Positions 1-64,000 of a stretch of 64,000 nucleotides of DNA are shown here, one piece after another (within the stretch, counting starts at the first letter, position 1; the number at the start of each line of letters is the position of its first letter). A program made the translations under genes and the position numbers. Source of the DNA: Rhizoclosmatium globosum (lineage: Eukaryota > Chytridiomycota > Chytridiomycetes > Chytridiales > Chytriomycetaceae); NCBI GenBank assembly GCA_002104985.1, contig MCGO01000205.1:1-64000 (forward strand), written 5' to 3'. The notes below the pieces were generated by a model, which was not told the DNA's origin, did no database searches, and saw nothing but the letters and a program-made list of their open reading frames with translations.

Positions 1-3000
1 GACACCACGTAAAGCAGCTTGGAAGCACTGTGAGTTTCCACGGATGAAGCCTTCTGTCAACACAGGAGACAGATTATTTTGGGCACTGAAGAGATTATCC
101 TGGACATAGCTGAAATCAATAAAGTCTGACAACATTGCCCAATCTGCATGGCTGACTCCATCCACATAGTACTGATCTTCTTTCTCTTCTTTTTCAACTG
201 CATCCTTGGTTTTACCTCTATCCTGCATCTTGTGGAACATATAACTGAAGCGTTGAACACAAACTGATCCATACAGATCATTTTGACTAGATTCAAAGGA
301 CTTGGAGGCAGCAATCTCAGATATTGTCTGTGAAGCTGGAGCGCCGTTGTTGACACAAAACATAGCAAGTGCTCTTGGCAGCGCGGAGAATAGTAAATCA
401 TCTTGACTTTGCAACGAAATGATCAAGTTTGTTGACAGAGAGATGTAGCAGCACTTGAAGTTCCTTGAAAGAATGGAAACATTTTTTCTGCTTTGCTCGT
501 CCCACTTACAAACGAGTTGACCTGTCTGACAAGCATACTTTAAGAGCAATAGCTTCTCCATGCGTAAGATTCTCAATGTTGTGATGAATATGGGGACGTT
601 TGATTCCATTCACAACAGGAACCAAAATGAGATCAACTACTTCTGATCTCTTGGAAGTGTTTATGGAAATATTAGGAGTTGACAGAAGCTTGGAGTATTC
701 ATGACTAAAACATTCATCCCAGGTTTTGAGACGTTCAGCAAGGTCAGTGACAGCTTGAGAAATATCGAGTGCTTCAGCTGACGTATAATCAACAGGATAT
801 GGTTTTGACAAGTCGTGAATGTTGGATGAAATCATGGAATCATATATGGGTCGATAATAAACATGGAAAACAGTGATGAAGTTTGCTTCCTGTTTTTGTA
901 AACCAATAGTGAGAAGTAAATCCACAAAACAAGACATAGGTACCTCTTCATTCAACAAACTCGCTGCAGTACTCTCAAACGCTCAGCATAACCCGCTAAT
1001 CCTGCACCAGGTGCATAGAATAAACCACATCCTTCCTTTTGTATACCTTGCACCATCAACCGAACTGGATCATCGTCAAATGGAAGACCCACATCAAGAA
1101 CACGGGCAAACAAAAAAGAGAGTATATCAAGAAACGCTTGCCGTTCCTTGGTTTTTGAATCCCAATACATTTTCAATGTCCAAAACTCAAACTTGTCTTG
1201 GCCAGTGTTCAGAACAATATAAGGAGTGCCAGCCTTGATGAGTGCTGCCGCCTTGTCCTTAGACACATTATCAATTACAACTCGCTGCACAAAACCTTTC
1301 ACGTTGTCTGGATCAAGGCCACACAACATGAATAAAAGTCGACGTTTACGTTCATTTGCTGTGGCAGCTTCAGTTTCAGCAAACGTCTTTGTCACATGAA
1401 CCAAGTTTCCAAGAGTGTTGGATTCAATACTTCGACGCATTATACAAGCCATGATACTGATGTCACTCACACTCCATGCCAACTTCATCACAGTGTCATC
1501 CTGAATAGATGCATCAAACTCGTTGAAGCGGAAACAAGACGGAATCAATTTGGCAAGATCAGCAATCTGCCCTTCATTGGCTTCAAAGTCGACTGGGATA
1601 TGGTTCAATGTAGCAATTTCAAACAAGGCAAGATTCAAGTTTTTCCGAGCCGCACACATTCCAGCAAGCATAGTACGGGCTCCACTATGCAGACGAGTCA
1701 CCATAACAGAAAGTGCTTCAGCATATTCAATTGCTTTTGATGTAGTTCCACTTGCATACGTTGCTTGTAAGAAAGTCAGCGAGTCATTGAAAAGTAAAAA
1801 GCTAAACACTTACCAACTGGAATATCAATTCCATCAATCACTTTCTTGGCTGCATAGACACGTTTACAGTCTTGCTTTTGTTTCGCAATAGAATCTACAG
1901 TTTCATCAAAAATATCTGCAAATGCCTTCATTTCTTCTCTTGGAGTTTGATGTATGCATTGATCATTATCATTTTCCCTAGAATCACTTTCTTTGACTGA
2001 AATCAGTGGCTCTTCATCATCAAATCCACTCTCCCATGAGGAAAGGCTGCTGAATGGGTTGGGGGATGCATAGTATTGTGGTGCAGCAGAGGCAGTTCCT
2101 TTGATGACAGGGGGCGACGCTGTTGAGACAACTGGTTGTTGAGGATTGGTTTTGAGGTGATTCTGAGACAAGAGTTGAAATCTTCGGCATGGATGGACTT
2201 CAAAGGATGAATTCTTCTTGGACATCTTAATTTGCACAGTTCGAATTAATGCTTGTCCTTTGGAATGTTGTTGGTAATGAGACAGCGTTTCCTTGTTCGC
2301 AACAATGCCAAGACTCAGGTCAACAGAACCAGAAAGCATAATGCAATCAAACAGAGTATTTGAACTAACTAGATCAATGTTCACGTACAAGCAGTCAGTT
2401 TTGTTGAGGTTGCGCCCAGGAGTGCGGCAAGGATCCAATGTTGACAAATTTGCAGGAGTAAACTGGCGAAAAATGGAAATCAGGCCCAGTTGCATTGCGA
2501 CACTTGATGTAGACAAAGTCTTGGATCTGTCAAGCTCTTTGTTGAACATACCATACACAACTTTTGCAGACAACAATCCAAGTCGTAGCGAAACAGATAT
2601 CTCAAGTCCATCAATCTCAGCCTTATCAACAACCAAGTCCAGAATCTGACCCACTAATACTTGAGGACTGTAGAACAGATTGTAGACAGATTGACAAGTA
2701 GGTATTTGAATACTGTTGAAGGATATAGTCAGTGACGTAAGGGCTTGGAATGGAAGTGACGCAACAGATTGTGGTAAAGCTTGGATATGATCTTTCAGAC
2801 ATTTGGGGAGGCTTTGAGCAAGTTGACGCAACTCAGTCATTTTTTCAGCCCCAGGCGATATCACAACTTGACACATCTGCCTTTCCCCCGTCGGCTCAAA
2901 GTAAAACACCACAACACTGTTTGCCGCATCAAGTCCCAGAACGTGTTGAATTCCAAGTCCCCTTCCAATTCCGTCATCAGTTGGCTTCACTGTAAATACC

Positions 3001-5666
3001 GACCAGCGATTCATTCGCGAAGCAACTACAGTCATGCGATCCAAGAATTTCTGAGACTTGATTTCATCCTCAGTCACATACGCCACAGCCTCAAGTTCGA
3101 CAATATCTCTGACATAAATATCTTCAACAGTGTTGACATTGTCTTGAACAAAGTTGCAAAAGTCCTGGAAAGGGTGTAGCTTGGATGAATGACAACACTG
3201 AAACAATAATGACATTCGGATAAGAATTTGATTTGGCTGCTTGTTGATTCGACAAGTAGCCTCAATTGACTTCAGAAGAGTGTCTGTATCCTTTCCAGAA
3301 CGCATTTTGGACATATTTGAGACACCTCTAGTGGTAAACGTATGCAGTGCATCTGCAAGGTAACCACCAATAACTCCAAAAGCCATTCTATAGAGAGTTG
3401 CTAATTCGAATTGCTCTTGAGTGACAATTTGTTCTTTGATTCGCAATAAAGCCTCGGAGTTGATGGGAACTGCTTTTGGCTGAGTAAAAAAGTAAGCAAA
3501 CCAATTTAAGAAGGCAAGACTTACTTTCTGGACAGGCTCTTGAGGTTGACCACGCAACCAATCTGAAAAATACTGATAGACATCGCCGCAAATCACATTT
3601 TGCTGGTCCTTTTGATTCACAAACTTTGGATTGATGTTTGCAATACCTGCAGAATCACCATAGAAGAGGTTTCTGGCGACTGAAGGTGTGCACTTCGACT
3701 TTGACATGACATCATAGCTTGCATCGACACACCAAAACCGACTATCTGATCCAGCAACAGCATTTGCAAAATATTCATACACTTTTGGCAGCAAAGAAGC
3801 TTTTTGAGATGGGGAAAGTTGGAGTGAAGCCAAGAATGCAGAATTCAAGTGGGCATTAACAAGAAAGTCAAGATATTCCCGGACTTGTTTCAGCATTGGA
3901 GATGATGATAGTCCTTTCTGAAAGTTGGGCTTGTACTTCATGGCTGCAGTGTGGTCGTATCCATACACAACAGCGACTGATGGCAAACAAGAGGATTTTC
4001 GCGGATTAGAGGATTTCAGCTTCTTGGATTTGGCTTCATCGGAGTCATACATATCTACAATAGGAAACTGCTGTTGCTTGAAGAAATCTTTTGCGTACTT
4101 CCCATATGCGTTCACTTTGATGATGTGAATTCCAGCGGCGCCAAACAACTCAAGCTTGACCAGCATCAACAAGCCATATATTGCGGCTTGAACCTTTTCC
4201 TCCCTCGGAGCTTTGGTTTTTGTTGGTGGTTGTCCAGCGTTGCACGGGAAATCATTTGTTGCTTGATTTGGGTTGCAAGGAACTGTTCCAGCAGATCCAC
4301 TGCTGATTAAGCTTGTACTTGTATTGCAAGGGGCTGCACTATGGACTGCATTACAAGGAAACCCGCTGTTGCAAGGCACAACAGATGAGGTAGGTTGGAG
4401 ATAACCCTCGCACACATCCTTCATTTCAGCAACTACTCGAAGAAGAACTCGCTTTCCAGGCGCAAGCAAAGCGGTCGCAACAGTCATATCTGGGGACAGA
4501 TCCACCACTTTATGAAGCAATCCGTCGTCAACCATTCCAGCTTCAAACGCTTTGGCAATGCTGTGGTGGAATGCTGCAGTATGACCTACAACATATAAAG
4601 ATTAGATTTGGATGTCGACAAACAAGATTGGATGCACACACCTCCATCACCGTTGGAAAACCCAAGATTCCACTGTATTTTACACTCAAGAACCTCCAGA
4701 ACTGCGTTCATTTCATCTCCATATGCATCAACAAGAACAGAGTGTGCTTCAAAGTAGGCAGCGTCGGGATGGCCTTTTGGGAAGACAGATTGACAAGCCT
4801 CAAGACAGGATTGGAGGTTTCGCCCATTGTTTTGGCGAATACGTCTGATTGTTTCGAGGAGTTTTTCGCACTTTGACAACCCATCGGCAGCCATCAATCC
4901 ATCCAAAACTTGACGAGCCCAGTCAGGATACTCCTCGGCAGTATTTTGGCGCAAACAGAACTCGACAGGGCAGGACAGCGAGTTGATGAGAATGTCAATG
5001 GGTTTGGCATCAAATGCTGAGTCATCTGAGCTCTGTTGAAGATTGCGTAAGAGTCAAACAACGATCACAAATCTACACTTACTGAAACAATGCGTGGTTT
5101 AGTGTGCATTCGCCTGATGTGACCAGAAAGATCCTTGACTTGTCGCGAACACAGGTGACAAGAGTGGAGCTCTGCTTCCCACTTCTTGATCTTCTTATCT
5201 TTGTCAGGAGTTGGGAATCCGAACTTCAGAAATATTAGTGCTTGGTCAGTAAAGACAATAAAGCACCAACCATAAGTGGCAGAAAGACACTGGAAGAGGA
5301 TTGATTGGTTGAATGTACGTCGATGACTCCTTCACCAAACTCGGTGGAATTCCCTTCATTGACCGAACCAGAACCAAACTACAAAGTGCACAATCAATTA
5401 TGACGTACACAATAAGATAGAAAACATACGAGGGGCTGGTCCACGTCCATTTGGCTTTCAGCTACAAGACACTCAGCCACCTTTCTCGAATCCTACAACA
5501 GCTATCAGATCATACAATCAACAAACAGCATACTCACATGATCGCGATTGTGTTTTTCCAACAATGCCTTTGTCGCGAACTTCTTCGCACAGTCTGTGCG
5601 GTGACAAAAGAATCCTTGACCAACGCCTTCGACGTCAGCAATATTGTCAAGTTTACGTTTCGGCAT
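1..5666 (-). CDS. Large C2H2 zinc-finger protein, uncharacterised, 3' end off the window
   Basis: I do not recognise this family. The start is the ATG at 5666. The first exon (5666-5538) holds one C2H2 finger (C-x4-C-x12-H-x3-H) and the fourth exon (5223-5083) a second, CHLCSRQVKDLSGHIRRMH. The main exon begins at 4585 and runs to 1814, and contains an in-frame 45-nt intron at about 3524-3480. Further introns at 1813-1764, 1007-964 and 509-464 keep one frame open to base 1, so the gene is intact but incomplete here. The part visible is about 1,650 residues. After the fingers comes a Pro-Cys-Asn repeat patch (4240-4390), then long stretches with no motif I can name. Zinc fingers suggest nucleic-acid binding; that is inference only. 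There is no neighbour within 1 kb on its 5' side. Confidence 0.8.
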
Positions 5667-6712
5667 ACGTTGACAACTAAAGAATTCATGTTAGAGAGTT
5701 GAAGAGAGGATATGGTGGCCGAAATTGAAACGAAAGGAAGGAGACACAAGGTTATGAAGAATGTAATGACGAGTGAGCCGAATCCGGAAGGTCCACACCA
5801 ATACACAACAAAGAAAAGAGAGCGCGAGAGAGAGGAGATAGAGAAAGTGGGAAGGGATGGAAGGGAAGGCGGTGGCGGAGGATACCTCAATTTTAAAGAA
5901 TTTCTGCGAAAGTTGAGTTCGAAAGGGGGAAAATGAATTCAACACTAGATAAGAGAGGAATTTGAGATGATGTACAGAGACAAAAGTCCTAAGGAGATCC
6001 AAGATGATATAGTATAAATAGATTATTCAAACAGCAAGTGAAAATTCATGTTGACGTTCGAAATTAGGAAACGCGCCTTTGGCGTTAATGGCAAAATCAG
6101 CGCGACAAATTGATTTCTTTAACTAAACTGCATTGGTGGATGCATTTGGTGGCTCTGTTGTTTAAACGGTTTGACATTGTGTTGGCTCGCTCCAGTATAG
6201 CGCCAATAAAGAAAATTCGTGATTTTGATGCAGATATTAATATAAACGCAGTCAATGAATGTCGCATGCGAATTGTGTCGGAAGGGAAGAAGGTGTTGTG
6301 ACCTTGTGTTGAAGCGCCGCCCGATGATGTCGCGCGGAGAGGCGCTACAAAGGGCATCAGCAACAGTCGCAATGAAATGCAAATTGTAATGCACTGCACC
6401 CGAGGACGAATGTAAGCATTCGTCGCTGCGGGATGTTCGGACAGAGGAGCTCAATGATTGCAGACAGCAGGACAATGCGCTGCAGCGGTGGGACTCCGAG
6501 GGAGACCCAGCGCAGCAAATGCAATAGTCGTGAGAGGGAGGGAGTCACAGATGAGGAGAGGAGACAAAGGTTGGCGAAGTTCGGACATATTTTATCAAAA
6601 AAGAGACGGGGAGTACGAAAAAGACATATGCAACCTTTCCTTTGGAACCCCAAACCAAAGAACTCTTGTAATAACAGAGTCTTATCTTTGTCTCTTTCTC
6701 TTTCTTTATTTT
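5667..6712. other. Gene-poor spacer with GA/CT-rich tracts
   Basis: I see no convincing gene. Open frames here are short, mutually overlapping and of shadow composition. The stretch near 5811-5850 is purine-rich (GAGAGA-type), and 6680-6715 is CT/T-rich. A TATAAATA string lies at about 6013-6020. The left end should hold the promoter of the minus-strand zinc-finger gene starting at 5666. The right end abuts the transposase stop, and part of the spacer may be transposon flank. Confidence 0.5.
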
Positions 6713-8259
6713 TTATACGGCTCTTCGTGCCCAAAGCCCTTTCCTAAAAGCAGCTTCAAACACGCTGTTATCCACATCATTCCAAGCACTACTAATCCAA
6801 CTACAAATAATTGCGTGACTTGGCCGCTTTCTTCTTCCATCTGCATTCAACTCGCTCGCATCTGTGATGGAATTCCGCATCCAAACTGTCCACCTTCGCC
6901 GAATTCCATCTTTGAAAGGTTTGATGATTCCAATATCTAGTGGCTGAAGTTTTGACGTGTATCCACCAGGAATCACAGCGGGAATCATTCCAGCATTCTT
7001 GAATGCATTCTTTACTGGTTGAGTCAGGTGAGCTTTGTAACTGTCCAACACCATCATCACCTTTCTTCCAGAAGTTTCAGATTTAAATTGAGGAATGCAC
7101 TCGTTCAGAATCACGTCGCTGTCAAACCATGCATTTTGTTGAAATGAAACTTGAACACCGACTCCAAGAGCATTGACTTGAGCAGGCACCGTTTTAGCCA
7201 GTCGACCAGTTCTTGCACCCTTAAAGACAACTAATGGAGGAAGTCGATGTCCATCCCCGCGACATGTCAATCCAACCGAGAATCCAGTCGACTCGTTTCC
7301 AGTATTCTTGATGATTACATTTGTCGATCCTTTCCAATGCACTGTCTTCTTGAGCGACATATCAAAGTAGAGTCTAGTTTGATCAAAGTTGTAAATATCT
7401 TTGACAGTGAGACCATTCGTTTGCTGCCTGTAAATGAAATCATCAAAGGCAGAGATATTTGGATCAGTACCAGCCACAAAAGACGAAACAGGAGTAAAGA
7501 AAATGTTTTTGTTTGTTTTATTGGTTTTATTTGTTTTTGGTTTGTTTTGTGTGATTTGGTTGATGAAGGAGGAGGAGAGAATGGGTAGAGGGAGGGGTGG
7601 AGTGTCACTATGGTCCAACAACCCACAAGTTCTGGTTGTAGTTCTCGCTCTGATGCTCAGTCTATACCGCTCCATGAATCCTGTACACCAACGGGATGAT
7701 GCGGTGAAGGTTTCTCTACGCTGTTCCGTTCCAACCCCCAGTGCTGCATCAGCCAATAAACTCAAGGGATCCTTCACGTATGCTAACATCCACTCGCGCA
7801 AGTCTGCCGGTGACACTGCATATCCACGGTTTCTCTGGTCCGCCACCAGTCCAAACAGCTTCACTTCCTCCTCCAGGAACATACAGCGTACCATAGAAGG
7901 GGAAGAAGAGAGTATAGAGGGGTGGCCATCAAATCTACGCTAATGCGCGAGAGAGAGGGAGGGGCTCTGTTGATGCGACTGTGTTCCTTCCTTCCACCGC
8001 CCACCATCACACTTCCCCATCCACAGTGCAGATACTTCCCACCTCGCTTCACAGAATCGTCTTTGATGGTTTCAAACGATCGTACCCACTTGGACAGCAT
8101 CGACCTGTTGAGGGAATGTTTAGTAGCAACAGCAGTAAGAGAACCACTGCGATTCCTGTGTGGAGCAGAAGCAACAAGCGAGGCAGAGAGTGCTCGCACT
8201 TCATCGACGATGCGCAACTTGTACGTCAGGGTGTATTGCTTTCGCATTGGGTGAGCCAT
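6713..8259 (-). mobile_element. Pogo/Tigger-like DDE transposase (Tc1/mariner superfamily)
   Basis: The N-terminal exon, from the ATG at 8259, carries a helix-turn-helix of the CENP-B/pogo type (YTLTYKLRIVDEV, then AVATKHSLNRSMLSKWV). The second exon (from about 7894 to the stop at 6713) continues with the second DNA-binding region and a DDE_1 catalytic core. Acidic residues are visible in NFDQT, MVLDSYKAHL and LQPLDIGIIKPF, giving the expected D-D-D triad. At least one intron separates the two ORFs around 7900-8010, and a second is likely around 7420-7610, where a low-complexity Thr/Lys/Asn stretch would otherwise be translated. The core has no internal stop, so it may be young or domesticated. 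I did not find terminal inverted repeats or a TA duplication by eye. Confidence 0.8.
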
Positions 8260-8330
8260 CAGTGAGTTGTGGTCAAGTTTGGCAAAGAAAAAGTGAAGAC
8301 GTATATTCTTCTTCTCTGAAAATAATAATC

Positions 8331-10268
8331 ATGCAATATCGGAAAAGTGATTTGAAAAGTGAGACACAACTTGCCCGAAAACACTCACAACAGAATCCTG
8401 TTATGCGTCCAAAGCCATGCAAACAGTGCAGACGACAGCGCAAGGGTTGTTCGCTTCACCGTCCCTCATGCGCAAAGTGCCTTCAGTCCAATATACCTTG
8501 CGAATATGAGGAGGGTTGGGACGAGTTCTATGAGAAAAAGGTTAAAGGCCAAGGCAATTCTGCGTCACCTCAGCCTGTCGAACAATTAGATACGAAGTCT
8601 GAAATATCTTCTTATCATTGGGAAGACGATAGAACCGCACTTGGTGTTATCCAAGATCCTGCGCTGATGCCAACATGGACTGACTTCCATATCCTAAGTT
8701 TTTTCATACATAACCATCCTCTCAACTATCGGCATACTTTCTGTTCAGTAGATCCTGTGTCGATCGTTGAGAACTTTTGGACTGAGGCGCCGGAACTGAG
8801 GTGAGCTATTGAACAACTGAATCTGTCATAGACTCAAAACACTGTTTAGGATTATATATTGCGCACTTGCAGCATATATGACCGAGCCAAGATATCCAGA
8901 TCATATTTGTTTCCTGTTCTATGATCGTGCACAGCGCGCGTTGACTCGTTGTGACTATCCACACCTCAAAACGGTGCAAGCACTTCAAGTGGGTGCGAAC
9001 TTCGCCTTGCTCTATGGACAACCAATAATTGGATTAGAAATGTTGAAGAAAGCCTGTGAAATGGCGATCATTTTGGGATTGGGGTTAGATCCTGACAGTC
9101 AAGATCCCTTGGCCTTTCCGCAAACGAAAAAGAAGAGAGGCGTCGAGTTTATTGGGTTTTGAGGTTTATATCAACAATAGCGTCAATGAGTACCAATGTT
9201 GTCTTTCCCTCACTCAGAACTGCTGATTTGAAACCAATTCATGGTCGTTTGGGAACCGCACTTCTTCAGCATCTTACCCCAGAACGCACATCTCCGATTG
9301 TCTTTCTATGTGAACTTTTGGACATAATCGGTACAATCAAGCTTCATACTTCCCAGCCTCCATCGTCATTTCTTGACATATTGAAATCACCAGTTTACTC
9401 AGCGCTCAAATTCAGGCTGACTTCTTGGTTCTCGACTATTCCTGCGAGCTTTCACTTGAATCCAACGAACATTTGTGTTGAAATCTGTGGACTTGAACGG
9501 AGTGGCTTGCTGAATTTGGCATTCTTCTCAAAGGCGGCAATTTGCGCGCTCAATAGACCGCTCCTATACCTTACAAAGTTCCTTTCGTTAGAATCACTGG
9601 ATGAAGAAACTTTAAAAGAGCTGACAGATTGTTTGTTCGAATCTCTGAACTCTGCCCTAGAAATTACAGCACTCAACTCTGCAATGCTTCGTCTGACTAT
9701 AAATGGGTTTCAAAATCGACCAATATCTCTCGACAAGGACCACCCATTTTGGAAGGAACATAATATGAACTACTTGGGTCTTTTTGAAGCGGCAACTACT
9801 ATTTGGTTCTTCATTATCAAGTCTCAGCAATGCTGGAAACAAAAATACTTCTTTAGTAACGTAGTTATTGAGTCCGCTGTTGTTCAAAGGATGTTGGATG
9901 GTGTTACGGACGTGTTGAAAACGCTGGAGCTCCTTGAGAGAGCAGTTGGAGGAATCACTGATAGTGATACCAGACCCGTGAAACCAAATATGGTCACACC
10001 TCTTGTGGATTGTGTTGAAGGAATGGTGGAGGAAATGAGACGAATGATGACAAGTCAGGCTGACAACGAGACAACGAACGAAGAAATGACGTTACTGGCG
10101 ATGAAAGTATCAAATCTGGGTATATATTCTGAGACTAGTGAAAGGGTCGTTAAACCGCCTTGGGTATTTCTGGGGCTACTTGGAGCAAAAGTCAATAGAG
10201 GCCTCCAATTGTACGGACCTGGTGAGAAAGAGTGGGAGGCTTTTTGGAATCAGTTCGGTGGAATATAG
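8331..10268 (+). CDS. Zn2Cys6 fungal transcription factor (one frame break)
   Basis: Fungal zinc-cluster activator of about 629 residues, predicted nuclear. The cluster C-x2-C-x6-C-x6-C-x2-C-x6-C lies at residues 29-56 (CKQCRRQRKGC...). It is followed by a middle homology region (LSFFIHNHPLNYRHTF, then GLGLDPDSQDPLAFP and RRRVYW). An intron at 8801-8849 joins the first two ORFs in frame. Near 9110-9120 the frame changes by one base between ...DPLAFPQ and ...EERRRVYW. Both flanks match the canonical family sequence and no splice pair fits, so one base appears to be missing in the A-rich run. This is either an assembly error or a real mutation that would truncate the protein. The start at 8331 is the first ATG in frame before the cluster. 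Its target genes cannot be inferred. Confidence 0.82.
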
Positions 10269-10312
10269 AATAGATGGAGAAGAAGAGAGGGATTTGCATT
10301 TTTTCCTCAGAA

Positions 10313-12006
10313 ATGTTGTTCCAGTCCTCAATGCGTGCTGTCACCTGCGCAAGGTCGGCCTGCATTGCAAGCAGATCCACCCGAGCATATGTCACTATTG
10401 GAACTACTGCCAAAGTTACTTCCAGTGAATCAGCTGGGAAAAAGCTTTCATTCGTTGCACCTGCTCTTGGATCTATCCGCGCTTACGATGAAGCCCTCAA
10501 GATGCTCGAGCACGAACAAGCAAAGTTAAATTCTGATATTAGTGCATTGTCCTCGTCTACAAAACCGGAAGACTTGACCTTATTGAAGGCCAAGAAGGTT
10601 GAGTTAGGCTATACATCCCTTGAGAACCACTGGAAATTCAATGCCGGAGCTGTTGATTTCAGTGCTTTAAAAGAATCTGCGGAGACCTTTGAAGTGATGA
10701 AGGCAAAACGATTCAAAACGGTGGTGTTGCCAAAGTTGGTGAAGTTGGCAGAGTCTCACCAGATTTATGTCGATGCTTTTCCTGGAAAGTCAGCTGAAGT
10801 TCTCAGACCTAAAGTCAATGTGGAGGTTAACTTTCAGAACACGGCATGGGAAGCTTGTTACGGTCAACCAATTCCTCCAAACTGGGTATTTTGTGAGAAT
10901 CTCTTAAAACGAATGTTAATAACATGTTCTAGGCACTGTATTCTCCAAAAGTGACAATCAACACCCATAGCGATAAATCTGGAAGATACACTCTTGTTCT
11001 GATGGACTTGGATCGACCATCACTCTCGTCAAACTCAATCCAGGAATGGTGTCATTGGCTCGTTACAGACATTCCTGTGACAAATCGCCTTACTATTGAG
11101 GCTGGATCATCTCCTTTCCTCGGAACTTCGGCGGTTGATACAACTGGACTCACTGGGGCGTCATTCCACCCAACCAAACCATCTGGGGAGCCTGTAATCC
11201 CAGGAAATGTTGTATTGCCATATGTTCCTCCACATCCAGCCAACAGCAATCCTCGCAAGACGCACCGTTACTTGTTGACTGTTTTCGAGCAACAAGGCGA
11301 TGCACCTCTTAATGTTCAGTTGGAGTCCATTCGTGATGAAGCCTTGAATTTCAGACGCGGAGAACTGGACAAGAAGGTCTGGGAGAAGGATATTATTGGT
11401 GAGAAAGAAGAGGCGATGAAGTTTATCGAGCGAGGAGGATTTTCCACTTGGGGTTTGGGTGTCAAGCACGGTTTGACTGTTGCTGGTTATGCCTTTTTCA
11501 CTGCGGGATGGAACTTGCACACTCCTGATATTTTCTCTCGTTTGGGCATCCACGAACCAGTCTATGGCGAGTTCCCAAAGAATCCGCTCGACACCGTTCA
11601 CAAAATCACTCAAGCGACTCACACTGCTGCTTCTACTATCGGAGATAAGCTCTTGACTTCGCTGTCTCTTCAAGAAATTCAGCGAATCAACTCCGGTATT
11701 AAACCGGTTGTACCACGATTTAAACTTCCAACTCGATCATCACTCAAGGCCGAAGAGTTGAAAGCTAAGACTGTGGCTGCTCCTACTAAGGTTGATGCTA
11801 AGTCGAGCGGAAAGGGTGCCAAGGGAGGCAAGAAGGTTGCCTCGAAGGTCGTTATTGTTGCTCCTCGTGTAAAGAAAATGCCCAGATTGACTACTGTCGG
11901 AAGTGTTGCAGTTGTTCGATCGAAAGAGGGTGATGTTGCTGGTGTCGCAACTGGTGATGTTACGAAATCTGTGTTTGAGAAGAGAGGAAGATATCACAAT
12001 GTATGA
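10313..12006 (+). CDS. MRPL35: Mitochondrial large-subunit ribosomal protein mL38 (PEBP fold)
   Basis: Component of the mitochondrial large ribosomal subunit, about 548 residues. The N-terminus from the ATG at 10313 (MLFQSSMRAVTCARSACIAS) is basic and Ser/Arg-rich like a matrix-targeting sequence. The second half is a phosphatidylethanolamine-binding-protein fold: the DLDRPS segment, the EWCHWLVTDIP strand and VPPHPANSNPRKTHRYLLTV, typical of mL38. One intron (10886-10932) joins the exons in frame. The C-terminus continues into a Lys/Ala/Val-rich tail from about residue 440 (KGAKGGKKVASK) that I would not expect in yeast Mrpl35. It lies 44 bp downstream of the transcription-factor stop on the same strand. 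A TTTTTTCCTCAG just before the ATG looks like a 5' leader acceptor site. Confidence 0.85.
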
Positions 12007-12073
12007 GGGGGGTAAATAAATCATATTGATCATTGGAAATTATATAGCACAGACGGTTAGGAATTAGTATTAT

Positions 12074-14556
12074 CTACTGGCCCCATACTCTTGATGCCCT
12101 GACATGAATGTACCATTTGTCGCGCAGTCCAAACAGAGCTTCACCTTGAATAACAATACACTTGCGAAATCCTGGTGGTGTACTGGCAGGAGCAAACTCT
12201 TGTTCTTCGTCGATTTCATTATCTGAACTTTGAGTTTTGTTGACAATCTGACACCCAGTCCTCTTGATAACAGTTTCAATCTTTTCAGCAAATCGACTTT
12301 GTCCTTCCCACCACAAAGAGCCAGCCTTATAACTACCAGCGCGATCAAAAGCAATACGCTCAAATTCTACAACAACCCCCGAAACATTTCCTTCTAAAAA
12401 CGTTTCCTCCTCCAAGCCGCAACCAACAAACTCGATCCTCTCAACGGTGGGACAGCGATCTAATACCATACGAACAGCGTCAACTGCGCAGGAGGCAGGG
12501 CACATTTCAAATCTGACAATTCGTAGCGATGTAAAGTGAGTGACAGATGGATCTGGACCGTTTTTAACCGTGCGATGCTTGGACCACCATCCTGTCGGAG
12601 TTCCCAGATATTCAGGAGGGGTATTTGTTTGTGAATGTAACGACGGTATGGTTGAGCTTGAAGTCCTGTCAGCACTTCCTCGTCGTATGCTCTCGACATC
12701 CCACCCACCACAGCGCACTTCGCTTCCTCGAAGAACAAGACCAAGCAAGCCTGGGAAAGCTTGTGCAACCAATCCTATACCTGTTTCATCCAGTTCACAA
12801 GCATGAAGTATGAGTATTTGAAGATGAGGAACAGGATGAAGGCGGAACCACCATGCAAGACTGATTCGACTGAGTGTAAGATTTTGGATAGCTGGATGAA
12901 GAGACAGTGTGTGGGTGAGAAGATACAAGTGCCATGGTGTATATGATGACATAAGACCCCAGAACGGAGTTGGTTTTGTATTTGAATGTATGGTAGATGG
13001 TTGTGTCAGGTTCGCCGTGGCAGCTTTTCCAGTGATTGTGGTATCAACGTTTGGATCAATTTCATAACGATCCAAATCCCATCCAGTACCAGCAAGGCCG
13101 CAACAACGCAAGGGTTCGTTTTGGCCTGGAGTAATATGCGCACTTGCGGAAAACTTCAATCGTCGAATAAGTTGCGCAGGAACACGAGGGGCTTCAGGGG
13201 GTTGTTGAGGATGTAATGGATGAGATTTTGGGAGAAAAAAGCACAACATCGACAGGGGGAGACTGTGAATGAATATAGCCATTGAACGGGAAAACAAATC
13301 AACAAGGTCCATCGCGAAGTATAAAGAAAGGGCACCTTTAAAAGCATTTAAAAATTCAATATAGTGTAGCAGAACTCACCCCAAAATGGAACCAAATAGA
13401 ACAAACACATAAACCAAGCAAGGACCATTGCATACCCAAAGCCCAACAATAGTCTTGCTTCAGGGATAAGACGTGTAAAATGTTTGGCAAACAGAATCAT
13501 TGTTCCAGCTCGATAGAAGATGGGACCAAGTTGTTTTCGTTTCAGCTGGTGAGAAAAATAAGGACTGAATGACGTTGATTTTTTCGCTGAGTTCACAGAA
13601 TAGGTAGAGTATTTTGATGTTTTTGATTCAGAGAAATGACTGCTTGTCATGAACCAGGGGATTAGAAGGAAAGGTATGTCATGTGTGAACGACCTCAAAT
13701 CCTCTAAATCATTGATATGGTGAGAACGAGACGACAGCACTGCAGTCGCTACTAGTGAGGTGTGTACAGATGTCAATAGGAGTGCCGTCAGTGAAGATGA
13801 CGGGAGGAATTCGAAAATCTAGTTGATGGAAGAGTTGTTTGTCAGCTAGTCAACAATTACAAATCGCACTGAGGAACTAACTCGAAGAATAATTTCAGTA
13901 GGTAGCTCTGAGAGGTTATGGTGCAAAATGTGCTGAAGAAGTGGTTGAGGCATAGTCGTACAGTTCTTTGAACTTGACAATGTTGAATTCGATGCTGGCA
14001 ACAAAAACGAGCTGCAGTTTCTATGAAATGTTTGAGTGCAGGGGTTGCATTCCGAAGAGCGGAAGGTCTGAGAATTCAAGTTCTGCTTGTGGAAACCAAG
14101 CTGGCCGATCAGATTTCCATCGCGGTCGATGCAGCGCGCCAATTCGTCCTCCAGGAGTTCCAGTGGCAGATCCACAGGCGAGTCAATGCGATGCGGTGAA
14201 CGTGGGAGGGGTTGAATGTTGATATCCGCAGCAGAGGTGCGGGTGGCGAGGGTCTTAACGCGACCAATTGACGAAGCGAGTGTGCCCTTTGCCCAGGCGC
14301 CAATGAGACGGTAGGCAGCGCCAACGGGAGTGGGAGTTGCCTTAGGGGCAGAGCGTGTTCGAGTTGAGTTGGCGTTGTGTTTTGGGTGGTCGTGGTTGTT
14401 GTGGCTGTGGCTGTGGGACCGGCTGGCGTGGTAACCAGAGGCACCTGCACCAGCACCAGCACTTGCACTGCCACCTTCTAAAACAAACACGGACGAGCCC
14501 GATCCAGTCTCGCTGTCCAAGTCGTCCAAGTCGTCCTCATCTTCGTTGTCGCTCAT
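12074..14556 (-). CDS. F-box-like protein with leucine-rich C-terminal half
   Basis: Predicted substrate-recognition type protein of about 791 residues. The start is taken at MSDNEDEDDLDDLD (ATG at 14556); an upstream in-frame ATG at 14664 would nearly touch the divergent CHS7 start. Exon 1 (14556-13882) is acidic, then Gly/Ala/His/Ser-rich, and ends in an F-box-like motif completed by splicing: LSELPTEIILR + IFEFLPSSSLTALLL. Introns are 13881-13819 and 13379-13336. The last exon has spaced Leu/Cys repeats (LQILILHACELDETGIGLVAQAFPGLLGLVL; CPTVERIEFVGCGLEEE) of F-box/LRR style. F-box proteins usually connect targets to Skp1-Cul1 ubiquitin ligases; that role is inferred. A hydrophobic stretch in exon 2 (LLLGFGYAMVLAWFMCLFYL) could be a membrane segment, which is unusual for this class. 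Confidence 0.62.
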
Positions 14557-14670
14557 CTTGCTCACAAAAGCAATCCCAGAAAAGATTTTTCTTGCCCTGT
14601 TCGAGAACACCTCCCTTTCCTTCCTGTCGTTGAACAACCCACATCGCCGTTCAAACAGACACACACAAAC
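14557..14670. promoter_or_regulatory. 114-bp divergent promoter between the F-box gene and CHS7
   Basis: The two start codons face away from each other across 114 bp, so both promoters must share this interval or overlap the genes. The spacer is CT-rich on the plus strand and shows no TATA box. It may lie partly inside the F-box gene if translation starts at the upstream ATG at 14664. Confidence 0.5.
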
Positions 14671-15955
14671 ATGTCATTGCAGAATGGATTGACTGCCATC
14701 GTCGATGGTTCTTCGCCCCCGTTTGTCTTTGGCACTTTCGACTATCTCTGTGCACAAGCGCCCCTGCCGCTCTGTTCCCTGGTTGCCTCTTCCCAGTCCC
14801 CGTCTCCTACAGAACCCCTTTGTTATGCCAGGAACATTGAAATTGGGGGCGGCTCCTACCTCCTCTTTGAGCCGGCCACACTCTTTGTTCAAATCATTGC
14901 CCTTATCATGACTCTCGTTATGATTTACTACATTCGATCAAAGTACACTGCTGTCGGTAAGCATTCAACATCCATCTTTCTTTCATTGGTGGGGACTTGA
15001 GCCAATGTATGCGTGATTGCGTCGAATCAATTTGGGTTGCTTGTGTCTTAAATGATGCCCTTTTGCATCACAGACTTTGGCCCTCTCTCCCCTCTGTCTT
15101 ATGGCAACCGTTACTAACATATCTTGAATGTATAGGGAGAAAGGAGATTGTTATGTTCTTTTATATGTACGCTGCCACCATCATTGTTGATTTCTTGCTT
15201 ATTGGAACTATCATCCCACCGGCATCCATTGTATACAAAGTATGTCTTCCGCAATATTTACTATGTTGTGTGCATCTGATCTGATTTCCTTTCCCAGTAC
15301 TTCACTGCCCTTCATGCTGGTCTTTTTGTCTCAACGTTCTGGTGTCTGATGTACAACGGAATTGTAGGTTTCCAATGGACCGAAGATGGAACGCCTCAAT
15401 CTCTTTGGGTACGTTGTATGTGGCTGACGAGAATGTTCTGAAAAGTTCCACGTTCCTCTTTAGACTTTGCGTCTCTCCACTTTGGCTGTACTCTTGATTA
15501 CCTTCACAGTCAGTATTCTCACTTTCTTCAACCTTGGCGGTCTCTCTTCTGCAGCTCCAATGGGTCTTTTCATCATGTACCTTATCCTGCCTGCTATTTT
15601 CCTTATCACATATCTGGTGCTTCAAATCACTCTCGTCTTGACCACCTTGGATGACCGCTGGCCCCTTGGCGACCTCCTCTTTAGTTTCTTTTTCTTCCTC
15701 ATTGGAATTGTGCTGGAGTTTGTGATTGGCCCTCAACTCTGTGAACTTGCTACTCACTATGTCGATGGAATGTTCTTTGGCCATATTGGAACCTTATTGG
15801 GGATTATGCTTGTCTACAAATTTTGGGATAGCATCACAAAAGAGGACTTGGAATTTGCTGTCAGCGGGAAGGCAAACGTTTGGGAAGCGAGGAATCCATT
15901 GTTGGAGGACGACTTACCAGCAACCTTTGGTGGGCCAAAGAATGAAGCTTGGTGA
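14671..15955 (+). CDS. CHS7: Chitin synthase export chaperone Chs7
   Basis: ER membrane chaperone needed in fungi for exit of class IV-type chitin synthase (Chs3) from the ER. The predicted protein has 330 residues, close to the family length. Four exons join in frame: 14671-14956, 15136-15239, 15298-15408, 15464-15955. Family hallmarks are visible: FGTFDYLCAQAPLPLCSLV near the N-terminus, CYARNIEIGG, and a first membrane helix followed by MIYYIRSKYTAVGRKEI across intron 1. Next come FTALHAGLFVSTFWCLMYNG and GFQWTEDGTPQSLW, and several further hydrophobic helices. The short C-terminal cytosolic tail ends NPLLEDDLPATFGGPKNEAW. Its presence is the best single sign that the contig is fungal. Confidence 0.93.
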
Positions 15956-16033
15956 TTCCTTTTGTACTTTATATTTTCGGTCAGTTTCAAATGTGCACAA
16001 ATAGTAACAGCATCTCTTATTCATTTATTTATT

Positions 16034-17578
16034 TCATTGATTTGCGTTCATGTTTCGTGATGGGTTTGGGAAGGAGTTCTCTTTTCGAAGAGGTCGCAAA
16101 CCACCGCCAGTGTTGACTCTTTTGACAATTCCACTAGATATAACAGAAAGAACGTTGAACGGGCTGAGTTTGATTCTTCCGGCCGGAGTTATACCCACAA
16201 CGTGACGGCTGTACTTGGTGTGATGTCCATTAATCACCCTTTCAAGCTCAATCAAAGCCTCTGCCGCTTCTTCATCGTCGCCAATTTGGACAAATTCAAT
16301 GCCAATTTGATGCCCCGCATATCCCCTCCGTGCCAATTTTTCCACATAATTTGCAATAGTCCGACAAAGCAGCGTTTCATCATTGATGTCTCCGTCAGTG
16401 AAAACAACCAAATTTAGTGGCTGTATCGTTGAATCATATCTCAGAACTGCCGAATATGCATCAAGCAGGTCCCTCACCCGTCTACCGGTGTGTGTGCCTC
16501 CTAAAGAACGAAAATTATTGAGTGAAATTGATGATAACTTAAATATTGTACCTTGAGGCTCCCCAACGTGCTCAAAAGCAGATTTCACCCAGTCAGAATC
16601 CTTGATGCCCGACAAGATTGACGGGTCATTTAGAAAAAGAAGGTCAACTCCGTAAGGATCTTGGATTGAAATTTGAGGTATGATTTCGGAAAGCAAATTC
16701 CTAAGTGTGACCCAACGTGTGGGATCATCTGTAAACTGATTCATAGAAACTGAATCATCCACCAAAAATAGCGTCCGAACGGAAGAGAACGGCGCCGACG
16801 GATCAAATTGTTGCTGTTGTAATTGTTTCTGAATGTTCGATTGACACCAGTGATCACCATAGAGTTCTATCGTTTGCAATGAGGTTGGGTGTTGATTTGT
16901 ATGAGTTTTTACAAGCGATGAAGCAAACATGGCCACAAGTTTGTTTTGCTGGATAAGCTCAGAAATCAGTTCAAGTCGAAACAGACGAACGACTTCCAAG
17001 TATTGGTCAGCATTGATTTCTGTGGCGTGAAGGTAACCGGACTTGTTGTGGCTGCTTCCGAGTACCTGATAATTGGCCCCTTCGAGTTGATCCATGAGAA
17101 AATTAAATAGTGCTATGGCATCATTAGATTGTTGGTACTTCATTCTTGAGCGTTGACGATCTCGTTCATGTTTCAGAAATGTTCCCAACACTGACTTGAA
17201 GTGTTCAACATTATCGTGTTTATGAATTGCATGTCGAACAGCTTGCTGCGAGGCGACGCCGCCTTCAAACGGTGTAAACTCAACTTTTTGATCAAGAGTC
17301 GAGTTATTTGCATGATGCTGTTGTTGCGCTACGATCTGGTTTGCTTGATATTCTTGAAACTCGGCTCTTGTTTCTTCAGTGTGTGGCTTATTGTGGTGTT
17401 TCTTCCACTCTGTGAGACGTGAATGAGATGATTGGAACGATCAAAACGAGCGTCACCAACCTTTATATGCAACAAATGCCACTCCAGCAATAGCAATTTC
17501 AACTCCAAACCGCTCCAAGTGGCTCATATTGTGCCATTTCTTCTTGGCCTCGCCATACATGGTTTTCGCAACTTCCAT
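16034..17578 (-). CDS. VWA-domain protein with N-terminal hydrophobic helix
   Basis: Predicted protein of 480 residues. Exon 1 (17578-17461) encodes MEVAKTMYGEAKKKWHNM and a short hydrophobic helix (FGVEIAIAGVAFVAYK), weakly reminiscent of small CipC-like stress proteins. Intron 1 is 17460-17410. A Gln/His-rich linker precedes a von Willebrand A domain with an intact MIDAS (LVDDSVSM, the DxSxS motif) and a later FTDGD. A second intron (16551-16501) is 51 nt with no stop, so the unspliced frame stays open; splicing restores EPQ-GGTHTGRR, which reads better for the domain. VWA domains bind ligands through a metal ion; partner and site are unknown. The gene is divergent from the giant repeat gene across 314 bp. 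Confidence 0.78.
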
Positions 17579-17892
17579 CTTGTGTTCTAAAAACAGAATT
17601 TCACCCTTCCCTTTCTCCTTCATCTATAAATTAAGCCTTAAGAAAATGTTCGAGAATGATTTGAATGGCCAAGGTGAGGTCTTGACTGCGTTAAAGTTGA
17701 AAAACCACGCATTCCATCAACAATAAAAGTTAAATGACTAGAACACAAGCCATATATGTTATAGCCTTATTTTAGTAATTTCCACAGGACGAGATTCTCG
17801 TTAATTGGGAATCGCACATCAAACAAGGGATTTTCACAAACAAAGGCTAGACCGCGACGAAGAATCTCATTTGAAAGCCGTTCATAGCCAAT
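17579..17892. promoter_or_regulatory. 314-bp intergenic region serving the VWA gene and the giant repeat gene
   Basis: The interval separates two divergent start codons. It contains a CTATAAATTAAG string near 17625 on the plus strand and a pyrimidine-rich block at about 17595-17625. No gene is seen in it. A minus-strand open frame (17767-18045) overlaps the signal-peptide exon of the giant gene and looks like a shadow. Confidence 0.45.
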
Positions 17893-18530
17893 ATGCTTCA
17901 CTTCATACTTCTTGCGGCGTTTGGCTTTGTCGCCTGTTTCGCAGAGTTGCCCAGAAAGTGCCAACACAGCGATTTCTCGTGTCAGATCTTGAGCGACCCT
18001 TGGGTCAATACATTCTTGAACGTTCCAAGAGGATACGATTTGCACCAGCCAGGTAGCTGTGATGTTTTAAAACTTTGAAGCTTAACTATTTTGTTATTCC
18101 AAAAGGGTATTATGATGCTATAGCCTCAACTGAAATGACTATCAAAGTCAACATTAAAATGTACCCAGATCCACGTTACCCACCCAACCAAAAAGTTTAT
18201 GTCAATGTCACGAACTCTATCAGGTTCATCTGCCCTGGCAACACTTACATTGACCCATGGACAAAGGCCAAAGGCGCGACTGATGTTACTATTACTCTTA
18301 TTGATGGCCAGGATTGTGCTAAGACTCATCAACAAATTCCGGCTCAACAACTTATTTGTGTCAGTGGACCGGATTGCACCAACAGCCCAGGGAAGTATTG
18401 CCATTTAAGAATTGAAGGGGCTTGTGATCCAGTTCCCAATATTTCCGTACCAGAGATCAAGTACATGGGAACATGTGCAACAGGCGGGGTTTGTTTTAGT
18501 GGGGACAAAAACTGTCAACCTGGTCAAACA
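17893..18530 (+). other. N-terminal Cys-rich domain (divergent founder-like copy)
   Basis: This is the first of the 13 Cys-rich domains, split by a phase-1 intron at 18053-18105. It reads KCQHSDFSCQILSDPWV...F, then STEMTIKVNI, FICPGNTYIDPW, LICVSGPDC and GTCATGGVCFSGDKNC. It lacks the second intron present in every other copy. It is clearly less similar to them than they are to each other, so it is probably the oldest copy. Confidence 0.7.
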
Positions 18531-21500
18531 ACTACAACAAGCACAACTTCAAGAACAAGCACCACAACAACTAAAACTACCACCACAAGTACCTCTACAA
18601 CAAAAACTACAACTTCAACGTCAACTACATCTACAACCAAAACTACTTCCTCTAGCACATCAACTACTAAATCCACAACTACAACATCATCCAGCACGTC
18701 TACTACAAGTACTAAAACATCAACTTCAAGCACAACATCTTCAAAAACAACGACTACAAGCACATCAAGCACATCAAGCACCTCCACATCCAGGACTACA
18801 ACTTCCTCATCAACAACTTCAACAATTAAGACCACCAGTTCAACTTCATCCACTTCAAAGACATCATCAACCACAACATCCAACACTTCAACCACAAAAA
18901 CTAGCACTACTTCTTCCACGTCCTCATCCACAAAACTCAGTACAACAACTTCAACCAGTTCAACAAGCAAGACATCTACAACTTCAGCAACAACTTCAAC
19001 CACAAAAACAACAGTCACATCTTCGTCTACAAGCACAAGCACAACTTCTACTAAAACAACCTCCACAAGCAAAACAACATCCACAACTTCTTCAACCTCA
19101 ACTACTTCAATTGCAAAAACCACAACAACATCCTCAACATCAAGCACAAAAACTACTTTGACAACAACAACCTCATCAACTTCAACAACAAAAACAACTC
19201 CGACCACCTCAAGCTCAACAACATCAACAACATCAACTAAAAACAAACCAACTACCAGCACAACAACAACCAGTTCCTCCTCAACAAAAACTAGTCTTAC
19301 AACCACATCTACAACATCAAAAACCTCCACAAGCACAACCACAAAATCCACGTCTACAACACCAAATACAACCACAACATCCAGCACCACACAATCAACT
19401 AAGACTAGTTCAACATCTACCACAAGTGCAACAAAGTCTAGCACTACCTCATCCACAAGCCGCACATCAAGCACTAGCACCACAAGCTCTTCAAGTACAA
19501 CCAAAACTAGTTCAACATCAAGCACAAGAACAACATCAACATCTACAACCACAATCTCAACTGTCAACGGCCAATATTGTTCTCGCACTCAGAATATCTG
19601 TAACATTCAAAGTGATCCTTGGGTCCAGCCTTTCACTCACAATGTGCAAAGCTTTGAGTTTGATCAGACTGGTGAGAAGTGCATTGTGTCTACATGGTTG
19701 TTCCACTGTTAACCTCCTACGCTTTAGGTGAATCCTACATGTTACAGTCCAGTGATATGTCTGTCAAAGTCAATATTACCAGTGCCTGGGACCCCAACAG
19801 GTATAAGCAAGTATTTGTTGTTGATAAAGTTGTGTATACATGTGGAACACAAGTCACAACCTTTACACACGACTCTTTGAAAGGGTCTCAGAGTAAATAT
19901 GCTGATACTCGCTTGTACTGCAACTCTGGCTCTTGTAATGGATCTTCAGGTATGGGCAGGACAGCGTTGGGAGTATCAGTTGATAACATCATCTAACGTT
20001 GTTTCTCTGCAGGCAATGTTTGTTATTTAGTGGTTATTCCAGTATGTGAAGACCCAGTAGATCATGTTCAAGTCCAAGCTATTCAATACATGGGAACCAC
20101 AGCAACAGGTGGAGTTTGCTACAAAGATGACCCAAGCTGCCCAAGTTCTTCTGCATCCTCTAAGCCAGCCACAACAACAACCAGCTCAACAAGCCGTACA
20201 TCCACCTCATCCTCAACAACTAAAACAACTACTTCATCTACAACAAAAACTAGTCTTACAACCACATCTACAACATCAAAAACCTCCACAAGCACAACCA
20301 CAAAATCCACGTCTACAACACCAAATACAACCACAACATCCAGCACCACACAATCCACTAAGACTAGTTCAACATCTACCACAAGTGCAACAAAGTCTAG
20401 CACTACCTCATCCACAAGCCGCACATCAAGCACTAGCACCACAAGCTCTTCAAGTACAACCAAAACTAGTTCAACATCAAGCACAAGAACAACATCAACA
20501 TCTACAACCACAATCTCAACTGTCAACGGCCAATATTGTTCTCGCACTCAGAATATCTGTAACATTCAAAGTGATCCTTGGGTCCAGCCTTTCACTCACA
20601 ATGTGCAAAGCTTTGAGTTTGATCAGACTGGTGAGAAGTGCATTGTGTCTACATGGTTGTTCCACTGTTAACCTCCTACGCTTTAGGTGAATCCTACATG
20701 TTACAGTCCAGTGATATGTCTGTCAAAGTCAATATTACCAGTGCCTGGGACCCCAACAGGTATAAGCAAGTATTTGTTGTTGATAAAGTTGTGTATACAT
20801 GTGGAACACAAGTCACAACCTTTACACACGACTCTTTGAAAGGGTCTCAGAGTAAATATGCTGATACTCGCTTGTACTGCAACTCTGGCTCTTGTAATGG
20901 ATCTTCAGGTATGGGCAGGACAGCGTTGGGAGTATCAGTTGATAACATCATCTAACGTTGTTTCTCTGCAGGCAATGTTTGTTATTTAGTGGTTATTCCA
21001 GTATGTGAAGACCCAGTAGATCATGTTCAAGTCCAAGCTATTCAATACATGGGAACCACAGCAACAGGTGGAGTTTGCTACAAAGATGACCCAACCTGCC
21101 CAAGTTCTTCTGCATCCTCTAAGCCAGCCACAACAACAACCAGCTCAACAAGCCGTACATCCACCTCATCCTCAACAACTAAAACAACTACTTCATCTAC
21201 AACAAAAACTAGTCTTACAACCACATCTACAACATCAAAAACCTCCACAAGCACAACCACAAAATCCACGTCTACAACACCAAATACAACCACAACATCC
21301 AGCACCACACAATCCACTAAGACTAGTTCAACATCTACCACAAGTGCAACAAAGTCTAGCACTACCTCATCCACAAGCCGCACATCAAGCACTAGCACCA
21401 CAAGCTCTTCAAGTACAACCAAAACTAGTTCAACATCAAGCACAAGAACAACATCAACATCTACAACCACAATCTCAACTGTCAACGGCCAATATTGTTC

Positions 21501-24500
21501 TCGCACTCAGAATATCTGTAACATTCAAAGTGATCCTTGGGTCCAGCCTTTCACTCACAATGTGCAAAGCTTTGAGTTTGATCAGACTGGTGAGAAGTGC
21601 ATTGTGTCTACATGGTTGTTCCACTGTTAACCTCCTACGCTTTAGGTGAATCCTACATGTTACAGTCCAGTGATATGTCTGTCAAAGTCAATATTACCAG
21701 TGCCTGGGACCCCAACAGGTATAAGCAAGTATTTGTTGTTGATAAAGTTGTGTATACATGTGGAACACAAGTCACAACCTTTACACACGACTCTTTGAAA
21801 GGGTCTCAGAGTAAATATGCTGATACTCGCTTGTACTGCAACTCTGGCTCTTGTAATGGATCTTCAGGTATGGGCAGGACAGCGTTGGGAGTATCAGTTG
21901 ATAACATCATCTAACGTTGTTTCTCTGCAGGCAATGTTTGTTATTTAGTGGTTATTCCAGTATGTGAAGACCCAGTAGATCATGTTCAAGTCCAAGCTAT
22001 TCAATACATGGGAACCACAGCAACAGGTGGAGTTTGCTACAAAGATGACCCAACCTGCCCAAGTTCTTCTGCATCCTCTAAGCCAGCCACAACAACAACC
22101 AGCTCAACAAGCCGTACATCCACCTCATCCTCAACAACTAAAACAACTACTTCATCTACAACAAAAACTAGTCTTACAACCACATCTACAACATCAAAAA
22201 CCTCCACAAGCACAACCACAAAATCCACGTCTACAGCACCATCATCGACAAGCCGTACATCAAAAACGAGCATTGTAAGCTATTCTTCAACATCCAAGCA
22301 TGCCACCAGTGCTGCTTCTTCCAAGCCTGTCACATCAACATCCAAACATGCCACCAGTGCTGCTTCTTCCAAGCCTGTCACATCAACATCCAAACATGCC
22401 ACCAGTGCTTCCAGTTCCAAACATCTCTCTTCAACATCCAAGCACGCCACCAGTGCTTCCACTTCCAAGCCAGTGTCATCAACATCCAAGCAAGCCACCA
22501 GTGCTTCCACTTCCAAGCCAGTGTCATCAACATCCAAGCATGCCACCAGTGCTGCTTCTTCCAAGCCTGTCACATCAACATCCAAACATGCCACCAGTGC
22601 TTCCAGTTCCAAACATCTCTCTTCAACATCCAAGCACGCCACCAGTGCTGCTTCTTCCAAACATCTCTCTTCAACATCCAAGCATGCCACCAGTGCTTCC
22701 ACTTCCAAGCCAGTGTCATCTACATCCAAGCAAGCCACCAGTGCTTCCACTTCCAAGCCAGTGTCATCAACATCCAAGCATGCCACCAGTGCTGCTTCTT
22801 CCAAGCCTGTCACATCAACATCCAAACATGCCACCAGTGCTTCCAGTTCCAAACATCTCTCTTCAACATCCAAGCACGCCACCAGTGCTGCTTCTTCCAA
22901 ACATCTCTCTTCAACATCCAAGCACGCCACCAGTGCTTCCACTTCCAAGCCAGTGTCATCTACATCCAAGCACGCCACCAGTGCTTCTTCTTCCAGGCCT
23001 GTCTCTTCCACCTTGTCCAAGCACAGTAGTCTCTCACTCACCAAGCCAGCTCCATCAAAGACCCAAACATCTCAAAAGACATCTTGGATCTCAACAGATG
23101 AACAAAAGAGATCAACTTCTTCAACCAAGACTAGTACAAAAGTGTCCACAATCAAGACTACTACGTCTTCAACATCAAAACCAATCTGTGAGAAAACAGA
23201 AGGAGTATGTAAGATTGAGCACAATGCAGACACAGGATTGTTTGTCAGCACATTCAACACAACCCAGTACTACTTTGATTCAAAAGGTAAGTCTCATCAT
23301 TATGGTGTAATATGGCCCCATAGCACTAACAATTTGCATCAACAGGATCTGTTTATGCTCTTCAATCCTCAGATATGACAGTGCAACTTAACATTACCAC
23401 GGATATTGATCCGTCAACCAAGAAACCCATCATTGTGATTGGCAAAGTCATTTTTACCTGTCCTGGAAACAACTATCCTGGTGGAGTGTCTGAGGCCACA
23501 TTTACCTCTGCAACATTGACATCACAGCAAGAACTATATTGCAGTGCTGGTAGCTGTGGTGGAGCTACACCAAGAGGTACAGTTTTTTTATTGGTCTGTT
23601 TCTGAGCATTTCTGAAATAACTTGATTTAGATACATGTGTTTTAAATGTTGAGAAGGACAGTAGAGTTCCTGGATATCTAATTATCACAAGAGTCTTGTA
23701 TATGGGAACAAGGGCATCTGGTGGTATCTGCTACCATGGAAATGGCTCTTGCTTGCCTTCAAAACCAACAACTGGTACATTATCAGCAAGCACAACAAAG
23801 AAGTCATCAACCAGTAGAACAGCATCAACTGTGAGACCTTCTGCAGTAACATCCAAGCAGACCAATGTTTCCAGCAGTAAAACTGGCACATCAGCAAAGC
23901 CTCAGAGCACAAGTTCAAAGTCAGTTGTGTCAAAAGTTCAATCAGCTGCAACTACTCAGAAGACAACAGTTTCCAAGCATGCAAGCAGTGCTAGTACTTC
24001 CAAGCCTGTTGCATCAACCTCCAAACATCTCTCTTCAACATCCAAGCAAGCCACCAGTGCTTCCACTTCCAAGCCAGTGTCATCAACATCCAAGCATGCC
24101 ACCAGTGCTGCTTCTTCCAAGCCTGTCACATCAACATCCAAACATGCCACCAGTGCTTCCAGTTCCAAACATCTCTCTTCAACATCCAAGCACGCCACCA
24201 GTGCTGCTTCTTCCAAACATCTCTCTTCAACATCCAAGCACGCCACCAGTGCTTCCACTTCCAAGCCAGTGTCATCTACATCCAAGCATGCCACCAGTGC
24301 TGCTTCTTCCAAGCCTGTCACATCAACATCCAAACATGCCACCAGTGCTTCCAGTTCCAAACATCTCTCTTCAACATCCAAGCACGCCACCAGTGCTGCT
24401 TCTTCCAAACATCTCTCTTCAACATCCAAGCACGCCACCAGTGCTTCCACTTCCAAGCCAGTGTCATCTACATCCAAGCACGCCACCAGTGCTTCTTCTT

Positions 24501-27500
24501 CCAGGCCTGTCTCTTCCACCTTGTCCAAGCACAGTAGTCTCTCACTCACCAAGCCAGCTCCATCAAAGACCCAAACATCTCAAAAGACATCTTGGATCTC
24601 AACAGATGAACAAAAGAGATCAACTTCTTCAACCAAGACTAGTACAAAAGTGTCCACAATCAAGACTACTACGTCTTCAACATCAAAACCAATCTGTGAG
24701 AAAACAGAAGGAGTATGTAAGATTGAGCACAATGCAGACACAGGATTGTTTGTCAGCACATTCAACACAACCCAGTACTACTTTGATTCAAAGGTAAGTC
24801 TCATCATTATGGTGTAATATGGCCCCATAGCACTAACAATTTGCATCAACAGGATCTGTTTATGCTCTTCAATCCTCAGATATGACAGTGCAACTTAACA
24901 TTACCACGGATATTGATCCGTCAACCAAGAAACCCATCATTGTGATTGGCAAAGTCATTTTTACCTGTCCTGGAAACAACTATCCTGGTGGAGTGTCTGA
25001 GGCCACATTTACCTCTGCAACATTGACATCACAGCAAGAACTATATTGCAGTGCTGGTAGCTGTGGTGGAGCTACACCAAAAGGTACAGTTTTTTTATTG
25101 GTCTGTTTCTGAGCATTTCTGAAATAACTTGATTTAGATACATGTGTTTTAAATGTTGAGAAGGACAGTAGAGTTCCTGGATATCTAATTATCACAAGAG
25201 TCTTGTATATGGGAACAAGGGCATCTGGTGGTATCTGCTACCATGGAAATGGCTCTTGCTTGCCTTCAAAACCAACAACTGGTACATTATCAGCAAGCAC
25301 AACAAAGAAGTCATCAACCAGTAGAACAGCATCAACTGTGAGACCTTCTGCAGTAACATCCAAGCAGACCAATGTTTCCAGCAGTAAAACTGGCACATCA
25401 GCAAAGCCTCAGAGCACAAGTTCAAAGTCAGTTGTGTCAAAAGTTCAATCAGCTGCAACTACTCAGAAGACAACAGTTTCCAAGCATGCAAGCAGTGCTA
25501 GTACTTCCAAGCCTGTTGCATCAACCTCCAAACATCTCTCTTCAACATCCAAGCAAGCCACCAGTGCTTCCACTTCCAAGCCAGTGTCATCAACATCCAA
25601 GCATGCCACCAGTGCTGCTTCTTCCAAGCCTGTCACATCAACATCCAAACATGCCACCAGTGCTTCCAGTTCCAAACATCTCTCTTCAACATCCAAGCAC
25701 GCCACCAGTGCTTCCACTTCCAAGCCTGTCACATCAACATCCAAACATGCCACCAGTGCTTCCACTTCCAAGCCAGTGTCATCAACATCCAAGCATGCCA
25801 CCAGTGCTGCTTCTTCCAAGCCTGTCACATCAACATCCAAACATGCCACCAGTGCTTCCAGTTCCAAACATCTCTCTTCAACATCCAAGCACGCCACCAG
25901 TGCTTCCACTTCCAAGCCAGTGTCATCTACATCCAAGCAAGCCACCAGTGCTTCCACTTCCAAGCCAGTGTCATCAACATCCAAGCATGCCACCAGTGCA
26001 GCTTCTTCCAAGCCTGTCACATCAACATCCAAACATGCCACCAGTGCTTCCAGTTCCAAGCCAGTGTCATCAACATCCAAGCATGCCACCAGTGCTGCTT
26101 CTTCCAAGCCTGTCACATCAACATCCAAACATGCCACCAGTGCTTCCAGTTCCAAACATCTCTCTTCAACATCCAAGCACGCCACCAGTGCTTCCACTTC
26201 CAAGCCTGTCACATCAACATCCAAACATGCCACCAGTGCTTCCAGTTCCAAACATCTCTCTTCAACATCCAAGCACGCCACCAGTGCTTCTTCTTCCAGG
26301 CCTGTCTCTTCCACCTTGTCCAAGCACAGTAGTCTCTCACTCACCAAGCCAGCTCCATCAAAGACCCAAACATCTCAAAAGACATCTTGGATCTCAACAG
26401 ATGAACAAAAGAGATCAACTTCTTCAACCAAGACTAGTACAAAAGTGTCCACAATCAAGACTACTACGTCTTCAACATCAAAACCAATCTGTGAGAAAAC
26501 AGAAGGAGTATGTAAGATTGAGCACAATGCAGACACAGGATTGTTTGTCAGCACATTCAACACAACCCAGTACTACTTTGATTCAAAAGGTAAGTCTCAT
26601 CATTATGGTGTAATATGGCCCCATAGCACTAACAATTTGCATCAACAGGATCTGTTTATGCTCTTCAATCCTCAGATATGACAGTGCAACTTAACATTAC
26701 CACGGATATTGATCCGTCAACCAAGAAACCCATCATTGTGATTGGCAAAGTCATTTTTACCTGTCCTGGAAACAACTATCCTGGTGGAGTGTCTGAGGCC
26801 ACATTTACCTCTGCAACATTGACATCACAGCAAGAACTATATTGCAGTGCTGGTAGCTGTGGTGGAGCTACACCAAAAGGTACAGTTTTTTTATTGGTCT
26901 GTTTCTGAGCATTTCTGAAATAACTTGATTTAGATACATGTGTTTTAAATGTTGAGAAGGACAGTAGAGTTCCTGGATATCTAATTATCACAAGAGTCTT
27001 GTATATGGGAACAAGGGCATCTGGTGGTATCTGCTACCATGGAAATGGCTCTTGCTTGCCTTCAAACCAACAACTGGTACATTATCAGCAAGCACAACAA
27101 AGAAGTCATCAACCAGTAGAACAGCATCAACTGTGAGACCTTCTGCAGTAACATCCAAGCAGACCAATGTTTCCAGCAGTAAAACTGGCACATCAGCAAA
27201 GCCTCAGAGCACAAGTTCAAAGTCAGTTGTGTCAAAAGTTCAATCAGCTGCAACTACTCAGAAGACAACAGTTTCCAAGCATGCAAGCAGTGCTAGTACT
27301 TCCAAGCCTGTTGCATCAACCTCCAAACATCTCTCTTCAACATCCAAGCAAGCCACCAGTGCTTCCACTTCCAAGCCAGTGTCATCAACATCCAAGCATG
27401 CCACCAGTGCTGCTTCTTCCAAGCCTGTCACATCAACATCCAAACATGCCACCAGTGCTTCCAGTTCCAAACATCTCTCTTCAACATCCAAGCACGCCAC

Positions 27501-30500
27501 CAGTGCTTCCACTTCCAAGCCTGTCACATCAACATCCAAACATGCCACCAGTGCTTCCACTTCCAAGCCTGTCACATCAACATCCAAACATGCCACCAGT
27601 GCTTCCAGTTCCAAACATCTCTCTTCAACATCCAAGCACGCCACCAGTGCTTCCACTTCCAAGCCAGTGTCATCTACATCCAAGCAAGCCACCAGTGCTT
27701 CCACTTCCAAGCCAGTGTCATCAACATCCAAGCATGCCACCAGTGCAGCTTCTTCCAAGCCTGTCACATCAACATCCAAACATGCCACCAGTGCTTCCAG
27801 TTCCAAGCCAGTGTCATCAACATCCAAGCATGCCACCAGTGCTGCTTCTTCCAAGCCTGTCACATCAACATCCAAACATGCCACCAGTGCTTCCAGTTCC
27901 AAACATCTCTCTTCAACATCCAAGCACGCCACCAGTGCTTCCACTTCCAAGCCTGTCACATCAACATCCAAACATGCCACCAGTGCTTCCAGTTCCAAAC
28001 ATCTCTCTTCAACATCCAAGCACGCCACCAGTGCTTCCACTTCCAAGCCAGTGTCATCTACATCCAAGCAAGCCACCAGTGCTTCCACTTCCAAGCCAGT
28101 GTCATCTACATCCAAGCACGCCACCAGTGCTTCTTCTTCCAGGCCTGTCTCTTCCACCTTGTCCAAGCACAGTAGTCTCTCACTCACCAAGCCAGCTCCA
28201 TCAAAGACCCAAACATCTCAAAAGACATCTTGGATCTCAACAGATGAACAAAAGAGATCAACTTCTTCAACCAAGACTAGTACAAAAGTGTCCACAATCA
28301 AGACTACTACGTCTTCAACATCAAAACCAATCTGTGAGAAAACAGAAGGAGTATGTAAGATTGAGCACAATGCAGACACAGGATTGTTTGTCAGCACATT
28401 CAACACAACCCAGTACTACTTTGATTCAAAAGGTAAGTCTCATCATTATGGTGTAATATGGCCCCATAGCACTAACAATTTGCATCAACAGGATCTGTTT
28501 ATGCTCTTCAATCCTCAGATATGACAGTGCAACTTAACATTACCACGGATATTGATCCGTCAACCAAGAAACCCATCATTGTGATTGGCAAAGTCATTTT
28601 TACCTGTCCTGGAAACAACTATCCTGGTGGAGTGTCTGAGGCCACATTTACCTCTGCAACATTGACATCACAGCAAGAACTATATTGCAGTGCTGGTAGC
28701 TGTGGTGGAGCTACACCAAGAGGTACAGTTTTTTTATTGGTCTGTTTCTGAGCATTTCTGAAATAACTTGATTTAGATACATGTGTTTTAAATGTTGAGA
28801 AGGACAGTAGAGTTCCTGGATATCTAATTATCACAAGAGTCTTGTATATGGGAACAAGGGCATCTGGTGGTATCTGCTACCATGGAAATGGCTCTTGCTT
28901 GCCTTCAAAACCAACAACTGGTACATTATCAGCAAGCACAACAAAGAAGTCATCAACCAGTAGAACAGCATCAACTGTGAGACCTTCTGCAGTAACATCC
29001 AAGCAGACCAATGTTTCCAGCAGTAAAACTGGCACATCAGCAAAGCCTCAGAGCACAAGTTCAAAGTCAGTTGTGTCAAAAGTTCAATCAGCTGCAACTA
29101 CTCAGAAGACAACAGTTTCCAAGCATGCAAGCAGTGCTAGTACTTCCAAGCCTGTTGCATCAACCTCCAAACATCTCTCTTCAACATCCAAGCAAGCCAC
29201 CAGTGCTTCCACTTCCAAGCCAGTGTCATCAACATCCAAGCATGCCACCAGTGCTGCTTCTTCCAAGCCTGTCACATCAACATCCAAACATGCCACCAGT
29301 GCTTCCAGTTCCAAACATCTCTCTTCAACATCCAAGCACGCCACCAGTGCTGCTTCTTCCAAGCCTGTCACATCAACATCCAAACATGCCACCAGTGCTT
29401 CCAGTTCCAAGCCAGTGTCATCAACATCCAAGCATGCCACCAGTGCTGCTTCTTCCAAGCCTGTCACATCAACATCCAAACATGCCACCAGTGCTTCCAG
29501 TTCCAAACATCTCTCTTCAACATCCAAGCACGCCACCAGTGCTTCCACTTCCAAGCCTGTCACATCAACATCCAAACATGCCACCAGTGCTTCCAGTTCC
29601 AAACATCTCTCTTCAACATCCAAGCACGCCACCAGTGCTTCCACTTCCAAGCCTGTCACATCAACATCCAAACATGCCACCAGTGCTTCCAGTTCCAAAC
29701 ATCTCTCTTCAACATCCAAGCACGCCACCAGTGCTGCTTCTTCCAAGCCTGTCACATCAACATCCAAACATGCCACCAGTGCTTCCAGTTCCAAACATCT
29801 CTCTTCAACATCCAAGCACGCCACCAGTGCTTCCACTTCCAAGCCAGTGTCATCTACATCCAAGCACGCCACCAGTGCTTCTTCTTCCAGGCCTGTCTCT
29901 TCCACCTTGTCCAAGCACAGTAGTCTCTCACTCACCAAGCCAGCTCCATCAAAGACCCAAACATCTCAAAAGACATCTTGGATCTCAACAGATGAACAAA
30001 AGAGATCAACTTCTTCAACCAAGACTAGTACAAAAGTGTCCACAATCAAGACTACTACGTCTTCAACATCAAAACCAATCTGTGAGAAAACAGAAGGAGT
30101 ATGTAAGATTGAGCACAATGCAGACACAGGATTGTTTGTCAGCACATTCAACACAACCCAGTACTACTTTGATTCAAAAGGTAAGTCTCATCATTATGGT
30201 GTAATATGGCCCCATAGCACTAACAATTTGCATCAACAGGATCTGTTTATGCTCTTCAATCCTCAGATATGACAGTGCAACTTAACATTACCACGGATAT
30301 TGATCCGTCAACCAAGAAACCCATCATTGTGATTGGCAAAGTCATTTTTACCTGTCCTGGAAACAACTATCCTGGTGGAGTGTCTGAGGCCACATTTACC
30401 TCTGCAACATTGACATCACAGCAAGAACTATATTGCAGTGCTGGTAGCTGTGGTGGAGCTACACCAAGAGGTACAGTTTTTTTATTGGTCTGTTTCTGAG

Positions 30501-33500
30501 CATTTCTGAAATAACTTGATTTAGATACATGTGTTTTAAATGTTGAGAAGGACAGTAGAGTTCCTGGATATCTAATTATCACAAGAGTCTTGTATATGGG
30601 AACAAGGGCATCTGGTGGTATCTGCTACCATGGAAATGGCTCTTGCTTGCCTTCAAAACCAACAACTGGTACATTATCAGCAAGCACAACAAAGAAGTCA
30701 TCAACCAGTAGAACAGCATCAACTGTGAGACCTTCTGCAGTAACATCCAAGCAGACCAATGTTTCCAGCAGTAAAACTGGCACATCAGCAAAGCCTCAGA
30801 GCACAAGTTCAAAGTCAGTTGTGTCAAAAGTTCAATCAGCTGCAACTACTCAGAAGACAACAGTTTCCAAGCATGCAAGCAGTGCTAGTACTTCCAAGCC
30901 TGTTGCATCAACCTCCAAACATCTCTCTTCAACATCAAAACATGCCACCAGTGCTTCCACTTCCAAGCCAGTGTCATCTACATCCAAACATGCCACCAGT
31001 GCTTCCTCTTCCAAGCCTGTCGCATCAACATCCAAACATGCCACCAGTGCTTCCAGTTCCAAACATCTCTCTTCAACATCCAAGCACGCCACCAGTGCTG
31101 CTTCTTCCAAGCCTGTCACATCAACATCCAAACATGCCACCAGTGCTTCCAGTTCCAAGCCAGTGTCATCAACATCCAAGCATGCCACCAGTGCTGCTTC
31201 TTCCAAGCCTGTCACATCAACATCCAAACATGCCACCAGTGCTTCCAGTTCCAAACATCTCTCTTCAACATCCAAGCACGCCACCAGTGCTGCTTCTTCC
31301 AAACATCTCTCTTCAACATCCAAGCACGCCACCAGTGCTGCTTCTTCCAAGCCTGTCACATCAACATCCAAACATGCCACCAGTGCTTCCAGTTCCAAAC
31401 ATCTCTCTTCAACATCCAAGCACGCCACCAGTGCTTCCACTTCCAAGCCAGTGTCATCTACATCCAAGCACGCCACCAGTGCTTCTTCTTCCAGGCCTGT
31501 CTCTTCCACCTTGTCCAAGCACAGTAGTCTCTCACTCACCAAGCCAGCTCCATCAAAGACCCAAACATCTCAAAAGACATCTTGGATCTCAACAGATGAA
31601 CAAAAGAGATCAACTTCTTCAACCAAGACTAGTACAAAAGTGTCCACAATCAAGACTACTACGTCTTCAACATCAAAACCAATCTGTGAGAAAACAGAAG
31701 GAGTATGTAAGATTGAGCACAATGCAGACACAGGATTGTTTGTCAGCACATTCAACACAACCCAGTACTACTTTGATTCAAAAGGTAAGTCTCATCATTA
31801 TGGTGTAATATGGCCCCATAGCACTAACAATTTGCATCAACAGGATCTGTTTATGCTCTTCAATCCTCAGATATGACAGTGCAACTTAACATTACCACGG
31901 ATATTGATCCGTCAACCAAGAAACCCATCATTGTGATTGGCAAAGTCATTTTTACCTGTCCTGGAAACAACTATCCTGGTGGAGTGTCTGAGGCCACATT
32001 TACCTCTGCAACATTGACATCACAGCAAGAACTATATTGCAGTGCTGGTAGCTGTGGTGGAGCTACACCAAGAGGTACAGTTTTTTTATTGGTCTGTTTC
32101 TGAGCATTTCTGAAATAACTTGATTTAGATACATGTGTTTTAAATGTTGAGAAGGACAGTAGAGTTCCTGGATATCTAATTATCACAAGAGTCTTGTATA
32201 TGGGAACAAGGGCATCTGGTGGTATCTGCTACCATGGAAATGGCTCTTGCTTGCCTTCAAAACCAACAACTGGTACATTATCAGCAAGCACAACAAAGAA
32301 GTCATCAACCAGTAGAACAGCATCAACTGTGAGACCTTCTGCAGTAACATCCAAGCAGACCAATGTTTCCAGCAGTAAAACTGGCACATCAGCAAAGCCT
32401 CAGAGCACAAGTTCAAAGTCAGTTGTGTCAAAAGTTCAATCAGCTGCAACTACTCAGAAGACAACAGTTTCCAAGCATGCAAGCAGTGCTAGTACTTCCA
32501 AGCCTGTTGCATCAACCTCCAAACATCTCTCTTCAACATCAAAACATGCCACCAGTGCTTCCACTTCCAAGCCAGTGTCATCTACATCCAAACATGCCAC
32601 CAGTGCTTCCACTTCCAAGCCTGTCGCATCAACATCCAAACATGCCACCAGTGCTTCCAGTTCCAAACATCTCTCTTCAACATCCAAGCACGCCACCAGT
32701 GCTGCTTCTTCCAAGCCTGTCACATCAACATCCAAACATGCCACCAGTGCTTCCAGTTCCAAGCCAGTGTCATCAACATCCAAGCATGCCACCAGTGCTG
32801 CTTCTTCCAAGCCTGTCACATCAACATCCAAACATGCCACCAGTGCTTCCAGTTCCAAACATCTCTCTTCAACATCCAAGCACGCCACCAGTGCTTCCAC
32901 TTCCAAGCCTGTCACATCAACATCCAAACATGCCACCAGTGCTTCCACTTCCAAGCCAGTGTCATCAACATCCAAGCATGCCACCAGTGCTGCTTCTTCC
33001 AAGCCTGTCACATCAACATCCAAACATGCCACCAGTGCTTCCAGTTCCAAACATCTCTCTTCAACATCCAAGCACGCCACCAGTGCTGCTTCTTCCAAGC
33101 CTGTCACATCAACATCCAAACATGCCACCAGTGCTTCCAGTTCCAAGCCAGTGTCATCAACATCCAAGCATGCCACCAGTGCTGCTTCTTCCAAGCCTGT
33201 CACATCAACATCCAAACATGCCACCAGTGCTTCCAGTTCCAAACATCTCTCTTCAACATCCAAGCACGCCACCAGTGCTTCCACTTCCAAGCCTGTCACA
33301 TCAACATCCAAACATGCCACCAGTGCTTCCAGTTCCAAACATCTCTCTTCAACATCCAAGCACGCCACCAGTGCTTCCACTTCCAAGCCTGTCACATCAA
33401 CATCCAAACATGCCACCAGTGCTTCCAGTTCCAAACATCTCTCTTCAACATCCAAGCACGCCACCAGTGCTGCTTCTTCCAAGCCTGTCACATCAACATC

Positions 33501-36500
33501 CAAACATGCCACCAGTGCTTCCAGTTCCAAACATCTCTCTTCAACATCCAAGCACGCCACCAGTGCTTCCACTTCCAAGCCAGTGTCATCTACATCCAAG
33601 CACGCCACCAGTGCTTCTTCTTCCAGGCCTGTCTCTTCCACCTTGTCCAAGCACAGTAGTCTCTCACTCACCAAGCCAGCTCCATCAAAGACCCAAACAT
33701 CTCAAAAGACATCTTGGATCTCAACAGATGAACAAAAGAGATCAACTTCTTCAACCAAGACTAGTACAAAAGTGTCCACAATCAAGACTACTACGTCTTC
33801 AACATCAAAACCAATCTGTGAGAAAACAGAAGGAGTATGTAAGATTGAGCACAATGCAGACACAGGATTGTTTGTCAGCACATTCAACACAACCCAGTAC
33901 TACTTTGATTCAAAAGGTAAGTCTCATCATTATGGTGTAATATGGCCCCATAGCACTAACAATTTGCATCAACAGGATCTGTTTATGCTCTTCAATCCTC
34001 AGATATGACAGTGCAACTTAACATTACCACGGATATTGATCCGTCAACCAAGAAACCCATCATTGTGATTGGCAAAGTCATTTTTACCTGTCCTGGAAAC
34101 AACTATCCTGGTGGAGTGTCTGAGGCCACATTTACCTCTGCAACATTGACATCACAGCAAGAACTATATTGCAGTGCTGGTAGCTGTGGTGGAGCTACAC
34201 CAAGAGGTACAGTTTTTTTATTGGTCTGTTTCTGAGCATTTCTGAAATAACTTGATTTAGATACATGTGTTTTAAATGTTGAGAAGGACAGTAGAGTTCC
34301 TGGATATCTAATTATCACAAGAGTCTTGTATATGGGAACAAGGGCATCTGGTGGTATCTGCTACCATGGAAATGGCTCTTGCTTGCCTTCAAAACCAACA
34401 ACTGGTACATTATCAGCAAGCACAACAAAGAAGTCATCAACCAGTAGAACAGCATCAACTTTGAGACCTTCTGCAGTAACATCCAAGCAGACCAATGTTT
34501 CCAGCAGTAAAACTGGCACATCAGCAAAGCCTCAGAGCACAAGTTCAAAGTCAGTTGTGTCAAAAGTTCAATCAGCTGCAACTACTCAGAAGACAACAGT
34601 TTCCAAGCATGCAAGCAGTGCTAGTACTTCCAAGCCTGTTGCATCAACCTCCAAACATCTCTCTTCAACATCAAAACATGCCACCAGTGCTTCCACTTCC
34701 AAGCCAGTGTCATCTACATCCAAACATGCCACCAGTGCTTCCACTTCCAAGCCTGTCGCATCAACATCCAAACATGCCACCAGTGCTTCCAGTTCCAAAC
34801 ATCTCTCTTCAACATCCAAGCACGCCACCAGTGCTGCTTCTTCCAAGCCTGTCACATCAACATCCAAACATGCCACCAGTGCTTCCAGTTCCAAGCCAGT
34901 GTCATCAACATCCAAGCATGCCACCAGTGCTGCTTCTTCCAAGCCTGTCACATCAACATCCAAACATGCCACCAGTGCTTCCAGTTCCAAACATCTCTCT
35001 TCAACATCCAAGCACGCCACCAGTGCTGCTTCTTCCAAACATCTCTCTTCAACATCCAAGCACGCCACCAGTGCTGCTTCTTCCAAGCCTGTCACATCAA
35101 CATCCAAACATGCCACCAGTGCTTCCAGTTCCAAACATCTCTCTTCAACATCCAAGCACGCCACCAGTGCTTCTTCTTCCAGGCCTGTCTCTTCCACCTT
35201 GTCCAAGCACAGTAGTCTCTCACTCACCAAGCCAGCTCCATCAAAGACCCAAACATCTCAAAAGACATCTTGGATCTCAACAGATGAACAAAAGAGATCA
35301 ACTTCTTCAACCAAGACTAGTACAAAAGTGTCCACAATCAAGACTACTACGTCTTCAACATCAAAACCAATCTGTGAGAAAACAGAAGGAGTATGTAAGA
35401 TTGAGCACAATGCAGACACAGGATTGTTTGTCAGCACATTCAACACAACCCAGTACTACTTTGATTCAAAAGGTAAGTCTCATCATTATGGTGTAATATG
35501 GCCCCATAGCACTAACAATTTGCATCAACAGGATCTGTTTATGCTCTTCAATCCTCAGATATGACAGTGCAACTTAACATTACCACGGATATTGATCCGT
35601 CAACCAAGAAACCCATCATTGTGATTGGCAAAGTCATTTTTACCTGTCCTGGAAACAACTATCCTGGTGGAGTGTCTGAGGCCACATTTACCTCTGCAAC
35701 ATTGACATCACAGCAAGAACTATATTGCAGTGCTGGTAGCTGTGGTGGAGCTACACCAAAAGGTGCGGTTTTTTTATTGGTCTGTTTCTGAGCATTTCTG
35801 AAATAACTTGATTTAGATACATGTGTTTTAAATGTTGAGAAGGACAGTAGAGTTCCTGGATATCTAATTATCACAAGAGTCTTGTATATGGGAACAAGGG
35901 CATCTGGTGGTATCTGCTACCATGGAAATGGCTCTTGCTTGCCTTCAAAACCAACAACTGGTACATTATCAGCAAGCACAACAAAGAAGTCATCAACCAG
36001 TAGAACAGCATCAACTGTGAGACCTTCTGCAGTAACATCCAAGCAGACCAATGTTTCCAGCAGTAAAACTGGCACATCAGCAAAGCCTCAGAGCACAAGT
36101 TCAAAGTCAGTTGTGTCAAAAGTTCAATCAGCTGCAACTACTCAGAAGACAACAGTTTCCAAGCATGCAAGCAGTGCTAGTACTTCCAAGCCTGTTGCAT
36201 CAACCTCCAAACATCTCTCTTCAACATCAAAACATGCCACCAGTGCTTCCACTTCCAAGCCAGTGTCATCTACATCCAAACATGCCACCAGTGCTGCTTC
36301 TTCCAATCCTGTCACATCAACATCCAAACATGCCACCAGTGCTTCCAGTTCCAAACATCTCTCTTCAACATCCAAGCACGCCACCAGTGCTTCCACTTCC
36401 AAGCCTGTCACATCAACATCCAAACATGCCACCAGTGCTTCCAGTTCCAAACATCTCTCTTCAACATCCAAGCACGCCACCAGTGCTTCCACTTCCAAGC

Positions 36501-39500
36501 CTGTCACATCAACATCCAAACATGCCACCAGTGCTTCCAGTTCCAAACATCTCTCTTCAACATCCAAGCACGCCACCAGTGCTTCTTCTTCCAGGCCTGT
36601 CTCTTCCACCTTGTCCAAGCACAGTAGTCTCTCACTCACCAAGCCAGCTCCATCAAAGACCCAAACATCTCAAAAGACATCTTGGATCTCAACAGATGAA
36701 CAAAAGAGATCAACTTCTTCAACCAAGACTAGTACAAAAGTGTCCACAATCAAGACTACTACGTCTTCAACATCAAAACCAATCTGTGAGAAAACAGAAG
36801 GAGTATGTAAGATTGAGCACAATGCAGACACAGGATTGTTTGTCAGCACATTCAACACAACCCAGTACTACTTTGATTCAAAAGGTAAGTCTCATCATTA
36901 TGGTGTAATATGGCCCCATAGCACTAACAATTTGCATCAACAGGATCTGTTTATGCTCTTCAATCCTCAGATATGACAGTGCAACTTAACATTACCACGG
37001 ATATTGATCCGTCAACCAAGAAACCCATCATTGTGATTGGCAAAGTCATTTTTACCTGTCCTGGAAACAACTATCCTGGTGGAGTGTCTGAGGCCACATT
37101 TACCTCTGCAACATTGACATCACAGCAAGAACTATATTGCAGTGCTGGTAGCTGTGGTGGAGCTACACCAAAAGGTACAGTTTTTTTATTGGTCTGTTTC
37201 TGAGCATTTCTGAAATAACTTGATTTAGATACATGTGTTTTAAATGTTGAGAAGGACAGTAGAGTTCCTGGATATCTAATTATCACAAGAGTCTTGTATA
37301 TGGGAACAAGGGCATCTGGTGGTATCTGCTACCATGGAAATGGCTCTTGCTTGCCTTCAAAACCAACAACTGGTACATTATCAGCAAGCACAACAAAGAA
37401 GTCATCAACCAGTAGAACAGCATCAACTGTGAGACCTTCTGCAGTAACATCCAAGCAGACCAATGTTTCCAGCAGTAAAACTGGCACATCAGCAAAGCCT
37501 CAGAGCACAAGTTCAAAGTCAGTTGTGTCAAAAGTTCAATCAGCTGCAACTACTCAGAAGACAACAGTTTCCAAGCATGCAAGCAGTGCTAGTACTTCCA
37601 AGCCTGTTGCATCAACCTCCAAACATCTCTCTTCAACATCAAAACATGCCACCAGTGCTTCTTCTTCCAGGCCTGTCTCTTCCACCTTGTCCAAGCACAG
37701 TAGTCTCTCACTCACCAAGCCAGCTCCATTAAAGACGCAAACATCTCAAAAGACATCTTGGATCTCAACAGATGAACAAAAGAGATCAACTTCTTCAACC
37801 AAGACTAGTACAAAAGTATTTACAAGCAAAAGTGTCTATAGTAAAACAAAGACATCACTACATACAAGAAGAACTGTCTATTCCACAACAGGAATAATTC
37901 AAACATCAAAAACTGAAATGACTCCAACAACCACATCACTGTTTACTTTAAATTCAAGATTCAGCAGTAGGATCACAAGTACAAAAATTAAATTGACTAA
38001 GACTAAAACGAAGAGTTCAAATGCTGCAAAGACTTTCACTTCTTCATTTACATCAACAACTGTGGCAACACAGTCCACAAGTGCTGCAGTTTCTGGCACA
38101 ACCAGCAACACCCCTGTGAGTGTTCCAACCTCACCAAGTGTTGAGCCTAGCAGTACATCGGCTGCCTCAGTAAGTAGCTTTTGTTGTTTTTCAGAGCTTT
38201 CTTACTAATATTTGTACTAGACCTTTGTTTCAAGCCAAACATCTAGCAGACCAGCAGAGGACAGCTCATCAACAGTTCAGACAAGCTCGTGGATTTCAAC
38301 AGGTGATATTAAACGCTCCACAAGTGCAACCAGTGTTTCCTCAGAGTCAGCACCAACTGTGCCAGCTACATCCTCACTGGGCTCTAGTTCTGTGGCTTCA
38401 CAATCTATATCCTCCAGCTCCATGTCTGGCAGTTCTCCTGCCAGTGTGCCGTCCTCAACTAACGCTGAGTCAACTACTTTGTCCACAATGTCTCAGCCTG
38501 GCTCCAGTAGTGTGGCAACACAGTCCACAAGTGCTGCAGTTTCTGGCACAACCAGCAACACCCCTGTGAGTGTTCCAACCTCACCAAGTGTTGAGCCTAG
38601 CAGTACATCGGCTGCCTCAGTAAGTAGCTTTTGTTGTTTTTCAGAGCTTTCTTACTAATATTTGTACTAGACCTTTGTTTCAAGCCAAACATCTAGCAGA
38701 CCAGCAGAGGACAGCTCATCAACAGTTCAGACAAGCTCGTGGATTTCAACAGGTGATATTAAACGCTCCACAAGTGCAACCAGTGTTTCCTCAGAGTCAG
38801 CACCAACTGTGCCAGCTACATCCTCACTGGGCTCTAGTTCTGTGGCTTCACAATCTATATCCTCCAGCTCCATGTCTGGCAGTTCTCCTGCCAGTGTGCC
38901 GTCCTCAACTAACGCTGAGTCAACTACTTTGTCCACAATGTCTCAGCCTGGCTCCAGTAGTGTGGCAACACAGTCCACAAGTGCTGCAGTTTCTGGCACA
39001 ACCAGCAACACCCCTGTGAGTGTTCCAACCTCACCAAGTGTTGAGCCTAGCAGTACATCGGCTGCCTCAGTAAGTAGCTTTTGTTGTTTCTCAGAGCTTT
39101 CTTACTAATATTTGTACTAGACCTTTGTTTCAAGCCAAACATCTAGCAGACCAGCAGAGGACAGCTCATCAACAGTTCAGACAAGCTCGTGGATTTCAAC
39201 AGGTGATATTAAACGCTCCACAAGTGCAACCAGTGTTTCCTCAGAGTCAGCACCAACTGTGCCAGCTACATCCTCACTGGGCTCTAGTTCTGTGGCTTCA
39301 CAATCTATATCCTCCAGCTCCATGTCTGGCAGTTCTCCTGCCAGTGTGCCGTCCTCAACTAACGCTGAGTCAACTACTTTGTCCACAATGTCTCAGCCTG
39401 GCTCCAGTAGTGTGGCAACACAGTCCACAAGTGCTGCAGTTTCTGGCACAACCAGCAACACCCCTGTGAGTGTTCCAACCTCACCAAGTGTTGAGCCTAG

Positions 39501-42500
39501 CAGTACATCGGCTGCCTCAGTAAGTAGCTTTTGTTGTTTCTCAGAGCTTTCTTACTAATATTTGTACTAGACCTTTGTTTCAAGCCAAACATCTAGCAGA
39601 CCAGCAGAGGACAGCTCATCAACAATTCAGACAAGCTCGTGGATTTCAACAGGTGATATTAAACGCTCCACAAGTGCAACCAGTGTTTCCTCAGAGTCAG
39701 CACCAACTGTGCCAGCTACATCCTCACTGGGCTCTAGTTCTGTGGCTTCACAATCTATATCCTCCAGCTCCATGTCTGGCAGTTCTCCTGCCAGTGTGCC
39801 GTCCTCAACTAACGCTGAGTCAACTACTTTGTCCACAATGTCTCAGCCTGGCTCCAGTAGTGTGGCAACACAGTCCACAAGTGCTGCAGTTTCTGGCACA
39901 ACCAGCAACACCCCTGTGAGTGTTCCAACCTCACCAAGTGTTGAGCCTAGCAGTACATCGGCTGCCTCAGTAAGTAGCTTTTGTTGTTTCTCAGAGCTTT
40001 CTTACTAATATTTGTACTAGACCTTTGTTTCAAGCCAAACATCTAGCAGACCAGCAGAGGACAGCTCATCAACAGTTCAGACAAGCTCGTGGATTTCAAC
40101 AGGTGATATTAAACGCTCCACAAGTGCAACCAGTGTTTCCTCAGAGTCAGCACCAACTGTGCCAGCTACATCCTCACTGGGCTCTAGTTCTGTGGCTTCA
40201 CAATCTATATCCTCCAGCTCCATGTCTGGCAGTTCTCCTGCCAGTGTGCCGTCCTCAACTAACGCTGAGTCAACTACTTTGTCCACAATGTCTCAGCCTG
40301 GCTCCAGTAGTGTGGCAACACAGTCCACAAGTGCTGCAGTTTCTGGCACAACCAGCAACACCCCTGTGAGTGTTCCAACCTCACCAAGTGTTGAGCCTAG
40401 CAGTACATCGGCTGCCTCAGTAAGTAGCTTTTGTTGTTTCTCAGAGCTTTCTTACTAATATTTGTACTAGACCTTTGTTTCAAGCCAAACATCTAGCAGA
40501 CCAGCAGAGGACAGCTCATCAACAGTTCAGACAAGCTCGTGGATTTCAACAGGTGATATTAAACGCTCCACAAGTGCAACCAGTGTTTCCTCAGAGTCAG
40601 CACCAACTGTGCCAGCTACATCCTCACTGGGCTCTAGTTCTGTGGCTTCACAATCTATATCCTCCAGCTCCATGTCTGGCAGTTCTCCTGCCAGTGTGCC
40701 GTCCTCAACTAACGCTGAGTCAACTACTTTGTCCACAATGTCTCAGCCTGGCTCCAGTAGTGTGGCAACACAGTCCACAAGTGCTGCAGTTTCTGGCACA
40801 ACCAGCAACACCCCTGTGAGTGTTCCAACCTCACCAAGTGTTGAGCCTAGCAGTACATCGGCTGCCTCAGTAAGTAGCTTTTGTTGTTTCTCAGAGCTTT
40901 CTTACTAATATTTGTACTAGACCTTTGTTTCAAGCCAAACATCTAGCAGACCAGCAGAGGACAGCTCATCAACAGTTCAGACAAGCTCGTGGATTTCAAC
41001 AGGTGATATTAAACGCTCCACAAGTGCAACCAGTGTTTCCTCAGAGTCAGCACCAACTGTGCCAGCTACATCCTCACTGGGCTCTAGTTCTGTGGCTTCA
41101 CAATCTATATCCTCCAGCTCCATGTCTGGCAGTTCTCCTGCCAGTGTGCCGTCCTCAACTAACGCTGAGTCAACTACTTTGTCCACAATGTCTCAGCCTG
41201 GCTCCAGTAGTGTGGCAACACAGTCCACAAGTGCTGCAGTTTCTGGCACAACCAGCAACACCCCTGTGAGTGTTCCAACCTCACCAAGTGTTGAGCCTAG
41301 CAGTACATCGGCTGCCTCAGTAAGTAGCTTTTGTTGTTTCTCAGAGCTTTCTTACTAATATTTGTACTAGACCTTTGTTTCAAGCCAAACATCTAGCAGA
41401 CCAGCAGAGGACAGCTCATCAACAGTTCAGACAAGCTCGTGGATTTCAACAGGTGATATTAAACGCTCCACAAGTGCAACCAGTGTTTCCTCAGAGTCAG
41501 CACCAACTGTGCCAGCTACATCCTCACTGGGCTCTAGTTCTGTGGCTTCACAATCTATATCCTCCAGCTCCATGTCTGGCAGTTCTCCTGCCAGTGTGCC
41601 GTCCTCAACTAACGCTGAGTCAACTACTTTGTCCACAATGTCTCAGCCTGGCTCCAGTAGTGTGGCAACACAGTCCACAAGTGCTGCAGTTTCTGGCACA
41701 ACCAGCAACACCCCTGTGAGTGTTCCAACCTCACCAAGTGTTGAGCCTAGCAGTACATCGGCTGCCTCAGTAAGTAGCTTTTGTTGTTTCTCAGAGCTTT
41801 CTTACTAATATTTGTACTAGACCTTTGTTTCAAGCCAAACATCTAGCAGACCAGCAGAGGACAGCTCATCAACAGTTCAGACAAGCTCGTGGATTTCAAC
41901 AGGTGATATTAAACGCTCCACAAGTGCAACCAGTGTTTCCTCAGAGTCAGCACCAACTGTGCCAGCTACATCCTCACTGGGCTCTAGTTCTGTGACTTCA
42001 CAATCTATATCCTCCAGCTCCATGTCTGGCAGTTCTCCTGCCAGTGTGCCGTCCTCAACTAACGCTGAGTCAACTACTTTGTCCACAATGTCTCAGCCTG
42101 GCTCCAGTAGTGTGGCAACACAGTCCACAAGTGCTGCAGTTTCTGGCACAACCAGCAACACCCCTGTGAGTGTTCCAACCTCACCAAGTGTTGAGCCTAG
42201 CAGTACATCGGCTGCCTCAGTAAGTAGCTTTTGTTGTTTCTCAGAGCTTTCTTACTAATATTTGTACTAGACCTTTGTTTCAAGCCAAACATCTAGCAGA
42301 CCAGCAGAGGACAGCTCATCAACAGTTCAGACAAGCTCGTGGATTTCAACAGGTGATATTAAACGCTCCACAAGTGCAACCAGTGTTTCCTCAGAGTCAG
42401 CACCAACTGTGCCAGCTACATCCTCACTGGGCTCTAGTTCTGTGGCTTCACAATCTATATCCTCCAGCTCCATGTCTGGCAGTTCTCCTGCCAGTGTGCC

Positions 42501-43920
42501 GTCCTCAACTAACGCTGAGTCAACTACTTTGTCCACAATGTCTCAGCCTGGCTCCAGTAGTGTGGCAACACAGTCCACAAGTGCTGCAGTTTCTGGCACA
42601 ACCAGCAACACCCCTGTGAGTGTTCCAACCTCACCAAGTGTTGAGCCTAGCAGTACATCGGCTGCCTCAGTAAGTAGCTTTTGTTGTTTCTCAGAGCTTT
42701 CTTACTAATATTTGTACTAGACCTTTGTTTCAAGCCAAACATCTAGCAGACCAGCAGAGGACAGCTCATCAACAGTTCAGACAAGCTCGTGGATTTCAAC
42801 AGGTGATATTAAACGCTCCACAAGTGCAACCAGTGTTTCCTCAGAGTCAGCACCAACTGTGCCAGCTACATCCTCACTGGGCTCTAGTTCTGTGGCTTCA
42901 CAATCTATATCCTCCAGCTCCATGTCTGGCAGTTCTCCTGTCAGTGCTCCTTCTTCAACTGGTACTAAGCAAGTCACTGCATCTTCCTGGGCTTTTAGTT
43001 CTATCTCTTCAAAGGTCATGGAGTCTGTCTCTATTTCTGTCACTCCAGTCTCAACTGTCCTGTTATCACCTCCTGTTCAATTTACAAGTAGTATCCAGTC
43101 TGTTACTCCTGTAACACAGTCATCTGAAGATGCATCAAGGTCTAGGACTACATCTGGATCATTTTTATCTTCAGCTGGCTTTATTCGAACTAAGTCTGAT
43201 TCTTCAGTACACACAAGTAATGCTGTTCCACAGGTTGCATCAACTAAAACTGTATCAAATACTTACATTGAATCTAATGAGCCGTTACGTACAAAAACAA
43301 CACTGTTGGAAAGTTTGACCATTTCATCAGCAACTGTCCCTGCTTCAATTTTTGTCACAGCATCTGTTACTCCACCATGTCCAATTGCTACAACACCTGC
43401 AGCTCTTCCACCATGTCCACTTGTGACAACTACTACTCCTGCTGGACCAGCATGTCCACTTGCTACCACAACTCACACTGTACCACCATGCCCTCTTGTG
43501 TCAACTGCACCAGCAACTCCTCCATGTCCTCTTGCAATTACAACTCCGGCTATTCTACCATGTCCACTTGCAACAACAACATCTGCTGCAGCAGTATGTC
43601 CACTTGTAACAACAACTCCAAATGTACCACCATGTCCACTAGCAGTTCCATCAACAACTGCAGCATTATGTCCTCTTGTGACCACACCAACACCTATTGT
43701 TCCACCTGTTCCTCCATTTGTTCCTTCAACTTTATCATCAAGAGTCTCTCCTACTCCTGCTCCTACCCCTGTTCCTGTCATCACAGTTCCAATTCCAATG
43801 TCAAGCACCAATTCCTCCAATGAAACTGCAGTTATATTGACAAAGCTTCCAGTTTCAAAAGGGGTTAAGTCTTTTGCAACTGGAACAATGCTGGGTCTGA
43901 TGCTCCTTTTTGTTTTATAA
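17893..43920 (+). CDS. Giant mucin-like, repeat-built secreted/GPI-type surface protein
   Basis: One gene of about 26 kb and 37 exons, coding for about 8,010 residues. Exon 1 starts MLHFILLAAFGFVACFA, a clear signal peptide. Thirteen copies of a Cys-rich domain follow: one at the N-terminus, three of type A, nine of type B. They alternate with Ser/Thr/Lys-rich linkers likely to be O-glycosylated. Then come about eleven 133-residue Ser-rich units, a Cys-Pro-Leu repeat stretch, and a C-terminal hydrophobic tail (FATGTMLGLMLLFVL) after SSTNSSN, like a GPI signal. Each Cys-rich domain is cut by two phase-1 introns (53-63 nt). The last part uses phase-0 introns of 51 nt. Two one-base deletions (about 24785 and 27065) break the frame in the assembly. 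A wall-anchored adhesin or gel-forming mucin is the likely role, by inference; I know no named family with this layout. Confidence 0.8.
18530..19560 (+). repeat. Thr/Ser-rich mucin-like linker
   Basis: About 340 residues, almost only Thr, Ser and Lys (ACA/ACT/AGC/TCA/AAA codons), in imperfect short repeats of TTST/STTKT type. It is a continuous low-complexity tract on the plus strand. The complementary strand is also open, giving a Val/Asp/Leu-rich shadow ORF. Dense O-mannosylation would be expected in a fungus. Confidence 0.85.
19280..22230 (+). repeat. 959-bp exon+intron tandem repeat, 3 copies (type A modules)
   Basis: The unit repeats with an exact 959-bp period (for example 20030, 20989, 21948) and near-perfect identity in exons and introns; only scattered single-base differences are seen, such as AGC versus ACC at 20133 and 21092. 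Each unit has a Thr/Ser linker and a Cys-rich domain (SDPWVQPFTHNVQSFEFDQTG + ESYMLQSSDMSVKVNI...). Introns of 56 and 63 nt, both phase 1, interrupt it. The coding content is 840 nt, so 280 residues per copy. Confidence 0.92.
22276..37672 (+). repeat. 48-bp minisatellite arrays (16-residue Ser/Lys repeat), ten blocks
   Basis: The 48-bp unit codes for variants of STSKHATSASTSKPVS; the main variants end KPVS, KPVT or KHLS, and some start STSKQ. The first block (22276 to about 23010) has about 15 units and the last (about 37571-37670) only a few. Nine type B domains separate the blocks. The distances between successive B domains differ by whole multiples of 48 bp once the two one-base deletions are allowed for, so length varies only by unit gain or loss. 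Confidence 0.93.
23181..37361 (+). repeat. Type B Cys-rich domain, nine near-identical copies each with two introns
   Basis: Copies lie at about 23181-23763, 24689-25270, 26484-27066, 28327-28909, 30075-30657, 31679-32261, 33811-34393, 35367-35949 and 36779-37361. Each reads ICEKTEGVCKIEHNADTG...FDSK, intron (59 nt), GSVYALQSSDMTVQLNITTD...LYCSAGSCGGATP, intron (54 nt), DTCVLNVEKDSRVPG...GICYHGNGSC. Intron phases are both 1, at the same places as in type A. The middle exon is 231 nt. Differences between copies are single bases such as AGAG versus AAAG before the second intron. Confidence 0.92.
38063..42948 (+). repeat. 450-bp exon+intron tandem repeat, about 11 copies
   Basis: The period is exactly 450 bp: a 399-nt exon (133 codons) plus a 51-nt phase-0 intron. 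Introns begin at 38170, 38620, 39070 and so on to 42670. Copies are almost identical through intron and exon; differences include TTTTCAG versus TTCTCAG in the intron of the first two copies, GTT/ATT near 39626 and GCT/ACT near 41995. The coded units are Ser/Thr-rich without Cys. The last copy diverges at about 42949 into the unique C-terminal exon. Confidence 0.94.
43360..43720 (+). repeat. Cys-Pro-Leu repeat stretch near the C-terminus
   Basis: About ten imperfect repeats of (P)PCPLATTT type, 10-15 residues each, bring one Cys per repeat into an otherwise Thr/Pro/Ala-rich region. The stretch sits just before a Pro-rich spacer and the GPI-like tail, so these cysteines would lie close to the membrane or wall and could crosslink chains. 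Confidence 0.85.
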
Positions 43921-43982
43921 TCTTTTTTCTAGACACTTTATTTTTCTCTACATATATAATTCTTCATTTTATTTATAAAGTC

Positions 43983-44944
43983 TTATTGTGCTACATTGGA
44001 ATACACATCAAATCTTCTTTGATTATTGACAGGGATATTTTCTCTGGAAGTTTGCAAGAACTCAATGTCCAGTTCAGCATACGCAATGTCTTCTTTTTCA
44101 TCCAGTTTAGCAACAACAACACCCATTGGATCAACTACAGATGAGTGACCCCAAGCAACATAGGAAGCAGTTGTATCACGAGCTGGAGAACAGGCAGCAA
44201 CGTACATTTGGTTATCAATTGCTCTGGCTCGTTGGAGAAGCTCCCACTATAACATCACAATTAACTCCAAAACGAACGAAGCCCACGTACATGCAAGGGA
44301 CCAGTTGTCATATTAAAGGCGCCAGGGTAAATCATGGCGATGCATCCTTTACGAGCGGCAATCATGGCCATCTCAGGAAAACGTATGTCGTAGCAGATAC
44401 CGACCCCAACTTTACCCACGGGGGTATCAAACATAGTAATTTCAGATCCTGCACTTAACACAGAAGACTCTTTGAAGGTTTGCTTTCCAGGAATGTCAAT
44501 GTCGAACAGGTGGACCTAATTCGATTTCAGCAATACGAAACGTAACATGATCGTTCGTACCTTGCGATGAACGCCAAGTCGATCTCCATTAGGCCCCCAG
44601 ATTGTGCAAGTATTATAGAACTTGGAGTTTGGGCCAGTCTCAGGGAAAGAGCCGCCAATTAAGAAGACACCTCCGTCCTTTGCCATTTGGGATAAGGCAG
44701 CAGAGGATGGACCATTTTCGAGTGGCTCTGCATACTTGGGAAAAAACGATGTTCCATATGGACTGTTAAAACATTCTAGAGAGGCGGATAGTTTAAGTAG
44801 CATCACTCTTGTTCTATATGACCTACCAGGCAGTACAACGATGCTTGCTCCTTTGGAAGCAGCCTCCAACACCTTTTTTCGAGCATTGGCAAGGTTTGTT
44901 TCTTTTGAGGCTGTAACAGCAAGCTGGATCAGGGCTAGGCGCAT
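43983..44944 (-). CDS. NIT2: Omega-amidase / Nit2-type nitrilase
   Basis: Carbon-nitrogen hydrolase of 273 residues, the usual Nit2 length. The Nit2 branch hydrolyses alpha-ketoglutaramate and alpha-ketosuccinamate in the cytosol and mitochondria. Four exons (44944-44827, 44775-44561, 44515-44291, 44246-43983) join in frame. The full catalytic triad is present: Glu in [13 protein letters not shown] (formed across intron 1), Lys in [14 protein letters not shown] (across intron 2), and Cys in [11 protein letters not shown]. Also typical are [15 protein letters not shown] and [10 protein letters not shown]. The first codons ([10 protein letters not shown]) already form strand 1, so a shorter start is unlikely. 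It is head-to-head with ATP11. A Nit3/Nit1-type hydrolase is the alternative, but the NSPYGT motif favours Nit2. Confidence 0.92.
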
Positions 44945-44971
44945 TTCTGTCGTTTTCCTTTTGCAAAAAGG
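44945..44971. promoter_or_regulatory. 27-bp gap between divergent NIT2 and ATP11 start codons
   Basis: Only 27 bp separate two opposite ATGs whose N-termini both look genuine. Core promoters of both genes must therefore overlap the neighbouring coding sequence or a shared nucleosome-free site. No TATA motif is seen. Confidence 0.6.
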
Positions 44972-45977
44972 ATGTTTCGACTCCGACCATTTGTGCAGCG
45001 CAACTTTCGTTGTAACTCGATTCGTACATTGGCATCAAGCTCAAGTGATCCGCTCCCCCTTGGTATAAACAACAATGAGGCACTCGCAAAGTACCGACAC
45101 AAGCTGCAACAAAAAGCTGAACAGTGAGTTTAAATTCACGTCCTTTCAAATCTGATATAATAAGCGTACAGGGAAGGCTTCAAAACCGTCGAAGAGTTGC
45201 TTCTCCACGGCGCCGCAAAGAAGAAACCTGTTGCTGTTCAAGCCCCAACCAACCAATCGTTGTCAACTGGCGCTGCTCCTGCGCCTGTTTCTTCCAAACC
45301 ATCGACTGCCTTTACAAAACAGCGAAAGGAAGGACTCCCGTCTTACGTTAAGACTCTTGATGAACTCGTTGATTTGGACAAGTTGAAAGACGAAACTTCA
45401 GATCGAATCGAGTTCATTTGGAATGAGTTTCACTCTACAAAGAATGGTATGGTATCAGGTGTGATGAAGGCTGACTTTTACAGCCAGCTCAAAGCAAAAG
45501 GGAAGGAATACCCGATGGTGAGTTACTGCTGTTTCCGCGACCTTGCTAACAGTCTTTTCGTAGTTTATTCTGCCTCTCGCACGAGAGAGCGGTGTTGAAT
45601 TCTTTATTCTGCAGTTCGCGTTCAACCAAATCTACTACACTTCGCTTTTGGAATACAAAACTCACCTGACCGAATCTCGTCCGCGACTCACGTTGACACA
45701 TTACGATGATCTCAGTGAATCCAAGAATATTGTCTTGATGAGAGGCGAAATCAGCCGTGAAGGCGGAATTCTCAAAGCCGACGATGCTCGTCTCCTCGTT
45801 CTAATGACTCAAATCTTTTATGTGACTGGAAGTGAGGCGAAAAAGAAGCTTGTCGAAACTTTCAACAAAAACCCGAGTGAGTTCCAATACCAGGTATGTT
45901 CGCTGATTAAATATGCTGTTGTGATTTCTAAACCCAATTACCAGGCACTTATTGACGAGATGGAGAAATTGGAATGA
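44972..45977 (+). CDS. ATP11: F1-ATP synthase assembly factor Atp11 (ATPAF1)
   Basis: Mitochondrial chaperone that binds free F1 beta subunits during assembly of ATP synthase. The predicted protein has 286 residues in four exons: 44972-45123, 45172-45517, 45564-45893, 45945-45977. The N-terminus MFRLRPFVQRNFRCNSIRTL is Arg-rich without acidic residues, a good matrix presequence. Family blocks are present: LPSYVKTLDELVDLDKLKD, IEFIWNEFHSTKNGMVSGVM, FILPLARESGVEFFILQFA, and LTLTHYDDLSESKNIVLMRG. The last exon codes for only ten residues (ALIDEMEKLE). Confidence 0.93.
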
Positions 45978-46049
45978 TAATAATACTTCCTCCTTTATGT
46001 TTATTGCGAATTGTCAACGTTCAAAAACAAAACTGCTTCTTCTGACTTC

Positions 46050-47955
46050 ATGGCGTCCTCGCCACTAGTTATCCTCAGTGGTCAGAAATCTGCCATTGAA
46101 GTGCCTGAAATCTTAGCCATTATCTTCCACTTCCTGTCAAACAGGGATGTCCAAACATCCCGCCTCGTGTGTAAAGCATGGAGCCTCACTGGAAACGACG
46201 CCATTCTCGCCAGATCAAAGAATCTTTTGCAAGTTGTGCTTGTTGTTTCTGAGTCGATAACAAATGCGACGGCGAGCGTTAAAAAGTCGAAGCATTCCTT
46301 TGTTGATGGGGAGCTCTTAAAACACGCTCTTGAGCTTGCGTCTCGAAAAGCAGGTTTGGATTCTCAGGCATATGGAATTCAGGCGGAGATTAACGCACTT
46401 ATTGTATGTGACTCCATGGAGCTTGCAAACAACTGACATTTTCACTCAGCAATCGCATCCCATTGCACATGCCTTAGCCAAAACCCCAGCAACCTCAACA
46501 AACTTATACTTGGTTCCTATTACGCTACAATGTGTCGATCACCATCTCTCTGAAGATTCACGGACGTTGGTCCGAAAGTTCGTCCCAATCCAAACCTCAT
46601 CTGACAGAACTTCAACATCAAGAGCAAGCATTCGTAACTACTCCACCACCTCAGGTCTAAGAAGTCATCAGACTCAGTCGAACGCAACCCTTTTTCCCTC
46701 TCACGAGTATCCCCACTTCATAACTGAAAACAATTTCTTGAACGATTCATGCATCCTAGCCTTTGCTAGCGTTCATACACGGCGTGGCAACTCAGGAGGG
46801 ATAAAGTTCACTCTCAAATGTCTAACCGGAAGTCCATCTGGTAGCACAAGTATCTTTAGCCGCGACACTCGCAGTTTTTTAATGGAACATGGCGTTGCCG
46901 AAATGGGCCGAAGCAACAATAATCTCAAGTTTCTCGCACCGTTATCTGAAGACGTTCTAAGAGACGGATATATTGGTTCATTGAGGGATGGCTGTTTTGG
47001 TTCTGATTTTGTTGCATATTTTGGAACGAGACCATGGACTCAACTGCCCGAACCTCCTGCCGAAAATTCAAATAGAGATCAATATGAAGTATTTATGGTG
47101 TCAGAAGATGGAGTGCTTGACACAGTCCCAGTCCCTTCAACAACAAGTCGTCGCCAGGTTTTTGTTTTCTCTCTGGTTTCTCATCCTTTCTAATATTGTC
47201 GATTGCACAGAGTATGTTTTTGAATTCGTTGCACTTAACGGACGGCTGGTTGTGCACAAAAGCCGATCCTACCTGCACACCAAAACCTGTGCCAGCATTC
47301 TTGGTATCATCCAATCCTCTAATTTCTCCTCTTGGATCAATCTACTGCCGTATTAAATGGAAGAACCTGTATGAAAAGTGTATTATAAAGGGACTTGATC
47401 TGGAACGTGCCGGATTCACTGACAAAACTCTGTTTTACTTACGCAAGTATGTGTTTTCAAGTCTGGAATATCGAGGTGCTCCTATCGGTCAATACCCACC
47501 TGGAAATTCACTGCTACAGGCTTTGCGTTTGGTGATGTACGTTTGGGCCGATAAGTTGTCTCACTTTTTAGATCATGGTGAGGATAAAGAGGTCAAACAA
47601 CGCCCTATAATTGTATTTGCAATAGACTTCAAAAACAAAATGAAGCAAGCTGATATTATAACCAAAATGCATTTTGAACCAGACATAATGCTAGCACATT
47701 TGATTAAGTTACGCAAAGCAGCAGTGGAAAGATTTTTGGACAATCCCATAGGATTGAAGTAAGAATCTTAAGCTTTATTTTGATCCTTTAACAGTCTTTC
47801 ATAGATATCTTCAGGTCACTGGATTTACTTCGGAACTATCCAATATCAACGCTTTATTTGCACACCTTTCACTACCAGAAGTTCACACGACTAGAAGTAA
47901 AGCGTTTCATGATAAGATCACTCGATGTGTCAACATGGACACGCTTGAGATATAA
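46050..47955 (+). CDS. F-box protein, 586 residues
   Basis: The start is taken at MASSPLVILSGQ (46050). The F-box is at residues 15-45, IEVPEILAIIFHFLSNRDV followed by QTSRLVCKAW. Exons: 46050-46403, 46450-47157, 47211-47758, 47805-47955, all joined in frame. The last intron (47759-47804) was placed so that the frame stays open to the TAA at 47955; if it is not used the protein ends at 47762. The remaining 500 residues have no motif I recognise, and F-box partners are usually set by such C-terminal regions. A role as a Skp1-dependent adaptor is inferred from the F-box alone. Confidence 0.72.
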
Positions 47956-48016
47956 AAATAAATAGAGATTTTATTAACCAATTCGTTTCCTTAAGAAAAC
48001 AAAGACACCATAACCT

Positions 48017-49726
48017 TCAAGCCTTTGTACGACGCGTTCTCAAAGATCTTCCAACGGCTTCGGCTGCCTCTGCAGCACTTTGAGCCTGCACATCTTCTGT
48101 CTTCAACTCCGCCATCAAACTAGACGCATCTTCCTGAGTCAATGATGCTGCCATGGTGACATCTTTCATTGATGCAGCAAGAGCCTTCTTTCCGCGGACA
48201 CCTCGACCGCCACCGCGTTTCTTGTCCGTCATAGGAGCCACAGACACTTGTTCGCTTTGGTCCACGACCATTTCGTCCACTTTTTCGTTCACAAGATTAT
48301 TGGATTCTGCATCCATCGTCAAGGTTTTGGCATTGGACGCGTTAATACGAATCTCATCACCCTCATCCACCTCAAAATCTGCATCGTATTTTTCTTCTTC
48401 GACTGTAAGGGCTGGTGGAAGTGGTGGGGCTGACTCAACCTCCACTTCTTCTTTAATTTCATTGTCGTCGTCGTCTTCTTCGTTATCAGTTCCTTGGTGG
48501 CTGTGAAGAAGAGGAGTAATCTCGCTTGGGACAGGCATATAAGTTTGGGTTACTACAGGTGGGGCAGAATCGTGCATTTTCATGGACTAAGATTCAAGAT
48601 TAGACATGAAAGACAGTGAAGTGTTATATTACCGCGAGAGCAGAAGATAGGTCCTGGTCGATGCAATATGTATAATCAATAATCGTTGAAATGATAGCAA
48701 CTATTTGATTTACCTCAATTTTCTTTTTCAACTCTGAGTTTTCCTTTTTAAGAAGTGCATTTTCAGACAGAATAGTCTGCTGTTGCTGGGGACGCGAAAA
48801 GCTGACCTTTGGTTTGACAGATGGCGCAGCAACAGAAATAACAGGTTTCGTTGAAGCAACCTTCGATGAGGCAGAAGCAGCAACACGCGCAGAAGGTACA
48901 GTAGCAACAGCCTTCTTTTTCATCTCGGCGATGGACAATGGTTTTGCAGATTCAGTACTGCCAGAAGCAGCGTCAGCACCCTTCACCGCGTCTGTCTTTT
49001 CCAAAGAAGCCGAGGAAGTCGTAGCTTTAAGAGAGGGCACACGTTTCTTCAAAAAGTCTTTTTGTGCAGGCTTTGAAGTTGCTGCGGTCGCAACGTCCGG
49101 TTTTTGTTTGAGGACAGACTTCACAGCAGCAGGAATTGTTTTCTTTGCAGCCGGAGTGGAGGCCGACTTTGGCTTTGGAGCAGCAGCAACCGACGCTGGC
49201 TTCGCAGGAGTTTGAAGTGGCTTTGCGAGTCCCGAGTCCGTGCGGGCGACAGCGTTGTTGTGCTTCGCAGAGGGTTGACGGGTCACGGGCACGGGCATGG
49301 GCAGTTTGAGGCCGGACTTAACGGGAACAGGCACACGACTCGGCGACTGCGACTTTGACGCGTGCTGCTTCTTTGGCTTTTCTGTTTGTGGATTCGCCGC
49401 GAGTTTGCGTGTGTTAGTCCGAAGTCGCGTGCCTTCAACCCGCACTCACTCACTCACTCAACCCAAAGAAACAAACAAACAAACAAACACAAACCTTCGC
49501 GTCCCGGAGTCTTACTACGCTTGGTCTCGGTGACTGGTGCGACTGGTGCGGCACTGGCGTTGTTAGGTGTGCAGTTCTCGGCAGCCACAGCCACAACTGC
49601 CTCAGCCTCAGCCCCAGGGACACTTTCTACAGATGCCCCAACGCTCTGCTCAGTTGGTTCTGGTGCCTCTGTCGCGAGAATCGCGGCATTCGCAGCAATA
49701 GTACTCTTGCGTGTGCTTCGCACCAT
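48017..49726 (-). CDS. Lys/Ala/Pro-rich low-complexity protein with short coiled coil
   Basis: Unrecognised, 496 residues, probably nuclear given its composition. Exons: 49726-49495, 49381-48714, a 21-nt micro-exon 48653-48633 (DLSSALA), and 48586-48017. The N-terminal and middle parts are Ala/Lys/Pro/Ser-rich with many KP, AKP and KK(T/P) motifs, as in chromatin- or microtubule-binding tails. One heptad stretch (ILSENALLKKENSELKKKIE) continues through the micro-exon as a coiled coil. The C-terminal 190 residues are acidic (TDNEEDDDDNEIKEE), then basic (KKRGGGRGVRGKK), ending SLRTRRTKA. The first intron contains GTTT and TGAG short tandem repeats. Shugoshin- or CENP-like function is possible but not supported by a conserved motif. 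Confidence 0.6.
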
Positions 49727-49806
49727 GCTTTGTTAGTTTGTTTTTTCAATAAACGAATATATTCAAGAATGTCCCGTTTCCTTCATTACGCCCTGATGAA
49801 TCCTCC

Positions 49807-50798
49807 TCAGCCGATAAGAACCTTCTTCAGCTTGTTGTAGGCAACATCGACGTCATCATTCACAATAACGTGGTCAATACCGTTGTTGCTGCTTAATCCC
49901 CACGCGAGCTCTGCTTTCGCCGCATTCAAGCGAGCGGCCAAAGATTCAGCGTTTTCTGTTCCTCGACCAGCCAAACGCTTCTCAAGCTCCTCCACAGATG
50001 GTGGGGCAAGGAATACAAACAAAGGCTTTGGATTTAACTTTGCCTCTCCCTTGGCAAGCTGGCTCTGCAAGGTCTTGACTCCCTGCATGTCAATGTCCAA
50101 AATAGGAGATTTGTTGTTCTTAATCACATCTTGAATTGCCTACAATTGGTATTCAGTCTTGTTATACTTTCCAACGAGGTACTATATCCTTACAGCATAC
50201 GAAGTTCCATAGTAGTTTCCTGAGAACTGAGCTGATTCGATGAACTTGCCCTCTGCAATTTCCTTCACAATATGCTCCTTGGTAACTATGCGCCTTATAA
50301 GTCTTCTTCATACACAACGATCACAACGAATTGGAGCCTTACCAAAGTGGTAGTCTTTTCCATCGACCTCGCCAGCCCGAGGTTTTCTGGTTGTATCTGG
50401 AAACCCATTAGTACCCAAAGAACGACATTTCCCGCTGTTCACTTACGCGAGACACTGAATCCAAATTTATCCGGGTATTCGGCAAAGATACGCTTGAGGA
50501 GAGTAGACTTTCCCGCACCACTGTCACCCAACGACACATAATCAGTCTTAGATCCAACTGCCCCATAACTCTAAATGCATGCGCAGGCATCCCTTACCTT
50601 GGTCCACAAACAACGATAGGTCTAGGAACAAACTTCTTCTGGCCCGCTAAATTGACAGGATAACACTGTCAGACCTTACTTGTGATCCTATGACGAAGGA
50701 TATCCATCCATATTGCACTCACAAGTAGTGTAGTAATAAAATCCTACAGCAGCTACAGCAGTTGCTCCGAGAGCAAGTCCGAGTTGACGGCGGCTCAT
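49807..50798 (-). CDS. GUK1: Guanylate kinase with N-terminal hydrophobic segment
   Basis: Phosphorylates GMP to GDP with ATP, in purine salvage and GTP supply. The predicted protein has 225 residues in six exons (50798-50723, 50646-50598, 50520-50447, 50396-50343, 50285-50194, 50139-49807). The P-loop GPSGAGKST is formed across intron 2. [19 protein letters not shown] (GMP binding) spans introns 3-4, followed by [15 protein letters not shown] and ILDIDMQGV. The FVFLAPPS strand and the lid region [10 protein letters not shown] complete the fold. Yeast Guk1 has 187 residues; the extra N-terminus ([20 protein letters not shown] + YYYTTSGQKKF) is one hydrophobic helix with basic residues before it, like a mitochondrial or membrane signal-anchor. 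Confidence 0.92.
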
Positions 50799-50933
50799 TG
50801 GTTTTGCGATTTTCTTATTGTCTTTCAGTATTTTTGGAACGTGCCTCGTTGACAGCACACAATAGACAAGTAATTCTATTCTTCTGATAGGTTATCCCAG
50901 AAATAATTTAAAACATCTACAGATTACGATACA

Positions 50934-52195
50934 TCATAAGAGTTCGCGCGAAACTTTTCGCAACTCCCCAACATACTCTATCAACTTCTTCTTCAAAGGC
51001 CCAATTTTTTCAACAAGAATTTGAACGTACTCGCAGCCAAACTGCATTTTCATCCTAGCAATGTCTATGGACTTAAGCTCCTCTCCTAAAAGCTCTCCGA
51101 GAATTCTAAGGTGCATGTCGTTCGCCTTTAATTTCTCGTCGTGATCGTTAAAGTCTCCAAGGTGTATCAGGACTTGAGCCACATCCAATGTAGTCTGATA
51201 AGTTGCCGCCAAAGGCTCGACTCTTTCGGGAGCCTCGAATTCCAGACCAAAAGAAATATCCATCGCGTCCATATAAATCAACTTAAGATCTAGAAAAAAG
51301 CGGAATGAGGAAAGTGTCCAACAATAAACCTTTACAAACCTTCAATGTGCAAAGCAAACTTCCTCAAGCTTTCCCCTTCTGACCGAACAGCTTCCTGCAC
51401 GCTCTTCAAAAATAAAGGGACTTGAAGACCACTCATTGTACGGCTGCTATTTGATTCTTCGCCTTCCACAAGAAAATCATCGTCCCAACTCTCCAGCCCA
51501 GCTTCCGCGCTCACACTTCTCTCCAATTCTTTCTCACGTCTTTGAACAACTTTTTGCTTCACGCTCGCAACCAAGAATTCGTCCACAGACGGTTCAATGG
51601 ATTCTTCTTCCCACATTGCATCCACAACGCCACTTCCTTTTGCACGTGTCGTGGAAAACCCGTCTTCAGCAGGAGCCGAAAACGCGAAAGAAGGGGCGCT
51701 CATTACACGACGTTGTTGGTGGACTCCCGCAGCTCTCGCAGGAGCCCTTGGAAACGGAGGAAGTGGAGCTAAAGGACGCGTGACAATATTTGCAAATTCC
51801 TTGTCCCAGTCTTCCTCCTCTGCGGCGGGAGGCACAGCAGGTGGTGTACATGTTGTCGGACCGAAGTTGACAGATTTCTTAGGTGCGGGAGGTGTTGGGA
51901 GATGGTTTTGATTTTTGCGTTGGAATTCTGCTGCACCAAGACTTTGTGTGCGAGTTTTTGTAGTTTGAAACGTGGAGGTCGGGACGATAGGGTTAAATGG
52001 GCCTGTGGCTGTAGCGAGGCGGAGAGTAGAGAGCGTGTTGATGAGAAGGGGGAATGCAATTGTGCCTGATGCTACTGACGCGAGGACAAGCTATTTGTGT
52101 TAAGCTGTCAAATACCATTCTGTACAACATGGCCAAGTAAACGAGAATCTTACCGCATTTATACTCTTCTTTGCCTTCTTTTTCTTCGCGAACAT
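50934..52195 (-). CDS. Unrecognised protein with two WDxxF motifs
   Basis: 382 residues in three exons: 52195-52154, 52090-51340, 51289-50934. It begins with a Lys-rich stretch (MFAKKKKAKKSINA), then a Pro-rich disordered part. Two short motifs, EEEDWDKEF and LESWDDDF, resemble the repeated WDDDF motifs I associate with Byr4/Bfa1-type regulators of the septation/mitotic-exit GTPase. That link is tentative: the protein is shorter than those and I see no other family mark. The last 140 residues are predicted helical (VPLFLKSVQEAVRSEGESL; LKKKLIEYVGELRKVSREL). It is head-to-head with the next gene. Confidence 0.6.
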
Positions 52196-52249
52196 AGGTA
52201 GTTCGTCGTCGCTCGTGTTTGTGACAAGTTTTGTTTGTGGAAAACTGGA
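52196..52249. promoter_or_regulatory. 54-bp gap between two divergent start codons
   Basis: The minus gene starts at 52195 and the plus gene at 52250. The space is too short for two separate core promoters. It contains TTGTTTGTGG but no TATA element. Confidence 0.45.
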
Positions 52250-55200
52250 ATGTCAACCTCTTTCAAGTCGACTCTCTTTAGCCATCACATAGGATACATA
52301 TCAAGCTTCGCGGATGGTTTTGAGAAGAGTGCCGTGGCGACAAACGTGCCTGTGGCAAATATCGTGATAGATTGTGGAGACTCACCTACATACGACCAGC
52401 CAATGTTCAGAGTAACAGACGACCAAGAAGGAAACCAACCCGGCTTTGGAAGCTCATACTTAAATTATAATGTACGTGTGTTGGATGAGGGAAAATATGT
52501 GAAAGTAAGAAACCCTGCAGATTCGCGATCGTGGTCTTCCAACAACACTGGAAGCATGCCTTGAGACTTCTCAATCCAGACGTCTGTTATATCTTTCATT
52601 CCGCCATGTGAGCTTTGGGTTGTGGTTTGAAACGTTATAACTCCAACTTCAACACCAGATAATGATGGAATGCATGGAATCTCTCGAAGGAATGGCAAAA
52701 GGTTTAAAAGAAACAATACCAGCTGGCTGTCAATGGTTGATGGAAATGTGGACGGAATATTCCCTGACGGATTACGAAGATGCCATTTTTCGGGCGAAAC
52801 TCTTTCACTGCCTTAAAAAGTAACAATTACGAAATTTGCTGCCAGATTCTAAAGACTCTATTCTCAAGGTTGCTGCAGGCAATCAGCACGGCTAACCCAC
52901 CACCGTCAAACCGGGAACTTTTAAAAAATATTCTGAAGCAAACCATTATGCTACAATCAACATCTGACCTCATTCATTCACTCTTTTTGAATCCTGATGA
53001 AACGTTCGATGACTCAGAAATGCTTGAATGGGCTTGGAAAGCATATATTTACGATGAAGAAGATTTCATGTTGTCATTTTCCGAATCGCTTGAAGAGGTT
53101 TTTCAAATATCTTTCTTGACAGTGTCTAACTGCGATATCAGCGAATGTTGTGTGCCCAATTTTCAAAACCACACTCATGTGATGAAGAACGTCTTGCTAG
53201 AATGATGAAAGATCCAGGAACTTGTCTGAGTGTTCTCAAGCTCATGATTCAAAGTTTTCAGAACCAAGGACATTACTTCCAAAAAGCACGCTTATCAATG
53301 TCAGATAAACTACCCTCACGAAGAATGAGTCTTTGGAAAAACACCGCTACCACTGCAGGAAACTGTTCTGAAGTATTAAGCGCATCCTATTCAAAGGTTG
53401 AATGGATTATGTCGTTTCTGTCAAGTAAGTGCTTGAGAAAGTCCAATCATCCTTTAAAATTATATGCAGAGAACAGTCAATACTTTTCAGTTGCCAGTGC
53501 GAAAATTGCCCTCGACACATGCCTTAAAGTTTCCCTGATGGTTGACCCAGAGTCTGAGAATGATGGTTGGCAATTTGCTTGCAATGACTTCGTCAACAAA
53601 CTTCGGTTTGGTAAAATGTCAGTGTTTCAACAGCTCTCGCTTAAAGTTTCCCAGTTATTGGCAAAGATTCTTTGTCTGCAGAGTATGAGGCAAACCCGCC
53701 ATTTATTTGCAATGAACTCATTCCATCATCGAATGTTATATTGGTAACATATTATGCAATCAGTGGATTAATTCTAATTTATGCTTAGCTCTTACAAGCG
53801 AAGCAAAGTGAGGGCACAAAGCCAAGAGACGATGATTGTGTGCCTTCAGTAATGGCTTCAGTGGTGAGGCATATTCTACATTCAGTTTTAATCACTCATA
53901 CTTTGTTAGACATCAATCAAAAACACTCGTTCCGTGGTGTTTGTTGATTACTTGAATGTCATCGCAGGCTTAGAAGATATCAGATTTCAAGTTGACCCTT
54001 CAGCAGAACGAATTGTTCTGAAATCGGCTGTTGGAGGCCAAGAGACCATAAGTGATGTGCGTTAAAACTTCCTTTGTAAACATTAAGTGACGTGTAAAAA
54101 GGAAATCCTTACATCAAGCTCAACTGGAACTCTGGTTGTAACAAAAAAGGACTTAATTTGGTCTGTTTCAACTCTTGATTTCGCCAACACATCTGGGTTC
54201 ACTTACACGAGATCGTCTGCATTTCGTATTCGACACTCAGCTGTGACACGATTCAGTGCTGTAACGCTCAAGCATACGGAGGACAAACGAAAGCAATCGT
54301 TTTTTCTCGAGTCGGCGAAATCAAGTTTGGATCATCTCACTCAAATGAACCAAAGGCAATCTTCCCGTATGGGATCCATGTTGAACAAGTCAGCGGAGGC
54401 GGCTGGACAGCTATTCACGTCTATACTTAATCGTCAAACTGACAATAAGAACTTGAAAGATGTTCGGAAGGCGTATGCAGTTGTATTACATACAAGAAAT
54501 GTTTGTTTTGTCATTACTTATGAAGCTTACATTTTTGTTAGGAAGCATTTAAGTTTTATCCGTTCTTTGACGACGAAGCCAGTCAGATGCTGCAAGCTCT
54601 TACAGCCGTCACTGGTCTTTCACCCTTCAAAAGCCATGAGTTTGTTCAGTCGGTGTTGGTGGGTATACCTGTGTTTTAAACAGTCTCATAACAGTTTATC
54701 AGACAAAAAGGGTTGAATTAACTCGAAGGCAAGCTTTGCGTCAGTTGCTGGACGAGCCTAGTCCGTGGATTGATAATAATGTAGACTTGGTGCGCATTGT
54801 TGATGCCTTAATTTCAGACACGAAACCACAGCTCATTGTTGATATGGAAAGATTGTTTCATTCCTGCAAGATTGAAAGCGAGGTAACAAAAGAAGTTACT
54901 GCCTTATTACGGGTGAGCCACTATGTTAGCCAAATTTAAAACTCATATCTTGTAACGATGTTCAGCGTTCTTGGCATTACACTCAATCAGATCAATCAAG
55001 AATGAAGATTTTATCAGTCATTGATCGTATCTTGGACAGAGTTATTATGAGGCAGGAGGATATGGTGTTTACTACAACTTTCAGATGGCTCAAACACTTG
55101 GAGGAGACGATAAACCCATATAGAAATCCGGAAATGTTGAAGCTAGTTTTGTATCTCGTGAAAAGGGCCAAGATGATTCAAATCGAACCATTGGCGCCTC

Positions 55201-55307
55201 TTCCCAATGACCAACAGGAGAGTATGTTTGACCATTTCGATGAATATGAAAAACTGTTGCAATTTCAGGAGGAGGTTGGGACAAAATTGCACGATTTAAA
55301 AGAGTAG
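52250..55307 (+). CDS. Unrecognised 835-residue helical protein
   Basis: Not recognised. Twelve exons fit one continuous frame: 52250-52471, 52521-52607, 52659-52819, 52869-53097, 53142-53610, 53682-53743, 53789-53863, 53910-54051, 54088-54479, 54542-54658, 54703-54912, 54966-55307. Apparent frame breaks in the raw ORFs vanish when these introns (36-71 nt) are removed; the 36-nt one at 54052 is the least certain. The product is largely helical and Leu/Ser-rich, with no transmembrane segment or signal. Features a reader might search with are LTDYEDAIFRAKLFHCLKK, VVFVDYLNVIAGLEDIRF and SPWIDNNVDLVRIVDALIS. Low-complexity sequence is absent, so it is a real conserved-looking protein rather than a chance ORF. 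Confidence 0.65.
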
Positions 55308-55593
55308 ACAATCAGAAAGCGATGTGAATAAATCCTACATTCCTCAACAACCTGATTCCCAGTCAGAATTGAACTCATGTGTTATTGATATATGAAATCA
55401 ACTTAAAAATGAACCTTGTTGTTTTATGACTCAATCAATCTACAATAGATTATGGCTCGCCGCCTCTGCACGTTGGCGGGTTCACCCCCTGGCCCCAAGC
55501 AAGACAAACAATCACATGGTGACGTTTTGTGACTTTTGTGGTCCTTTCCTCCCGCGATTTTTCCACTCGATTTTCGCAACTACAAATTGGGAG

Positions 55594-55670
55594 GTAAGGT
55601 CGAAACCTCCCACCAAATAACACTTCAGCCACCACCGCTCAGCTGCTAACTACCTTATTCTCGTTCTCAG
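55594..55670 (+). other. Probable 5' leader intron of the desaturase gene
   Basis: GAG|GTAAGG at 55591-55599 is a good donor. A branch-like GCTGCTAAC near 55643 and a TTCTCGTTCTCAG acceptor ending at 55670 follow, two bases before the ATG at 55673. It is therefore likely that the start codon lies at the very 5' end of exon 2. Confidence 0.55.
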
Positions 55671-55672
55671 AA

Positions 55673-56963
55673 ATGGCTACTACTGATCTCCGCTCCCGCG
55701 CTACCAAGGGCCCGGCCCAGGCCGATGCTGCTGTCATGCATAAAGAGGACCCTCTCGACCTCGCCCATCCTCGAAAGGAGTACCACTGGAGTAACCAAGA
55801 CGAGCCCCATGCTCAGCGCCGAAAGGAGATGTTGAAGAAGTACCCACAAATCCGCAAACTCATGAGACATGAGCCCATCACCAAGTATTATGTTTGTGCC
55901 TTGGTTGCTATCCAGTTTGCCGCTGCCTACTGGATCACCGTCAACAACCTCTTGGGTACCTGGCAGTTCTGGCTTTTGTCATATGTCGTGGGAGGCACTT
56001 GTTCATCCGCACTCGTCCTTGGTATTCATGAAGTCACACACTTCTTGGCCTTCAAGGACTTTTTGCCCAACAAGATTCTCGCCTGTATCGGAAACCTCCC
56101 TATTGTGTTTCCCTTCTGCGTGGAGTTTAAGGTGGCTTTGCCTTAATTGATGTGTGTGTAATTGACACTTTCGATAGAAATACCATATGGATCACCATCG
56201 ATTCCAAGGGGTTGACGGTATTGATGGAGACGTTCCAACTAGACTTGAAACTTTCCTCTTCAACAGCTTTTTGGGTAAACTCTTCTTCTGCATCACGCAG
56301 ATTTGTTTCTATGGTATGAGTTGTTATATCTCCAAGGCAATATCTAACCCTGCTATACCCACAGCGATTCGTCCAACTTTCTCTGTGAAGCCAGTGACTT
56401 ACCGTATGCCAAAGACTTTCAGAGAGTTCATCGTCTCGTGGCATGCAATGAACATTGCTATTCAGGCTCCTGTTATGGCTTTGATTGTGTACAACTTTGG
56501 CTGGACTCCAATCCTGTACTTTGGTGCTTCCGTTTTCATGGGAGGATCTATCCACCCAATGGCTGGACACTTTATTGCCGAGCACTATGTCACCGCTCCA
56601 GGCGTTGAAACTTACTCATATTACGGCCCCCTCAATGCTCTTGCTTTCAACGTTGGTTACCATAATGAGCACCACGACTTCCCCAACATTCCATGGACAT
56701 TGCTGCCAGAACTTCGCAAAATCGCCCCTGAATACTACAACAATCTTCCTGAAGTCAAATCATGGTTCTTCACCATTATTGACTTCATCAGAACCCCTGG
56801 ATACGGACCATTCAGCCGAATCAAGCGTATGCCCTCAGTTGCCGATGGTGGAAAGTTCTTGGACAAACCACAAGTTTCCTCTCCACTTGGCTGCGCTGAA
56901 GCTGCGGAAGAAGATGTTACCTCTCCCAACTTTGTTGGAAAGGAGCTTGGAACTTCCTTCTGA
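55673..56963 (+). CDS. DES1: Sphingolipid (dihydroceramide) delta-4 desaturase
   Basis: ER membrane di-iron desaturase that puts the trans-4 double bond into dihydroceramide. All three His boxes are present: HEVTHF in exon 1, HMDHH (MDHHRFQGVDGIDGD) at the start of exon 2, and HNEHHDFP near the C-terminus. The N-terminal DES lipid-desaturase segment is recognisable (EYHWSNQDEPHAQRRKEML; KYPQIRKLM). Introns: 56132-56177, and 56314-56364, which is 51 nt and stop-free so an ORF reader would translate through it. Splicing it gives FYAIRPTFSVKPVTY, the expected family sequence, and a protein of 397 residues. The C-terminal extension after GYGPFSRIKRMP is about 45 residues, acidic and low-complexity. 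Confidence 0.93.
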
Positions 56964-57476
56964 TTTTTCCCAGATTTTTCCTATATTTCTTTCTTCATCT
57001 TTTCATTGTTTTGGGAAGTATACTCTTTTCGTTGTGTTATTTATATAAAATTGAGAAAAAATGAGTCGAAACTGTCGAGATCAAAGCTATCTGCGATCTG
57101 GTATGTGTCGTTATCGCTTATATTCATATATCTGCCTCTTTCATGCACACTGGCACTACAGCCATACAGCGTGCCCTGTTATTGTTTCCATCACCATCCA
57201 ATTGATTAAATGTTTCGAAAATTTCATAGTTTTGTTTCACGATACAAGTCTACTCCCACGAGACGCCTTCATTGTAATGGTAGCTCCATCATGGTATCAA
57301 TTAAACAATAGTGACCATATGGCTGAGATAGAGCATTCCACTTTTCGCATCTTGTCAAGATCCAAGAAGCGTGCCTTCTTCGTGCCCTCCAAAAAATGGA
57401 ATTTTTCCCCAACACAATTGATTAAATCCGAGCCGGTATAAAGCCTTCCTCATGGCATCATAAGAACTAGTCTAAA
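56964..57476. other. Intergenic region between DES1 and alkaline phosphatase
   Basis: This holds the desaturase 3' end (T-rich, about 56964-57050) and the phosphatase promoter. A plus-strand open frame at 57061-57441 has no start context, splice support or recognisable protein, and I treat it as chance. A TATAAA lies at 57437-57442. Confidence 0.55.
57437..57442 (+). promoter_or_regulatory. TATA box of the alkaline phosphatase gene
   Basis: TATAAA lies 35 bp upstream of the ATG at 57477, in CCGGTATAAAGCC context. This implies a very short 5' leader. It is one of the clearer TATA elements close to a gene start in the window. Confidence 0.55.
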
Positions 57477-59927
57477 ATGCAAATCAAGTCTTTGTTGGTT
57501 GTCGCTGCTGCCGCTGCCAGTGTGTTAGCTGTTGATCCATCTGTTCCCACAGTTGGTCAGCAAAACCGATACCGTGCACTTCCAAGAGGTTCCAACCTTT
57601 CTTTGGTTCCAGTCGACGGAGCTGAGTTCCTCGCTGGACAGGTAAGCGACCCTTAAGCTAACCTCAAAATTTCATCAATGTTCTAACCATATTAAACAAG
57701 CACTTTGACATTGCTATTGAGCTTCACTCCGAAAGCAACGTAGTACCAGACTTGTCCAACCTGTCTGTCACTATCAACGGAAAGAAAATCAGCGATGTTA
57801 TTGTCAACGCTCCTGCTCCATACAAGAGCAACTACACCGGTGCCACCTACTTTGCTGACAGCAAGGCCAGAGACGCCAAAATGCCCACCAAATTCGCTGT
57901 CGCTCGTGCTTCATGGAGAAACCTTGCCCTTCCAGCCAACGGTGAATACAACGTTGAAATCACCGCAGGTTCTGAGAAAGTCAAGGCCAAGTGGGTCGTT
58001 AAGGGGTCTGGAGTCCGAAAAGCCAAGAACGCTTTGTTGTTCATTGGTGACGGTATGGCCCCTACCATGATCTCTGCTGCACGTTACATTTCCAAGAACA
58101 CCCGTTTCGGAAAGTTTGCCAACGGAGACGGATTCCTTGAAATGGAGCGATGGGAAACCATGGGTAAGATTTCCACCAACGGAATTGACGCCATTATTAC
58201 CGATTCTGCCAACTCTGCTGCTGCTTACACTTCTGGGCACAAGGTTTGATTTGATTATTTTCCTTTCTCTTGTGGTGTTAATTTCCTCTCGTTCAGGGAT
58301 GGGTCAACACTTTGAACGTTTATGCCGACACCACTGTTGAGGACTCTTTGGACGATGCTAAAGTCGAAACCATCACTGAAGTCATTCGTCGTGTTCGTCC
58401 AGGAATGTGTATCGGAGTTGTCACTACCGCGTCCGTTGTTGATGCCACCCCAGCTGCTTTTTTCGGCCACACCCGTCAGCGTGGTCAAGGACAAGTCCTC
58501 GTTGACCAAGCTTTGAACGGTTTCACTCACTTGGTTCAGAATGGTTCCAGCAATGTCTGGTCCCATCAAGGTGAGCCAATGCCATGGGGACCAGCTGTCA
58601 AGCCAGACGTTCTCCTTGGAGGAGGTGGTGAATACTTCAAGGGAAAGCTTGCCATCAACAGTACCAACTACTACGACGCGTACGCTGCTGCTGGATACAA
58701 GGTTGTTCACGACAAGGTAGGATTGGAAAGCGTTACTTCTGGTCCAGTTCTTGGTATCTTCCACAAGGGTCACATGGACACTTGGTACGAGCGTGCCTTT
58801 AACATTGCCGGTCTCTCTGCCAACACCGACTCTTCTCCAAAGTTGGATGGTACCACTGCTACAAACCAGCCAGGTTTGGAGCTCATGACCACCAAAGCCA
58901 TCGAAATTATGGAAAAGAAGTGTACCGATGGCTGGTTCTTGTTGTCTGAGGCTGCCGCTGTCGACAAGTCCATGCACCCAATGGAGTAAGTAAAATTTCT
59001 TTCCTTACTTGCATGGCCTCGATTTCTAATTTAATTAACAGCTACGACCGTGGTTTGGCTGATCTTTTGGAGCTGGACCGTACTCTCAAGGCGGTTCGTG
59101 CATTGCCAGTTGCCAAGGACACTGCCATCTTCTTGACCGCCGATCACTCTCAAGGTTACGACGTTTACGGATCTGTCGACTTGTCTTATTTCCGCTCTGT
59201 TCCTCAAGACGATAGTGTCGGAGCCGATGGAAAGCCAAACACTAATATTCCCGCTGGTGCCAACTGGCATGCCGAGCAACGTAACGCCATCGGAGTCTAC
59301 AACGATGCCGGATGGGTCGACAATGTCCTTGATGAGAACGGTTTGCCAACCAAGTTCGCTGATGCTCGCTTCCGTTTGGCTGGAGGAAAGGTGGATATGC
59401 CAAACCATATTGAAAACTTTGAGTTCAAGGCTGTTGATTCCACTACTAATCCATTGACTCGTAACCCTTCCATTGGGTACAAGAGTGGAAACCTTACTGG
59501 AGCTCAAATCATTCATGACATTTCCCCAGGGAAAGTCTATGTTGCTGACCCACACGACTCCAAAAACGGTGTCGGTTTGGAGCGTCCAGGAAACATGCCA
59601 GTCACTTCTGGTTCTACCGTCCACACTTTGCAAGCCGTTGATTTGTATTGCTGGGGACCAGTTGCGATCACCTGTGGTAAACATATGGATAATACTGAGC
59701 TTTTCTTCTTGATGGCCGACGCGTTGGGTTTGGGGGCCGATCAGTCTGCCAGCTACGGAGCTCCAGCTGCTGTTTACAACTCTTACCAACCAGCAAGTGG
59801 TAACGCTGCATATGTTGCACCAGTTGGCACTGGTGCCGCTGGTAACAAGCCTGGAAATTTGTACTCCTCCGCCTCTACTTTGGGTGCTTCTGTCTTCGTC
59901 GCAGTTGCCGCCATGTTCCTCTTTTGA
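57477..59927 (+). CDS. Secreted, probably GPI-anchored alkaline phosphatase
   Basis: Phosphomonoesterase of the alkaline phosphatase superfamily, 760 residues, longer than the 450-550 usual. The signal peptide is MQIKSLLVVAAAAASVLA. Residues about 45-165 form an extra N-terminal beta-rich domain. The catalytic part begins ALLFIGDGMAPTMISAARY (metal-binding Asp). It continues with TDSANSAAAYTSGHK (nucleophile Ser in DSA, just before intron 2), GVVTTASVVDATPAAFFGH (metal Thr and His), DGWFLLSEAAAVDKSMHP and FLTADHS (Asp-His). Exons: 57477-57641, 57701-58243, 58297-58985, 59042-59927. The C-terminus ends in a hydrophobic tail (TLGASVFVAVAAMFLF) after a Ser/Gly-rich spacer, like a GPI signal. It would release phosphate outside the cell or in the wall. 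Confidence 0.9.
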
Positions 59928-60120
59928 TTGATGTAGTGACGTATTTGGAATAGATAATGGTAAAAATAATAGTTGAAGATACACGGCTAAATACAAACAT
60001 AAATATGATTGTCCAACACCAAGCTGGCGCCTACTACCCCGACAAAATGCATTTATAAGCGAGTCGACCCACTCTCACTTCCACTCAAACCAGAGCCAGA
60101 GCCTGTTCCAAACCTTCGAA

Positions 60121-61784
60121 CTAATTCAACAACACTATTTCATCCATGTCACCCAATACACTCTTCAACAGCTGAACGCGTACATCTTCGACGGCAACAA
60201 TCTTGACTTCTGCTTCGTTCACAACATCCTGATGTGCAGTGCCTGAACTTTCACGAGGAGCTTCATACGGAATTCGACCAGTATCAATTACATCAGAAAA
60301 ATCATTTCCATTCGTGCTCACTGAACGTGGCGAGACTAAATTGTCGAGGTGCTGCTGATTGGGGAATTCGGAAGTCAATGCTTCCTGTCCAACATCGTCC
60401 GAAAATGCTTGCAAGTCATGCAACATATCGTCAAGTTTAGCAACAGTCTCACTCCGATTAGTTCCACTTCTATTCTGCCCTCCTACAGAGGATGAAGCAA
60501 GTGGAGGACAGTACAAGAGATCGGCAGTGGCTGCGTCGACGCCACTTTGAAGAGCGCTTGTAAGTTGGGTTTGATCGCTGCAGGCACTTGTAACTTCATT
60601 TGGAACGTTTGCAGAAATTGCACCAGGAATGTACAAGGGACTATACACCAGCGTCGATGGTGTGGGTAGTGGTTGATCAGATGAAGCACCCATTAAAACA
60701 TCACGCTGATATCGCATTGAACCTTTTCGAGCAGGGGGTTGCGGTGCACCATTGGTGGCGATTTTTTGCATTACTCGTGTAAAGAGGTAACGTTCGTCAT
60801 CTTCAGGAAATGATTGTTGTTCAAGACTCGTTCGTTTTACAATTGCTGGATTATGATGTCCAGTTGACGACGATGAGGACGAAGATGAGCTGGAGGCGGT
60901 GGATTGTGATTTGAAGGGGCGCTTCCATTGTTTTAGAAGTGCCATTGATCCAAAGCTGTGGTGCGGTTTCGTGAAGTTCGATGTAGGAGCTGAAGTGTTG
61001 CCTGCAATAATGGGTGACGGGAGGAATGACGCATTTGAGTCCGTGTCTCGCGTGTATTCGTCCAATACGGCCACAGCTGTTGGGAGAATGTTGGCTCGAT
61101 AGAGCTCCTGCACTTGCTGAAGAAGCGTTGCGAAGCATGCATGGACGATGACAGGCGCTTTTGCTGAAGCTTCTCTGAAGGAATTCCAAGGTTGTGCGCG
61201 AGTTTTCGGCCCAAGTCACTTGAAACTTGTCTATGACGACTGCCATATTATATATTATAAATGAAATATAGTGTAAATAGGCAATGCTTACGTTTTGAGT
61301 GTGTCAACCTTGTTTCCAACTAAGAGCATTGGGGCAACACAACCACGGGCCTCTTCAATTTGCTCGACGAGATCCGAGATGGCATCGAAAGAAGCTTTAT
61401 CTGCGACGTCGTAGACCAGGAGCACGGCATCGACATCCCTAGCAGCCTGTGTTTGTAGTCAGAAAGCCAGTACTGAAAAGCACCAAAACAAGGGAATACG
61501 AATACACACAGCCGGAAGCAGCAGCGAATCGCCCGTCTCCGCAAGAACAACCACGTGGCATAGCCGGCGCACGACACGGAATCGCGCACAACAAAGCCAG
61601 TTCGAGCACTCAAATCCGCGGTGCTGCCCGCTGAGCTTCCGCCACCTCCTCCTCCACCGCCGCCACCGCCGCCGCTGACAAACGCCGCGTACGCGCTGAC
61701 TAATGCACTCTTGCCGACGCCGGGGCCGCCAGCGACGAGAAGCGAAATGTGCGTGACCTGCTGCTGGGCCGAATCAACGAGCAT
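60121..61784 (-). CDS. Divergent Ras-like small GTPase with poly-Gly insert and long Ser-rich tail (frame breaks)
   Basis: Box G1 is GGPGVGKSAL, soon followed by a run of 12 Gly. Box G3 is degenerate (VVVLAETGDS where a DTAG is expected). Then come DVDAVLLVYDVADKASFDA, box G4 NKVD and box G5 EASAK. Introns: 61509-61447 and 61291-61231. The frame breaks by one base at about 61180 (between HNLGIP and FREASAK), and probably near 61558. No splice pair explains the first, so it is an assembly error or a real mutation. After the G domain the protein continues for about 300 residues, Ser/Thr/Pro-rich with a ten-Ser run, and lacks a CaaX end. The start (61784, MLVDSAQQQVTH) is uncertain; a first exon near 61877 is possible. 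The product would be about 510 residues. Confidence 0.62.
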
Positions 61785-62067
61785 CAGATTCAGTCGTGAC
61801 TCGTGCTTTGGAAAAATTGAAATCAACCATCAAAGAAAGACAAGGGGGCCCGAGGAGACACTCATTCTGCCCGCCATCATGATATCCTCGTGGCAAAGCT
61901 TTACATTCCAAATGGTTCAATCATAATTAATTAGTAATGTTTAGGGCATCTTTGTAAAGTCATTTCAACGATCAATTCAACTTCCTTCCCTTTCGTTCTC
62001 ATAAAGTAATATTCAAAAGTGGGAACAGATTGGTTTGTGCAGGATCGACTTTTGATAAATCACCAAT

Positions 62068-62458
62068 ATGTCTGCCACTTTCACCCTTGTTGACGTCAAG
62101 AAGCACTGCACCGCCAAGGACTGCTGGATGATTATCCACGGAAAAGTCTATGACGTCACATCCTTCCTCTCAGAACACCCAGGAGGTGAGGAGATCATGG
62201 TTGAGTTGGCTGGACAAGATGCTACTGAAGGTATGGGTCTCCCCTCTATCATACTGCAAACCCTTCCGTCGGGATTGTCTTGACTGAATCTGCATCTATA
62301 CAGCTTTCGACGACATTGGTCACTCTGGGGATGCCAAGAAGCAATTGGCCGACTTTTTGGTTGGTACCCTTGAGGGATATGTACCAGGTGCCGCTGCCGC
62401 TGCAGGCTCAACTGGTGCTGCCGAAGGTTCCAAGGACAGCAGCTGCACAATTCAATAA
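62068..62458 (+). CDS. Cytochrome b5 ending in a CaaX-like motif
   Basis: Small heme protein, 105 residues, two exons (62068-62230, 62304-62458). The heme-binding core is standard: FTLVDVKKHCTAKDCWMIIH, then VYDVTSFLSEHPGGEEIM (first axial His), and DDIGHSGDAKK (second axial His). Microsomal cytochrome b5 normally ends in a roughly 25-residue membrane helix, and none is present here. Instead an Ala/Gly/Ser-rich linker leads to SSCTIQ, a CaaX box that could be farnesylated. The protein is therefore either lipid-anchored or soluble. It would donate electrons to desaturases such as the DES1 encoded 5 kb away; that link is inference. Confidence 0.88.
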
Positions 62459-63139
62459 GCAGCATATTTTAGGTTCTGCTCTTATGTTATTGTTTACCAG
62501 CCAGTTGTTAGTTTGTTCAGTGCATCCAGCAGTCACTATGATCGGTCGTAGTTCATTATTCAATGTCGAATAAAGTCTCGTTCAAATGTTCTGTCTCAAG
62601 TTGAAATAGTTTGGCTGAGTCCCTCTCCTCTCCCTTTTTCCCAAACAGCCTTGGAACTGGAATTATCTATGAAGCATCGAGAATTCTATTCATAGCGGTT
62701 CTGCATCTACTAAAAAACTTGAATACAAGTAAGTAAGCAAACGAGCCTATACCGATTAATGGCTTGGTGGATGCGGATTGTTTTGCAGGGGCCGGCCCTT
62801 CTGGATTGTAAAATGGCAGGTAAAATGGACGCTTTGATATTTGCTGTCTTTCCAAAGTTCAGACAATAACCAATTTGAATTTCATTTGGGGCAATGAAAA
62901 TGAAGGAAAATTAATTCCGTTATCATTATCTTTCTATCTTTCTCTATGATTGTTGTGTCATGGTCAATAACTAACGCGGACTCTCTCTTTCATATGCGGG
63001 GGTTGCAAAGGTCGAGCCCTCGTGAGGATGACAGCTGCGTGCAAAAACAGAAGCGTGCAGCCGAAAATTTGCAAGGCCCAAAAGAGAAGCATCACAAAAC
63101 GGAGCCCCACCTTGCATCCCACATCCTCATCTTTACATA
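62459..63139. other. Intergenic region, cytochrome b5 to C2H2 gene
   Basis: No convincing gene. A minus-strand frame at 62667-62855 could code for a small single-helix protein (PLIGIGSFAYLLVFKFF). It has no ATG, and I could not join it to a first exon. The right part must contain the promoter of the gene at 63140. Confidence 0.5.
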
Positions 63140-63825
63140 ATGATATCCATCCCACGCCGTAGCTCAACGCCTTTCGAATGCCCCAAGTGCGACAAGTGTA
63201 TGTTACTTCCTGTTCCCGTTTACAATCCTAAACAATCAAACCAGCCTTCCTTCGAATTGAACACCTCAACCGCCACCTCAAATGCACCCACGACGGTGTC
63301 AAAGAGTTTCACTGCAAGGTATGCCAAGGCAGCTTTGGTCGTAACGATGAGCTGCTCCGTCACCTTCGAATGCACGTTCGCAAGAACGAGCTAGATATCA
63401 GTGAGATCCCCACCACACGCACAAGACGCCGGAACATCCGTCATCCGTCTCTGGTCGGACTGCCATACAGTGCTTCCAAGAGCAACGGTGGCGTTAGTGG
63501 TAACGGATCATCTGGATCGTCATCCCCAAACTACTCAGACTTCTCTGGGCCAGCCACCGGATCGACTTCTCCGTTGTCTCCACCGTTCTCACCGGGTTAT
63601 TTGGTTGAGATTGCTGAGGCGATGGTGGCGGTCTCCACAGGCATCTCCACGGATCCTAAGCATGATGTCACCTTGCCAGCACCACTGATGCAAAGCGATG
63701 AGAAATCCTACTCAGCCACACACACCCCATTCCCTTATGCCGCATATGCCAACAACTCTACCGTTTACATGAATACTCAAGGATTGGGTATTAGCAAAAT
63801 GTCACTCAACTTTCTTATGGACTAA
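63140..63825 (+). CDS. Small two-finger C2H2 transcription factor
   Basis: 212 residues in two exons (63140-63197 and 63245-63825) joined inside the first finger. The fingers are FECPKCDKSFLRIEHLNRH (completed by LKCTH) and FHCKVCQGSFGRNDELLRH (completed by LRMH), separated by about eight residues. The RxEHLxRH and RNDELLRH helices resemble those of fungal stress and carbon regulators such as the Mig1/Msn2 class, but the assignment is only by finger type. The rest is Ser/Pro/Thr-rich and probably disordered. Without the splice the first finger would lack its His ligands, which supports the intron. Confidence 0.85.
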
Positions 63826-64000
63826 TACCACACTTAATTACTGTTCCCCTCTATTTCTCCTACTTTGTTTCGCACTTTTCAAGTCGTAATCACTTAATTC
63901 TCTCTGTCTTCTGCTATTCTTAATGCTTTTACTTTTTTCCCTTCCGTAATAATCCTTTCTTAGCAGTTTATCTTGCAATTAATCAGAATTACTACATGAA
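63826..64000. other. 3' flank of the C2H2 gene
   Basis: T/C-rich sequence with no open frame of note. It probably contains the 3' untranslated region. Confidence 0.4.

Follow-up and report, generated by a model that had tools for sequence, protein, structure and literature searches.

To our knowledge, the combination of VWD (von Willebrand) domains with mucin tracts is generally treated as an animal mucus design. The mucins MUC2, MUC5AC and MUC5B have a VWD-type fold in common with VWF, and carry it on a secretory chain of giant size next to long tracts of Ser/Thr-rich repeats; in animal mucins the number of repeats differs between alleles. The GPI adhesins of fungi (flocculins, Als and Hyr/Iff) combine a leader, Ser/Thr-rich repeats, a GPI signal and allelic repeat variation, and their ligand domains are of other folds. 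Many VWD units in one chain are known from FCGBP, which has 13 of them in full D assemblies with 11 GDPH cleavage sites, and self-cleavage at GDPH needs both the Asp and the His of Asp-Pro-His (passages of PMC10880436). The VWD domain is also present in secreted adhesives of unicellular eukaryotes, namely the vWD/GDPH adhesive-trail proteins of diatoms (passages of PMC7335047). Among the titles and abstract beginnings listed for the von Willebrand/VWD literature, none describes such a domain in a fungus. What appears to be new at the locus described here, judging from its sequence, is that a fungal GPI mucin employs a divergent VWD domain in bare form.

The window analysed is a 64-kb stretch of Rhizoclosmatium globosum DNA, located at the start of contig C119 in the genome that was searched (56.9 Mb, 420 contigs). 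On its forward strand, 17893..43920 reads as one gene of 37 exons and 36 introns (Table 1), from the ATG at 17893 to the stop codon at 43918-43920, with 24,040 exon bases and about 8,013 codons; its span of 26,028 bp is 41% of the window, in agreement with the first-pass annotation, which had proposed a giant gene of about 8,000 residues filling some 40% of it. The parts listed there (a signal peptide, 13 Cys-rich domains, Ser/Thr/Lys linkers, a Ser-rich repeat block and a GPI-like tail) are each present in the sequence, the Cys-rich domains being one of an N-terminal type, three of a second type and nine of a third. All 36 introns of the gene model run GT..AG, are 51-63 bp long, and fall into six kinds of constant length: 53 bp (one), 56 bp (three), 63 bp (three), 59 bp (nine), 54 bp (nine) and 51 bp (eleven). 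An uninterrupted frame that matches intron phase, with no in-frame stop, runs through 36 of the 37 exons. The joining of all parts by consistent splice sites, as had been proposed, thus holds except at two places: exon 23631-24793 has an open frame and lacks one base at its donor (24793), and the 37th exon, 26934-28432, contains an internal one-base frame break. Exons of the 450-bp units are entered in phase 0 and those that follow Cys-domain introns in phase 1, so that the Cys domain is a symmetrical 1-1 module, which can be multiplied without loss of frame.

Table 1. Features of the giant gene in window coordinates; domain borders are approximate.
Feature	Position	Strand	Remarks
Signal peptide MLHFILLAAFGFVACFA	17893..17943	+	From sequence and hydropathy; cleavage site placed by eye
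Cys-rich VWD-like domain 1, N1 type	17959..18518	+	11 Cys; one intron, 18053-18105
Ser/Thr-rich linker	18519..19565	+	S+T 0.865, measured over 18540-19560
VWD-like domain 2, second type	19566..20149	+	9 Cys; introns 19672-19727 and 19950-20012
VWD-like domain 3, second type	20525..21108	+	
VWD-like domain 4, second type	21484..22067	+	
First of nine linker arrays, 48-bp (16-residue) repeats	22287..23005	+	SKHATSASTSKPVSST-like
VWD-like domain 5, third type	23183..23755	+	8 Cys; introns 23287-23345 and 23577-23630
Linker arrays 2-5, 48-bp repeats	24030-24513, 25537-26308, 27332-28151, 29176-29899	+	
VWD-like domain 6, third type	24690..25262	+	Exon upstream lacks one base at 24793
VWD-like domain 7, third type	26486..27058	+	One-base frame break within exon 26934-28432
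VWD-like domain 8, third type	28329..28901	+	
VWD-like domain 9, third type	30077..30649	+	
Linker arrays 6-9, 48-bp repeats	30924-31503, 32528-33635, 34660-35191, 36216-36606	+	
VWD-like domain 10, third type	31681..32253	+	
VWD-like domain 11, third type	33813..34385	+	
VWD-like domain 12, third type	35369..35941	+	Second intron (35763-35816) starts GTGCGG, not GTACAG
VWD-like domain 13, third type	36781..37353	+	
Ser-rich block, 450-bp unit x 10.9	38061..42960	+	11 phase-0 introns of 51 bp
Pro/Thr-rich 12-residue repeats with single cysteines	43372..43678	+	PPCPLxTTTPA-like; last exon has 9 Cys
GPI-type C-terminal signal KGVKSFATGTMLGLMLLFVL	43858..43917	+	Sequence inspection and hydropathy

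A second copy of the gene lies on contig C223, which has collinear flanks (97.7-99.8% identity in long blocks, two insertions excepted) and is probably the other haplotype. It repeats the 13-domain layout with different repeat numbers, and its 35 exons are all open, one of them, elsewhere than in the window, being one base short. Linker exons are open in one frame only in both copies, over 0.6-1.8 kb in the window (broken exon excepted) and 0.6-2.1 kb in C223, which exceeds what chance would give. The exons between third-type domains vary by whole 48-bp units within and across the two copies: 14 of 16 (eight per copy) have a length of 12 mod 48, and the two at 11 mod 48, both in the window copy, are one base short. 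The number of 450-bp units also differs, with 11 introns of this kind in the window and 9 in C223. Compared codon by codon, the copies show four differences in exon 2 and the last exon together, all of them synonymous, and none in exon 1. Within the window the nine third-type domains diverge by just 0.24% in the middle exon and by 0% and 0.8% in its two introns, and this near-identity of tandem copies indicates that the array was multiplied or homogenised recently.

The irregularities of frame occur at non-coinciding places in the two copies and are read on that ground as assembly errors, which is the most likely explanation of all three single-base cases (two in the window, one in C223), real lesions being possible. 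When Met codons were surveyed in 36 of the 37 exons (the broken exon omitted), a hydrophobic leader was found only after the Met at 17893, the sole other hydrophobic stretch being that of the C-terminal tail itself. The single signal peptide, the single GPI-type tail, the open exons and the layout repeated on C223 support the reading of 17893..43920 as one gene and not many, as the first-pass annotation had it. A set of separate genes, or a pseudogene array in decay, might be argued from the two irregular places in the window and from a gene model built on genomic sequence; both are highly improbable, however, given that nearly all exons are open between one leader and one tail, that C223 shares the layout with its only irregularity elsewhere, and that every codon difference in the two exons compared is synonymous. 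Automatic annotation had also been expected to break the gene into fragments, and the closest database protein by identity (P0002) is indeed a 129-residue ‘partial’ entry.

Elsewhere in the window, a segment of about 4.8 kb (3864-8700) is missing from C223; as it contains a DDE_1/Tc5-type transposase ORF (6713-7939, minus strand), it is probably a haplotype-specific transposon insertion. At about 10286-10291, C223 has about 4.4 kb extra and the aligned blocks overlap by 6 bp, which looks like the target-site duplication of another insertion. Neighbouring ORFs match the families of phosphatidylethanolamine-binding protein (10933-12006, plus strand), carbon-nitrogen hydrolase (44516-45034, minus strand) and fatty acid desaturase (56178-56963, plus strand).

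The Cys-rich domain is predicted to be a divergent VWD fold, far below the Pfam cut-off for VWD. An alignment of 18 family members has the consensus C..C.I..DP.V.PF.G..F.....G..YA..S.EM.V...I ... V...V.YTC ... L.C..G.C....C ... N.D...L.Y.G..G.GG.CY. Structures were modelled for two family relatives of the window's spliced domain, with an N-terminal strand of low confidence, and VWD folds fill rows 1-30 of 50 and 1-24 of 44 in VIA-align, with a drop of 2.6-3 Z units below the VWD rows in both models. In Foldseek, VWD proteins lead for the first model, with no E below 0.02, and take the top three places for the second, followed by unrelated folds. The profile search of the domain that the first-pass annotation had called for was divided in its outcome: Pfam gave no VWD match above the cut-off, whereas alignment to real VWD sequences by hhalign scored 33.9, against a best of 19.0 in 200 shuffles, in the correct register and with the similarity located at the C..GDPHxxTFDG..F.F strand region. 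That the domain is an unrelated Cys-rich beta-sandwich merely resembling VWD is consequently very unlikely, since VWD proteins alone occupy the top structural rows for two models, down to a clear gap in Z, and since no shuffle approached the profile match.

Thirteen of the 18 family domains have DP among roughly their first 30 residues; the C-terminal CGLC motif is found as CG[LI]C in 2 of 18 and in the looser form G-x-C-[YF] in 16 of 18 (read from the printed list), and the three domain types of the window have GG[VI]C[YF]. None of the 18 domains reaches the Pfam PF00094 cut-off (22.9 bits), and a longer paralogue ORF, with the best score of 14.8 bits, and P0005, with 10.6 bits, also stay below it. 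At E<=10, a single-domain Pfam scan returned nothing for the three window types; over the 18 members, Pfam returned VWD for none and four other families for one or two members each, and NCBIfam returned seven families for one member each. A PDB sequence search gave no match for one domain or for the profile. PF00094 found nothing in the R. globosum genome and nothing in any of 14 control genomes, so that the former negative is uninformative. Pfam matches of ‘YTV’ to the 48-bp repeats and of ‘Keratin’ to P0003 were read as composition matches.

Domain searches of the R. globosum genome found about eight loci after presumed haplotig pairs were merged, counts that are lower bounds: window/C223, C399/C70, two groups on C90/C328, C90/C150, C90/C84, C133/C384/C388, and C46. 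Several copies carry the domain without introns, which fixed the domain borders, and some paralogues also have leaders, S/T-rich tracts and GPI-type tails. The paralogue on C46 (L041, G000:C46:249670-252481), whose exons we infer to form one gene, combines three VWD-like domains and S/T linkers with a chitin-binding domain at its C-terminus; its last exon resembles the chitin-binding domain of chitinase C (1wvv, E 7e-7; 2d49, E 6e-6) and matches Pfam CBM_5_12_2 at E 0.006, under the family cut-off. Its counterpart in Rhizoclosmatium sp. JEL0117 is P0003, with nearly the same tail and 45% identity to the window domain over 90%. In Rhizoclosmatium hyalinum, P0002 is 99% identical to the window domain over 76% of the query and P0005 is 95% identical to a paralogue, and these matches place the genome in Rhizoclosmatium (Chytridiomycota). 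P0006, from Podochytrium (also Chytriomycetaceae), has two domains, a leader and an S/T linker. No relative outside Rhizoclosmatium (P0001-P0005) and Podochytrium (P0006) was found in protein searches, two of which scored about 8,000 candidates; within the limits set by the database's chytrid content, this is weak evidence for a narrow taxonomic range. Further mucin-like relatives are L038 (G000:C399:746027-752288) and L037 (G000:C90:250002-254934), among which are one stretch with six VWD-like domains and one open S/T/A-rich tract of about 800 residues, which follows the domains and reaches the end of the fetched piece.

The first-pass annotation had likened the layout to animal gel-forming mucins, and this comparison is stronger than first thought because the Cys-rich domain models as the VWD fold, their core domain; repeat-number differences between presumed alleles (window and C223) are found here too. 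With a GPI-type tail and no C8, TIL or cystine knot detected, however, ‘gel-forming’ is an analogy and not a membership: the gene product is mucin-like in layout and falls outside the usual definition of a gel-forming mucin. Unlike those of animal mucins and VWF, the VWD-like domains here stand alone between mostly basic linkers, with E and VWC modules likewise undetected. Pfam found no C8, TIL or E family in the domains or in seven exon ORFs, a search in which VWD itself was also missed, so that divergent C8, TIL or E modules could escape it; the last exon, where a C-terminal cystine knot was sought, has no Pfam match and ends in the GPI-type tail. Compared with FCGBP, the chytrid protein has bare domains separated by long Ser/Thr tracts. 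Its three domain types read SDPW, SDPW and HNADTGLF at GDPH, and as all three lack the catalytic His, self-cleavage at Asp-Pro is not expected and was dropped as a candidate; DPH is present at the motif in one of the 18 family domains, a paralogue. The likeness to the diatom proteins, which belong to another lineage, is one of reported domain content. As for the fungal GPI adhesins, the present protein differs in carrying 13 Cys-rich domains inside the chain where those have a single head at one end, and no Pfam adhesin domain was reported for the family domains and seven exon ORFs scanned.

The leader and tail identified by sequence inspection and hydropathy are those of GPI-anchored fungal surface proteins. 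Exon translations overall contain S 0.277, T 0.187 and K 0.077, and three measured stretches have S+T of 0.53-0.87 and qualify as long PTS tracts of the gel-forming mucin kind, but with P of just 0.01-0.08. A 48-bp-repeat linker (one measured) is basic (K+R 0.137, H 0.056, acid 0.005); the stalk unit of the 450-bp block is rich in S (K+R 0.023, acid 0.045). The eight cysteines of the third domain type are the number found in 14 of 18 family members, and the 9 and 11 of the second and first types make unpaired cysteines possible. These odd counts, together with the 9 Cys of the last exon, are only suggestive of disulphide-linked multimers.

The computation shows the gene layout, the repeat polymorphism, a domain family at about eight loci, a fold resembling VWD in close relatives, and a chitin-binding domain on a paralogue. 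From these we infer glycosylation, anchoring, cross-linking, adhesion and a life stage, and hypothesize with moderate confidence that this one Rhizoclosmatium gene encodes an adhesive protein of the cell coat, GPI-anchored and O-glycosylated, whose beads are VWD-like. The signal peptide would direct the protein into the secretory pathway and the C-terminal GPI signal would anchor it to membrane or wall, with 13 bare, disulphide-bonded divergent-VWD domains strung on long Ser/Thr-rich, mostly Lys/His-rich linkers. Heavy O-glycosylation of the linkers (in a fungus, O-mannosylation) would stiffen the chain, which also includes a long Ser-rich stalk. If each residue extends the chain by about 0.25 nm, the roughly 6,000 residues of the linkers could reach about 1.5 micrometres from the surface. 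Such chains may clothe the naked zoospore or young germling, or else the wall of the sporangium, in a bottle-brush coat. VWD-like beads and basic linkers would provide wet adhesion to chitin-rich or charged surfaces, a proposal of substrate binding that draws support among relatives from the chitin-binding domain of the C46 paralogue, and spare cysteines may form cross-links between chains.

Fungal wall proteins in general are also built with a signal peptide, a Ser/Thr-rich stalk and a GPI-type tail. A wall glycoprotein of the ordinary GPI kind, serving as a long spacer linked covalently to wall glucan and structural instead of adhesive, would suit this plan, as it would suit an ORF that matches the Chs7-type export chaperone of chitin synthase and lies about 2.9 kb upstream of the gene (14482-15000, plus strand; PF12271, E 1e-22), but would leave unexplained both the 13 conserved Cys-rich domains and the paralogue with a chitin-binding domain, and we regard it as quite unlikely.

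What is described of the organism is compatible with an adhesive coat: R. globosum grows attached to chitin exuviae, and chytrid zoospores have no wall (passages of PMC12115818); a 1983 study with zoospore cell coats in Chytriomyces in its title is cited in PMC8887899. Passages of the latter also describe a fibrillar discharge plug in R. globosum sporangia, and Golgi and a class of vesicles in developing zoospores that are absent from mature ones. These would suit a protein that is mainly secreted or shed as a gel, freed from its anchor to fill that plug or the matrix surrounding zoospores in development, and closer to a true gel-forming mucin than to an adhesive. Its size, Ser/Thr content and odd Cys numbers would fit such a cross-linked gel, although the GPI-type tail argues for attachment, and we consider a shed gel unlikely.

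Taking the anchored adhesive coat as the preferred reading, we tentatively raise a wider possibility, that chytrids built VWD mucins of their own: a family of bare-VWD bottle-brush glycoproteins, one of about 8,000 residues, that covers wall-less zoospores with an adhesive, cross-linked coat, in a design that either predates the animal-fungal split and survives in zoosporic fungi or arose twice. The giant, intron-interrupted repeat gene also exemplifies how such genes can end as ‘partial’ fragments in annotation. If the proposal is true, fungi would have a sticky coat of a new kind, and the protein would be a concrete candidate for the material with which chytrid zoospores are coated and attach; the occurrence of such a counterpart in fungi whose spores swim and have no wall would bear on whether the VWD-mucin design is older than animals.
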